Below are positions 1 to 64,000 of a DNA stretch of 64,000 bases, in pieces. The stretch's first letter is position 1; every line of letters begins with the position of its first letter. The stretch covers positions 1 through 64,000 of the forward strand of contig JAMKCH010049077.1 in NCBI GenBank assembly GCA_023653785.1. The letters run 5' to 3'. The position numbers were made by a program, and so were the translations under genes. The DNA comes from Ophioderma brevispina (taxonomy: Eukaryota; Echinodermata; Ophiuroidea; Amphilepidida; Ophiodermatidae). Below the pieces are notes generated by a model that saw only the letters and a program-made list of their open reading frames with translations, had not been told where the DNA came from and did not search any database.

Positions 1-289
1 TGGGCGCACTGCTAAGGCCCAGGGGGAGGAATCAATTTTTTTCGTCGCATTATGAAAAAATAAAGAGAAGAAAATTTGTAAGAGAAGACAGGTGGAAGAG
101 AAGGGGAGGGGAAGAAGAGACAAGAAGCACTCGCCAAATACATTATTGGACATTTTTGAATCGCAATATAAAACGATTCCCAAACAAAAAGGGAAAACTA
201 AAACAAAGAAAACAAAATAAGAAAGACGGTTGGTTTGTTATTATAAAGCAAGCTGCTTTTAAGCATGGACCCAGAAAATTCTGATACTT

Positions 290-790
290 GACTTTTAAAT
301 AAAATGGCAAAAAAGACCCGCTACTCAGAAAAAAACCCCCGTTACTCAGAAAACCCGATATTCCGGAAAATTGAAAGAGTGGGCCCCCTTTTAATAAAAA
401 CAAAATAAAAAATATCGCTATTCGAGAAAGCCCGTGTTACTCAGAAGGCCCGCTATTCAGGAAAATTTGAATAACGGGCCTTCTGAATAGTGGGTTTTTC
501 TGATTAGTGGGTCTTTCTGAGTAAGGGTTCTGCGCAGGGGTTGTCCATCGCCAAAAAGGGTTCGTTTAATCAGAAGGTTAGGCTAGTACAGAAAAAATAT
601 TCTGACTAACGGGCCCCTTCTGAAGTAAGGGTTTTTTCTGAGTAGCGGGTCTTCTGTATAATGGCGTTCATGTTATAGGAAATCCATCCCCTATTCCAGA
701 AATTCTGATAGCGGACCTTATGGTAAGGGTTTCGGAATAGTGGGTTTCTGAGTGTGGGTGTTCTGAATCTAAAGGGTACCCCACAAAAAT
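290..790. repeat. Degenerate array of gaatagtggg / cccgctattc words in both orientations
   Basis: Short words such as cccgctattcag, cccgttactcag and the reverse complement ctgaatagtggg recur about every 20-30 bases. The left part (290-465) reads mostly in one orientation and the right part (470-780) in the other, so the block folds back on itself around 464. The core cgctattc / gaatagcg also forms the repeat words of the arrays at 36.4 kb and 57.3 kb. No coding potential is seen. Confidence 0.6.
442..486. repeat. Hairpin at the centre of the array
   Basis: An 18-base left arm at 442-459 (cagaaggcccgctattca) pairs with 469-486 (tgaataacgggccttctg) with one mismatch across a 9-base loop. It is the turning point between the two orientations of the surrounding words. 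Confidence 0.7.
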
Positions 791-1119
791 GAGTGGTGTG
801 ATGACAGCGGCGAATCAACAGTGTCACACAAAGGACAAAAACAGAAACAAATAAACTTAAGAGGAAGGACACAAAAAACAAAGTATGCCTAAACAGTGAA
901 TGCCTGATGTGCACAAAAATAGTTTACGATACACGCAACAACAGAGACACTTAAAGGCAGTAAACAGAGGTTAGTTCCCCTCACAGATATATAGACAAAA
1001 TAGGTTTGCTTTTTACATGAAAGATGGTGTGTTAATGAGACAATATAAAAGCAAGCAAAACCCATTTGATGAATGCAAATACAGCTATTGAACAATGTTG
1101 AGGCTGTACAACAGGTTGT

Positions 1120-2315
1120 CTGTTACCCATGAAGTATCGACCAAATCCTGAACATGGCCCATGATATCAAACTAAGCAGGGCAATATGGGGTAGAAAAGA
1201 CCAAAAAACGGATCTTAGCACATTTTTATGCCAGGTATTGCAAAAGCTACCGCTACATACTGTCGTACTTGCCACAGGCCAGTACACAGAAGATAAAGGC
1301 CACAGTTAAAAGAAAAGAACATTGATTCCTATGCCCATCATTGATAGACCATTTTCGACGCGTAGGTATAGATATTGTTGGTCCCCTGGAAAGGTCAAGC
1401 AAAGGTCAAGGTATCTCCTTACTATAGGGATTACGCTACTCGCTATCGAAGCGATGATACCTTGGTCGAATATCAGAAAGGACACCTGTAGCGAAATGCA
1501 CTCATAATGTTTTTGAACGCGTTGGCCTTCACATGAGAGTGTTATGATCCGGGCAGTAATTGCCATGTCCCAAATAAGAGTCCATCTGTAAAGCGTTTGC
1601 AGATTTCGCAGCTCATCGCAACCATACACCATCAACAACGAATGCCTTACGGAACGCGAGCACATGACCATTTTAAAATATATAAAGTCCCTTTCTTCCA
1701 AAGAGAGAAAAGCATTGGGATGTTGGAATAGGTACCCCATTTTCTCTTTTGGCTTATCGAGAAGTATTACCAATCAGGCAACCAACATGTTCGCCATTGA
1801 GTAGTTGTTATATGGCAGACAAGCTAGAGGTCCCCTTAGTTTGAAAAGAGTAACTGGTAGACACGGAAATGAAGAGAAGATTTGTAGTGTCCAAATGCTA
1901 GGTATGCGTAAACGCATAGAAGGTTTCATGCAACAAGCAAACAAAAATTGGCAGGAATATCAAAAATCTATTGACAGCACACTATGATTGTGAACTTCAG
2001 TGCGCGGTGAATTGAGCCCGGGGAGATAAAGTTATGGTTTTTCTCCCAGATTCCCATGCAAAACTAGACAGTAAGTGCAGGGGCCATATAGTATTGTCAG
2101 GAAAATTAACAAAGTTAACTAGAAGTACATGAATGACAAAAGAAAACACACAGGGTACTGCTTGGAATATGAGGAAAAAATGGTATGATAGAGATCAAGA
2201 AAATGTGTATGGCAGAATGCTATGGCATTGTGGGTGGACGATAGAAAAATCAGTCACAATACCACAGTACACCGATTTACAGAAACAATTTGAGCAAGAT
2301 GGACACAGATATTGA
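1120..2315 (+). pseudogene. Decayed Gmr1-like Ty3/gypsy integrase (copy 1)
   Basis: Remnant of a retrotransposon integrase spread over all three forward frames with many stops. Visible in order: a zinc-finger part at about 1120-1290 (AHD-like segment, KTKKRILAHFY, then YCRTCHR); a catalytic-core start at about 1345-1440 (GIDIVGPLERSSKGQ, YLLTI); GSN-like and HHQQ/GLTERE-like remnants near 1550-1660; LLYGRQARGPLSL at about 1806-1845; and the C-terminal GDKVMVFLP...KLDSKCRGPYSIV near 2020-2100, then NMRKKWYDRD near 2168. The last two are typical of the integrase C-terminal domain and the linker before RT in Gmr1-type elements. RT remnants follow directly on the same strand, so integrase lies upstream of RT. 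No intact frame remains. Confidence 0.75.
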
Positions 2316-2399
2316 AAGTGAACCTCTTCCTGTCCTTCAATATGGAAGACAGGTCGCCCCCAAACTGTTCCCAAAGTCAGGATTGGCATGATGTTCCTA

Positions 2400-3300
2400 T
2401 GGCCACCAGAATTGTCTCAACAACAAAAACAAGAACATAGAGTCCTTATTGAAAAAGCACCACAAAAGTTTTTCTGATGTGCCAGGTCGCACAATCCTGG
2501 TTACACTCACAATATTAAAACCACAACGAATGTACCTGTGCGACAGAAAATATACAGGACTCCGCACTCCCTTCAAAGCAAAATCCAGAAAGAACTGATT
2601 CAATGCATAGATAGGGCATAATTGAACCAGCCAACAGTCCCTATGCTTCCCCTATTAAACAGTTTGTATTGACGCCTGGGGGAAAGGACATCCGCATTTT
2701 GTTCAGATTTGAGAGGGATAAATAAAGTATGTGAACTCGCCCATAACGAGATGCCTCGCTGTTAGAGAATTTTGGACAAAAGTTTCAAAAGATAGGTATA
2801 TTAAAACATTGGATCCACAAAAGGGTTTTTATCAGTTACCGCTCGACACTGAATCACGAGCTAAAACTTGATTGTTACTCCTTCGGCCAATTCCATACAC
2901 CAGTATTACTCCCGTTTGGCCTAAAGAATAGTGCAAGTACCTTCATGAGATTATTGATCCTTGTGCTTACTGGATGCCAAGATTTTGCAACCGCATATTA
3001 GATGCGTCTGTATCGGGAGTGATAATGGGAGAGTGACAGTTGAAACATGTCGATGAGGTACTTACAAGAATCAGTGATGCAGGTCACCATCCAACCAGTA
3101 AAATGTGAAAAATGAAATGGTAGATCGGAGGGAGCCTATTTGGGCATGTTAGTTGGTAGGGGAAATATAAGGACAAACTTGACAACACTCAGGCAGTGAA
3201 AGATTTCCCTAGGGCCCAAATACCAAAAAGCATGTTAGGGCATTTCTGGACTGTCCGGCTGTACTATAGGAGGTTTTTCCTAGTTATGCAGATATAGCCC
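2400..3300 (+). pseudogene. Decayed Gmr1-like reverse transcriptase (copy 1)
   Basis: Follows the integrase remnant on the same strand. The DVPGRT motif that precedes RT in this group is at about 2475-2495. An RIL..F.R-like start of the RT domain (GGKDIRILF, INKV) is near 2680-2730. A TARH/SRAK and PFGLKN-like block is near 2840-2935, a YLGMLVGRGNI match near 3140-3170, and VRAFLDCPAVLYRRF-like and SYADIARPLTELTKKL blocks are at about 3230-3330. Frames change many times and stops are frequent. The DD catalytic box is not preserved legibly. Dead copy. Confidence 0.72.
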
Positions 3301-3815
3301 GCCCACTCACAGAACTTACCAAGAAATTAATGCCAAACAAAGTTACATGGCATGATGCTTGTGAAATATCCCTTTTCAAGACAAGAGGGTTTTGGTAGAG
3401 TGAACCATTTTGTTCCCAGATTTTTCTAAAAACCATTAGTCTTACAGACCAGACGCCATCACAATGCACCTTAGGGGCACGTTTCTAGCCAAAGATGATG
3501 GCCAGGGAAAGGAAAAACATATACTCTATCTTAGCCAGAATAAAATGATAGATAGAGAGGTCAGGTATACTATATCTGAGAAAGAAGTCTTGCCATTTAT
3601 TTGGGACAATTGGCAAATTGCATTTACATTCTTTATGGACACAATTGCACTGTAATATTCAGACCACCAGTGTATTGTTTGGGCTTGAGAGACGAAACAA
3701 ATCCACAAATTCAAGACTGACACGTTGGTTTTTAGCTTGCAACCATATCCAATCACTGGTGTGTACAAAAAGGGTGTCGCAAACACAGCCAAATTGCAGA
3801 TTGGTTTTCTAGAAG
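3300..3815 (+). pseudogene. Decayed RNase H domain (copy 1)
   Basis: Continuation of the decayed pol. NKVTWHDACEISLFK at about 3338-3380 matches the segment between RT and RNase H; a YTISEKEVLPFIWDN segment at about 3570-3606 matches the conserved tether IEKE.LAI.WAL; an LQPYPITGVYKKGVANTA segment near 3740-3790 matches the end of RNase H (Y..EY.KG..N..AD..SR). Frames shift between these blocks. Together with the upstream blocks this gives the order IN-RT-RH. Confidence 0.72.
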
Positions 3816-5045
3816 TTATATTATAATGTGATAAAATGCTGTTACACCATGGTGTTTGGACTTGCAAATATGATGTGCTCTATGGGTGATACCTTAAAAC
3901 TTTCCATTGGTAGCTTTAAAATTACAACTCAAATTTTTATGACATGTATATTTTCATGACTTATAACAGAAGATATACTATTAAACAATGAAATTTTGCA
4001 GTACTGAAGATTTCTCAGTAATATATATATATATAAGTTAGTGGGCTTTCCAGGTCAAAAACTTTAACCATGATTTCTTTAAAGTGGGTTAAAATTCTGG
4101 AAATTTACATATAATTTGCTGGTTTAAATTAATAATGTATGGTTAAAAAAGGGCAACTGTTTTTACTTTTGCACTGGAACTTTGAATAGTGCACTTGATA
4201 CTACCAGCAAAACCCCGACCGCACTTCCTGTTATGTCTGTATGTGTGAGAATTGGAAATTAAACATGTAGCCAAGCGATGTTTACAACATTGAACTAGTT
4301 GAAACTGCCAAGTGATAATCAGCAAGCCTTGATAAGTTGACTGTTTCAGATAAGGACTTTGATTCTCTTCACAAGGTTGAGCAGTAAATGTTTTGACTGT
4401 GATTTTTGAAAACCTGTTTGAAATTTACTTGGAGAGCGCCAATGTTTCACGGCACAACATGCTGGCAATCGCTCCGTGGCTTTGAATATTTTAATGAGGG
4501 ATTTGAGGCCACTGCCCAAACTTGATACAGACAGCGCATGTGGTACTAACTTGGGAATTCCCGCGATATATGGACTGCATCAATATTGGACACTCCCCAA
4601 CTTGTGGGATTGTATTCCAGAAAGAGCGGAGTTTTCTCGGAGTGCTGTTGCATGTAATAAAACGGTTACAAAAATTATATCCGCGGCATAACATGTAAAT
4701 TAGAAGTTCTATTAGAGCAATAACCCATCTTCTGCTATTGTATTTATGAATGGAAAATTGCTAAACTTTGCTCAGTGCCATTTAGGACACGTTCACTGTG
4801 ATCATGTGCAGTGACACATGAACTGTTTATATAGGCTGGAACTTGGAACTAGCGTATTAGGAGGACACGGCGACTTCGATTATAGGCAGTACATGGAACT
4901 TTGTGTAATAGCTGAGAATTGGAGCATATTAGCTTAAATAAGCCGGGGACTCTATATAAAAATATATAATATGCAAACTGATTGTTTTATTAAATGATTG
5001 TTTACTTGTTACAATGAAAATGGTTCGTGAAGATTTACAAAATCT
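3816..5045. other. No gene recognised; probable non-coding 3' part of copy 1
   Basis: AT-rich DNA with a short AT run at 4021-4036 and no reading frame that resembles a protein. It lies between the decayed RNase H and a candidate LTR start, so it is most simply the 3' non-coding part of the Gmr1-like copy or flanking DNA. Confidence 0.4.
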
Positions 5046-5046
5046 T

Positions 5047-5560
5047 TAAAAAGAGGAGAGCATTGTTAGGTCTGGTAGATACTTCCATCAGGGTATTTCC
5101 TGTTAAATTTATAGTATTAATGTTACCGCAGTTAATTGATCTCAATCCAAGAGTTTTGCACAACTGTGATGGGATAGCTCTGGAGCAATGGACTTGTTTA
5201 ATCTAATTATCTATTAATTCTGATCCCAATCAAGCTTGCGCGATTGTGATTGGCTGTTTGGAAGGCGGGAAAATTGCGCCCTTTGATAATTTCTTAGAAT
5301 TTTCGTGATTTTAAATCTTCAGATGGTTCTAGTATGGGAGAAAGAAACAGGCTATATACAATCCGATCCGTGATGTGATTCCGAATATTAAGTTTGATTT
5401 CACACTATAGAGTGGTATTAAACATATTTAATTGTTAAAATATTACATCAAGTCTGGTGAAGTCAAGTCATTTATTGGAGTGTTTCTCCTATGTATGGAA
5501 GTTTGGGAGAGGACGGCATAAGGCCCGAGTTCATCTCAAAGAGCTATTGACCCCCCCGCC
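5047..5560 (+). repeat. Candidate LTR of copy 1 (polypurine run then TGTTAGG)
   Basis: A purine run (aaaaagaggagagca, about 5047-5064) is followed by tgttaggtctgg, which would fit a polypurine tract next to an LTR start at about 5066. A TATA-like gctatataca lies near 5351. No matching second LTR was found in the window and the right end is not clear, so this is a tentative call. Confidence 0.3.
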
Positions 5561-5679
5561 CCGGGACGGCAGCTATAACTTCTTCTAAACTTCAAAAAGT
5601 GGCTCGAGAGGGAAGAACTGATGGCAAACCAGCAATTTAGTTCATTTTAATGTACTTCTTGACCCGACATATACTGAGG

Positions 5680-5778
5680 GATATTAAACTGATTGCCACC
5701 GAGATGACGTGCGAGACAAACTTCTCATGACCTCCTGGGTTTCTCTTTAAATACAGGAATCCTGGTACCCCCGTAACA
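5680..5778 (+). repeat. 3' end of the 5' LTR
   Basis: About 99 bases closely match the last about 100 bases of the 3' LTR (13011-13111), including gatattaaact, tttctctttaaatacag and the terminal ggtacccccgtaaca. Upstream of 5680 the match to the 3' LTR is lost, so the 5' LTR is truncated or strongly diverged. Confidence 0.75.
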
Positions 5779-5780
5779 TA

Positions 5781-5798
5781 TGGCGATCTGCCGGATGG
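5781..5798 (+). promoter_or_regulatory. Candidate primer binding site
   Basis: Two bases after the LTR end, tggcgatctgccggatgg begins with TGG, as expected for complementarity to a tRNA 3'-CCA end. The tRNA was not identified. Confidence 0.5.
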
Positions 5799-5919
5799 TT
5801 AAAGGCAGCCCTCAACCATGGCCACCTAATTGATGTAAGAGATTGAAGGAAGAAAAGAAATGGGACTTACGTCCTGACCCACAAGGTGTTGTTGAGACTC
5901 TATTAGCCTTCCAGTAGCT

Positions 5920-6640
5920 TTGCAAGTTGGGTCACCATTGAAGATGGCTGCCGCCCATTTGGAAGCAGTAGTAGAGGAGAAAGTAGGTGAGTTCTCTACA
6001 CCCTTGAGGAAGGTAGGTAAACAGAGTGATATATCACTTAAGATACAGAGGGGTGCTCAGAAGGAAAGTATGCAAATTGCTCTCATCCAAACATGTCTCA
6101 ATACCTGGGCCAGCGAGGAGAGGTAGCGGCCAATGAGGCTGGAGGTCTTGCTATCTGCCGGACTTAGAAATGATCAAGAATTTAACAAATTCCTGACTCT
6201 ACCACAATTTCTAAAACATTGGAATTACAAACAACCATTGCCAAAAGAGCATGAAAAACAAGGGAAGTCGGTCCACAAAATCAGACCGATAGGCTTTCAT
6301 ATCTGAGTGTAGCCAGGCAAATTGAGGATGCAATTGCAAAAGGATATGAACGACAAGCAATTGTAAATGCAATAACTAGATCTATCGTCAGTGGCCTACC
6401 CCTTAGAGGATACCTTGAAAGTAGACCAGAAATCACATTGCCCCAGCTACGACAGGCCTACGCTCTCATTTCAAAGAAGGCGATGCATTGGACAGTTACC
6501 AATTGTTGTCAGCAGCATCGCAAAGCCCAAAGGAATCAGCTCAAGATTTTGTTAATGAGGGCAATGAATCTTCGCCAGAAGGTCCTTTTCGCCTCACAAG
6601 AGGAAGGCGCCCCATTGAAATACGATCCAGGTCTGGTCAA
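5920..6640 (+). pseudogene. gag (capsid part) of the Ty3/gypsy element
   Basis: The likely start is the ATG at 5944 (MAAAHLEAVVEEKVGEF), in frame within an open stretch at 5920-6126. After a frame change come AIVNAITRSIVSGLPLRGYL (about 6359-6419), ITLPQLRQ, EGDALDSYQLLSAASQSPK (about 6477-6535, another frame) and AMNLRQKVLFASQEEGAP (about 6562-6615). These are typical of retrotransposon capsid regions: hydrophobic and helical, ending in a Q-rich segment. No CCHC zinc knuckle is seen, since the sequence jumps into RT at about 6640. At least three frame changes make it non-functional. Confidence 0.7.
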
Positions 6641-7319
6641 AAGGTCTCGACCTGGGGAAGGCATACCACCAGGGCTCATGACCCTGAAAGTAGACCACTT
6701 ACTGCCTTTGTAACCCCGTATGGTTTGCATGAGTGGGTGCGGATTCCATTTGGTTGAAAAATGCCCCGGCAGCCTACCACCGCTGTATGGAGTCCGCCCT
6801 CGAAGGTCTCAATCACGACATATGTGAAGTATACCTTGATGATGTAATTGTCTTCAGCAAGACTTTCGAGGAACATATTGAAAATCTTCAAAAGGTACTT
6901 CAAGCCCTCAGCAAACACGGTATGAAGCTGCGAATCAATAAGTGTGATCTATTTAAGAAGGAAGTCCGATATTTGGGAAAGATTGTGTCCTCAGAGGGAT
7001 ATAGACCTGATCCGAAAGATACCGCTGCTCTCCGCAAACTTACTGAGAAGACACCGCAGACTGTTGGCGATGTGAGGAAGCTTCTTGGGCTCACTGGGTG
7101 CTATAGAAGATATTTGAGGAATTATTCAAAGAGAGCAAAGTCCCTATTCTCACTGCTGACTCAAACAGAACAGTCTAGCACCTCAACCAAAGTCAAAGGA
7201 AAGAAGAAGATGAGAGGAAAGCAGAAATCTGGAGGCCAAGTCCCCTCAAAGACTCTGATTAAATGGCTCCCATCGCATCAAAAGATCTTAGAAGAGTTCA
7301 TCCAGGAGCTTACTAAGTA
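6640..7319 (+). pseudogene. Reverse transcriptase (C-terminal two thirds) of the Ty3/gypsy element
   Basis: Starts abruptly inside the RT fold at LDLGKAYHQG (about 6650), then PESRPLTAFVTPYGLHEW in another frame. After a one-base frameshift at about 6755 a long open stretch follows to 7318. It carries LKNAPAAYHRCM, the catalytic box VYLDDVIVFS (YLDD, about 6832-6843), KCDLFKKEVRYLGKIVS and the connection KLLGLTGCYRRYLRNYSKRA. A lysine-rich insert (about 7195-7235) precedes LPSHQKILEEFIQELTK. The N-terminal third of RT with the first catalytic aspartate is missing, so it cannot be active. Confidence 0.9.
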
Positions 7320-7710
7320 AACCCACCAATCATGGCATTCCCCAATATGGAGAAACCATTTATTCTCCATACAGACGCCTCTCACGATGGTCTTGGCGCA
7401 GTTCTCTACCAGGAGCAAGATGGTGTTAATCGAGTCATAGGCTATGGATCTAGAGCTTTATCTCCCGCGGAGAAAAATTACCACCTACACTCAGGGAAGC
7501 TCGAATTCTTGGCATTGAAATGGGCTGTGACCAGCCATTTCCGAGATTACCTGTTTTACGCCAAGTCCTTCACCGTGTATACCGACAATAACCCCCTTAC
7601 CTACGTACTCACAACAGCTAAACCAATGGGTAGCTGAGCTTGCGGACTTCAATTTTACGATCAAATACAGACCAGGAGCGGCAAATGGAGACGCAGATGC
7701 GTTATCGCGA
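7320..7710 (+). pseudogene. RNase H domain of the Ty3/gypsy element
   Basis: Continues from RT after a one-base shift at about 7318. MEKPFILHTDASHDGLGAVL (7350-7410) holds the first catalytic aspartate of RNase H; YHLHSGKLEFLALKWAV (about 7480-7530) the catalytic glutamate region; [12 protein letters not shown] (about 7575-7610) the second aspartate. A small deletion near 7621 changes frame; the next frame carries [20 protein letters not shown] and DADALSRM (about 7629-7713), the usual end of the domain. Function is RNA strand removal during reverse transcription in a cytoplasmic particle. Confidence 0.88.
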
Positions 7711-8835
7711 ATGCCTTTGGATCCTCCAAATTTCAAGGATTGCACAGAAGAGATTTCTCCATTAGTAATGGATGCCATTGTGCAAGGTATCAGCATTCAA
7801 ACTACTGAAGAATTCGCATTTGTCAACTCTGTTATAGCTGATAAAGACATGATCAACCACCCCAAGGTACCACCTGATGAGATCGTCACCAAGGGGCAAC
7901 TACGCAATGAACAGTCAAGTGATCCAGCTATTGCCCGCTTTATGAAATACAAGATCAGAGGCAGATGGCCAACACGTGAGGAACGTTTGGGTGAGCTCCC
8001 TGAAACCAGCAGCATGATGCATGAATGGAAGAACATGAATGTGGACTCAGATGGTCTCCTCCGCAGGACTACCAAGACTCGATCCCAGATTGTGATTCCA
8101 CATTGTCTCCGGTCCATGGTTTTGAAGAAACTTCACAATGAGATGGGACATTTGGGTTCTGAAAGGGTTCTCCATTTAGCTCGGGAACGTTTCTACTGCC
8201 CACATATGGAAGCGAGCATAGACCACTATGTCACTAAGATGTGTAGTTGCGTCAAGAAGAAGAAACCAGCAAGACCCGTTAAATCGCCAATGACCAATAT
8301 CACTACCACTGAGCCTTTGGAGTTAGTCAGCATCGATTTCCTCCACTTAGATGGCTGTAAAGGAGGTTATGAGTACATCTTGGTTGTGGTCAATCATTTC
8401 ACAAGATTTGCACAGGCTTACCCAACAACAAACAAGTCTGGAAAGACAGCGGCTGACAAGATCTTCAATGATTTTGTATTGAAATTTGGCTTTCCACGAA
8501 GACTCCACCATGACCAAGGAAAGGAGTTTGAGAACCAATTTTTCAGTCGCTTGGAACAACTTAGTGGAATGAAAGGATCACATACCACCCCATACCACCC
8601 GGAAGGAAATGGTCAAGTCGAAAGATTTAACAGGACTTTACTTTCTATGCTTCGTACTCTTACTGACAAAGAGAAGAGTGATTGGAAACAACATCTCAAC
8701 AAGGTGGTCCACGCCTACAATGTTACAAAACACGACACTACTGGGTATGCACCACACCTCTTACTCTTTGGCCATTCGCCCAGACTCCCGATAGATTTAG
8801 CATTTGGTTCCAAACACACAAGAACCTGCTGCTGA
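7711..8835 (+). pseudogene. Integrase (zinc finger and catalytic core) of the Ty3/gypsy element
   Basis: A 374-residue open frame, itself open upstream to the RNase H end. The zinc-binding part [13 protein letters not shown]...[14 protein letters not shown] (about 8130-8275) has the two histidines; the cysteine pair is C-x-C (CSC) rather than the usual C-x2-C. The DDE core has the first aspartate in [10 protein letters not shown] (about 8326-8352), the second in [11 protein letters not shown] (about 8503-8535) and the glutamate in [12 protein letters not shown] (about 8599-8635). It ends early at 8835 after a frameshift near 8810, where the next frame takes over. Confidence 0.92.
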
Positions 8836-9649
8836 ATACCATGAATATGTTAGAAAGTGGAAACTTCGGATGGAAGAGGCCTATGAAATAGCCAGAGCAA
8901 ATGCAAAGAAGGTAGCAGATAGAAGCAAAGATCGTCATGACCAGAAAGCAAGGAGAACAACCCTTTCTCCAGGTGACAGAGTCCTCATCAAAAACTGTGT
9001 CCCTCCAGGAGGTCCAGGGAAGTTACAAGGGTTCTATGAAGATAAAGTTCATGTGGTTATCAGTAAGAAGGAAGATCTGCCTGTGTATGAATTACAACCA
9101 GAGGATAGAAATGGAAGAACAAGAATTCTCCATAGAAACCTACTGTTCCCATGTGATTTTCTTGCATCTGATCATCCAGCCGAACCCCAGCCCCAGCCAG
9201 CTCTGTCAAGAAGGAATCTTCGAACAAGATCTAATGCCAACAATAAGCATCTTCGACAAACAGACTCTGAATCAGATGAGGAGGAGGATAGATATCTCCA
9301 AGAATTTTATCGGGTAGTCTCTGCCATGCCACAAAATTCACCAGTGGAGCTAGACCAAGATCAGCCCTCATCTACACCAGAGACCACGTTTGAACCAAGT
9401 ACACAAAGTGATCCACAAGATCAGCCTGGGAACAGCCCATCAGAAAGAGCAGACGAAATTACCGATAGACAAGAGTCAGGGCAACAACCAGGAAGAAGTG
9501 ACTCGCCTGAGCCGGCAGCATCAACTGACCAGAGTGGTAATGATGAGCAAGGAACTGAAAGTGAAGTGACTAGACATTCAACTAGACATCGTCAACCACC
9601 AAACACTTTTGGTTACCATCAGTTGGGAGCCCCCGCTCCATGGTGTATG
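8804..9649 (+). pseudogene. Integrase C-terminal domain and acidic/Gln-rich tail, interrupted by a solo LTR
   Basis: The frame overlapping the end of the previous one continues the integrase: EEAYEIARANAKKVADRSKD and LSPGDRVLIKN...GPGKLQGFYEDKVHVV (about 8970-9060) match the C-terminal DNA-binding domain; RILHRNLLFPCDF ends it (about 9121-9160). The remaining about 150 residues are polar (Gln, Ser, Glu, Asp and Pro-rich) with no fold recognised. The frame appears to stop at 9667, but the last codons come from the inserted solo LTR. Across the insertion and target duplication the same frame resumes at 10663-10918. Confidence 0.85.
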
Positions 9650-10662
9650 TGTTATGACGTCTCATAGACGTCAAAGGTCAGAAATACCTTTCAAACACAA
9701 ATAAATGAGCCTTGTGCACAAATGATCTAAATTATATATAATAAACAGTTTTAATGATCTTTACTTGATTTGGTTCAAGAATTTGGTATGTCCAAAACAA
9801 AATTACATATAATTACACAATTTAAGATTATTATACTTATAAAGAGTTCTAGTATCCTATGTTGAAGGCGTTGCAGTTCAGCGATGATATGTCCTCACAG
9901 CGAAGACTCCAAAATGACAGTATGCAAAGTCACATAATTTAATTCTTCAGGTAGTATATTCCATGGGAATCTTCTCAGTCCTGAAAGATAACTTTTGTCC
10001 AGCAGTTCAAGACGACAAGGTTAAATTAAGTCCCTCGACGACATAATCCACAGTATATCAGTCCAAGATAATCACCACGATTTCTATCTGTCCACAATTT
10101 GGAATCCTATTTTGATTCCCAGCACTTTCGGCTTCAAAGACGACAGTAGAATAATTACAGCACTCTGCTCACATGGAATTTAAAAATAATAAATCTGGAA
10201 CTTGTTGTGGAGCTCAAATCTACCAGTATTGTAGATAAAACTAGCTATAACCATACTGTATAGCTGATTGCATCTGCTGACGGCGAGACTTAGCTCAAAT
10301 CTCAAATATATACTGACTTCACAAAGATCCCAGTCTAAAAATAGACATTACAACAGCATCATGGCATAAACATAACCTGAATCACATCACTTTCCATATA
10401 TAACTCTACGGGGAAATTCCCTGATCTTACAATGTTTTGATCTCAAAACATAAACAAGTTTCTAAATTTAGCATCCTTGGGGAATTCCCCACTTCCCCTA
10501 TTGTGCAATCTAAACAGGTGCACTTAGCAAAACAAACTAGGGGTATTCCCCTTTCTCTCTTTATAGTAAACAAAATACTTTCCCGTGAGAAATCTCTTCT
10601 CAAATAAAATGAGAAAATAATATTTTTAAAAGTTTAATCAGAAAAATGGAGGCCATATAACA
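9650..10662 (-). mobile_element. Solo LTR (reverse orientation) of the Gmr1-like family
   Basis: Reverse complement of an LTR related to the one at 26977-28097: shared blocks include the start (atggcctccatttttctgatt, split here for length: atggcctcc then atttttctgatt), the ggggaatacc and ggaattcccc blocks, and the end near gacgtctc. It runs from tgtt at 9650 to aaca at 10662, and is flanked on both sides by TATG (9646-9649 and 10663-10666), a 4-bp target duplication. No internal sequence remains, as after LTR-LTR recombination. It interrupts the last open frame of the surrounding Ty3/gypsy element. Confidence 0.9.
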
Positions 10663-10918
10663 TATGCCACTGACGGTCAAAGAAGAGCATTCAAATCAAT
10701 CGAGGCAACATGTTATGCCTAAGCCAATGAATAATACGATGTACCCACATTCAATAATGACGACCTACAATTCTCCTCACCACCTGCACCATGACCACGT
10801 CCAACCAGCTTTTCATCCGCAGTATGGAAACTTCTACCTTCCACAACAAAATTGGGTAGTGCCTACACAAACACCAGTGCCATATCAGCAAATACCCATT
10901 GGATTTCAGCTATCTTGA
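10663..10918 (+). pseudogene. C-terminal remainder of the Ty3/gypsy pol frame after the solo LTR
   Basis: An open stretch of about 84 codons rich in His, Gln, Pro and Asn (for example HHLHHDHVQPAFHPQYG) ending at a stop at 10916-10918. With the solo LTR and one TATG copy removed, it is in the same frame as 8804-9649, so it is read here as the end of that frame and not as a separate gene. No domain is recognised. Confidence 0.6.
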
Positions 10919-11565
10919 AAGTAATAGAGATATAACAAAATTAACTCGAGACATTGGAACTACTGCTACTAGTCCGGCCTGTGATGTCCAATTCTGGTGG
11001 TCCAATTGGTGGTTGGAGAGCTAGAACGATTGTCACTTGCTAGTGGTAGTATGAAGTATAGGAGAAGTCAATATGGCACAGTATTGTACAATAAGCCAGT
11101 GGAGAGTGGTTGTGGTGGACAGAATCTGTACAGTGGGTACATGATACATGTGGGAAAGGGTACATTTTGTACCATGGAACCAAAATATGCTAGAGACGAA
11201 CTCAGCATAATTGGAGTTCAACGGGGTATCGTACCTTGTGCATCACAGCCCTGCTAACCTTGGAAGACTGTGTGCATACTGACAGGTCCAGATGTGTTTA
11301 CTTCACCATGTGTTATGCATGAACTTTGCCCCCACCGTGGATATAACGTCTATTGACGCACTTGAAATGAGGTCCGTACAACCACATTTCCTACCTATCC
11401 CCGTGATTTCAAGAGGAGCTTTGGAATCATTGACGTAGCAGATGCTACCAGTGGAAGGCAACGGCAATGCTCCAGAAGAAGCACAATGTGATCTTGCCAA
11501 GAACTTTTAACTGTTATATATGTCGCTCTGTTATTCAGACCATGAATGTCAGGGACGACATTACT
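10919..11565 (+). other. 3' part of the Ty3/gypsy element, no domain recognised
   Basis: Lies between the end of the pol frame and the polypurine tract. A short open frame at 10997-11257 has several cysteines and glycines but resembles nothing known to me. It could be a decayed env-like or accessory frame, or non-coding. Confidence 0.35.
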
Positions 11566-11580
11566 TTAAGAGGGGGAGAG
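11566..11580 (+). promoter_or_regulatory. Polypurine tract of the Ty3/gypsy element
   Basis: ttaagagggggagag lies directly before the LTR start TGTTATACAC at 11581, the expected site for plus-strand primer formation. Confidence 0.8.
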
Positions 11581-11701
11581 TGTTATACACTGCAAAAATC
11601 TTGATTTAAATTAGGCCCCTACCAAAACAATTTTCAAGCTAACATAACTTTCCATACCTGTGGCCAGGAGAAATCGGGGTGTGGGTCTTGACCCCTCACC
11701 C

Positions 11702-11780
11702 GATATTAAACTAGATTTGCACCGAGTGACGTGCCGAGACAAACTCTCATGATTCCTCCTGGTTTTCTCTTTAAATACAG
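11702..11780 (+). repeat. 79-base exact direct repeat, first copy
   Basis: From gatattaaactag to tttaaatacag. Identical base for base to 13011-13089. The first copy is followed by gtatgt, so tacag|gtatgt looks like a 5' splice site. Confidence 0.95.
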
Positions 11781-13010
11781 GTATGTGATATATCTTATCA
11801 TATAAATATATAAATATTATTATTTTTAGATTATGCTGATCAAGTGTGGAGATTTAAAGTGCACTGGTTGGACTTAAAAGATCATTTAAAGTGCTAACCA
11901 GTGGAAATGAGGGAACTTGTGTAATACATCTAATAAGTGCATCAAGAGATGAGCATCTTTAGCAGATTTAATGACTGTTAATTAACTACAGATGAAGGTA
12001 TGTGTACATAAAAGTATGATGTATTTGTTAACATGTTCATGTAGACATGTTAGGCCCTTAAAATAGGTGTTTTACTTCTAAAGATTTAGTAAATAGGTGT
12101 TTCTTCTAGCAGCAGTGTTGCTAGATCGTGCGTCCAATGTAGCACCTAATTCTTCTTCATAGTCAGAGATTTGTACCTCTGTTACACCCAAATTGGTTAG
12201 GGTTTGGGCTCCATGTGACCTTCACTGGCACCCCCTTTCCACGCAAGTTCCCGCTCCCTTGAAATATGAGAGCGAGCACATGGATGTGTAGAGATGTGTG
12301 CGTGGCAGTAATTGAAGAAGCATCACTTGCTAACTGGGTTGCTACTTGAAGTTCATATTTGGCCATAATAGAATTATTATTTGTTGGTCATAGTGCAAAA
12401 ACATGCATTTTAGCCATGTTTCCTTTATCTCAGCATTCTCAATTTATGTAATGAACAGATTAAAGCTTCTGAATGTTAATATAGTTGGGATTGAAGTAAC
12501 AGTTAATTGTAAAGATTTAATTTAAGGAATTTCTACAAGTATGTTGAAGTGGACTGTGAAGCTTTTGTATAGTTCTTTGAGCTGAGAGGTTTAATTGTTA
12601 TATTTGAATTATCAGGCCGTGCAATTTGAGGATAGTTAAGTTGTCATGATAAGTAAAGCATACTTATTGAACTAAGTAGTGATAGGCTTTATTAGGAAGG
12701 AGCTAACATTTAGCTCAGGATATTATGACCTATATGCAACTATCTGAGTAATAATTGAGTTTGAGCATGAATGGTTTAGAACCAGCTATAATTAAGTCAG
12801 TAACTTGTCAGATGCCTAATTGTAATACATGTATGGCTGATGATTGTAGTAATTACAAAGGTCCATTTATGTGCATGGCGAGGATACATACCTCAGGATA
12901 ATTTTGGCAATTATACTTTAAAGAAACACCCTAAGTCATTCCATATTGTAAATATTTCATGAACTTATATTTTATTATGTTCATGTGTAGTTGTTAGTTA
13001 TACTGAGGCA

Positions 13011-13089
13011 GATATTAAACTAGATTTGCACCGAGTGACGTGCCGAGACAAACTCTCATGATTCCTCCTGGTTTTCTCTTTAAATACAG
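13011..13089 (+). repeat. 79-base exact direct repeat, second copy
   Basis: Identical to 11702-11780. Here it is followed by the LTR end (aaatcctggtacccccgtaaca, of which the last 15 bases match the 5' LTR), so this copy is in the ancestral position. Confidence 0.95.
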
Positions 13090-13111
13090 AAATCCTGGTA
13101 CCCCCGTAACA

Positions 13112-13275
13112 CTTTTAGAGTTCGAGTTGCTTTTAGAGTTCGAGTTGCTTTTAGAGTTCGAGTTGTTTTTAGAGTTCGAGTTCGAGTTGCTTTTAGAGTT
13201 CGAGTTGCTTTTAGAGTTAGAGATAGAGTTGCATTTTCGAGTTAGATATAAAGTTAGAGTGGCTTTTAGAGTTTA
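13112..13275 (+). repeat. 18-base minisatellite next to the LTR
   Basis: Tandem units of ttttagagttcgagttgc, exact at first and degrading to the right. It starts directly after the LTR end and stops a few bases from the last visible MSP130-like exon. Its translation (LLEFELLLEFEL) is an artefact. Confidence 0.9.
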
Positions 13276-13280
13276 GATAC

Positions 13281-13393
13281 CTGATGGCATTTTTCTTTCA
13301 TCGACTACTTCATACATGATAAGATTGCTACTCGTAGTACCAGCTACCAAAAGTAAAGGTGTATCAGTTGGACTATGTCTAGCCGAAATAAAT
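13281..13393 (-). CDS. msp130-like: MSP130-like gene, exon e (most C-terminal found)
   Basis: Encodes FISARHSPTDTPLLLVAGTT followed by SSNLIMYEV and a short tail. This matches the C-terminal end of the choice-of-anchor I domain (consensus PEGL.FI...DSPTG.PLL.V.NE.SGT...YEI). The acceptor is tatttgcag at 13394-13402. The first base completes an AG|A arginine codon with exon d, so the phase fits. The right end is either a donor (atcag|gtatct at 13280) or, if unspliced, a stop two codons later. Downstream lie a minisatellite and a retrotransposon LTR, so any further C-terminal exon is displaced or lost. A surface glycoprotein of biomineralising cells is the known role in sea urchins; here that is inference. 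Confidence 0.8.
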
Positions 13394-14767
13394 CTGCAAA
13401 TAAATAGGTACAATGTTATCGATACGGCAACCTTTTGTTGGTAAAATAAGTTAGGATCATACATTTAAGCTATTATATGCCAGATGAAAAAGGTGCAAAG
13501 AAACAGACACGTTTGGGAAAGGAAGATACTCACACTGATCTCTATACAAGGGATGGCTACCAACAGTAATTGTATGAGGTCGAAGCAAGCAACCGGTGGA
13601 TATCTTGGTATACCCAACACAACAGCATACCAGAGACACATGAGTAGAAAATAATCTTCCCTTGAGGTATCCACATTGGAAGACTGAGAGCTTTCGACAC
13701 TCAAGCGAATGCCATCATCAGAGCTTACTAACGTTGCAGCTGCATATACACAGTAAACAAAGGGGGATAGAGCAATAAGTTCATTGGTCAAGAGGCATCC
13801 TTTGAGTAGGCATCCATTCAGGAGGAATTTCTGCGCCTTTATCCCTATTGAAGTTATTAAAGGTAGACTTGATGTACAAAAAGCTTCCATGAGTTTCCGT
13901 TCAGTCCGATTAGTGTTCCTGTCAAGATTTTAGTTTTGTCCTAGTCATTGTTATGTTGGTCGTTTCACACATGCTCGACGATGGCCGATTCTTGTGTGTT
14001 GCCAGTCTGAGTCGCTTTCTGGCGAGGTGAGGTCATGGACGAACTTTAAGGGGTAATTGTTCAACTTCAAAGATTTTTGGATGTAAGCCTTTTCACATTC
14101 CTTTTCCATAATGTTCGACAAACATTGTCAGCTCTTTAAAACAGTGATCGAAGCACATTATCTATCATTGTTTTTCAAATGACACAAATTATACAAAAAT
14201 GATGGACATAATACATGGAAGGCCTCCAAATGTGAACCCTGACCTAAAAAAAGGCCGTTTTCTTGGATTTAAAGGTCAATGACTTTTGGCACAGAATAAT
14301 TTTAAATGTGTCTGTGTATTCCTATGAAATTTTCATGCTATATGAACAGTATGTGGGACCTTTAAATTACCCCTAGTTGACCTCCTCCCTGGTTAAAAAT
14401 TTCGAAACCATCATTTTCGGAAGCGGCATGAAAAGAGCTTCACAATGATTATAAACACCACATAACATTTATTAAAATCTCCAAATAATAACAAAGGAAA
14501 ACATTAAAAAGCAGAAGCCCAGATCTGTGTTCCAAGAGATGGAGACACGCAGGGCAATACTTAATATACTCAGATTTTGTTTAAAAAAGGAAAATACCAC
14601 AACACATCTCCTGGCACAAGATCAGCAAAGTGCTACATTGTCTGAACAAATAATGATACGTTTTTCAGATATACCTGTATTCAAAATAGAAATGTGAATG
14701 TAGCGGGTACGTTGCCAGTATTACTTATTGATGAACAATGTACATGTGTGCAGCAATATTTCAATAC
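13394..14767 (-). other. Intron between exons d and e
   Basis: Bounded by the donor ctcag|gtattg and acceptor tttgcag on the minus strand. A 141-codon minus-strand open stretch inside it (13465-13890) has no recognised similarity and is not needed for the phase. Nothing else is seen. Confidence 0.65.
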
Positions 14768-15003
14768 CTGAGATCTTCTGGGTCCAAATTTCCCAGATTT
14801 CCGTTTTCAAGAAGGGCATTGAACGTGTCATTAATTCCTCCGGCACGAAACATGGATTCGAATTCAAGAACAGGTACATGGCCACTATCAAACGTGGCAG
14901 CCAATCTGTATATAATAATCGAAGAAGACCGTCCTACTCCAACAAATAGAAGATGTGTATTGTCTTCTATTTCGCCAATTGTCAATGCTTCACATTCGGG
15001 GCC
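14768..15003 (-). CDS. msp130-like: MSP130-like gene, exon d
   Basis: A 236-base exon starting at codon phase 0 after a good acceptor (gctcattttcacag) and ending at a consensus donor (ctcag|gtattg). It begins GPECEALTIGEIEDNTHLLF, matching the conserved GPEPEG...G...Y.F.GLER segment of MSP130 / choice-of-anchor I proteins, and ends GNLGNLDPEDLR, matching D.GPEGL before FI in exon e. The normally conserved GLERIGG reads GVGRSSS, a divergent form. Part of an extracellular beta-propeller-like domain by family knowledge. Confidence 0.88.
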
Positions 15004-15458
15004 CTGTGAAAATGAGCAAATAGAATTTTGATGTTTCATTTATAACAATGTGTGTGTGCTTGTTTGTAAGAATCCACTTCAGGGGACATGTTCGTGTTTC
15101 TTATCGCAAAAGTGAGGACTTTGAAAACATCCACAGATGAAGTAAGCACCCCACATTATTAATTCCTGACCATCTTAGCATGCCAAAATGCAATAACAGC
15201 TTCTCAGGACATGACCCCTGTGTATTTACTGTGCCCGCTTGGAGACTGGGTGTTTGCTTGCGTGTGTGTCCCTGCTTGGAACGCACACACGCACACATAC
15301 ACACACACAAAAACACACACACCCACACACATACATACACGTACGTACGTGCGGCCACGTACACGTGTGTCTCTCTTGTCTTTCTATGTCTTTCTATCTC
15401 CTCATCATTAATATTCATTTTAAGAAGCAATTATTCTGCACATTCGTATTCTACTTAC
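15004..15458 (-). other. Intron between exons c and d, with a CA microsatellite
   Basis: Starts with a consensus donor on the minus strand (aaccat|gtaagt) and ends in a pyrimidine-rich acceptor. It contains the (CA)n tract at 15284-15366. Confidence 0.75.
15284..15366. repeat. (CA)n microsatellite passing into (ACGT) steps
   Basis: Imperfect acacac run followed by tacgtacgtacgtg and cacgtacacgtg. The reading frames across it on both strands are artefacts of the repeat. Confidence 0.95.
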
Positions 15459-15655
15459 ATGGTTATCCGACCGCTTATCCATTAAATCAATCGGTGTTTC
15501 CGTAGATGGATCATCTGGTTTCGAGTTGCCATTAAATGTACTAGGGTAGGTTTCAGAGTGCAGTTTTTCTATCATATCCCCAGTCCCATACTATGTGAAC
15601 ATATCTTCAGCACGAAATAAGGAAATCCCTCGACCACCAAAGAAATGTAGGGCTA
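15459..15655 (-). CDS. msp130-like: MSP130-like gene, exon c, with in-frame TAG
   Basis: Reads LHFFGGRGISLFRAEDMFT, then a TAG codon (15593-15591), then YGTGDMIEKLHSETYPSTFN and a DLMDKRSDNH end. This matches the hallmark of the family: YAFGGRSFSIW, then the DSGD.IE....YP..FN block, then D.RSDDKG. Both sides of the TAG are in one frame and no intron fits in between. The stop is therefore a real nonsense mutation, a sequence error or a disabled allele. The donor aaccat|gtaagt is strong; the acceptor (aaataag or the AG three bases on) is weak, so the left end is approximate. The start needs two bases of a split codon, compatible with exon b. Confidence 0.82.
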
Positions 15656-17166
15656 CTTATTTTGGAAGGATCGTGAGTACAAGCCATCAACAACACTGAA
15701 TTCTAGTCGACCTATTCAAAAAGAGTGTTTATAAGAAAGGATATAGAGTAGTTGAGTGAGAAGATTTATTGAATATTATGCTCTAAATAATCATATTCAC
15801 TTTTTGTCTTAACCAAGTTACGGAGCAAACGGTCAAAAAGTGATTGTTTCTACCAACTGTTACCCTATTTATATTCCCCAATCTGGTTAGCCTGGAAAGT
15901 ACCCTACTATACCCCGAGTTGATTAGAGATAGATTTTATTAGAAAGTTACGATATGTCCCGTTGTTGAATTTGAACATTCCCCATTACACTATACCTAGT
16001 GATACCGGAAGAGGGGTGGAAAGTGAAAAGTGACACATGTTATGGAATATTTGTTTTTTAGAAAAGTATATCGATAGATCTCGAATGATAATATAATATC
16101 TGAGAGAATAAAAATTATCTCGAGAAATAAAATATCTCGAGATAATATAAAATTCTCTCGAGATATAAAATTATCCCGAGATAGGATCTTATATTATGGT
16201 AGGCTTAGCTATCGCTCCAAATCAAGTTCGTTCACAGTTTTTGTATGTTTGTGATAAAAGAAATGCGAATAATAGAGTTAAATAAAACAAATTTTGTTTT
16301 AAAGTAGTCTATCAAGTCTTTAAAATTTCAGTTGAGTTTTAACATTGATTGTCATAAAGATTCAAACCCAGTAAAATGCATGTTTTTGGCATCTTTAAAA
16401 AAATAAATAGATTTAGATTTAAAACTTTTATCCCCAGCTAGGCAACCCAAAACGATCATGATTTTAAGATACAATTCATTCTATAATATATGGAAAAAGC
16501 CGGGGGATCTCTGACAGGATGCTGGTATACGGTATATGCCACGGTGTGGGGTTATATTTTAAGTCAGTTTTGGTATGTCAATGGTTGGGTTGCCGTACAG
16601 GACCAATGCGCCCAAAATTGGCAAGCATGGTCCTTTTGAAAAGGGTGCCCAAAGGCACCCAATTTGGGTGAAGAGTTGCAAAATCAAATTTTTAGGTATA
16701 AAGGATAGAAAGGCGGAGCCGCGAATTTTATTATCTCGAGATCGTATCTCGGGATAATTTTAATGATCTCAAAATAATTTTATATATCGAGTCTTATCTG
16801 GGGGATAATCTCGGGATAATTTTATTACTCAAGATAATAACATTCTCGAGCATAATTTTCTTATGACAATTGTGTGACCTTTGTCATTTGGTCACACCCA
16901 TCCAGATCCAGAGGAGTACCCAAGGATCATTTGAACAAACGTTAGAAATAAACGTCATAATAACTACATGATCACTTAAATTTGATTGGAATAGTTAAAA
17001 TAGAAAAGAGGTTAGGCCTATGGCAATTGTGACTTTTTTTAGGATGAGCATAAACAGCTAGACAGCCATCCAGTCAGATGTTTACCATTTAATGGGCGGA
17101 TTCACTACACTATCCGTCCAACACATAAGCACATTTTCGTTGATAACTATCTTAACGTTAATTTAC
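15656..17166 (-). other. Intron or missing-exon interval, with a foldback element
   Basis: Between exons b and c. By family knowledge a short segment with an LGRL motif is expected between the two encoded parts, and I did not find it here; it may be lost, too divergent, or in an unseen micro-exon. A CTCGAG-rich foldback lies at 16085-16862. Confidence 0.5.
16085..16862. mobile_element. Foldback element with atctcgagataat arms
   Basis: The left arm (16085-16200) has repeated tatctcgagataat and ttatcccgagata words; the right arm (16728-16862) has their reverse complements. The middle has no coding frame of interest. Each word is itself nearly palindromic (ATCTCGAGAT). Target duplication not identified. 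Confidence 0.6.
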
Positions 17167-17232
17167 CTGACGAGGTCATCGGGACAGTGCTTGCTTGCAA
17201 GTCTGCATCAATATCGCGGATACTTTCCTCAT
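17167..17232 (-). CDS. msp130-like: MSP130-like gene, probable exon b
   Basis: A 66-base open segment between a pyrimidine-rich acceptor (tttcttattag) and a good donor (gtcag|gtaaat). Only one frame is open: EESIRDIDADLQASTVPMTSS. It needs one base from the previous exon, and exon a ends with a single G, giving GAT (Asp). It also leaves one base for exon c, which needs exactly that. Position fits the EE.R..D/LD... segment that precedes LGRL and GGRSFS in the family. The support is splice sites, phase and order; residue similarity alone is weak. Confidence 0.5.
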
Positions 17233-17667
17233 CTAATAAGAAAAAAAAACAAATTGAAAGGTTGTTTTATACGACATTTCTCCAAAAGCCAAACTTCTTT
17301 TGTACCGCAAAGTGGTTTTTCATACGCCTGGATGGCAATTACTGCTGATATGTAGATGAAAGGCACAGTAACGGCTATAGAAACAAGGATGGCCATATCA
17401 GATAAATGATTTATAACACCTGTGTTCTTATTCTCATATAACCTTTCGAAAATATTCCATTATACTTATTATTACATGAGGATAAGGTTACTTCTCAGAT
17501 GTTTAGATGTTGGTGTCTTAGCCGGACTCTTTAAATAAACCGGAAGTGATTTGAGGAGATTGGCGAGAAATCATCTTTCGTTTTTGGATGAAAACGGCAG
17601 TTTTTATGAGACGGGTCTTCCTTAAACAAGTTAAGTGCATAAGGTCTTCTGCATTCCCGTTGGTGCA

Positions 17668-17702
17668 TAAGGGGGGGGGGGCTCCAAGTGGACCCCCCCC
17701 CC
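17668..17702. repeat. G-run / C-run hairpin
   Basis: A run of about ten Gs, then ctccaagtgga, then about eleven Cs: a short perfect hairpin of homopolymers. Confidence 0.8.
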
Positions 17703-18453
17703 CTCTGAAAACCACTTTGCCGTTGGTTTTTACCAAACTCTAGTCATTGATAGGTACACTCAACACACGCACCACTCAACCGAAAAAATAAATTAGTTGT
17801 CAGATTCAAAATGGCGGCCAAAACATGTTTTGAACGCCTCCCCATTCAAAAAATGAAAAACCACTTTCCCGAAGACTTTTTTTCCATAAAATTTGGCTCA
17901 AATAGTAGGACAGAAGGACATCAATACAATTACATACATGCTAAAATAAAAATTTCACAACAAAAGTTATTCCGGTGTGATTTTATGGCAAAACAAATTT
18001 GGAGAATCACCTCCAAAAATGCTTTTTTTATGCTAATAGAGTAAAAACACCATCACCGATTTGGATTTTTTTTCCCCCAAAACAATGCGCACCTGATATT
18101 TAGGCAATTACATAAAATAGTGGGCAAAAATAATTTAGCGTAAACATGGCGCGGCTCGAAAACGAAATCCTGTGTCCACATGGACCCGCCCCCTTATATG
18201 CACTTAGTGTTACTTCGCGGACTTGTAGCTCATTTCTTGGTAGTTTTTCTTTTTTTCTTCTTGTCCTTCGATGTATAATATCTCGCATTGTCCATCACAA
18301 TCAAATATTCTTGTGGATGTTTTTAATAGGCAAAACTTTTGTTTCAAACCATTGTTCAAAGTGCTTTCCATTCATTTCTATTGTAATCGCTTGTTTTATT
18401 TGAAATGAAATTTGGCTTCAGGTATAATCTTTCATAATTGGACGTGAACTCCT

Positions 18454-18778
18454 TAAAGGGATGACCCGATATAAATCTGTAAATTCATTTTGATAGAATG
18501 GCCTTCACCGTACCCGAAAACCCCCCCTGTAAAGTTTCGCGCCGATTATTTTTAACCTGTTTTGAAGTGAGAGCTTTAAATGTGATTTTGTCATCCCCAT
18601 AGAGTACTATGGGGCATAGTTTCCGCATCATAACACACCAAACCAAACATCCTTTAGCCCTAAGATTTAGAAAGTAAATGAGCTAAAAATCGTAAGCTTT
18701 TCGTCTGATATCAACATTTTTACCACTTTCGGTACAATCTGGGGTCACTCGGGACGAGGCTACTAGCGACCGGACCTA
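18454..18778 (+). mobile_element. TA-flanked MITE (family also at 50.9 kb)
   Basis: Left end TA|aagggatgacccgat, right end near ctagcgaccggacc|TA. Internal words ctgtaaagtttcgcgccgat and acaatctggggtc recur in the same order in the composite block at 50905-54131, which supports one family and both ends. TA target duplication suggests Tc1/mariner-type mobilisation (inference). Confidence 0.55.
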
Positions 18779-21375
18779 AGACTTTTTAATTTTTTGGTAC
18801 ATCGGAGACCTTTTGAAATACTATGACATAATCCCAGGACTCCTTGCATAGCTGCTAGCTGCTACACACCATCGCAGGCCACAAGGGCGGATATAGGTTA
18901 CTCTAGTGATAAAATCTGGGTATCACTTTCAACATTGGCACCCACACGTCTGCCTTTCATGGTCAACAACATTTGGTGGTTTGCAGTGTCTTTTGTATAA
19001 TCTCTAAATCACTGTGGGGGAAGTAATATACCTAAGAAATACTCAGGCAGTAATTACAACAGCCTGTCTCAAAAAAATGGTACAACAAGAAAAAAATTGG
19101 TTAATATGAAATTTCAAAAGTCATTCTAACTTGGCATAATATAAAAAGAAAGACTAGGCTTTCCAATGGTGTTTTGTTCATCTTATTTGCTTTTGTCAAT
19201 CCAGCAGATATAATCAATTTAGTGCGATATCCAAAACCATTTTGTGCCACTATTTATGCTGGCAGGAGTTGCTTCGCCCAGTTTAATGACCATGCTGTCT
19301 TGAAGCCACAAAAGATTTCACTTGACAAAAGAAACAAAACACAGAATTAACGTAAAACAAAAGAAGTCTAGTTTTATCGACCCAAGTTTTAATAGTTAAC
19401 ATATCATTTGTAAATGATAAATATCTTCTTTTCCATAAATAATAAACATACAGATTTATTGCACGTCAATGAAATGGAAACTTGAATTTATTACAATTGG
19501 TATCTGTTAAAATTATCCGGAAGGCAGTAATTGCAACCAAAATAAACACTCCAAGTCCAAAGAAGTTTAAAAAAAATATTGCACTATCTTTTGCATTTAC
19601 TAATTTTGAACTCAATAAAAGTGAATTTGGGAAGTAAGTTATCAAAGTGTTGATAGGATTTGCGTTTCAGATACTTCAAGACCATAAAACTCTCTTCTCC
19701 AGTTGCTTCATGCGGCTCTACGTTCATGGTTCTCTTCTAACAAACAACAGTAATAATGTCGAATGTTATTCACTTGATCTTAAAGCCAGAACTTAATTAC
19801 TGATCATAACTTTCCCCATTACGTAACTCTTTTCGTATCTTTCGATTTCTTATGAAGTTAATCCCTTTTTAAAGAATTTAATATCTGTTTTCAAGTTGAA
19901 TAACTTATGTTTTTATCAAAATTCGTTTCACCGTTTCACTCGACCAGAAAGCGGCACAAACTCGATTTTTGTGTTCCGCAGTAAATGGAGTTATCTCTCG
20001 ATTGAAAAAAGCAAAATGAGATGAAACAAAAAATCCGGAAAGCCTGGTCTTTTCTCTTTAATGTGATGTACAAACAACTTACTTATGTTTAAGATATAAT
20101 ATTGAAAAAAATCGGTTTGATTGTACCATTTTTTTGAGACGGCGGTATAGTCACGATAAATAGGAAACCAACGGAATAAAATATTTTACACTGTCTTAAT
20201 ACACAAGAGAGAGAAAGAGAGAGAACCAATACTTTTGTCCTGTGCCCCTTTATGACTGTCTTAGTTAGTACCAAAAATACTGGTTTGAGAAATGTCCAAA
20301 ACACACATTAATTGTAATTGAATAAACCAAGATTCAAAAATGAGCCGCCAAGTGACACGTCGTTTCGCTTGAACTGCTTTCTCTAAACAACATGGTTCAA
20401 CCACGGGAACCGACGACCAAAAGGCGGTTGAGTTGGAAAGCCAACTGGTCATAATATATTTACCGCGTGATACCGATACCGGTAGTTCTTATACGCCATG
20501 CAACCCATCCGTAGACTACCTGAAACGGTGAAAAAATCACAGCGGTAAACATATTATATACCATACGTATTTTAAAGCACTATCAGCGATTTCTTCAATA
20601 TGTAAACAATCTCGCCCCTATTTTTCAAGTCCATTTTTGCATGTGGTATTGGGAAATGGTTGTAGACCCCTGTAAGTGGTTAAGCCTAAAACGCCGATTT
20701 ATCAAGGAAATTACGATTTTTATGCAACATCCCCGACTGTATTAGCCAAACAAAACAGTTCTTAAAATGGACCTTCAAGACCGCCTTAAAATGCTGTCGG
20801 CTTTAAAGTGTCTGTTTTTCACAAAGAACAGTAATATAGTGCTGGTACGACCTAACTGGCAATTTAGAAACAAAATGGCATTTGTGAATTTGAAAAAAAA
20901 AATAAATACTGAGTTGTGGCTTTAACGTGCACGGGAACGTAAAAGAATGAATTATGCCGGTGTAAAAGAAGAAAACTGAGGGTCCCACATGTAGAGAGGG
21001 TCCTAGCAAACAGCAACATGAACGGAATAACCCGTGACCTTGTAGACGACGGCCATGTGGGTACAGTGCTCGGAAATAACGCTGCATACAGCATCAATGG
21101 AGAACACAATAGACAGATGGGTGGTCGGACACTCAGTCACACGACACTGTAATAGATGCCCCGGCAACATCATGTCCAGGTACAAATGTCATACTTACCG
21201 AACGGAAGGGGGAAAAATTAGGTAAAAATTTACATATTTATTTCAATCACTGTGCGCACATAGTTGTACTCTTGTTCAAGACGCCCGTACGTCCTCTTTC
21301 GAGAATGTATGATCACTGGTATTTAACCCTCCCCCGGCCTTAGTACATGTAAACCCGTACACATGGCATAATATT

Positions 21376-21535
21376 ATAGAAAAAATGGTCTCAGAAATCT
21401 ACCACCAGGGCCTTAGCCCGACGCCCATGCAAAATCCCCCTTCCCCCTTTCCCCCGGGCCTAAGGCCGGTGCCCATGCAAACGTGTATGGTAATTGGTAT
21501 ATAGAAAAAATGATCTCAGAAATCTATTTCATACC
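21376..21535 (+). repeat. Tandem duplication with cccatgcaaa and ctcagaaatct words
   Basis: tatagaaaaaatggtctcag and tatagaaaaaatgatctcag recur about 127 bases apart, together with gcccatgcaaa, on both sides of a C-rich stretch. Confidence 0.7.
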
Positions 21536-21792
21536 TTTTATTTTATATGCACGAATCACTCCCGTGTACGAATTACTACCTTCACAAGTCAAACACCCAC
21601 TACCTCCCATATTAGAAATGGCCTAACATTCACGAATCGCTCACAAGGTTTTTTGTTTTTTTTTTATGCGTTGTGAGTACACGCGCTTCATGAATAAATC
21701 TTGATCCAGTAATATTACGTCATTGCATTGCGTCTTTGATTGGTCATAATCGGCTTGAACACTGTTTTAAAAAGTTTCCTAAATTTACGAAA

Positions 21793-22115
21793 TTTCTGGC
21801 AGCAGTATTCCAGTCATTTTTAGGGTAAATTTACAGAAATTCTGTTCAATTAACCGGGGTCATTGGACAGTAATTTTACAGAAATTTGTTCATAGATGGA
21901 AAAAATGTGTTATTTTAACAGAATTTTTCCGTAATTGAATTACCGGAAACAAAAAAAAAATCCGGGGGGAGGAAAATATTGCTGCCAGAAAGTTGAAAAT
22001 ATCGTAAATTAACTTTTTTTATGTTTTTGTTTTTTATTTATATTTTTGTATAAAACAGATTTTCCGTAAATTTACGGAAAATCTGTTTCTTAATTTACGG
22101 GAATTTTTAAACAGT
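21793..22115. mobile_element. Foldback (inverted-repeat) element
   Basis: tttctggcagcagtattcc near 21794 is matched by its near reverse complement ggaaaatattgctgccagaa near 21972, and taaatttacaga / ttccgtaaattta words occur in both orientations through 22115. No coding. Confidence 0.5.
22053..22088. repeat. Perfect 36-bp palindrome
   Basis: aaacagattttccgtaaa is followed directly by its exact reverse complement, with no spacer: 18 paired bases per arm. Confidence 0.97.
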
Positions 22116-22186
22116 GAATATTTCATCGTCGCCCGTATTTGGAAAAACAACCCCCCGCGAAAAAAATTTACAAACTAACCAAGACG

Positions 22187-22453
22187 CAGGGCCGTACCCA
22201 GGATATTTTTACGGGGGGTGCGGGTCTTCGAAAAAGTGGACCTTTTTTGGAAAAGTGGACCTAACCCCCCTAAAATTGTCCTTTTTTGGACGTTTTGAAC
22301 ATCTCATCACCAAAATGTGGACTTTTTCGCCATATTTTCTCTAAATTTTGGACCTTTTTATCAAAAAAATCGGCAAAAAGTGGACCTTTTTCCCCTTTTG
22401 TGGAATTTGGAGGGTGCGACCGCACCCCGCACCCCCCCCTGCGTACGGGCCTG
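22187..22453 (+). mobile_element. hAT-type MITE with exact 8-bp target duplication
   Basis: 267 bases from cagggccgtacccagg to cctgcgtacgggcctg (inverted ends with few mismatches), flanked by CCAAGACG at 22179-22186 and 22454-22461. The 8-bp duplication and CAGGG-type ends are characteristic of hAT elements. The inside is non-coding (repeated gtggacctttttt). Confidence 0.9.
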
Positions 22454-22460
22454 CCAAGAC

Positions 22461-22755
22461 GATCCGTTAAACAAGCCTTCGTCTGCACGTGCAGCGTCAC
22501 TCGTCTTTTCAATTGCGTTACAGAATAACAATGAAGACCACAGCAGCAGCTGCAGCCCTGCACTGGCAATCGTTGGTTGTGGGATTTTCAGCCGAGTTGA
22601 GATTACGATAATACTAGTAGTCATGGGTATAGGCTATGATTTCAACAGTTCGATCGCTGGTGAAAAAAATTCAAGCGAATCGTCTTGATCCGCTAAACAA
22701 GACTTTGTCTGCACGTGCAGCGTCACTCGTCTTTTCAATTGCGTTACCGAATATT
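22461..22755 (+). repeat. Tandem duplication of about 226 bp, second unit interrupted
   Basis: The block starting gatccgttaaacaagcc at 22461 recurs at 22687 (gatccgctaaacaagac), sharing tctgcacgtgcagcgtcact. The second half of the unit (atgaagaccacagcagcagc at 22531) recurs at about 23737, beyond the long-TIR element. The second unit was therefore split by that element. Confidence 0.8.
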
Positions 22756-22803
22756 AATGATAGAGCAGGAGCAGAATATCACAGGGGCCTTATTTAAGGA
22801 GTT

Positions 22804-23703
22804 CGTTTACCCCCACTACAGAAAGGTTTAACACCTTTGGTAGTTAATAGTATGGACCCTCTACATCAATGCTATGTAGGTAGTACTCTCAAATTGTGGT
22901 ATCACTTTTTCAATAGGGCCAATTTAAGTTTACACAGGGGTCAAATTTTTAAAATGCTCCAATCGTGTTGAAATGTATGCCATATTGTCTGTCTAGTCAT
23001 AAAGATTTCAAAAATGTATAGTTTGTACCACCTGCGACGATTGGTTTTGGAGTTATAGGGTAAAAATGACAAAAATGGTAAAAAAGGTCAATCTCAATTT
23101 GTACAGGGGTCAACATTAAAAGTTAGTCTGATTATATTTTAAATACTTGCAAATTAATGCCTGAGGTAAGAGAACTCCTAAAAGGTATAGTTTTTATTAT
23201 GTTAAATGCTTACTTAAGGAGATAAGGGTCAAAGAAAGTTAACACCAATTGGATTATGTTGCCCTATGACCTATTTTATCTCATAACATGGTAACTATGC
23301 ATTGCAGATGGTACACACTATTTCTTATTTTGACATATTAAGCTAGATGAACAACTTCTTTCAATTTTACCAAAATTGGAGTAACTTCTGATTTTGACCT
23401 CTGTACAAATAGAAATTGACTTTTTTTTACCATTTTAGCCATTTTTACCCTAAAACTCCCAAAGCAATGGTCATAGATGGTACAAACTATACATTTTTGG
23501 AATCCTTATGACTAGACAGACAATATGACATACATTTCAACATGATTGGAGCATTTTAAAAATTTGACCCTGTGTAAACTTAAATTGGCTCCTATTGAAA
23601 AAGTGATACCACAATTTGAGAGTACTACCTACCTAGCATTGATGTAGAGGGTCCATACTAACTACCAAAGGTGTCAAACCATTTCTGTAATGAGGGGTAA
23701 ACG
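22804..23703. mobile_element. Non-autonomous DNA transposon with about 330-bp terminal inverted repeats
   Basis: Left arm cgtttacccccactacagaa... (22804 to about 23130) is matched in reverse complement by about 23370-23703, ending ...gaggggtaaacg. The arms are highly similar over their whole length (for example gtactctcaaattgtggtat and its complement). The spacer of about 240 bases has no frame. The outer flanks (atagagcaggagcag at about 22763, ctcctcctctat at about 23736) may be an outer, weaker part of the same arms. Confidence 0.85.
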
Positions 23704-23931
23704 TTGATGTTTGACTTGAGTCTCAGCTCCTCCTCTATGAAGACCACAGCAGCAGCTGCAGCACTGCACTGGTATCGTTGGTTGTGGGATTTCAGCCGAG
23801 TTGAGATTACGATACTAGTAGTAGTCATGGGTATAGGCTATGACTTCAACAGTTCGCTGGTGAAAAAAATCAAGCTAATCGTCTTGACCAAGACTAACGT
23901 AGTTGGTGTTATTAATCCACTAAATAAATAC

Positions 23932-24105
23932 CTTGAACCAACTTTTTTCCCCTCTTTGCGTTACTCCACTTTTCGCCACCTGCCTCTAATTCAACTGTTT
24001 CGCCCTCGTTTGCAGTCACAATGTAATTGTTACCATTGAACTCAAACAAATAAATGCTGTCTGGTTGGTAGAAGCTAAGAATGTCGTAATTTTGAAGATT
24101 AATTC
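23932..24105 (-). CDS. msp130-like: MSP130-like gene, exon a (most N-terminal found)
   Basis: A 174-base exon: two bases of a split codon, 57 codons, one base of the next. It encodes INLQNYDILSFYQPDSIYLF followed by EFNGNNYIVTANEGE, which matches the family block N.....Y..YQPD.I..YE.NG.TYLVTANEGD, one of the most conserved parts of choice-of-anchor I / MSP130 proteins. Acceptor cttccttacag and donor ttcaag|gtattt are good. The single G left at its end forms GAT with exon b. Upstream exons with signal peptide and N-terminal half are not recognised in the next kilobases, so the gene is partial, or its first exons are diverged or lie beyond the retroelement at 27 kb. Confidence 0.88.
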
Positions 24106-24784
24106 CTGTAAGGAAGCAATCACAGAGGAAACAATTATGTTATAATAATGCAGCTGAATTTGAAAGAAATCTTTATACTAACCACTTCCATGTTATTGCT
24201 GTTGTATGTTGCAATCCCAGGGGAGGTTATGAGAATTTTTTTCCGTTATGTGCCGCTTAATTTTCAGACCTAAAGCTACGGAACTGACTTTGTGGGACAA
24301 ACGTTAGGTCCTTGGAACTGAACAGCGGCTTTAGAGCTTTATTTAATCATGGACGCAGTAGATAAGAGGACCCACAACACACTATAGTTTCAAAGACCCT
24401 ATCACGTTGTCGCCTTTTTGTTATTAAATACCACCATGATCCCATTTACCGGCTTATGGTAATGCCATAATCACCCTCTCAGCAGGAGGGCTGACGGGCC
24501 ATCGCTCTTCGGAAAGTGGCGCGGGGCATACTGGGAAGGTTCAGCCCGTCTTAAATTGCATGATGTAAATTGCATGATGGCAATGAGGAAATTGAAAGAT
24601 TAGGAAAAATTTTGTTCTGAAATTAATGGAAACGTCCCAACATAGCATGCCATTTCATCATTTAAACTAATGCTTATTATCACTTGCCTACCTGAGCATT
24701 TTGTTGTAACAACACACCGGAAGGGGTACCACCCCCTTGAATTTTCTTTATTTAACATCCAATTCCTATAAATTTGGTACCTAC

Positions 24785-24905
24785 AGTATAGATGAGGTGA
24801 CATGTGACGTCAACGACGGGCAACGAACAAAGCACTGCCCGGCAGTATGCGTGAGCATCTGCAGGGCTTGTGCTTTTAAAATTCGCGCTCAATCAGGCAT
24901 GATAA
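24785..24905 (-). repeat. Dispersed repeat, inverted copy of 59815-59935
   Basis: The minus strand reads gattgagcgcgaattttaaa, acaagccctgc, atgctcacgcatac and gacgtcacatg in the same order as the plus strand at 59815-59935. About 110-120 bases, non-coding; possibly SINE-like. Confidence 0.7.
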
Positions 24906-25879
24906 GGCTATTGAATGCTGTAACTGTATGGGCATATTCTTCGCAACTCTAACATGTCAGTAGACCAGAAGCTAACGTGTGTTTATAAACATTGATGTCA
25001 ACGCATCTATATATAGCTTAGAGTTTCTTCTTTCCAATGGTATCAAAATATGTAGAAACCAATGATGACGTCACTACAAAAATTTATATTTTGCAAATTT
25101 ACTGGCTCAAAAAGAATATTGTAACACTTAAACATTTTCCATCAAGTACAGACATTATGACGTCATCATGACATAATGTTAGTATGTTGGTACTCATTTT
25201 GGTATCAAAGGAAAGAGGACCTGCTATCTATTGCAACCAAAATCAAATGTCTGTGATATTCCTGTGTCGCACTAGGTGTGTTTGTATTTCCCTCCCGAAA
25301 GGAGGGGGTGATTGCCACACCCAATCCATCACTTTGGGATAACCCTTTACCTTTACTATACCCGGTGTTTTTGGGGGGCATGAATCGGAGCATAATATGT
25401 CAATTGGTAATTACATTAACTCATTTGACACCGGAAAATGGGGTTTTAGTAGGGCGAAAAGAATAGAAGAGAGCGGTAACAACCCCCCCCCCCCCCTTCG
25501 GAAGACGAAGGTTAATTAATTTATAATTTATAAATTTAGTTATGTATAAAGTATGACATCACACTCATATTTCAGATGAACCTGACATTGGAATTAGTTA
25601 GACATGGTGTCGGCTATCAAACAGCCACAACGGTAAACAAATTCAACATAACCGAAAGTTAAAATATTACAATTTGGTGGGTTTTCGAGGTAGCATTACA
25701 TGTAGGGGCACACTTGGGCACCAGTTCAGAAGTTATATTTTGTTACAAGGTACATAGAACTTTCATAACACCGTTTCTAAACAGTCGGAAGTGATTGGAA
25801 CATTTTCATATTATTTTCACAAGATTTTTAACAATTACGGGTCACAAAATCACCTAAAATGCAAGCTCATTTTCTACAG

Positions 25880-26029
25880 TCGTAACTCGTACAAAGGAAT
25901 GACGGATTTGAATGGGGTTTTCGAAATGGTAGTCCGTTTTCCTGAAAATCGGCCTGAAAATTTAAATCCTCTCATGATATTCCTATATTGTGAACGTAGT
26001 TGCAATGGATATTTCGGTTCCAAGTGTAG
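25880..26029 (+). CDS. Doubtful exon of unknown protein
   Basis: An open segment between an acceptor-like cattttctacag and a donor-like gtgtag|gtgttc. It encodes a stretch such as MTDLNGVFEMVVRFPENRP ending in CERSCNGYFGSKC, a Cys/Gly pattern seen in extracellular modules. The opposite strand is open too, and no family is recognised. It may be chance. Confidence 0.2.
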
Positions 26030-26519
26030 GTGTTCAAAATTAACATGGTGAAAGAACTGTAAAAGGTTTGCATTAGTGTTTTTTAAGGGGGTACCTTTTG
26101 ATCGCCTATTCTTAAGAAAATATGAGCGCATTATTTTTTTATATACTAAGGCAGGGCCTTCAATTTCTTTAGGGAATCAAAACCTTAAAGTGCAACGTGC
26201 ACCGAGAGATTTCAATCATCCATAATTAGATGGTGTCATATGTAAGTGATTTTCCATGTCTATAGTAGTAGCACGCAAATAAATTTCTTACCTTGTATTT
26301 GGTGATAATAAATGCCTTAAAGGTGACAACAAAACGTTATTTTAAGTTGGTCGTTTTTTTAATATACACAAATAGCTGAAGTAACGTATTTAGAAATTTT
26401 CATAATTTTGTACCAAAGAATGATTCTCACTTATCCTTTGAAATGAGGATATTTTTGATGGATAGCTTTACACAATCGTTGCAAAATCGGAATTTTAAAT
26501 ATTTTAGGAGGGACCCGGT

Positions 26520-26665
26520 TATGTGGAATCTCTCGCTGCACCTTGCGAGCACACCCCCAGACACGACACAGTGACACACATACACACCACACACATCACC
26601 GTGAGCAAGCAAGCGCACACACAAACCCATACCAACATACCAACACACACACCACACACACTCAG
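26520..26665. repeat. CA-rich microsatellite
   Basis: Degenerate acacaca tract (cacacatacacaccacac and similar). Open frames on both strands here are artefacts of the repeat. Confidence 0.9.
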
Positions 26666-26976
26666 GACTGCAGTACTTGTCTCCTTTTTTCCAAAGAGGC
26701 GACCTTTGCAAGCTGGGGTCCACATGATAAGCCTCGAGTCCTGCCTCATTTGGGAATGTGTTTTTAATCAGTGCTATAAAAGAATGCACTCCAAATCCAC
26801 CACCTTATTTTCAACTTCTTAAAGACAACTCACCAGAATCTTTTGTCGCTGCTATCCATATAACTAAATTCTTCCAAGCTTTAATGCCCAAGGAATAAAT
26901 CTCGTCAATGCTGTCGAGTTACTAAATTCACTTCGGCAATTGCATTGTTCTCCTTTAATCATAATAAAGTTTTTAT

Positions 26977-28097
26977 TGTTCTATGGCCTCCATTTTTCTG
27001 ATTAAAACTTTTAAAATATATTTTCTCAATTTTATTTGAGAGAGATTTCTCACGGAAAAGTATTTTTTTTTTACTATAAAATAGAAAAGGGGAATACCAC
27101 TAGTTTGTTTTGCTAGGACCTGTTTTAGATTGCACAATAGGGGGAAGTGGGAATTCCCCAGGATGCTAAACTAGAAACTTGTTTTATGTTTTCAGATCAA
27201 AACATTTGTAAGATCAGGAATTTCCCCCCCAACGTTATAGTTGGAAAGTGATGTGATTCAGATGAAGTAATTTAATTGGATTTCAAGGGGAGGCAGGGGT
27301 GGGTGGGGGGGGGGGGGGGGAGCAAAAGTGAGAAAAACAGTGGATCGCTAGTGCAGGGTTATGTTTTTTATGCATGAGTCTGTAGGTAATATCGATTTAT
27401 TATAGCTTGGGATCTTTGTGAAGTCAGTATATATATGGAGATTTGAGCTAAGCCTCGCCGTCAGCAGTTGCAATCAGCTATCCATAAATGGTTGCAGCTG
27501 GTTTATCTACATATTGGTATGATTGTGCTCCACATTTTGTTTGGCTCCACACAGTGCCAGATTTATTATATTTTAATTCCATGTGAGCAAGTGCTGTAAT
27601 TATTCTACTGTCCTTCTTGGAAGCCGAACGTGCTGGTGAATTAAAATAGGATTCCATATTGTGTACAGATAGAAATCGAGGTGAATTTCTTGGCTGTATA
27701 CTGTGGATTATGTCGTCGAGGGACCTTAATTTAAAACCTTGTCGTCTTGAATGCTGGACAAAAGTCTCATGACGAGAGATTCCCATGGAATATACTAACC
27801 TGAAGAGTTGAAATATTGAACTTTGCCTACTGTCATTTTGAGTCGTCGCTGTGAGGACCTATCGTTTGAACTGCAACGCCTTTCAACTAGGAACTGAACA
27901 TCTTATAAGTATAATAAAATTGTGTAAATTATAATGTAATTTTTGTTTTGGACATACCCAATTCTTTGACCAAATCAAGTACAGATCATTAAAACTGTTT
28001 ATTATATATAATTTTAAGATCATCGTGTGCACAATGGCTATTTCGTTGTGTTTGAAAGGTATTTCTGACCTTAGACGCGTCTACGAGACGTCATACA
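26977..28097 (+). repeat. 5' LTR of the Gmr1-like element
   Basis: 1,121 bases from TGTTCTATGGCC to TCATACA. Its limits are set by the solo LTR at 9650-10662, which is its reverse complement and has clear target duplications, and by the primer site that starts five bases later. A G-run (27302-27320) is a private insertion relative to the solo copy. Confidence 0.88.
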
Positions 28098-28101
28098 GAA
28101 T

Positions 28102-28119
28102 TGGGGGCTCGTCCGGGAA
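28102..28119 (+). promoter_or_regulatory. Primer binding site, tRNA-Pro type
   Basis: tgggggctcgtccgggaa follows the LTR end by four bases. The first 17 bases match the complement of the 3' end of tRNA-Pro as used by gammaretroviruses. It identifies the priming tRNA and confirms the LTR boundary. Confidence 0.85.
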
Positions 28120-28334
28120 TTGAATTGAAATAAAATTTGAAGCCTTATGTTCAAATTTACACACCAAAAGTGTTTTAATATATTGTAAACATTGTGCCAT
28201 TTCGCATACAAATGTTGTGTGTATTACCTGTGACTACTGTTGTAGTTTGGTTCCAGTCACTATATTGTGGTTGTAAGTACAATCACATGGAGTATTATCC
28301 AGAAGTGTTCATAGGCAAATAACTTGGGAGAAGT

Positions 28335-29360
28335 TTGATAGCTGAGAAAGCCTTAGTTAATAAAATTGCCAGCACTTTTAGGATTGAGGCAAACATGACC
28401 AGAGAAAACAGATCCATCAAAAAGAGTTTGAAATTGAAAAATTTGTCCAGGAGATGTTTTGGTATAGTTCATATTTGGCAACATATAGAAGAGTTCTGGA
28501 ACAGGGCACTGGTGATGCCGTCAAGTTGAAAGAGGCTTGAAATTTCAAAAAGAAATAGAGTTGAAAAAAGTTGGAATGGAACAAAAACAGAAAGAAATAG
28601 ACACAGCAAAAAGAATTGAAATGCAAATTAGAAGAACAAAAAGAAAATGAAATTGAATTAGAAAAAGAAAAATTGCGATGCAAATGCAAAAGAAAATCCA
28701 ACAAAAAGAGATGGAATTTGCAAATTGAGAAGGAAAAAGCATTGGAAAAGGAAAAATTGCAAAATGATATGAAACAAAAGGAGCTTGTAGCTCACTTAGA
28801 GTTAGAAAAAATGAAACAACGGCCTAGCTCATCAACTCGTCCAAGCCCTCTGGTTTGATGCTGCGAAAATATTCGCCTGGTTCCAAAATTTCAGGAACCA
28901 GAAGTAGAACAAATACTCTTACACTTTGAGAAAATTGCCAATACTTGAAATGCAAACTCTGGACGGGTTGCTACAGTCATGGTTCAATTGGTAAAGCCCG
29001 AGACTATATTCGGCAATGTCATTAGACAGAGTAGTGATTATGATGAGGTTTAATCAGGCGTGCTCAAATCATCTGAATTGGTGCCAGAGGCATATAGCAA
29101 AAATTCAGGTCTTTCATAAAAAGGATGCACCAGACCCTGGTTTAATTTGCCCGTGTAAAGAACAAAATGTTTGATTCGCGACTTCTCTCAAAGAAGTCGG
29201 CAAATTTTGGTCAACTTAAGGGAGTTGATGTTTAGTTGAATAGTCAGTGTCTACATCCAGATATCAAACACATCTGGGATGAAACAAAATTGACAGTTGC
29301 GTGAAGCAGCCGTAAGGCCGACGAATTATGCCTTGACACACAATTAAGTCATACTAGTAG
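28335..29360 (+). pseudogene. gag of the Gmr1-like element, decayed
   Basis: The first part (about 28540-28830) is a Lys/Glu/Gln-rich coiled-coil segment (EQKENEIELEKEKLRCKCKR in one frame). The next part shows capsid-like blocks across frames: a KFQEPEVEQILLHFEKIA-like stretch at about 28884-28940, GKAR-like at 28996, LVPEAY-like at about 29080, QTLV.FAR.K near 29132, and RKADELCLDTQLSH near 29310-29350. These match the LTR-element capsid family with PEAYRQ.FR and ADEY.L.H motifs. Many stops. Confidence 0.65.
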
Positions 29361-29859
29361 TCCTAGCCAATAAGTACTAGGTACAACAAATACAACAATA
29401 GTCGGGTTCTAACAAATGGTAGCACTCAGGAGGGGAAAATCCCAGTCAGTTTTCCCATGAAAAGGGAGTAAAGAAAGTAATGGTGCTATCAGAAACATGG
29501 GATGGAACCCAAATCACAGTTAACATGCCATCACTGTAAGAAAGCCATGACATACAAGGTCCGGTGTTGGGAGATGCAATGGCTATCACCCAAAAAGGAG
29601 GAGCCAAAAGTGAGTCAAAACCAATAGGTTGGGCAGTTACTTTGAGGGAGTTCAAAGTTCATTCTTCTGTTCAGAAACAGAAATCCCACAAAAGGGAATT
29701 GGACACCGAAAAATTAAGGGATGACTTTACCTTTTGTTTTTGGAGGGATTTGTGTCTACACTTTCAGGTGATAGTTTATTTAGATCCAAAACCCATTAAA
29801 TTAAATCAACGCCGGGACACGTGCTTGCGCGCAGTCCTGATATGAAGATGGCCACTTCC

Positions 29860-30100
29860 ATTTGATTATTGCAGAGTTCCACAGAACTAGTGCATTGATT
29901 CAGGGGATCGGTATGGATTTATTAGTGTCCCTCTTCATGTCACAAAATGAATTTGGAAATCAGACTTGGTTTCTGGAACTGGCCACAATTGGTGTAGACA
30001 AGAACTCCCCGTAAAGGGGTATCATGTTGTTAGGGAATGATTTGGCAGGGGGGAAATTGCTCCCAGATCCCATAGATTCACAGGTGCCCTGACAGTTGGA
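29860..30100 (+). pseudogene. Protease-region remnant of the Gmr1-like element
   Basis: Blocks DSGD/QGIGMDLLV, VPLH near 29930, SDLVSGTGHNWCRQELPVKG near 29963-30020 and LLGNDLAGGKLLPDP near 30030-30070 match the C-terminal part of the retroviral-type protease region in this group. The active-site DTGA is not legible. Confidence 0.6.
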
Positions 30101-30429
30101 TAAAATTAATGAGGAAATAGACATTTTTTCCGCATGGTGGGCAGTAACTAGGTCAAGGACCCGAAAAGCCTCACAGTAAAACAGTGGCAGTGATGAGTCA
30201 AAATACTCACACATATAGTTAGAGTGTTGAGGATGACTTAGTCCCACATTTAGAGGATATTTTTTTCCTCAAATTCAGAGTACTTTTGGAGTCAATCTTA
30301 CCTCTTCAGGGGAGACTAAAGTCCCTGTTAGTGAAATCCAGCCCCTTAGCACAAACAAAGTGACAAGCGGGTAAACAATGAAAATCTAGCCGCTGAGCAT
30401 GATAGAATTAGGGCAACAAATGAGTAGTT

Positions 30430-31115
30430 AAAGCTCTAACAAAGTTTTTCACCCTAGTTAGGCCTCCAAAATCACTTCAGTCTGATCAAGGATCAAATTT
30501 CATGTCAGGTTGTTCCAACAGTTTGACCAGTTGGGATTTCCCAGTACAGTTGTACAGCATAACCACCCAGAATCCCAAGGGGCCCTAGAAAGTTACCACC
30601 AAACATTGAAGACAATGATCAAAACCTATGTTTTTGAATTTGAGAGGGATTGGAGAGGGAGTTCATCTCCTGTTATTTGCTACCAGGAGGCTGTACAAGA
30701 GTCATTGATTTAGTCCATTTGAGTTGGTGTTTGGTCACAAAGGTTAGGGGACCATTGAACTACTGAAGTGGTTTGTGTGAAAATCCTGATTTGACTTTAT
30801 TAGACTAGTGGTCTCAATTCACCCAGACACAGGCTCCAAAGAGCCACTTGACTTGCCAAACAAATCTCAAACAGAGTCCGGCAAAAAGGAAAACATGTAG
30901 ACAAAGATGCCAGGAACAGAGATTCAAGCCAGGTGATAAAGGTTTGGCCACTTTTTCCAATTCAGGCATCCTTTGCAAGCCATGTATTCTGGACCATATG
31001 AGAGTGAAACAAATGGGATACCTTGCTATGTGATCAAAACACAGGTAGACGTAAAATTCCACAATTATGTGTCACATAAATATGCCCAAAGAGTATAAGA
31101 CAGAGAGATGACATA
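30430..31115 (+). pseudogene. Integrase remnant of the Gmr1-like element
   Basis: LQSDQGSNFMS at about 30477-30510 contains the second catalytic aspartate. HNHPESQGALESYHQTLKTM at about 30558-30620 contains the catalytic glutamate. FSPFELVFGHKG near 30717-30750 and FKPGDKGLATFSNSG near 30923-30965 (integrase C-terminal domain) follow, then HINMPKEYKTER near 31073-31107. The zinc finger and first aspartate are not found: the stretch 30250-30430 is too decayed or deleted. Confidence 0.82.
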
Positions 31116-31369
31116 ATCCTGCATTTGTATGTCATCTAGAGTTTGATGGTGTGTAAAATGTTGACGTCAAACAGATTTAGAATTGAACAAAACAGCACTG
31201 TACACACAGAAAATGAGTATGGTGTCAATGTGCAAATCTGACATACTTGCCAGTTTAGACAAGAAAACTGAGGTCACCTCCCCGCATGTCAACAAGTGAA
31301 TTGAAAGTAGTTAATCATGAGTGGGAAAACATATTACTGATGTACCCCAGTGAGACACATGTCATAACC

Positions 31370-32190
31370 TATGACATTGACGTAGGGGACTCCGAGCCTG
31401 TAAAGCAACATCCTTATAGGGTGAATCCACCTCAAGTTGCCACATATCAGGAATGAGGTGACACAGGTTAGACAATGGAATAGTAGAGCCAAAGCAATAG
31501 TGACTGGAGTGTCCCCATGTATTCTGGTTCCAACCGGATGGTTTTCATTTCGTTTGTCACTGATTTTCGAAAAGTCAACCTCTGTTCCAAAACGCGACTC
31601 AATCCAATCCCACGGATTTGATGATTGCATAGATAAAGAGTTGAAATGCCAAATTTGTTAGCAATTTGAATTGTTGAAGGGGTATTGGCAAGTTTCCCCT
31701 CACTGATCTGGCCAAAGAAAGTTCCCTTTTGTACGCCCGATGGCCTATACCAAACAAAAATGCATTTGGCCTCAAAAATTCTGCCGCAACATTTCCGAGT
31801 ATTTAGGTGACAGAGTCGTTGGACAGAGAAATTGTGAAGCCTATGTCGATGATCTTCTTGTGTAACAGTGAACTGGAAGAACACATGAGACAGCTCTTTG
31901 AGAAATTATCTCAGGCAGTTTTAACTGTGATCTCGTGAAAAGTGAATTTTGCCATGCAATGTCACATACTTAGTGCATGTTGTAGGACAAGGGCAAATAG
32001 CCAATCACTGCAAAAGTGAACAATTGAGAAACTCCCCCACACACCACCGAGCAAAGAGATCTCATGAGATCTTAGGTAGGTCGGGTATGACAGAAACTAC
32101 TGTCCAAATTTCTCAGAATTGCGGGTCCGCTGACCAACCTTCTGAGAAAAACACAAAATTTTGTGTGCAGAGCAATGCCAAAAGCCGTTT
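31370..32190 (+). pseudogene. Reverse transcriptase remnant of the Gmr1-like element
   Basis: VKQHPYRVNPPQ at about 31400-31434 is the usual start. A SPCILVPTGWFSFRLSLIFE block lies near 31510-31570, LNPIPRI/DDCIDK near 31590-31632, and a GYWQVSPH-like block near 31680-31700. The catalytic-box region EAYVDDLLV sits at about 31837-31865 across a frame change, SEFCHAMSHT/VTYLVHVVGQGQIA near 31942-32005. Frames alternate, so no function remains. Confidence 0.8.
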
Positions 32191-32460
32191 GAGAAAATCA
32201 AATCTATGTTGATGAATGCGCCAGTTTGATTGCGCCAGACGTTCAGAAACAGTTCAAGTTGGCAGTTGATGCCAGTTGATGTAGGGCTGTGGGGGGAGTT
32301 TTCTCATGCAAGCAGATGAAAAGATGTGATTCATCCTGGTCTGTTATTACTCTAAGAAGTTTGACCAAACATCATAAACTACTCAACCATTGAGAAAGAA
32401 TGTCTTGCATTGCTATTGTCATTGCAAAATTTTGAAGTGTACTGAGTCGAACAGTGCACC
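32190..32460 (+). pseudogene. RNase H remnant of the Gmr1-like element, truncated
   Basis: NAPVLIAPDVQKQFKLAVDA at about 32217-32275 (first aspartate) is followed in other frames by a GAVLLQADE.VIHPVCYYSKKFDQ match (about 32283-32365) and an IEKECLALLLSLQNFEVY match (about 32390-32445). The remaining RNase H and 3' LTR are missing. Confidence 0.78.
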
Positions 32461-33651
32461 CAGTTCAGTAAACCAGTGCACAGGCCCCAACCATAGTGTT
32501 TCAATTCTATTTTTACTTGACACACCTTTTTGATAATTATGCCCCCTAGTATCTACCCTTTCAGGGAACCCACAAAAAAATTCACCCCAACCCCTTTTAA
32601 ATGGGGGTGTTAATTTTAAATCCCCCTACAGTAAAGCCATGAAACTTAACTTTGTTTTTATTTTTGATTGCGTTTTTGTTTTTTCATGCAGTCCTTAGAA
32701 GGGTGGATTTGGTTTTTTTTTTTTTTTTTTTTTAATTGTAACAGTTCATTTGCCCTACATAAATTTGAATTTTTTTCTTGGCACAGGGTTTGTAATTACC
32801 CATTTAAAATTGGCTATTTTTGGCACAATTCTGTAGGCGCCCTCTCTTGATTTTTGGTAAATGGCCATACGGGCTGGCTACGGGCTGGCATATGGGCTGT
32901 GGCTACTGATTGTCATACTGTTTGTACTGCCCTGCTGCAGTCTTAGCAAGTGCCCATGATCTATGCCATGAAACTAGCCGTCTTTACAATATGAATTGCT
33001 TTACTCCCATGAACATTTTTGTTTGTTCAAGATTTGGCGAGGATATTATTTTGGTACTTAAAAATGCAGTCAGTATGTGCTTTTGTCACCTTGTATGATA
33101 TTTGAAGACATTGTCATTGAGGTTGGTGTAATCTTGCAAAGCTTGAGACTGCAGAAGTTGCCAGCTTGAATGACAATTGCTAACTAACACACAATCCTCG
33201 GGGATACATGAGACGTCTTGATTAACGTGAATATATCCTTAAAAATATTATCTTTCTGATATGAAGTGGGACTGTAACCGCGGGGGGGTGTGGGGCTCAG
33301 ATTTTGGTTATCGGGATGTGCGGCCGAGGACTCGAAACCCTCACCACGCCATATTGCTTTTCTAACCTAAGGGTCATTGGTAAAAAGTGTACCCTTTTTA
33401 AGATTTTGCTTCAAATATATTCCGTTTTTGTTAAAACTGGAGGATTTTAAGAGCATTTTGTGGCAGTTTTGGGGGAACATGGTACCCATCCTAAGGATTC
33501 TCAGAAAAATGCCCATGGATTTCTCAGTCCATATATGGAAATAAAATCCATTCATTGCCAGCTTCAAAATTAAATACAAAATTATAATTCAAAATTTAAT
33601 TTTCGGTTTTTTTGTTTTTTAAAATACTTCAAAAGTACATTTAAAGAACAT
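32461..33651. other. No gene recognised
   Basis: AT-rich DNA with a T-run at 32709-32733. No frame, motif or inverted repeat of note. Confidence 0.5.
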
Positions 33652-33999
33652 GAGGAGATTTCCAGAAGAAGCGCCCCCATTTTTTGTCAAACCCGGTTTT
33701 TTGCAATTTGGAATGCTTAGCAATGTCTTAGATCACACCTGAAGTACATTTGTAAAAAAATAAAAAATTAATATTAAAAAGATGAGATTGTTATATAGTT
33801 TCTGGTCTTGCCACGACAGAAAGTCCAAGCATGAGTTTTCTATGGGGACGATTGCGATAGCAGGCAAGTTCAAAACAGGTCTTTGGGTTTTCTTTTGTAC
33901 TTGTTTGTTCAATAAACCTTCGAAACGTTTCTCGGTAAGTGGTCTAAGACCGATCCAGTGAAAATTGAGAGAAATTTGTATCCTAAAAAAATCTCCTCC
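33652..33999 (-). mobile_element. MITE with gaggagattt ends (reverse copy)
   Basis: Ends gaggagatttcc and aaatctcctc. Reverse complement of the family at 56566-56904 and 61192-61526, sharing gaagcgcccccatttttt, gcaatcgtcc-type and accgatccagtg words. The internal palindrome is broken in this copy. Confidence 0.85.
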
Positions 34000-36365
34000 T
34001 TTCACTATTAAATAGCTTTCAATTCACGGGAATTTTTGCATTTTTCATTTTGGTTCCGGCAATCAAATATCGCACTCATTTAAATAAAGGCCCTCAGATT
34101 GCCTTTGTACAAGATTCTATAATTTGGTTATTGAAGCTGCAAATTTCAAGTGGATACATAAGGTTTCTTTACAAACTGGTTGGATAATGGCATAATGCCC
34201 CCATAGTATAACACAGGCCAGTTATTAAGTTATGGATTAATGCCAATTCTATTTTGACTGTTTAGACTTCTTCAAGTTTGGAATAACTCGTTTTTACTAT
34301 TAACTAAGGCAAAACAAAAGATATTGAAAAATGCACACCAAAACCAGGTTTCAATTTAAATGATACACCTTAATTGGCAAAGATCAAAGGTCCAGAGTTT
34401 TTTGGAATAATTTTTCTTTCAGTATATATTACAATTTTGTGCTTCAATATCTCTATCGTGAATACCCTGCAACAAACAATAAAGTTCTCTTTGTTTTTCT
34501 TATTTTTCTGGATCGTGGTTTGTAATTACACTGTTAACATGTTACTTACTCATTTGTCCACGTTGCGTTTGGGAGCCCTCTAAAAATGAGCCATAACTTG
34601 AAAAATGAAATGCATGAATCTCGGATTTTTGACATGGTAATTGGGAAGTAATATTTGGTAATAAAAGATTAGATAATAATTCTACAAATATTACAAATAT
34701 TTTTAATATTTTTTGGTTTCATCGGGAACAATAATGTTGACTCACACGTCTACTACCCAGATGTGTGTGAACTTTTTTAATGTAGTTTTCTGCTGTAACT
34801 TTTTTTAATTGTGATTGTTTGTAATGGCTGCTTGTGATTTATGAAAATGTAATAATACTTAAAGGGAAAATATGATACTAAAAAAACAACCAAACAAATT
34901 ATGGCAATATGTTAAAAATATTTTAATAATTACAAAATTAATATTTTTAAAAATTGGAATAGAAATTGGCCTATTTTTAGTAATAAGAAAATAATACAAC
35001 TAAAATTAAATTGACAAATAAAAATGTAACAAATGATCAAAATAAAATATAGCCATTTTTTTTAATAAGAAAAATAAAACTACATTTTTATATTTCATTT
35101 TTCTTTTTTGTTTCATTTTTGATTTGGTAAAAGAAAAACCTGAATTGAGTACAGAAGGAATAAAGTTGTTGGAAGTGAATATTGGCAAACACTGGTTGTG
35201 TTGATTAGGAGAACCTTTGAGAAGTGTGGAAGGAACCCTGTGAAGGGGACCTGGGTAATTGGGAAGGAAATCTGGGGAAATTTCCCCGACACTGTTTTCT
35301 TGCCCCATCTTCCAGCCAGAAGCCAATGACATAATTTGTGGCAAAAAATCCGAGATTTTCAGCTCAAAACATTTTCTGATGTTACAATCAAGAAAATGCA
35401 TTTACCCTCAGCAGAAGAATATGGTCACTTTGCTCGCCATGCTTTCCTTGCGCTTTATTTTCCTCTTCAAATGCTCACTCACCCGGCGCTTTTGCTCTTT
35501 GTTATGCATAGCGTTATTGGTAACAAATCTTCGCATCGTTAGCAACCAATCGGGTGTCCTCTTGAGCCGGCTTTTGTATCTCTCATCTTACAATCGTCAT
35601 TAGGCTTTCTGTCAGCGTAGATGTAAGAGGTGTGGTTTGCTATTGCAGAAATTTCTTCCCACCCACCACCCCCTCAAGTTTTGAGGTCTCATAGTGCTTT
35701 GTTTGGCGAATGTGTTACCAATTTTACTCAAATTATACTGAATTTCATGATTTTGACAGCCATAATGAGGCCATGATTTAATTTTATGTTAATGCATGAT
35801 ATTAGTCAAATCTAATGTTGCTAAATATTAATTATGCAGCTGCTGTTATCTAATGATTTTCAATTTTCCAGTGTGGTAACTTATTCAAATTATAATAATG
35901 TATATTGTATTTGCCTTGTATACCTGTACATGTAGATTTTGTCATATTATTCTATTGTATGACAGGCAGGAATGTTAAGAACATGTGGCAATTTGTATGT
36001 GTGTGTTGACTTTCAGATAGGTTATTTGTAAGGATGGTTAGAGATAATTCATTTCCGACAAAAGAACAAGCTTATGTAATTCTATTATGTTGTGTTGATT
36101 GGCAGATAGATCATTTGCAGAGATGACCGGAGAAAGAGGAGAAATGTTTTCTGGTTTTCTGTATTTTTAGGTTTTGGCCTTCCCGAAATTTATTAGGTAA
36201 AGGTAGCTGTGGAGGAAGGAAAACTTTTTCTTTGCCAATTTCAAAACTTCGGGAATACCCAGTGATTAGAAATTTGCCAGTTCTCGCCTAACCTGTTCCC
36301 TAACCCTGACCATTTGGTAGTAATGCAAATAACCGTGCTACGCTTGACAGTGAGGCACTAAATAA
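34000..36365. other. No gene recognised
   Basis: AT-rich DNA. A plus-strand open stretch at 35259-35603 has no recognised similarity and no good context. Nothing else is seen. Confidence 0.5.
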
Positions 36366-36607
36366 TCTCGATATTCCGAAGGTTCGTTATTCCGAAGGTT
36401 CGTTATTCCGAAGGTTCGTTATTCCGAATCTTAAAAAGGGTTCGCTATTCGAATCTTAAAAAGGGTTCGCTATTCGAATCTTAAAAAGGGTTCGCAATTC
36501 CGAATCTCAAAAAGGTTCGTTATTCCGATATTGAAAAGGTTCGGTATCCGAAACAAATAGCGTGTTCGTTATTCCGAATTCAAAAGAGGTTCGCTATTCC
36601 GAATTTT
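36366..36607 (+). repeat. Array A, left arm (ggttcgttattccgaa units)
   Basis: Units ggttcgttattccgaa repeat directly at first, then alternate with aatcttaaaaaggg spacers (ttcgctattcgaatcttaaa). The unit is the reverse complement of the gaatagcgaacc core of array A' at 57270-58330. Confidence 0.85.
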
Positions 36608-36689
36608 GTTTTTTACATTGGAGCCATGAATATGACGAATTATATGGATCCGTGCGTTGATGATCGCAAGAAATAAATAAATATGAGGT

Positions 36690-38190
36690 ATTTTCTCGAA
36701 GTTTGGAGATTTTTTTCTCAAATTTAGAGTTTTTCGAGCTATTTCCATGAGGTTTTGAGATTTTTCTCAAAGTTCCGAGATATTTTCTTGAAATTTAGAG
36801 ATATTTTCATGAAGTTCGAGTTATTATCTTGAAGTTTCAGATACTTTCTCGACGTTTGAGATATTTTCTTGGAATATCGAGTTATTATCTCAAAATTCCG
36901 AGTCACTGTCTCAAAGATAGCGTTATTATCTCGATGTTTTAACATATATCAAGTTTGAGGTATTTTTCTCAAATTTCAAGATAATATGTTCCAAATTGTG
37001 GTATTATCTCGAGTTTGGTATCTTATCTCCCATTTTGTGATATTTTCTCGAAAATCGAGTTAATATCTCGAATACCGAGCGCTTATTTTCTCAAAGATTC
37101 GAGTTATTATTTAGAAGTCTCATTATTATCTCTAAGTTTGATATTAGTCTCTCGAGGTTTGGGATATTCTCGCGAATATCGAGTTACATTCTCGAAATTG
37201 TGAGTTTATTCTGGTCAAACTTCGAGTGCTTATCTCGTATTTTGAGATATTTTCTCGCAGTGTAAATATTTGATCAAAGTTCAGATTTTTCAAAAAGGTC
37301 GAAGTTCGAATATTTTCATGAAGTTCGAGTTTATTTTCCCAATTGAGTTATTACCTCGTAAGTTTGATATATTTTGGATCTCAAAGTTTTAGATATTTCT
37401 GCAAGTTGGATTATATGTCCTCAACGTTTCGAGTTATTATCTTAAAGTTTTCAGATATTTGCTCGAGTTAATATTTCGAAGTTTGAGTTATTGCCTCGAG
37501 TTTGATTATCTCTTAATCTTGAAGTTTGACATATTTTCACAAAGTTCGACTTATAGATATCTCAAGGTTTCGATTTGTATCTATAAGTTTCAGATATTTT
37601 CTCAAGTTAATAATTTTCGAATTTGAGTTATTACCTAGAGTTTGATATTTATCTTGAAGTTGGAACCCTCTTCTTAAAGGTCGAGGTATTTTCCTTCTCG
37701 ACTTTAACTGTCAGCTGGGTACTCGAACGTGCCAATCAACTAAACTAACGGTCGTTAACTGCTGCCAGGTTAACGACGTCTTTAATGATCATTTTTACAT
37801 TTCTCGAAGTTCTGATTGTTCTCGAGGTTGAGATATTTCTTAAGTTTGTTTTGATTTTTTTGGTTAAGTTTGAGTGTTTCTCAAGTTTTGAGATATTTCC
37901 TGAAATTTCTACATATTTTCATGAAGTTTAGTGGTATTTCTCGAAATTTTAATATTTTTTTCGAAGGTTTTGCAGATTCTTTTCTTAACTTTGGATTTAT
38001 TACTTGACATTTCAGATTTTTTCTGCCGTTTGAGAGATTTCTGGAAATATTGAGTGTTATCTCTAAATTCCGATTTATTATCTCAAATGATTCGAGGTTC
38101 AAAAGTGTCAGTTATTGGTGCTCGAAGTTTTCACATATCTCAAAGTTGGAGATCTTTTCTGGAAGTTTAGGTTTAGGTTTATCTTCTAGT
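36690..38190 (+). repeat. Array B (gagatattttctcgaagttt units)
   Basis: About 1.5 kb of strongly degenerate 22-25-base units of the type gagatattttctcgaagttt with frequent one-base gains and losses. No counterpart is found in the right arm. Short frames with DNS.I..N-like repeats on the minus strand are artefacts. Confidence 0.8.
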
Positions 38191-38199
38191 TATATATTG

Positions 38200-38400
38200 T
38201 ATTTCATTTATACGTGAACGTTTAACAGTGCCCTCAGATGGCAACATATTTATTCTTGACAAGTCGACATCATTAGCAACATTATGTTGACATAGGCACA
38301 TATTGTTTCTCACTTCTTGACCTTTCAAACAGTTTTAAAAATAGTCGTTAAGGTCCAGATAGGCTTTCTTGTCCAAGGCGCCTTCATAAAGGAATGACGT
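38200..38400 (+). repeat. Non-repetitive flank block between B and C
   Basis: Contains gtgccctcagatggcaacat, attcttgacaagtcgacat, tgtttctcacttcttgacct and tagtcgttaagg. The same words, reverse-complemented and in reverse order, stand at 55830-55960 next to array C', so the block is part of the mirrored unit. Confidence 0.85.
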
Positions 38401-39085
38401 CATGTGGAGATAGCTTAATCTTTGTCCAGTTTGACTTCACAAAGTAGATGTCGTTCTTGGCGTATAAGTTATCTTTCAGTCGCCTTCACAACAAAATATG
38501 TCGTATTGAGATTAATTATCTTGCCAAGTTTTACTTCCACAAAACGAAAGATGTCGTCTTGGCGAGTTAGATTTCTTCAAGTGATCTTCACAAAAAGTAA
38601 TGTCGTCTCGTCAAGATAGATTATCTTGATCAAGTCGCCTCACAAAAAGTAGATGTCATATTGAAGAGATAGATTATCTTGCCAAGTTTACTTTCACAAA
38701 CGTAATGTCGTCGTGGCGAGGTAGATTTTTTGCTTACCAAGTTGACTTCACAAAAAGGTAGCAATTTCGTCTTGGAAGATAGATTATCTTGCCAGTTGAC
38801 TTCACAAAAAAGTATATGTCATCTTGGCGAAGATAGATTTTTTTTCCAAGTTGACTTCAAGAAAGGGATGTCGGCATGCGATAAAGATATCTTGCCAATT
38901 TGACTTTCACAAAAAGTGATGTCGACTTGGCGAGATAGATTATCTGTACCAAGTTGACTTTCCCAAAACGCAAAATGTTAAGTTATGGGCGAGATAGCAT
39001 TATCTTGCAAGTATACTTCCCAAAAAGTAAATGTTGTTCTGGCGAGATAGATTATCTTGCCAAGTAGACTTCACAAAAGATCGCA
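38400..39085 (+). repeat. Array C, left arm (about 50-58-base units)
   Basis: Units of the type cttgccaagttgacttcaca + aaaagtagatgtcgtcttgg + cgagatagattat, about a dozen, with many small indels. Exact reverse complement type of array C' at 54500-55830. Confidence 0.92.
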
Positions 39086-39144
39086 CAAGTGCGGGCGGGC
39101 ACGCTACAGTTATGCAGATATTGGAATATTGGTATATCGGCTCG

Positions 39145-39225
39145 ACGGATCTTCGGCTAGACGGACATCCACCTAACGGATATTCGCCGGCTGTTTTTTC
39201 AATATCATAGCAAAAAAAGTAACCA
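39145..39225 (+). repeat. Junction block between C and D, left arm
   Basis: cggctagacggacatccacc, taacggatattcgccggctg, ttttttcaatatcatagca. Reverse-complement counterpart at 54408-54495. Confidence 0.85.
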
Positions 39226-39805
39226 TACATTTCTTTTATTTTGGCTTCACATATTCCCCAGCAGCACCGCACACTCTCCACTTCCCACAACGAAAATAGA
39301 AAAAACGTAATCACCGCATCTTAAGGGAAATACTTAGGATTTGGAATCATCATTTATTCAATAACACATTTCAGGACTTTCCACCCCAGAAAAAACCATA
39401 ACCAGCCGATTTTTTTATTTTGGCTTCAATATCTCCACACCCTACACTCTTCCCACAAGACAAATCGAAACACTTCACCAAGCGTAAGGGAGATTATGTA
39501 GGTTGTGATCAGTCATTTTTTTTCATATGACATAATTTAAGGATTTACTCCCCCTCCCAGAAAAAACCTAAGCATACGATTTTTTTAATTTTGGGCTTCA
39601 AATATTCCCCCAAGCAAACCCACACTTTCCCACAAAGCAAATACGAAACCTTCAACCACCGCCTGAGGGTGATAATGTCGGTTTAGAATCAGTCAATATT
39701 CTTCTATAACATAATGTAAGTGGACCTCCCCCCGAAAAAACCTACCATACGATTTTTTTTGGCTTCAAATATTCCCCTAGCCCCAATCCACTCTTTCCCA
39801 CAAAA
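39225..39805 (+). repeat. Array D, left arm (about 190-base units)
   Basis: About three units containing atacgatttttttattttgg, cttcaaatattcccc, cactctttcccacaaa, cttcaccacagc, ttaagggagataat and gaatcagtcattttcttcat. The array is cut by a LINE at 39805 and continues at 45084. Confidence 0.9.
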
Positions 39806-39829
39806 ACTGGTAATACCTGTTTCCAGGGC

Positions 39830-40480
39830 AGGGTTGGCGGGCGGCTAACCGTCACCCCCATCAGTTTTACTACGAAGCTGACGAGGAGGGTAGCTGGTTA
39901 CCCTGTATAATGAAAAGATATCTACTACAAGAGCTCCTGCCTCGGGAGACAACGGCGGTCATCCAGCAATGTGGTGCAGCTGCCTTGCTGTTTGGGCGTG
40001 GAAGCCCCAAAACGCTAGGTCCACCGCGACAAACGGTGATGACGTCAGGAAGGGCAGCCGGTCAATTATCTTTTTTTGCTCCAATAAATCCCTCAATGGT
40101 GTACATCAAACAAAAAGGCACCAACCATCCCGAAGGTTGGGGTGTGCGGCACCTGCCTACTAGAAAAGGAAGGTGCGAGGAGTCACCTTGAGTCGCGCAG
40201 TGCCGCCTGCCCAATGACGGTGTGAAAGCATATATATTCGCCGGGTGGGAGCCATATCCGGGGCTCCCATAGACGAATAACGGAAGTAAAGCGTGAAACT
40301 ATGCTGCGTGAAGAGTCACGGAATCGATTGCCGCTATTGTATCCCCATTGTTTCCGATCTATGAGTACGCCGGACAATGGTTACTTCTACAAGGTATTAA
40401 GCCTCGATAGGCGGCTGCGGGGTGAGGAGTTATGTAGTTGGAACCTGGGGCTTTTGAAGGGCCCTGTGTAGAGGGTACAG
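39830..40480 (+). other. LINE 5' part, no frame recognised
   Basis: GC-richer than its surroundings (ggcgggcggctaaccgtcac; gggctcccatagacg). Open frames overlap in several phases without recognisable motifs. Probably 5' UTR and the start of the LINE frame. Confidence 0.5.
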
Positions 40481-40499
40481 TGAAGAAAATTGAGGAAGC

Positions 40500-41430
40500 G
40501 CCTTTGGAACCATCAGTAAAGTGTGCAGGAGGTGCTCGTTGAGATTGGCGGGGGCTCTTCTTTGTTTGGTCGCGGTCCTACCCGTCTCACGTTGTGGTGG
40601 CGGCCCTCGTGCCGGGATTGGGGTGTTGGATTCTTGGTGAAAGAGGAATTGTGTGCAAAGGTGTGGAGGTTATACGGAAGAGCGATAGGGTGCTAGCCTG
40701 CATACGTGGTTTTCGAGGCCGAGGTCCGTGCGGTTGCTATGTGCTATTTGCCACGTGTGGAAGGAAGCGGAAGCAAAGGAACAGTTTTATGATGAGTTGG
40801 CAGATGAATGGATTTGCAAGTGTCCGTTGAACTGGTCTTATGTGTTGTGAATTTCAATGGGCATGTGGGGAAAAGATCGAGTTTCGAAGGTGTTCATGGA
40901 GGACATGGGTTTGGGGAGAGAATCTGGAAGGAAGAATGTTTTGGGAGTTTTGATGAACAAGGTATGTGTTGCAAATACTTGTTCCAGACCGAGGACAACA
41001 AAAAGTGACATTTACTCAGGGGAAATGAACGAGATTGATTTTTTGTTTATTGGGGCTAGAGGAAAGAGAGAATTCTGAAGAATGTTGGTGCTCCCGGAAA
41101 GTGCAACAACGTTGTTAGGGTTGTAGATGTGGATAAGGAGGAAGTTTGAACAAGGTGGTGAGGAAAGTAGTTGCGATAGAGGAGTAAAGTATGTCAGCTT
41201 TGAAAGAAGAAGTACACGAAATAAGTTTTGAGACGAGAGTTGGGGGGCCTGTGGGGTCTGATGTGTCAGATTTGTTGGGTTGCTTTTTTTTATTTTTTTT
41301 TATTAAAGAATGGGTGTTACAGCATGTGATGAAGTGTTGGGGAAAACACTAAGTAGGAGAGACAAGAGAGATACAGGGTGGTGGAATGCGGAGGTGAAGG
41401 AGGCTATAGCGAGAAGAGGATGCATTGTAA
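40500..41430 (+). pseudogene. LINE APE-type endonuclease domain, decayed
   Basis: FYDELADEW-like (about 40778-40805), then NFNGHVGK (about 40850-40873; the catalytic motif is normally DFNGH), FEGVHGGHGFGERI (about 40880-40922), ANTCSRPRT and EMNEIDFLF (about 41025-41050), and after a frame change GWWNAEVKEAIARR (about 41380-41418), the linker to RT. The D to N change in the first motif and several frameshifts make it inactive. Confidence 0.78.
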
Positions 41431-41434
41431 GATA

Positions 41435-42208
41435 TCGTCGCCCACATCAACATACTGTCTTATCTGATATTTTTGACTTTTTTTTGAGATATTTTGCCCT
41501 ATGTAACTTATAATGGTTATGGTCTATACATGCACACAGTTACAATATTGAAAGTGGGCCTATCTAATTAGTGAGTATTAAATTAAGAATTTGGGGGGGG
41601 GGAGAATCAATAGCTTAATACGCATATCGCGTATTTCACATACTGTGTTTATGTTTCATTATACTAATTCAACCAGGCGTATAATAACGCTGTTCGTAAC
41701 ACAAGCTGTTTCCTTTTTCACAGATAGATCTATGGCGTCGTAGCTGCCTCGTGCCGTGAACATGACGTGTTTCACCATGAGATCTATCTGACCGCCATTG
41801 AATAGAAGGGTGAAATTAGCGTTCGTATGTGCACAATACGACTTTGTTTTGCTTTTCACATACAGACTTATGACTTTGTATCTTTATATAAGATTCCACG
41901 TCGCAGATCTATCTGAACGCATTGAATATCAACGTTGAAATTAAGCTCGTATGTGCACAATACGACTTTTTTGCGTTTTCGCATACAGACTTATGACCGT
42001 TGTATCTTTATATTATTAATACCGTTGCACTTTCAAAAACTCCCCAGTTAAACGTAAACTTCAGAATGTGTTCTTCTTATGCAAAATTAAAAGTAATTGT
42101 ATGTTTTAATTCCATAGTACACACATGAAATCCCCTGGTAGAATTTCAATGGCGATGTTCTGAAACGGCATTCCGTCAGATAAGAAGTATGTGTAATGTG
42201 GGCGACGA
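41435..42208. mobile_element. TIR DNA transposon 1 inside the LINE
   Basis: Left end tcgtcgcccacatcaacata + ctgtcttatctgat, right end gtcagataagaagtatgtgt + aatgtgggcgacga: inverted repeats of about 35 bases. Both ends are next to TA, so a TA target duplication is possible. The inside has a duplicated block (cgtatgtgcacaatacgact at about 41823 and 41950) and no transposase frame. Confidence 0.8.
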
Positions 42209-42214
42209 TATGAA

Positions 42215-43184
42215 AAAACGGTACGGAAGAGAAGACGTAGGTTATAAGAGGCTAAGAATCGAAGCAAAGAAATGGTTGCGAAGGCTATGAGGGTAAGTGT
42301 TTTTATTGAGTTGAGTAAATCCAAACAAGGTGGTTAAGATGGAATGCAATGAAAAAGATGATAACTGTTGCAAGTTGGACGATGTCTGAGGGAAGTGATG
42401 GGAACTTGACTTTCATGAGCCAGATAGAGGTGAGTCTGGGCAAGCATATGGAGATAATCATGAATGCGGAGAATGAGTGGGATCAGAAGATGGAGGCTGA
42501 TGCGGTGGAGAGGCCAGTTAAGAGGGTCAGCGGGGAAGAGTGGTGAAGCAAAGAGAATGAGGAAGAAAGGCAGCTGGCCTCAGAGTTGAGTGCTGATGAG
42601 ATGGTTGTGCGAGAGTGGAGAGATAGGGATTGTTGTGATGATGGAGTTGTGTCAGACGGAAGTTAGATGGCGGAGGGATGCCGGAGGATAGTGGGCCAGG
42701 GAGTGTGGGTAGTTCAATGTTTTAAAGGGAAGGGGATGAAATGAGTTGTGGTGCATATAGGGGGTGTGAAGTTGTTGGGAGCATGCATGAAAATTGTGGA
42801 GAGGGTTATAGAGAATAGATCGGAACGATAGTGGAGTGGATGAGATGCAATTTGGGTTTATGCCAGGGAAGGGAACGAATAGATGCAGTTTTATTTAAGT
42901 GGGTTGCACAAGGAGCGAATATCGGCTAAAGGGACGAGCTGTATATATGGGTTTGTAGGACTTGGAGAAGGCATTTTGATAGGGTACCGAGGAAGTGAGG
43001 AGGGGGCGATGAGGAAGAGAGCGATACCAGAAGTAGTGGTTAGAGAGCAGTGATGAGTTTGCATGAATGAGCCAAAACAAGAGCATCAAGGTTCTGTCTT
43101 TCGCCAGTGGTTTTGCAATTGTCATTGATGTATTCACGGAGAGTGCAAAAGAGGTTTTGATGGTGCAGATGTTGTATGGCGGAT
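42215..43184 (+). pseudogene. LINE reverse transcriptase, first part
   Basis: AKKWLRRL-like start near 42265, NAENEWDQKMEADAVERPVK (about 42458-42520), VFKGKGMK near 42717-42745, GAYRGVKLLG near 42755-42785, QFGFMPGKGT (about 42848-42877), VGLEKAF.RVPRK (about 42952-42990) and a FAIVIDVFTESAKE...MLYG block (about 43110-43180). The YADD box is cut at this point by DNA transposon 2. Frames are broken throughout. Confidence 0.82.
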
Positions 43185-44285
43185 CCCGGGGGCCACTTGT
43201 TTTCAAGGTGGATATCATGCTAGTGTATGGCCTCCAAAAACGTACCCTAATCGCGTATGTCACTTGGCAAGAAAAAACACCCTAAGCCCGTATTTTGGTT
43301 GATTTGCTGCCATAACAAGTACTTTGGGTTTGAAATTTGCGACCCTAAACAAGTGTTTTAGTTTAATTTTACTCCCCCCATAAAGAAGTAATTTGCATAA
43401 CAATTTAAAAAAACAAAAAGTTACACCCTAAACAAGTATGTTGACGTTATTTGCTCCCCTAAACGAGTACATTATCAACTGTACCTTTACCATTACACTG
43501 AACAGGCTATAGTCTCTGATTGTAACGTTTACCCCGAAAAAAGGAAATATTTACCAATAACGATTTCATTGAAGTGTGTGATTTTATTTCATTCTTTATG
43601 TAAAAGCAATCAATTTGCGCATTATCTAGGCCCTAATAAGTTTAACAAATTAACTCCATTACATTAAATTCCAAAGTTTCTTAAAGTTGTCCGATTTCTT
43701 TGGAATTAATGAGTTTGGACGGATTGTCGTAATTGACCGGTTTTTCTGCAAATTCAGCCCTTCTTTGAACTAAAACACGGACTAAATATTCATGACCTTA
43801 TTTTGATTGACATAAATAGAGAAGAAGATAGACCCTAATTCCGTTTCCTACGCACATATTATTGTAACGGATCGGTATTAGTGTTAGATTATCACGCAAA
43901 ATAAAAGAAACTCTAATGATCAAGACTATAGGGGCCCATATGTGTATGAGACAATGAAGACATAGAGAAAATAAGCTAACATAAGGCTATAACGGTTTAA
44001 AATTACTCGGGAATCATGGGAAATCAGGAGAAATCGGGAACAAAATCCACTATTTCCAGCGTTTTAATGTGATTTTTACAAGTATTCAAAATATAAACAC
44101 CCTAACACGTATTTTCGGACCGTCAAAAGTCCATCCCTATTTTGAATTTTGATTGTGATTTGGATACCCTAAACAATGTACGAGCGTACATCGCTTGATC
44201 TCAAAAAAACGACCCTAATTACGCGTTTTTGTTCACGAGCATGATATCCACGTTGGAATACAAGGGACCCCCACCCCCCCCCGGG
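43185..44285. mobile_element. TIR DNA transposon 2 inside the LINE RT domain
   Basis: 1,101 bases with inverted ends of about 95 bases: cccgggggccacttg...ggatatcatgctagtg on the left and cacgagcatgatatcc...ccccccccgggg-type on the right. Flanked by atggcggat (43176-43184) and atgcggat (44286-44293), an 8-bp target duplication with one extra base on the left. The length suits hAT or Merlin-type mobilisation. No transposase frame, so non-autonomous. A third end of this family is at 63724-63840. Confidence 0.88.
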
Positions 44286-44990
44286 ATGCGGATGACTGGT
44301 TTTAATGAGCGACACATTGGAGGGACTGAGGGATAAGTTGGGAAATGCAAGGGGCCTTGAAAGGGTTGAAGGTAAACCCTGGGGAAACAAAAGTTGCTGG
44401 GATGGGGGGAGAGGAGGGAGGTGGTAGTGAGTAAGGTAGACCCATGGGTGGGTGTGGGAGAGAGTAAAAAGCAAATCAGGGGGTGTGAGAATGTGGGAAA
44501 TGGATCCATGGGAGATGCACAAAGATTGAAGAGAGTGAACCCGTAGTTGGCAAGAGGATTTTGTGCAAGACGATGCGAGAAGGGGGCTGGAGGGATGGTG
44601 GAGCAGGAAGAAAAGTTGTGTGTGATGAGGTGGAGTCAGGGAAAGGAGTTTCACATACTAGGGGATAAGGTTAGCGGGGAGGTGGATGGAGGGGTGGACT
44701 GTGACAGCTAGAGTGAGGTATGGGTGGTGAAGTTTAGGAATCTGCGGAGTTGTTGCAAGGGAAGGAAAAGATATCTTTGGAGATGAACGGAATGTTGTAT
44801 AAGAGTTGTGTGAGAGATCATGTGCTGTATGGGAGTGAGACGTGGTGTCTGAGCGAAAATGCGATGGGGATTCTGAGGAGGAGACAGATGCGAAGAGAGC
44901 AAATGATGAGAGCGAGGAGGGGACGTCAAAAGAATGTAAGAGCAATGTGAGAGGGAGGCATGAATTGAATCGATTGGATGAATGAAGTGG
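44286..44990 (+). pseudogene. LINE reverse transcriptase, second part
   Basis: Resumes directly at the catalytic box after the insertion: ADDW/LVLMSDTLEGLRDKL (about 44288-44340), then KVNPGETKVAGMGGE-like (about 44365-44415), and near the 3' end NGMLYKSCVRDHVLYGSETW (about 44787-44846) and GILRRRQMRREQMMRAR. The long minus-strand frame at 44658-45374 is antisense to this part. Confidence 0.82.
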
Positions 44991-45083
44991 AAGGAAGGGA
45001 GTAAGGGCGGTTGCCGCGAGTGTGAGGTAAATCGGCCACCCCGTGGACGGGGATAAAACCGGATTAAAACTTTGGTATAGTAG

Positions 45084-45305
45084 TATTAGGAGTTCACCAC
45101 AGCTAAGGGAGATAATTAGGTTTGGAATCAGTCCATTTTCTTCATATGCCATAATATAAGGACTTCTTGAAAAAAAAAACAAATGCCAATGCGTTCTTTT
45201 TGTATTTTGGCCTTTTTTCAAATTTCCCCAGCACTCCACTCTGCCAAAAGGAAGATAGAAACACTCCCCACAGTTTTTAAGGGAGATAATTAAAATAAAA
45301 TTAGG
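45084..45305 (+). repeat. Array D, left arm, continuation after the LINE
   Basis: One full D unit and part of a second (caccacagctaagggagata; ggaatcagtccattttcttc; caaatttccccagcactcca). It joins in unit phase to the part at 39225-39805. Confidence 0.9.
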
Positions 45306-47595
45306 AAACTCTTCTTCATACAAAGAAGCGCTACTCCGGTCATTGAAAAGTACGTGGATTGCTGAACCGCGCATTAATGGATTTCGAACACTGATCTCCT
45401 ATCATGGATTGGGAAACCGGGCTCGTAAATTGGTGACATGACGGCCATATTGGTCATCCAAAAAGAGCCAAGCAGGTGGTTTTAAGCGCCGGTCATTATA
45501 CAAAACTTGTTCCATTGAAAAAATGTGGGTAAGGGACATAACAGACTACAGAATCAAGCCAATCAGTGAGTCATGTATTTGCGCGCGTATGGGATGGCGT
45601 GTCTCTAAAAAGTTGCACCCGGTGTAGAAGTAACCATGTCGGCGTACTCATAGTCCGGGAAACAATGGTGAACAATAGGCAATCGATTCGTTGGCTCTTT
45701 ACGCAACATAGTTTCCACGCTTTATTCCGTTATCGTCTATGGAACCCAGGACACTATGGGGTCCATGGTTTCAAAAATACAACAACTACAACAAAACTAG
45801 CAACCTGATGAAATTTGGCTGAAAATACAAGATGGCGGCCGTGATGAACATTGTTTTTAGGTGCTTACAAAAATAATCATCACAAGAAAATTAGGAGGAA
45901 GACAAGCCATAAAAAAATGGTTATATTGAAAGATAATTGGATATGGAATACTAAGACTCAAAAACATTGAAAGAAGAGACAAAACTTAATCGTTGTTTTC
46001 GAAATCCACAAAAATAGGAAATTGGTCAAAAATCAAAAATGGCGGATATATGCAACAAATGATTCAGGAGCGAACCCCTGTGTCACCGGTGGTTAGCGTC
46101 GAAGTCGATTGGTGGTGGTGGTTCTACTACCTCTACTATACCCCATTATTGAAAATGAAGCATTTCTGATTGGTCAGTTCATTGCCCATTATGCTGCAAT
46201 AATGAGCGCTTACTGCATTTTCTTATCATTTATTTCATGAATCAGCATACAAACTACACATAAAATAAGGCCATATTAACTTAAAACCTCTACAAACAAA
46301 CAAACATAAAAAAAATAAAAAAAATAAAAGTTTTTTTAGTTAATAGAATAGAAATTTGTCAGTTACCAGTCTATGGGCTCATAATGTATCCTCGGGCGGG
46401 AAAAAAATAAAATAATGGGCGCCATTATTTAGTTTTTCGAATCTCGAGGACATTATCGCCTATAAATGATACTGCCATTACTTATAGTTATTAGTTCATT
46501 TGTTTTTAAATAATTGGCACCACATGTATGGACTCTTAAAATTGATGTTGATTAAAAAACTAGTCACTTGTCCATATCATTTGGGCAAAACCGCCATGAA
46601 AATATAATATTCCTACATTTTTAATGCCAAAAAATTTCATTTTTTCATTTATACTCTGATGGTGTCTGTGGAAATGACCACTTATGCAAAATTGTGAAAT
46701 TTGATTGTCAGTGTAGACGAATACTAGGTTATGTTTGGACAGTAGCCAACGGTGTGGACAATGCTATCAAGGGTTATATACCACATCGAAATCATCTATT
46801 GTTTTATAATAATGATTTCGGGGTGTTTAACACCCCACCCCTTAGTAAACAGTGTTATCAAAAAAGACTTGTAAACATATGCGGGAAAGTTGCTCTTATT
46901 TGATGTAACTTGATATCTGCAAAAACTAAATAATACTAATATATACATATTTAAAAAACTCGCCTTTCAGGAACAACTTGATATTTTCTTTGGGAAGTTT
47001 TTATAAGCGTTAGTGCCCCCTAATGTGTTTTTCGATTATGTTAGATTTATGAGTATATTACCCATTTCAATTGTTATTCGTTTCAAGTTTGGTATATATT
47101 GACGCGTGTACATTACTTAAAAGATAGGAACTATAATGTAATGAGAAATTTTAAGAAAACGAGCAAAATAGAACACTTTTATCCTCCAAATCGTTTGAGT
47201 TATAAAACTTCCAGTTACATTTTAAAATCTTTCTGATCTCAATTTGACAGTTCTAGCCAATATTTATTGTGTGTTACACATGCATACTAGCTATTTATTA
47301 ATTTTTATATAACATGCACTACAATGTTTGTGGTTCCTTCTAAACGTATTTTTACTCTTGAAATTTTGTTGTTTTCTACAAAAATGAGTTAAACATATTG
47401 GCGATTAATTAAGATATTAATTTTAAGGAGCCAAATTGTAAGAGGTTGTAATTTTTTCCTGTAAATTCGTGGTCATCGTGGTCATCTGCGCTTTATTTTG
47501 ATGCAACGAACGATAATTGCCACATGAATGTTTCCCACGTTACCGCTATGGAAGTCGTTTGTATACAAATTTGCACGGTTTGTAATAACACCAGC
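45306..47595. other. No gene; one hairpin repeat
   Basis: AT-rich DNA, the innermost part of the mirrored structure together with the satellite at 47.6 kb. Two agatggcgg words (45830, 46037). A hairpin repeat at 46375-46465 recurs at 63482-63580. No reading frame of interest. Confidence 0.5.
46375..46465. repeat. Hairpin repeat (cataatgt...cctcggg)
   Basis: cataatgtatcctcgggcgg ... aataaaataatgggcg is followed by a reverse complement-like cgccattatttag ... tctcgaggacattatcg. A diverged copy is at 63482-63580. Confidence 0.7.
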
Positions 47596-47599
47596 AGTA

Positions 47600-48125
47600 G
47601 ACATCGCATCGTCTTCATCATCATCATCAATCAGTAGCATCATCATCATGAATCAATAGCACCATCATCACGGTCAGTAGGCATCATCCTCGATCAGTAG
47701 CATCATCAGCTGCAGCATCATCCATCATCATCACTTCAGCATCATCATCATGATCAGTAGCATCATCACCATCACGACAGTAAGCATCATCATCGCTCAG
47801 TACATCTCTCGATCAGTAGCATCATCATCGTCGTACATCATCATCGATCAGTAGCTCATCATCGATCAGTAGCATCATTATCGATCAGTAGCATCATCAT
47901 CGATCAGTACATCATCATCGATCAGTATCACCATCATCATCATCGTCAGTAGCACATGATCATCATCGATCATCAGCATCATCATTATCATCGATCAGGA
48001 GCAATCATCATCATCATCGATCAGTACATCACATCATAGATCAGTCTCAGCATCTCAGCATCGATACAGTAGCATCATCATATCATCGATCAGTAGCATC
48101 ATCATCATCATCGTCATAGCATCAT
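47600..48125 (+). repeat. (ATC)n / atcatcgatcagtagc satellite
   Basis: Trinucleotide catcatcat tracts with the interspersed word atcgatcagtag at about 20-30-base spacing, degraded by small indels. Lies near the centre of the mirrored structure. Confidence 0.92.
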
Positions 48126-48635
48126 TTTTGTCGTCAAGCTCGATGTTTCCTTATTTCATCGTTATTGCCACCATCATCCACCGCCATCGTTATTCTTATC
48201 ACGTGGCATCATCCGGCATCATATTAAAATAGTAAAACCCGTATAGCTAACATAGCACTTAGAAAGCAACGGGTTTCATGCAGTCGATTACGTATTCGAC
48301 TCCTTATAGCACAGCGAATCAACATTTCGGGTTTGACAAACAATCGAAGCACATTCAGTGGCCATTTTGAATAGAAAACAGTTTGTTTCTAGTTTTTAAA
48401 TACTGTCGTCCACTTAGTACATTCATGTCTTTACATACACCACTTAAATAGACATTTCCTTTTATTTCATTAATTACACCATTCATAAGTAACTCATAAA
48501 CTTTCAAACGCCGTTTTCTCAGAATAGTATTTATGCTGATTCGACACTGTGCAGAACCCACGCGAATTTATATGTGCCGATAGAGTCATACCAAGAATCA
48601 ACGTTTAATTCGCTCATATGAAGAAATGACTGATG
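48126..48635. other. No gene recognised
   Basis: A minus-strand open stretch of 68 codons (48355-48561) has no recognised similarity. Nothing else is seen. Confidence 0.4.
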
Positions 48636-48639
48636 TCCA

Positions 48640-49160
48640 TACCGAATGTATCCCCTTAGCTGTGATGAAGTGTTTCTTTTCTTTGTGGGAAGCATTGTGG
48701 GTGCTGGGGAATATTTGAAGCCAAAAAAAAAAATCGTAATAAAAAAATCTTATGGTTATTTTTTTTTCGGGGGGGGTGGGAGGAGTCCTAATTATGTATA
48801 TGAAGAAAATTACTGTTTTCCAACTAATTATACCTCCCTTAAGATGTGGTAAAGTGTTTCTATTTCTTTTTGTACGAGTGGGGGTGCTGGGGAATATTTT
48901 AAATCAAAAATAAAAAAAATCTGTATGGTTTGTTCTTTTTGGGAATAGTAAGTCCTTAATTATGTTAATGAAGAACATGACTGATTTCAACCTAATGATC
49001 CCCCTTAAGCCGTGGTGGAGTGTTTTCTTTGTGGTGCTATGGAATATTTGAAGCCAAAACAATTTACACAAATCGTTGGTTAGTTTGGTTTCTGGGGGAG
49101 GGGGTGAATCCTTAAATTATGTTTATGAGAATGACTGATTCCAAACCTAATTATCTCCCT
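48640..49160 (-). repeat. Array D', right arm, part 1
   Basis: Reverse complement of array D: units with gtgaagtgtttctattt, gtgggtgctggggaatattt, gaagccaaaa, atcgtatggtta, gtccttaaattatgtt and gaaaatgactgattccaaac, about three units. Confidence 0.92.
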
Positions 49161-49162
49161 TA

Positions 49163-49493
49163 CAGGTGCTTGTTCCGATTTTTGCGTCGTTTATCTACTT
49201 AGTATGATAGCATGGCAGTTGTATACACAGGCTACCAGCTACCGTGGGAACAAACTTGCTGTTTTGATGCTAGACGCGGTAATCATAATGCAACGCCCTA
49301 TTCACTACTGTGCTAATATGATTTGTAACCATTAAAACGGCAGTTTTTGTCAGTATCTTAAACACGGAATATTTGAAAGCTGGATTTCAGGAAGACAAAA
49401 AATGAGAAAAATAATGCCTTTCCATTCTGATAAATCAAAACTGATCGACTTCCGGTAAATCAAGGGCTCCCAAGACATCGGAACAAGCACCTG
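49163..49493. mobile_element. TA-flanked MITE in a D' unit, copy 1
   Basis: Inverted ends caggtgcttgttccgat and atcggaacaagcacctg; TA on both sides (49161-49162, 49494-49495). The D' unit reads through as ccctTA...TAagctg. 331 bases, non-coding. Confidence 0.88.
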
Positions 49494-49495
49494 TA

Positions 49496-49711
49496 AGCTG
49501 TGTTGACAGTGTTTACTATGTTCTTTGATGGGGCGAGTGGTAGTGCTAGGGGATATATGAAGCAAAAAATCGTATGGTTATTTTTTTTTCTGGTGAAGGG
49601 GAAGTAAGTCCTTAAATTATGTTAGATGAAAAAATGACTGAATCCGAACCTAATTAATCCCCCTTAAGCTGTGGTAAGTGTTTTCTCATATTTCTTTGTG
49701 GGAATAGTGTG
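49496..49711 (-). repeat. Array D', right arm, part 2
   Basis: One D' unit after the MITE (gctaggggatatatgaagca; atgactgaatccgaacctaa), then cut in the word gggaatagtgtgg by a SINE. Confidence 0.88.
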
Positions 49712-50090
49712 GCACGTCGGCGATGTTCTGGGCCCGAATTCATGCTCCTGCCATGCCATCTTATATCTCATAAGGCAGCTAATCAATATTTTTCTACTTC
49801 AATCCACAACTCCTGATGTTTTTGATGATTCCAATCTCCAACTCTCAAAATACAAATAAAAGCATAAACTAAAATTTTGTTCCGGAGTCGAACCGACGAC
49901 CTTTAGATCACAAGACGAGCGCCACAGACACACGCCACGCAATCCGATCCGGCGGAAGTCGTTCTTTTGTAATACTTCCAATTAAACATTTAACGGAATA
50001 AAGCGGCACACATAATAAGTGAATAGCGCCCTATGAGACTAGTTGAAAATATATTCTCCTGGAACATGATTTCGGCCAAAACTCCAAGAA
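49712..50090 (-). mobile_element. tRNA-derived SINE in a D' unit
   Basis: On the minus strand a tRNA-like head carries a B box ggttcgactcc (49884-49894) and an A-box-like tggcgtgtgtctgtggc (49920-49937), with cgtcttgtgatctaaaggtc between them, like a tRNA-Thr or His anticodon arm. The acceptor stem does not pair, so it is not a working tRNA. The D' unit is split at agtgtgg / gagtgtgcg, suggesting a target duplication of about six bases (agtgtg). The tail runs toward lower coordinates. Confidence 0.72.
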
Positions 50091-50228
50091 TCAAGAGTGT
50101 GCGTGCTAGGGAATTTTGAAGCCACATAAAAAAAAAAAAAACTCGTATGGTTAGTTTTTTTTTTTCTGGGAGGGGGTGTAAATCCTAAATTATGTCATAT
50201 GAAGAAAATTACTGATTCCAAACCTAAT
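50091..50228 (-). repeat. Array D', right arm, part 3
   Basis: Continues the unit cut by the SINE (gctagggaattttgaagcc; atgaagaaaattactgattc). Confidence 0.88.
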
Positions 50229-50553
50229 TATCTCCTTAAAGGTGGTTGTTCCGATTTTATGTGTATTATGTTCCCTACTTGATATGAGAGCCTGGCCTTG
50301 CACATACCCCCCATCAGTACCGTGTGGGAACAAACTTGCGGTTTTGGTGGTAGATGCAAAACCCTATTCAATCTGTGCTAATATTGATGGTAACCACTAA
50401 TCGCAGTTTTTTTTTGTTTATATCTTGGGAATGAAATGGATCTGAGGACTCAAATTTTCAGGACGACAATGAGAAAATACTGCCTTTCATCTGATATAAA
50501 AATCGATACTACTTCCGGGTTAATCAGGGGGGCCCCAAAGACGATCGGAATAC
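50229..50553. mobile_element. TA-flanked MITE in a D' unit, copy 2
   Basis: Same element and same site within the D' unit as 49163-49493: left aaggtggttgttccgat, right atcggaatacgcactt|ta. Internal words (acaaacttgcggttttggtg; ccctattca) match copy 1. Confidence 0.82.
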
Positions 50554-50554
50554 G

Positions 50555-50902
50555 CACTTTAAGCTGTGGGTGAAGTGTTTTCTATTTTTCTTTGCGGAAG
50601 CGGGTGGGTGCTGGGAATATTTGAAGCCAAATAAAAAGAAAATCGTATGGTTAGCCTTTTTCTTGGTGAGTAAGTCTTACATTATGTTATATGAAGAAAT
50701 ATGACTGATTCCAAACCTATTTATTCCCCTTAAGCTGTTGTGAAGTGTTTTTATTCCTTTTGTGGGAAGAGTGTGGGTGCTAGGGAATATTTGAAGCCAA
50801 AAATGAAAAAAAAAATCGTAATGTTTTTTTTTTCGGGGGGGGTGGGGAGGTAACCTTACATTACTCATAATGAAGAAACTGGCGACTCCAACATAATTAT
50901 CT
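50555..50902 (-). repeat. Array D', right arm, part 4
   Basis: Two D' units (gggtgctgggaatatttgaa; agtgtgggtgctagggaata). Confidence 0.9.
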
Positions 50903-51019
50903 CCTTAAAGGGGGATGATCCCGATTTAAGAGTATATGAAGTTTTTCATCTTGAATGGATTTTACCCTCAAAATCCCATCTGTAAAGTTTCCGCGCCGAT
51001 ATTTCAATCCGTTTTTAAT

Positions 51020-51965
51020 AGCCCTGGAGCTAGCCACATTTGTTAACACATCTCAAGTACAAGGTTTGAGTGATTAAATATGTAGACATCTTACAGGAAC
51101 CACCTGAACGCGAATTCTTAAGTGCCTGCAACGGGTTCCTTAAGAGAGGGGGCCAAGACAAGATTGTACAGGGTCAAATTTTTTTTAATTGATCCAATCA
51201 TGTTGAAAGTATACCATGTTATGCGTCTAACCATAAGGTTCAGAAAAGGTATAGTTTGTACAGTAGTACAGCCAAAGTTTCATCAGGTTCGAGGCTAACA
51301 ACGCAAAAAATCATAAAAAGGTCAATTTCAGTTGTACAGTTGGTCCAAATTTAAAGTTGCTCCGAGTTTGGATCAAAAATGGTGCACGTTTTTGGTATAG
51401 CTTTAGGATTAAAATAGGAATAGTTTTGAGTTTCCTCAAATCGTGCTTAAAAATTAGGGGAAACAATATCAGCCCCATTGTGAAGCAATGGACGTTGACC
51501 TCTGTGCCCCCTATATCCGGAAACTCAAGCATTTAAGACAGTTTAAACTATCCTATATTCTAATCCTATAACTGCCACTCCACCAATATTTGCCACCATT
51601 TTTAATCCAAATCGGAGCAACTCTAAATCTGACCCCTGTACAACTGAAATTGACCCTTATTAATTGATTGTTTGATGTTTTGAGCCTATAACTCTGAAGC
51701 TTAAGGCTGTACGTATTACAAACTAAACTAGACCTTTTCATGATCCTATGGTTATACACATAACTGTGGTGTGCTTTTCACATGATTGAATCCCTTACGA
51801 CGGTTTGACCCCCTGTAGAATCTTTATCTGGGCCCCCTCTCCTTAAGGCACCACTGCGGGCACTTAAGAATCGCGTTTTCAGGGGTTCCTGTCAGCTGTC
51901 GACATATTTAATCATCTCAAACCTTTTGTACTTGAGATTGTTACAAATGTTTCTAGCTCCCGGGT
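51020..51965. repeat. Inverted repeat with about 430-base arms
   Basis: Left arm (ggagctagccacatttgtt, cttacaggaaccacctgaac, cttaagagagggggcc, gtacagggtcaaattt) is matched in reverse complement up to acaaatgtttctagctcc at 51945. The spacer is about 80 bases. The caatcatgttgaaag and gtatagtttgta words and the gtacagggtca word resemble the arms of the element at 22804-23703, so a related family is likely. Confidence 0.85.
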
Positions 51966-52811
51966 TATTTAGATGTGAGGGGCCGGCTAAAACAGATTTC
52001 GTAAGCCCCATAGAGTTACTGTGTGTAACACACAGATTCCTACTTCACTGTGTAACCAAACCACCCAGAGCTGGCTACTCCATGGGTACTCTTAGCTCTA
52101 CACCAAAGGTACCCCCTTGAATGTTCCCTATTTGATGCCGTACCTACACTCCAAGAACACGCATTTCTTACATTGTAGTTACCAAGTTACCACCCGCTAC
52201 CACCGAGTAGACATGGATGGCCTACCCACTAGACGTACCCTCGCGCCGGCCCGGATTCCGTGTATTTTTTGGCGCATAGACGGATAGTTTACAACACAAG
52301 CGGCTGTCTGCACCGCGTGGAGTAGCTCTTGGGTTAACCCGGCTCTCATCGTGACGCGGTATTTCTCATGGCCAATTTTGTTTTTTTTTTGATATTTTTT
52401 GGCATATTTGCATTTTTTTATTACATGTGCGGGATTATGGGGTTTTTTGATGATGTCCGATATTGAATTTCGCTGATGTTTCGCTAAAAAATGTTCAAAA
52501 AATGCTAAACGCAGCCCAAGTGTATAGCGCCCATCATTTCATGAAATTTCATCCACTCTCAAAATGGCGTCGTGGTAACCGTGGCGTAGCTACGTGGTAG
52601 CTGCGTGTCTTCTCCGGTACGTCTACTACTCAACATTCACCTTCTCTCCACCTATTGGGCAACTCCAGGGTCGCCATTGGGAGGTAAAGCAAGTAGTCCC
52701 CAGTGTGGAACAAACTGGAAAAAAATAAAAGTCGCGCGGTCCAGAGTAATCCACCCGTGTACAACGGTGTAAGAAAAAAAATGTTCTATAGCCCTGTTGT
52801 CTTGCAACTAC

Positions 52812-52920
52812 CAAAAGTGGCGTCTATGGGGCAATTAGCCCAGTGGTCTGTGCAGTCGCTTCGCGGTAGATTTGGTGTAGCTGCCGTATAGGCTTACCAC
52901 GTGGTAAGAATCCGAGCCGT
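52812..52920 (+). repeat. tRNA-like SINE fragment
   Basis: A-box-like tagcccagtgg at 52836-52846 in ggcaattagcccagtggtct; a degenerate B-box-like ggtaagaatccga follows about 60 bases later. Not a functional tRNA. Confidence 0.4.
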
Positions 52921-53787
52921 TGTAAGTAACTTGTGAAGTATACGAACCACTGCATGGATAGCAGCTATGGTTTACTTAGCAGTACCATCCTATAGTGTAC
53001 TCTGCAGTTGCCTGCTAGGTGACTGACAGCCGAGGCGTCGGCAACCGGTACGGATGGTACGGATTTGTCCCGTACCACTTTTTTGCTTAAAAAAAAAAAA
53101 AAAAAAACAAAGGGGGGAAAAAAGAGAGTAAAGGGAAGAAGAAATGAACATATAGTGAGTTTTTTTTCGGTTTCATTCTCTTAAGTCCATTTCTCTTCGT
53201 CTCCACAACATGCTTACACGTAGGCCTCGCGGTCCATCTCTTTTCTGAACGTCCTACTACTAACCCCCTTGACTAGTAGTCCTTAACTTCCTGTCCAATT
53301 ATGATCTCCAAATTACGGAAAATCGCTGGCTTCAGGGGGCTTGCCCCCCTTATCCCCCACAGGGGCTCGCCCCTGGAGCCCTGCTGGGGGTCAAAAACAC
53401 CCCCAACCCCCGTCATCCTCACCCACTTTATTTGTGTTCCGACGCCCCTGCGACGTACCATGTAATCCACCCCATTAGTGAAAGTACATCTGCAGCTACC
53501 ACGGGAGACGTACCTTCACAGGTACTCCCTACCGGCTGCTTAGTACTAGTAGGTAGCACTTTGGTCCGTAGAGGGCGCCAAACATCCATTGTTGTTTATG
53601 ACTTTCTGATCATTTTCAAGCTTAGAAACTTCTATATTTGAGTTTGAGCATCAACCAAAAAACCCCTATAAATGACATTTTGTGTAAAAACATAAACCTT
53701 GTGACCAAAATGTAATAATGGATAAAATTACTAACATAATCACACAGAAATCAAAGCTCATTTGCATGGAGTAACCTCAGGTACATC

Positions 53788-53862
53788 CCCCGCAATGGTG
53801 TGACTAGTGGTTAAGCTACTCTGTGTAACCAGGTGGATGGTTTAGCCCCCACTTTTGCGGCA
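53788..53862 (+). repeat. tRNA-like sequence, probably SINE-derived
   Basis: ccgcaa at 53790 pairs with ttgcgg at 53855-53860 as an acceptor stem; tgactagtggttaagc fits a D arm and A box; tggtttagccccc is a poor B box. Anticodon not assigned. A working tRNA is unlikely. Confidence 0.35.
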
Positions 53863-54125
53863 CGGCGATGTGGTTACCCATGCGTGGGTCCTCCGCTTCT
53901 ACTTCATAGTCACTTCAAAGGTACTACCCATGAATAAAATTGGTTGTGTAACCAAAATGGGCACATTTTCGTTCATAACTTCCAAACGAAACATCGTTTA
54001 GCAATAAGATGCTCACAGGGTAAATGGAGAAAAATATGTATCTTTATTCGAATACCACCAACTTATTTACCACTCTGGTAAAATCTGGGGTCCCGTCAGG
54101 ACAGAGGGCTGATTCCGATCGGGCA

Positions 54126-54407
54126 ATAGGACCTTTAAGCTGTGGTTGAAGGTGCTTTCTATTTTCTTTGTGGAAGATTGTGGGTGCTGGAATATTTGAA
54201 GCCAAAATATACAAAATCGAATGGTTAGTTTTTCGTGGGGGGGGGGGGGGTATACTTAAAATTTCTGTTATATGAAGAAAATGACTGATTCCAAAACTAC
54301 TTTCTCCTTAAGCTGTGGTGAAGTGTTTCTATTTTCTCTTTTGGGGAAGAGTATGGGTGCCTGGGGAATATTTGGAGCCAAAATAAAAAAAATATAAATA
54401 CAAATGT
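54126..54407 (-). repeat. Array D', right arm, part 5
   Basis: Two D' units (gtgggtgctggaatatttga; gaagaaaatgactgattcca) including a G-run at 54237-54250. Confidence 0.9.
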
Positions 54408-54495
54408 TCCTTTTTTTGCTATAGGTGAAAAAACAGTCGGCGAATATCCGTTAGGGTGAATTTCCCTTCTATCCGAATAACCGTCTATCGAATAT
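54408..54495 (-). repeat. Junction block between D' and C', right arm
   Basis: ctttttttgctataggtgaa, aaaacagtcggcgaatatcc, gttagggtgaatttccc: reverse complement of the block at 39145-39225, in the same relative place between D and C. Confidence 0.85.
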
Positions 54496-54499
54496 CCTA

Positions 54500-55830
54500 T
54501 CGCCAAGTGACATCTCTTTTTGTGAAGTCAACTTGCAAAATAATTTATCTCCCCAAGACGAAATCTACTTTTTGCGAAGGCGACTTGACAAAAGAAAATC
54601 TTATCTCGCGCCCAGACGACATGTCAATTTTTGATAAGTCAACTGGGCAAATAATCTATCTCGCATTACGACAGCCCACTTTTGTGAATCAACTGTAAAA
54701 AAAAATCCTATTCCCTTTCGCCAAGATGACACTATTTGTAATTCACCGGCAAATAATCTATCTCTTCAAAGATGGACTCTACTCTTTGTTAAGTCCATTG
54801 TAGATAAGCTTACTCGCCATGACGACATCCACTTTTTGTGAAGTCATCTTGGTAAAAAAAATCTCATCTCGCCAAGATGACATCTATTTTGTGAAGTCAA
54901 CCTGGCAAGATAATCTATCTCTTCAAGATGACATCTACTCTTTGTTAAGTCACTTGGTAAGATAATGTATCTTGACATGATGACATCTACTTTTTTGTGA
55001 GTCAAGCTTGGCAAGAAACTCATCTCGCACAATACGACATTTGCTTTTTTGGAAGTGCAACTTGGCAAGATAATCTATTTCGGCAAGACGACATCCCAAC
55101 TTTTTGTGAAGTCAACTTGGTAAGATGATCTATCTCGTCAAGATGATATCTACTTTTTGTGAAGGTAAACTTGGCCCAATAATCTATCTCACCAGACGAC
55201 ATCTACTTTTTGTGAAGGCGACTTGACAAGAAATCTTGATCTCGGCCAAGACGGACATTAATTTTTGATAAGTCAACTTGGCAAGATAATCTTCTCCCCA
55301 TGACGACATCCACTTTTTGTGAAGTCAAAACTTGGGTACAAAAATCTCATCTCGCAAGATGACATCTATTTTGTGAATAGTCAACATGGCACGATAATCT
55401 ATCTCTTCAAGATGACATCTACTCTTTGTTAAAGTCAACTTGGTAAGATAATCTATCTCGCCATGACGACATTCCGTTTTGTGAAGTCAACTTGGCAAGA
55501 CACTCTATCTCGCCAAACGACGATATCTTCTTTTTGTGAAGTAAACTTGGCATGATAATCTATCTCGCCATTACGACATCTACTTTTTGTGAAGTAACTG
55601 GTAAGAAAATCTACCTCGCCAAGACAACATCTTACTTTTGTTGAAGAAGAAACTTGCAAGATAATCTATCTCACCTTGACGACATCTCGTTTTGTTGAAG
55701 GCGCAATGACAAAGACTAATTATTTCGCCAAGACGAATCTACTTTTTGTGAAGGTCAAACTGGACAAATTTATCTCACCATGACGTCATCTACTTTTTAT
55801 GAAGGCACTTGACAAGAAACCTATCTCGCC
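54500..55830 (-). repeat. Array C', right arm (about 57-base units)
   Basis: About 23 units of the type gacatctactttttgtgaag + tcaacttggcaagataatct + atctcgccaagac, the reverse complement of array C. Units differ by scattered one-base gains and losses. Minus-strand open frames here (for example 55453-55659) are repeat artefacts. Confidence 0.95.
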
Positions 55831-55990
55831 TTAACGACTAATAAACTGTTTAAGTCAAGAAGTGAGAACAATATTTGCGATTCAACAATAATTTTGAAAT
55901 TATGTCGACCTTGTCAAGATAAATGTTGCATTCTGATGGCACTAAAACGTTCCGTAATCTGATGGAATTTCGAAAAAGAATAAATCTAAT
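55830..55990 (-). repeat. Flank block, right arm
   Basis: tcgccttaacgacta, actgtttaagtcaagaagtg, agaacaatatttgcg, ttatgtcgaccttgtcaaga, ttgcattctgatggcac: the reverse-ordered, reverse-complemented counterpart of 38200-38400. Confidence 0.85.
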
Positions 55991-57265
55991 TGGTTAATAA
56001 ATTAACGTGTCTTTCAGAAAGTAACAGTAATTTCAGAATTTACACGTCAAAATGTTCGTACACGTGAAAGAGAGAGACGCAATGACCCTATTGGCTAACG
56101 ATTACTTGGTATAAGTTCCCAACTTACTAAAGCAGGCGAATGTTATACCTATAATTTTAAAGGCAGGTGACAAGCACGATGGGTCTGAGAAAAATATTCC
56201 ACTTAATGAGGGCACTAGGTAGTAAAAAAACAAAACATTTTTACACAATTTATTGCTAAAAAAAAAAACCCCTGTTTTTCCTGAATTTTGAAACTCCTCG
56301 GGGGGGGGGGGGGGGCGAACGCCCCCTAACCCCAACCCCCCGCTGTGCCCTAGCTATTTATATAGGAAAGTAACATTTTAGGTCATATAGCCTTAAAATC
56401 AACAAAAAACAGTCAATTTATTGATAACAAAATTATCCTTTTGGTACTAAAGTCAACATGTGTGCTTTTTCAATCTTCTCCATAACAACGAACACCACGT
56501 TTCTTGTGCTTTTCTATATATTATTCGATTTGATCATATTCCATGTGTGAGTCCTTAAATTGACAGGAGATTTTTTTGAGGATAGAATTTCTCTCAATTG
56601 CACTGGATCGGTCGAAGCCACCTACCAAGAACGTTTCAGAAGTTTTTTTTGACAAAACAGTACAAAAAAAACCCCGCAAAACCTTGTTTTGAAATTGCCT
56701 ACTATCGTAATCTTCCCTATAGAAACCATGCGTTGAATTTCTGTCGTGCACGACAGAAATTACTAAAATCTTCCATCTTATTACATAAAAACGGTGTCTT
56801 GGCTTCATTCCACTGCCGTGTGATCTAATACATTAGTAAGCATTCCCAATAGGCAAAAACAAGGGTTAAAAAATATTGGGGCGCTTCTTTCTGGAAATCT
56901 CCTCAAGTTCTCATTTAACCAGGGCCTTGGCCGATCCATGGCTCAGTTTTTAAATATACTGGGCCAATTAAGGTTACCCCTTCATGCTATCATTACGTTT
57001 TTTGACTTTTACGAATCGTCATGTGAATAGCAATTTTCCTCCTGGCGGGAGTACGTCCCAATAATTTCAATTTTCATTCTTAAAAAAAACATTTTTAAAT
57101 GTTAAAAATTGGGCAATTTTATCTGTTCGAGTTTTAAGGTCCGTCCGACGAGGATCCCTTGTGTGTCCAAGGATGCCTCCGCTTTCTTAAGTAATTATGG
57201 TACTTGAATTTGAGGCATAAGGCCCTGGAGTTTGACATTTTTTTGAAAGCAACCTTTCTTTTTTT
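55990..57265. other. No gene; contains one MITE
   Basis: Takes the place of array B in the right arm. Apart from the MITE at 56566-56904 and a G-run (56299-56314) nothing is recognised. Confidence 0.5.
56566..56904 (+). mobile_element. MITE with ggagattt ends, copy 2
   Basis: Starts aggagatttttttgag and ends ggaaatctcctc. It carries a perfect 26-bp palindrome at 56736-56761 (tttctgtcgtgca + cgacagaaa core). Same family as 33652-33999 and 61192-61526. Confidence 0.88.
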
Positions 57266-57269
57266 TATT

Positions 57270-58330
57270 AGGAATAGCGAATCATTTTTTATTTATGAAT
57301 AGTGAGCCTTTATTTTTTATTATGAATATCGAACCCTATTTCTATTATGAATAGCGAACCTTATTTCTATTATGAATAGCGAACTTATTTCTTATTATGA
57401 CTAGCGAACCTTATTTCTATGAATAGAATAGCGACCCTTATTTCTTATTATGAAAGCGAACCTTATTTCTTATTATGAATAGCGAACCTTAATTTCTATT
57501 ATGAATAGCGGACCTTATTCTTATTATGAATACGACCTAGTTTCTTATTATGAATAGCGAACCTTATTTCTTACTTATGAATAGCGACCCTTATTTCTTA
57601 TTATGAATAGCGAACTTATTTCTTATTATGAATAGCGAACCTTATTTCTTATTATGATATCGAACCTTATTTTTAGAATAGCGAACCTTATTTCTTATTA
57701 TGAATAGCGAACCTATTTCTTATGATGAATAGCGAACCTTATTTCGTATTATGAATAGCGAACCTTTTTTATATTTTATGAATAGCGAACCTTTATTTTT
57801 CATTAGGAATAGCGGAACCTTATTTCTTATTATGAATACCGAACCTTTATTCTTTATGAATATCGAACCTTATTTTTTTATTATATAGCGAACCTTATTT
57901 CTTTTATGAGTAGCGAACCTTTTTTATATTTTATGAATCGCAAACCTTTATTTTATATGAATACCGACCCGTATTTCTTATTATGAATAGTCGAACCTTT
58001 ATTTATTTTATGAATAGCGAACCTTTATTTGTTTTAATTATGATAGCGAACCTTATTGTCTATTAATAGTCGACCTTTTTATTTTATGAGGCGACCTTAT
58101 TTTCTTATATGAATAGCGAACCTCTTTTTATTATGAATAGCGAACCTTTATTTTTGTTTTAAAATAGCGAACGCTTATTTCTTATTATGAATAGTGACCT
58201 AGTGTTTTTATTTATGATGCGAACCTTTTCTCATTATAAATAACTACCCTTTTTTATTTTATGAAGACGAACCTTTTTTTCTATTAGGAATAGCGAATCT
58301 TTTATCAAATTATGAATACGAACTTATGTG
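57270..58330 (-). repeat. Array A', right arm (about 26-base units)
   Basis: About 40 units of gaatagcgaaccttatttct + tattat with many one-base changes. The core gaatagcgaacc is the reverse complement of ggttcgctattc in array A. Confidence 0.95.
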
Positions 58331-59634
58331 CATTTTTACTCCAGACTAAAGAATGGAAAGACACCAAACTGGCATAGACGCATCAATTGTGCGTAGGATA
58401 ATTTAATCTAAACAAGCATTCGTACAGTTGGAGGAACCAACAACAATGACATCCAACAAGATAAAGCCCAGGTTCTTGCGAGTCCTGGAATAACTCGGAT
58501 ACTCGCATCAGAACCTGTAACATACCGGCCTCCGGACGTAGGCCATCATCGCAAGCAGCCATCCCCACCGAACGCATCCCTCCGGACGCTGCGAGTGTGC
58601 GCTCACCACAAGCACAACAAAGGTGTTAAATCCTTGCAAGTATGCGATTCGAAGCGGAAATCGCAGATTTGCAACCGGAATTTTCAACCCGGGTTTAACA
58701 ATAGAACATTGGTTTCCCTCAATATAACATGATTAAGTACAATTATTATTTTTGGCCTAACAATTTAGAGCAATGGCCTATCCCAAATGTAGCCTATATA
58801 TTGAGCCAAAAGACCCCTCTGGCCAGCAAATGTTGGCCTAAATTCACGTAAAATAAAACCTATATTACAATTATATAGGCCCTTAATGCAAGAAAGATGG
58901 CAAACTAATACAATTTGTGCACTTGTTGCCAAATTTTTCATTTTCCGCCACTACCACTTGCACCAAAACGTGGAAAAATGGTAAAAATAGAAAACATAAA
59001 AGCAATATTTAATTCCAAAGCGTGGAATATATGCAAAATGCGATATATTTAAAACATAAAAATACTAGGGAGCACCAATGCAACTTAGTTGCAGCATCTC
59101 AAAGAATACCATGAACAACAATTAGGCATCGTTAATAATACTATAACCCTAGCAACAATTTCTTGGCCATTGCGTACGCACGCGTTGCATATTGCTTGAA
59201 CTGCGACTACGTATAACCCAGATGTGCGCCCGTTTTGGCGGAGAAGCGGGCGTACCTAGTAACTTGGCCAAGGATTAACTACTCCGATTATAAATTTGGA
59301 AATAGCGAATAACAGCAAACTGGAAATGGGGGGAGGGTGGGAAAAATATTATACGGAAGTTTGAGAAAGGAAGAAACCATCCTATACACATGAAGCACTG
59401 ATAAGTTGTGACTGACAGACACGAAGCCCATACAACTGACAAGGGCATGCAATGATTCGATTGGATGCTGAGGCCTGAAGGTGAGCGATTATGGAGAAGG
59501 TCGCATTGAGGATGCTATATAGCATAACACACATCGGTGATCAATGGAGCATAACGAGCAACACCAAGACGCGAAGTGCTTCTTTTTCGACAGGCGCAAA
59601 CTAGTTTTCCTTACTATGGACTTCGGAAAACATT
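58331..59634. other. No gene recognised
   Basis: AT-rich to mixed DNA, a few palindromic words. The minus-strand open stretch at 58383-58577 has no recognised similarity. Confidence 0.45.
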
Positions 59635-59685
59635 ATTGTGAATAGCGAACTTATTAATAGCGAACCTTATGAATAGCGGGCGGCC
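59635..59685 (-). repeat. Outlying A' units
   Basis: gaatagcgaacttattaata, gcgaaccttatgaatagcgg: two or three A' units standing 1.3 kb beyond the main array. They mark the outermost point of the right arm. Confidence 0.85.
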
Positions 59686-59814
59686 CCGTTTATAGATGAT
59701 GTGACTCAATGTTTTACAACGCAACTTTAGCACCTGGTCTACTGCCGTGATCACAATACAGCTACAGCACTAGGCCTATTCAATGGCCTATGTATACGGT
59801 ATTTTTGTTGAATA

Positions 59815-59935
59815 TAAGGATTGAGCGCGAATTGTAAAAGCACAAGCCCTACATGTGCTCACGCATACCGACTGCTGGACAGCGCTTTGTTTCTGCCCGG
59901 CGGTGATGTCACATGGCACATCGTCTATAGGGAAA
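59815..59935 (+). repeat. Dispersed repeat, inverted copy of 24785-24905
   Basis: gattgagcgcgaattgtaaa, acaagccctac, gtgctcacgcatac, gtgatgtcacatg in the same order as the other copy. Confidence 0.7.
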
Positions 59936-60488
59936 ATATGTCGCTTCAAACTTCAAAGAAATTACAAATACAATTACATTCATGCCTATTATGTCTTTTA
60001 AGAGAAGATGACACATAATGAGCAGGTCACTGTCAACCAAGCACGTACAACTCTTTCAATACAATTACAAATGAAGAAGCGCCGCTCCATTACTCTCATT
60101 TATGAATGGTGACGTCATATTTATGATTACAGCTTGGGGAGATTTTGGAAATTCCTCCATGTTTTCATGACGTTCTAGAGACTTTTAGACCTCAGCTTGT
60201 CAAAATTAAATGACGCAATGATAATGGGAAAATCCGGTTGGTCTCGGCTTCGGAAGCTGAACAACAGAATTTAAATAAGACTTTCCGTTGTTGAGTGTGT
60301 GTGTTGTTTTTCAGTTTGTAACGTTGCGCCATGAGTCAATCCGGGAAATTGAGGGTTGAAAAGTACTCTAAATATCGCAGATTATGTAGCGATAAATGTG
60401 ACTAGTGAGATGAACTATCTGTGTCAGTATTACTTAGGTCATTCCTGAACCCACAGTGTATCATTGCAAGGTGACATTCACTTTATAA

Positions 60489-60890
60489 GTGACAATGGAA
60501 ATATGCATGGCTATTTCGGCAGTGGAACCACGTTTGAAATGGGAATTGAAAGGACCGTTTGATGGCGGTCAAATATATGCGCGGGGAAACGTGTTTGTGG
60601 GCGCGATCAAACTGTTGCATGGACACGTACAATGTACCCACATTCGATTGGGTGTATATTTAGGTCAGTCACCCAAATGTACTACACATGCGCGAATCAG
60701 CGGTGACTTTGTCACTAAAATTGTTATACAGGCGTCAAGGGAGAGCTTTGTTTGTGCCAAGGTCTTCTGGTACGCGATATTGATCAGTGGGTATCGCTTC
60801 ATCGATAGTCGCTTCCTACATCGTATGTATAATACCAAGACCACATCACAGTCATTTGTTAATGGTACCAGACGATGGACAGATCTTTGA
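60489..60890 (+). CDS. Open frame of 133 codons, unknown
   Basis: Starts MTMEICMAISAVEPRLKWEL and has segments such as GPFDGGQIYARGNVFVGAIK. No domain, signal peptide or membrane segment is recognised. No splice sites or neighbours support it. It stands in repeat-rich DNA, so it may be chance or a transposon scrap. Confidence 0.2.
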   Translation: MTMEICMAISAVEPRLKWELKGPFDGGQIYARGNVFVGAIKLLHGHVQCTHIRLGVYLGQSPKCTTHARISGDFVTKIVIQASRESFVCAKVFWYAILISGYRFIDSRFLHRMYNTKTTSQSFVNGTRRWTDL

Positions 60891-61191
60891 AACTTTGAGG
60901 GGAAAAGGGTCAAATTTCAATAGATTGTAGGTAAAATTCTCTCTATGTTTTGAAATTCTAAAATGCTTGTTGGGAATGTCGTGAATACAAAACTTTTCTT
61001 TCACGATTTTTCCAACACCTCTACCTTTTCTAATTAATTAAACCGGTGTCTAAGCTTTGAAGACAGTAGTTAAAACGGTGACTTATAGATCAATTGCTTA
61101 GCTTGTCAGCTTTGGCCACAGGTATTCATCAATAAGAGAAGCAGACCCAGCCTAGCTAAAAGATGTAAAAGGGAGCTGTTAAAGTGACCAG

Positions 61192-61526
61192 GAGGAGATT
61201 TTTTAGGGTACAATTTCTCTCAAATGGCACAGGATCGATTGTAGACCACTACCAAGAACGTTCCGACGGTTTATTGGACAAAAAAGTTACAAAAGAAAAC
61301 AGCAAACCTTGTTTTGAATTGCCAGCTATCGCAATCGTCCATAGAACACCTGCTTGACTTTCTGTCGTGCACGACAGAAAGTACTAACACCCATCTTATT
61401 TACATAAAGCGGCCGCATTCGTCTTATTCACTTCAGGTGTGATCGAATAATTTGCAAAGCATTCAAATATGCAAACAAAACCGGGTTCGAAAAAAAAATG
61501 GGGGCGCTTCTTTTGGAAATCTCCTC
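61192..61526 (+). mobile_element. MITE with gaggagattt ends, copy 3
   Basis: gaggagattttttaggg to ttttggaaatctcctc. Perfect 26-bp palindrome at 61357-61382. Confidence 0.88.
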
Positions 61527-63480
61527 ATGCTCTTTAAAAACTATGATTCCGGTGGTGTAAGAAGGTGTTGTAGGCTTTATAAAGAGTGGAAAAAGTGTAG
61601 TTGGTAACTGTAATGTATCGCTAAACGGTTATTTTACGTTTTGCACGATGTCCGCAGTCGTCACAGATGAGCGGTGTTTCCCCAGCGGTTTGGTCAGATT
61701 GATATAATGTTTCTTTTCGGTGTGCATGCGCGAGGAGAAAATAATTTATTTCGTTTGAGCACGAAATTAGAAATAAACTCACTGAACTTGCCTGTTAAAC
61801 TTGAAGATTTGATCTGTGAACTAATAGTCACATCAAATGACTTGGCAAGTATTACAAATCAGTCCAGTTGTGATTTGGAAAAAAAAATCGCCTTGACAAG
61901 GTTGTAAGTTTATATCAGTCATTTACATCAAATTAGAACTTCTACCGTCTGTAAAGTGCAAAATTCAGCAACCCCACAGGCAAAATTTATTATTAACTTC
62001 AGCAATTTGCAGCAATGTCAAGCAATTTGGGTGAGACTTGGTTTCACCGCATTGTGATATTTTTTTCATATCATGCTTAGTAGGCCTTAAATGTCAGAGT
62101 CACTGCGTAATATTATAACCCGTTGACATGTTAAGCCAGGGGGATGGGGGGGGGGGGTTGTCAGATCATGAGTATTTAACCACGTGAACATGTTAACACC
62201 CGGGGGGGTGGGGGCACTGACCATTTCAGAAGTGTAGGTATTGTAATGTAAGGCAGTGTAATAACACCCCTTCCATTTTCAGCAACACAGTCACCAAACT
62301 ACCCAATTAAAATTTATTTAAAAAGTGTTTATATAACCAGGGGCGGCGTAAGATTCTTTCGAGGGGGGGGGGGGGGTTTGATTTTATTGGAGGGAAGTGA
62401 AAAATTCTGTGGCAGGGCAAAATCTAAACAATTTTAAAAACCAATTATGGCTCCAAATCGCTTTTTGGCCAAAAATTTGATTTAAATCCCCAAATCTGCT
62501 GATTAAAGGTTATGCTGGCAATGAGGATTTCAATTTCCTTCGTGGCCATCACTTTCAAATAAGCACAGAGTTTACAGGCTTGACACTCATCCTATACGTG
62601 ACAAATCGAGTATACACTTAGTTCAATTTCATGGCCACAGCTCATAACCCAACTCACTATAAAAAGATGCAACCTGGTGTCAGGTATGAGTCATGATACT
62701 CAGAATGATAAGGTAAGTTCAGTTATGAAGGTATATAAGGAGGTCAAAATTGTCCATGGAATGACATATAATTAGTAAAAATCACAGCTTATATACATGC
62801 TAGCAAACAAGGCCCATTGGGATGAGTTTGATACAGTTATTATGACCTGTGTTTTCAGTGTAAGTACACATTAGTTCCAATGCATTAGCAGTGGATGGAG
62901 GTTTTGCTTTTAATAAATTAAATTAACATATTAACATGTCAAATTTTGAAACATTCTGTCTCACCCTCCCCCCCCTATAGCATAGGCCTTCAACGGGCGG
63001 CTCAGGGAAGGGGAAAGGGTGGGAAGGCAACAATGTTTAATGCAAATAATCAGGATTTGAATGTTGTGTGTGTTTTTTTCTCATAAAAATGTGGATAAAA
63101 GAGGGTGGTTAATAGGTACACATCACAACTTTTTTTTTAAATCACAAATTCCATAATTTGCTTCAATTTCAAGAAAAACAATAGACACGATAAAGTCTAT
63201 ATTGAAAAATCCAATGTTTTAGTTATTACTGTTTTTACTAATAAAGGAGACTTTCAAACAGCGGTGCCAAAAAATGGAGAGGGGGTCGCAAATTGAGTGA
63301 GCAGCTTTCCTTGTACATCGTTCTCTTTATTGAAAATTCGATTTACCTCTACTGACATTAGTGAAAATGCACATTTGATTGTCATTTACGACCCAGTATT
63401 CTGCCAATAAGGGTCCGATTTCTCATTAAACAAATGTTTTAGGTAATAGATAGAAATAATAAGGTTTGCAGTAGTATTTA
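61527..63480. other. No gene recognised
   Basis: AT-rich DNA with G-runs (62147-62158, 62201-62215, 62365-62378). caggggcggcgtaagattct at 62339 looks like a hAT-type terminal sequence, but its partner end was not found. Confidence 0.45.
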
Positions 63481-63481
63481 G

Positions 63482-63580
63482 GATTCATAATGTACCTCGG
63501 CCGGAAAAAATGAAATAATTGACTCGGCTGACGGCATCGTCCATTATTATTTTTGCCCGACCTCCGACACATTATTGCCC
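63482..63580. repeat. Hairpin repeat, second copy
   Basis: cataatgtacctcggccgg ... and gcccgacctccgacacattattg are arms in inverted orientation; diverged copy of 46375-46465. Confidence 0.65.
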
Positions 63581-63654
63581 ATAAAGGATACTGCATCACC
63601 CTTTATTTTAATTATTAAACAGCTTTGAAAATGTAAGCAATTCATTGGCTGAGG

Positions 63655-63692
63655 CCCGGGTTCAATTCCCAATTTGAACCCAGGTAGAACGC
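63655..63692 (+). repeat. Hairpin gggttcaa / ttgaaccc
   Basis: gggttcaattcccaatttga followed by accc: eight paired bases. gggttcaattcc also resembles a pol III B box, but no A box is seen. Confidence 0.5.
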
Positions 63693-63723
63693 CCTGCGTA
63701 TTGACGTTATTTTTAGGTGAAGC

Positions 63724-63840
63724 CCCGGGGGGGGGGGGGGCACGGATCCAGGTGGATATCATGCTCGTGTATGGACTCACAAACGTACCGCAGCCCCTAA
63801 GCGCGTATTTCACTTGGGGGGGGGGGGGTTCTCAGTTGGT
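63724..63840 (+). mobile_element. Terminal part of the DNA transposon family seen at 43185-44285
   Basis: A ccccggggg run, then ggatccaggtggatatcatg, ctcgtgtatgg and gcgcgtatttcacttggg match the left end of the element at 43185. The other end is not identifiable before the window ends. Confidence 0.8.
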
Positions 63841-64000
63841 GGGTAGGGACGCCCTACGAGAGTCTGGAAGTAGGGACCATAGCAATACCATTTTTGCCAC
63901 AAACGGGACCCATAGCTATATCAAAGGATGCAAATTTTTGGGCCAAATTTAACTCAAACGTTGCCCCTTTCCTCAAAATTATGACAGATTTAAGCAAACA

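Follow-up and report, generated by a model that had tools for sequence, protein, structure and literature searches.

The sequence between positions 38,211 and 55,956 of the window (the whole 64-kb stretch of Ophioderma brevispina DNA analysed here) is probably one copy of a large dispersed foldback-like element, in which a J-D family came to lie inside a T-C foldback, between its C arrays, whereupon the fused arm spread as a unit. The structural hallmark of foldback-type elements, namely long inverted termini with tandem repeats, is present, as a first-pass annotation of the same letters had suggested, with the arms matching each other and a second full copy lying on another contig (C18561).

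The mirrored unit and its second copy

The mirror-image structure is real, with limits at 38,211-55,956 in self-alignment. A self-comparison of the window, as proposed in the first-pass annotation, revealed inverted arms from T to T, each having the order T block (outer terminus TACGGAACG...), C array, J block and D array. Positions 38,211-39,078 matched the reverse complement of 55,956-55,102 over 909 columns (E 3e-140) at 77.3%, a value that, like the other identities given here, may lie below the true one because of indel noise. A second inverted match joined 38,365-39,490 with 55,233-54,132, and the D repeats at 39,212-39,805 were found inverted against 54,109-54,391 and, with interruptions, 48,614-50,878. 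The single-copy junction blocks that had been described as mirrored (38.2-38.4 with 55.83-55.96 kb, and 39.15-39.22 with 54.41-54.49 kb) indeed fall inside the inverted matches.

Tandem Repeats Finder listed all four arrays, A to D, on the left side; on the right side it listed C and A but no D array, and D copies are visible there by self-alignment only. The earlier claim that arrays A, C and D are all mirrored thus held for C and D and was not confirmed for A. At E values up to 1e-3, the self-comparison gave no inverted match between 36,605-38,210 and 55,957-60,000, so that the stretch from A to T is unmirrored and the mirror starts at T, not at A; nor was there any counterpart of the B array on the right side up to 60,000. 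The two A arrays of the window align at 69-72% over 152-202 columns, yet have different repeat units. Because A lies outside the mirror, and because six A-B copies from elsewhere carry neither T nor J (see below), A was rejected as an arm and the unit spans 38,211-55,956 instead of 36,366-59,685, the extent first given. The parts of the region are listed here with their strands.

36,366-36,604 (+): A array with 16/25-bp units; an outer end common to other A-B copies, neighbouring and outside the mirrored unit
36,605-38,210 (+): middle block and B array of an A-B half-element, adjoining T
38,211-38,392 (+): T block, left outer terminus (TACGTGAACG here; common form TACGGAACG)
38,393-39,078 (+): C array of the left arm, units of about 53 bp
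39,079-39,098 (+): linker from C to J, recurrent junction type 1
39,099-39,212 (+): J block of the left arm; in other places it forms the end of an independent family
39,213-39,805 (+): D array of the left arm, unit about 179 bp
39,806-48,613 (+): interior common to the window and C18561, no Pfam domain seen above cut-off
48,614-50,911 (-): D-type repeats of the right side, mixed with other blocks
51,014-53,945 (no strand): stretch of about 2.9 kb missing from the C18561 copy, including a palindrome at 51,017-51,969
54,109-54,419 (-): D repeats of the right arm
54,420-54,499 (-): J block of the right arm, shortened, with junction type 2 (shared with C18561)
54,500-55,837 (-): C array of the right arm
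55,838-55,956 (-): T block, right outer terminus
57,250-58,330 (-): A-like array with another type of unit; neighbour on the right, outside the mirrored unit

The genome assembly (2.51 Gb in 65,844 contigs) was searched, 20 stretches were fetched from the T-region matches and the modules of the window were mapped onto them. Window positions 38,211-49,166 aligned with 20,074-9,187 of the C18561 stretch in a single alignment (78.7%, 11,566 columns), after which window 48,617-51,013 and then 53,946-55,165 matched C18561 in order; a mafft comparison of the two copies, in which few gaps were placed, was set aside. The C18561 unit extends from about 5,687 to about 20,074 in the joined stretch and measures 14.4 kb, compared with 17.7 kb for the window unit, which is longer mainly because of the additional 51,014-53,945. 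When the 3.0 kb to either side of the window unit were compared with 3.1 and 1.2 kb flanking the C18561 unit, only A-B and A-like repeats were found in common.

Over the J end and first D unit, the left arm of the window and the high arm of C18561 differed by 5.9% mismatches and the right arm of the window and the low arm of C18561 by 6.2%, with the other four arm pairings at 9.4, 10.0, 13.1 and 13.1%. The T block alone gave no arm correspondence (4.7-6.8% among the four arms). The window right arm and the C18561 low arm also share a C-J junction, type 2, that is unlike the common one. To judge from these comparisons the arms are old and correspond pairwise between the two copies, which, together with the presence of the type 2 junction in both, argues against a misjoin or a fresh local duplication.

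Terminal T blocks, their pairing and their flanks

All T loci were selected by matching T, and the genome searches scored the best 40 candidates. The T region had at least 41 genome matches (best 40 of 60 candidates scored) and an 81-base T probe at least 43 (best 40 of 72). At least nine of the at least 41 T-region matches lie within 1 kb of a contig end, and the T-ended unit may account for the frequent assembly breaks near T ends. We read 27 T ends in 22 sequences, including the window and after dropping L004, L005 and L007 as repeats of L016, L015 and L017. The T start fell at probe base 1 (TACGGAACGTTTTAAGTGCCATCAGATGGC) in 19 of the 27, and 16 begin TACGG. A same-strand comparison of flanks of up to 3 kb each found A-B at four ends and one pair similar close to T (L020 and L028). 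The three T copies that lie within L016 overlapped in their flanks, and a small number of shorter matches linked other flanks.

On six contigs T pairs face inwards, 1.0 to 24.1 kb apart, as follows.

Window: 17.7 kb
C18561: 14.4 kb
C6109: 22.0 kb
C34195: 24.1 kb, left T at 641 and right T at 24,754
C1757: about 20.3 kb
C43513: about 1.0 kb

On another contig, C47449, two T copies stand back to back with 83 bases between them; neighbouring T copies in the same orientation occur on C57798 and C14852. No second T end was found in the single stretches of C13915, C20497, C38672 and C13044, nor in C34195 6,900-9,950. T-C arms lacking J (L017, L019, L020 and L024) run into other sequence.

Copies with the same outer ends and different centres, for which the first-pass annotation had proposed a search, were thereby obtained: the interiors of C1757 and C34195 differ from that of the window while sharing the outer T ends, so that the centre is variable. 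In both of these copies about 1.2 kb of the interior beside the D array (window 39,953-41,187) is also found inverted on the opposite side. The inverted repeat 40,257-40,391 / 45,623-45,751 was considered as a third level of nesting and rejected: C34195, C1757, L021 and L033 lack the block at about 40,222-40,392, of which L017 has a copy outside T, so that it resembles a small insertion of separate origin.

Duplicated target sites were scored as 4 or 5 exact letters, or 6-10 letters with at most one mismatch. An exact 4-bp duplication flanks one of the six inward pairs (C6109), and the flanks of C43513 agree in five letters of a 6-mer; comparison of the flanks of the other four pairs gave no target duplication. 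Two of six pairs thus qualify, as do 12 of 338 cross pairs of T ends, by a definition that was set after the pairs had been seen, and duplications in two of six pairs are suggestive at best. At the lengths typical of known systems, none of the six pairs had duplications of 8-10 bp (Tetris/Mutator type; fewest mismatches 4) or 7 bp (Galileo/P superfamily; fewest mismatches 4), and the 6-bp flanks (IS3EU length) had one mismatch in C43513 and three or four in the five other pairs.

Independent families and the nested arm

The J query (39,080-39,260) had at least 44 matches in the genome (best 40 of 134 candidates scored), 14 of which begin exactly at query base 20. Six J-only copies, picked from these 14, were read and all open with GCACGGTAAAG. 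As they were selected by their start, the telling fact is that their flanks (514-549 bases) had no match to each other or to any window module, including T and C, which identifies J as the end of a separate family. The C-linker-J junction, scored by eye, was of type 1 (GATCGCACAAGTGCGGGCGGA or close) in 13 of 16 T arms and in the left arm of C34195, hence in 14 of 17; two of the remaining three were of type 2 (window right, C18561 low) and one, L027, was unreadable. One junction in 14 of 17 arms implies that T-C and J-D were fused and then spread together. The unit is thus nested, joining two families of which one is enclosed inside the inverted arms of the other.

The block between A and B had at least 44 genome matches (best 40 of 224 candidates scored), and among the contigs listed for it, that of the window and C39396 (L006) were also among the listed T matches. 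Probe comparison of six A-B copies (L037, L038 and L045-L048; 1.6-2.4 kb each) found neither T nor J in any. By eye, one of them (L046) turns into an inverted B array, another (L037) has inverted A-type ends about 0.6 kb apart, and the other four pass into other sequence at differing points of B. These copies define A-B as a separate foldback-like family. Four of the 27 T ends (window left, C18561 low, L006 and L027) have an A-B half adjoining T, with constant order and orientation and with differing B-to-T junctions. B is absent from the opposite end of the unit in both the window and C18561, and a plain insertion into B does not explain an A-B half at one end without B at the other.

One could ask whether all six modules (A, B, T, C, J and D) belong to a single element whose true end is A, the T ends being derived, as the identical A-B-T order and orientation at all four T ends having A-B would suggest. 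We regard this as quite unlikely, given that 23 of 27 T ends lack A-B in the compared flank of up to 3 kb, that neither T nor J occurs in the 1.6-2.4 kb read of each of the six A-B copies, and that the B-to-T junctions differ. It is also unlikely, if somewhat easier to imagine, that independent solo arms of a dispersed repeat merely face each other by chance, with no two-ended element: solo-looking T-C and A-B halves do exist, target duplications are mostly absent, and T copies were seen close together in the same orientation (C57798, C14852) or back to back (C47449). Against chance stand the collinearity of the interior and both arms in the window and C18561 and the inward-facing T pairs on six contigs.

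An inverted segmental duplication that arose at the window locus, with no mobile unit, had been entertained in the first-pass annotation and would account for the two inverted arms of the window. We consider it very unlikely, since the same two-armed unit with its interior recurs on C18561, arm for arm, the flanks of the two copies share only A-B repeats, and inward T pairs occur on six contigs. A palindromic misjoin of one arm during assembly is likewise highly improbable: past the T block, the arms differ mutually more than each does from its C18561 counterpart, and the two arms of the window carry different C-J junctions, even though the assembly is indel-rich (see below) and T-region matches are often found near contig ends. 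Taken together, the second full copy, the pairwise arms and the six inward T pairs point to a dispersed foldback-like element and not to a local duplication or misjoin.

In that dispersed element the T blocks are the sharply defined outer ends, with T, the C minisatellite, J and the D satellite inverted around a variable interior. J-D is the end of another repeat family, which probably came to be enclosed by the C arrays of a foldback of T-C type, and the fused T-C-J-D arm then spread as one unit. The element may move as DNA by means of a transposase supplied from elsewhere and acting on the T ends; the C repeats may act as extra binding sites, and the J ends would be out of use in the fused form.

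Interior, repeat folding and relation to known elements

In 16 of 17 comparisons, made between repeat pairs and element chunks, there were more gap openings than mismatches (ratios 0.67 to 2.67, under gap-friendly scoring). This excess may reflect long-read errors left uncorrected in repeats, although the window also has gypsy frames that are long and open. In agreement with the earlier remark that no transposase is visible between the arms, the read-through frames of 39,806-48,598 and 50,900-54,101 had no Pfam domain above the curated cut-off, in a scan that is weakened by indel noise. Nor did the 10-kb middle of C6109 (L013) have anything above the Pfam cut-off, in contrast to the gypsy stretch of the window, which gave matches above it. 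A coding interior was rejected, as only Pfam matches below the curated cut-off were found. Because divergence in the element consists mostly of indels, the lack of a Pfam match still leaves room for a hidden transposase. Rfam had no match in the window. The interior shows a strong strand asymmetry in composition over 40,392-45,622 (G 28.3%, C 14.5%).

A typed C unit folded better than 200 of 200 shuffles (z -5.42) and a typed T probe better than 199 of 200 (z -3.25), with z -2.28 for a typed B unit and z -0.83 for an A piece. In the sequence of the window itself, the right C array had more hairpins than any of its 20 block shuffles (12, mean 4.0), as did B (12, mean 7.05), the right D region (20, mean 12.5) and 45,601-47,600 (16, mean 9.05); the left C array did not (3, mean 3.6; 20 block shuffles). 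The excess is thus not C-specific, and hairpins were rejected as a special feature of the C array.

Inverted arms made of tandem repeats are known from the TU elements of sea urchin. The closest known systems are Tetris, Galileo and Tm1. Tetris, a foldback element of Drosophila virilis with arms of up to 1,735 bp and 8-10 bp target duplications, resembles the present unit in its long inverted arms, which comprise an outer flank plus a domain of tandem repeats, its variable middle, its lack of conserved open reading frames and its link to satellites; it differs in having one named array type, whereas the window unit has two array types from two families and such units reach 24 kb, and in its 8-10 bp duplications, none of which were seen for the T pairs (PMC4079207). 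Galileo of Drosophila (P superfamily; arms up to about 1.26 kb, 7-bp target duplications, a known transposase) is similar in its variable arms with internal tandem repeats, and both it and Tetris carry arrays in arms of similar architecture at a smaller scale than that of the window unit (PMC3573991, PMC4079207). Galileo also recruits inner sequence into its arms, to which the inverted interior repeats in C34195 and C1757 can be likened, and has chimeric copies without matching target duplications (PMC3573991). Tm1, a Mutator/foldback element of Meloidogyne, shares composite inverted termini of variable length and differs in its 9-bp target duplications and in that one of its groups encodes a putative transposase (PMC3169594). 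The IS3EU superfamily has TA..TA termini and usually 6-bp target duplications (PMC10045372). The TA..TA ends of T, with TACGG in the majority noted above, recall IS3EU, a likeness in termini that falls short of showing membership; a 6-bp duplication was approached in one near match among six pairs here, and no DDD/E transposase was found in the scanned stretches, with indel noise limiting that search.

In the literature surveyed by title and the start of the abstract, with subscription papers thinly covered, we found no nested foldbacks of the T-C/J-D kind. What seems to be new is the size, together with the merging of two families, both of which bring an end and a satellite of their own, into a co-spreading arm. 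It is tempting, although no more than tentatively, to propose that such arms are built by stacking, where families with their own sharp end and satellite are enclosed successively; large gene-less elements would then grow by takeover of ends and carry satellites genome-wide, and the A-B halves at T could be a third layer in formation. Several tandem-repeat families are here tied to the ends of mobile-element-like units, two of them fused and spread together, providing a concrete case for studying how satellites originate within transposon arms, how inverted arms of great length become unstable and how elements that lack recognised genes grow.

Interior of the mirrored unit

Within the interior of the mirrored, foldback-like unit, a strong strand asymmetry was seen at 40,392-45,622, having G at 28.3% versus C at 14.5%, and no gene was recognised in this asymmetric stretch. 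The interior shared by the window copy and the second full copy of the unit, carried by contig C18561, also contains an array:
47,607-48,125, array whose units (CATCATCATCGATCAGTAG) are CAT-rich

Palindromes and other repeats in the window

Two long imperfect palindromes, with sequence partly in common, were found in the window, the second of them being located within a stretch that is missing from the C18561 copy:
22,804-23,703, long imperfect palindrome, 80% self-complementary
51,017-51,969, long imperfect palindrome, 74% self-complementary

The window holds three copies of a dispersed repeat about 350 bases long (33,640-34,011, 56,555-56,911 and 61,179-61,538). The region 6,200-10,662 carries a pol of the Gypsy type, in which reverse transcriptase, RNase H and integrase domains are present, followed by a post-pol stretch (9,653-10,662); self-comparison of the window revealed an inverted relative of this stretch at 26,977-28,095.

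T ends and T-C arms on other contigs

On other contigs, matches to T, the outer terminus of each arm, included a back-to-back pair of T ends at 7,006-7,089 of stretch L015, spaced by 83 bases. In stretches L017, L019, L020 and L024, the T-C arms continue beyond the C array as unrelated sequence, resembling those halves of the separate A-B repeat family that end within B.
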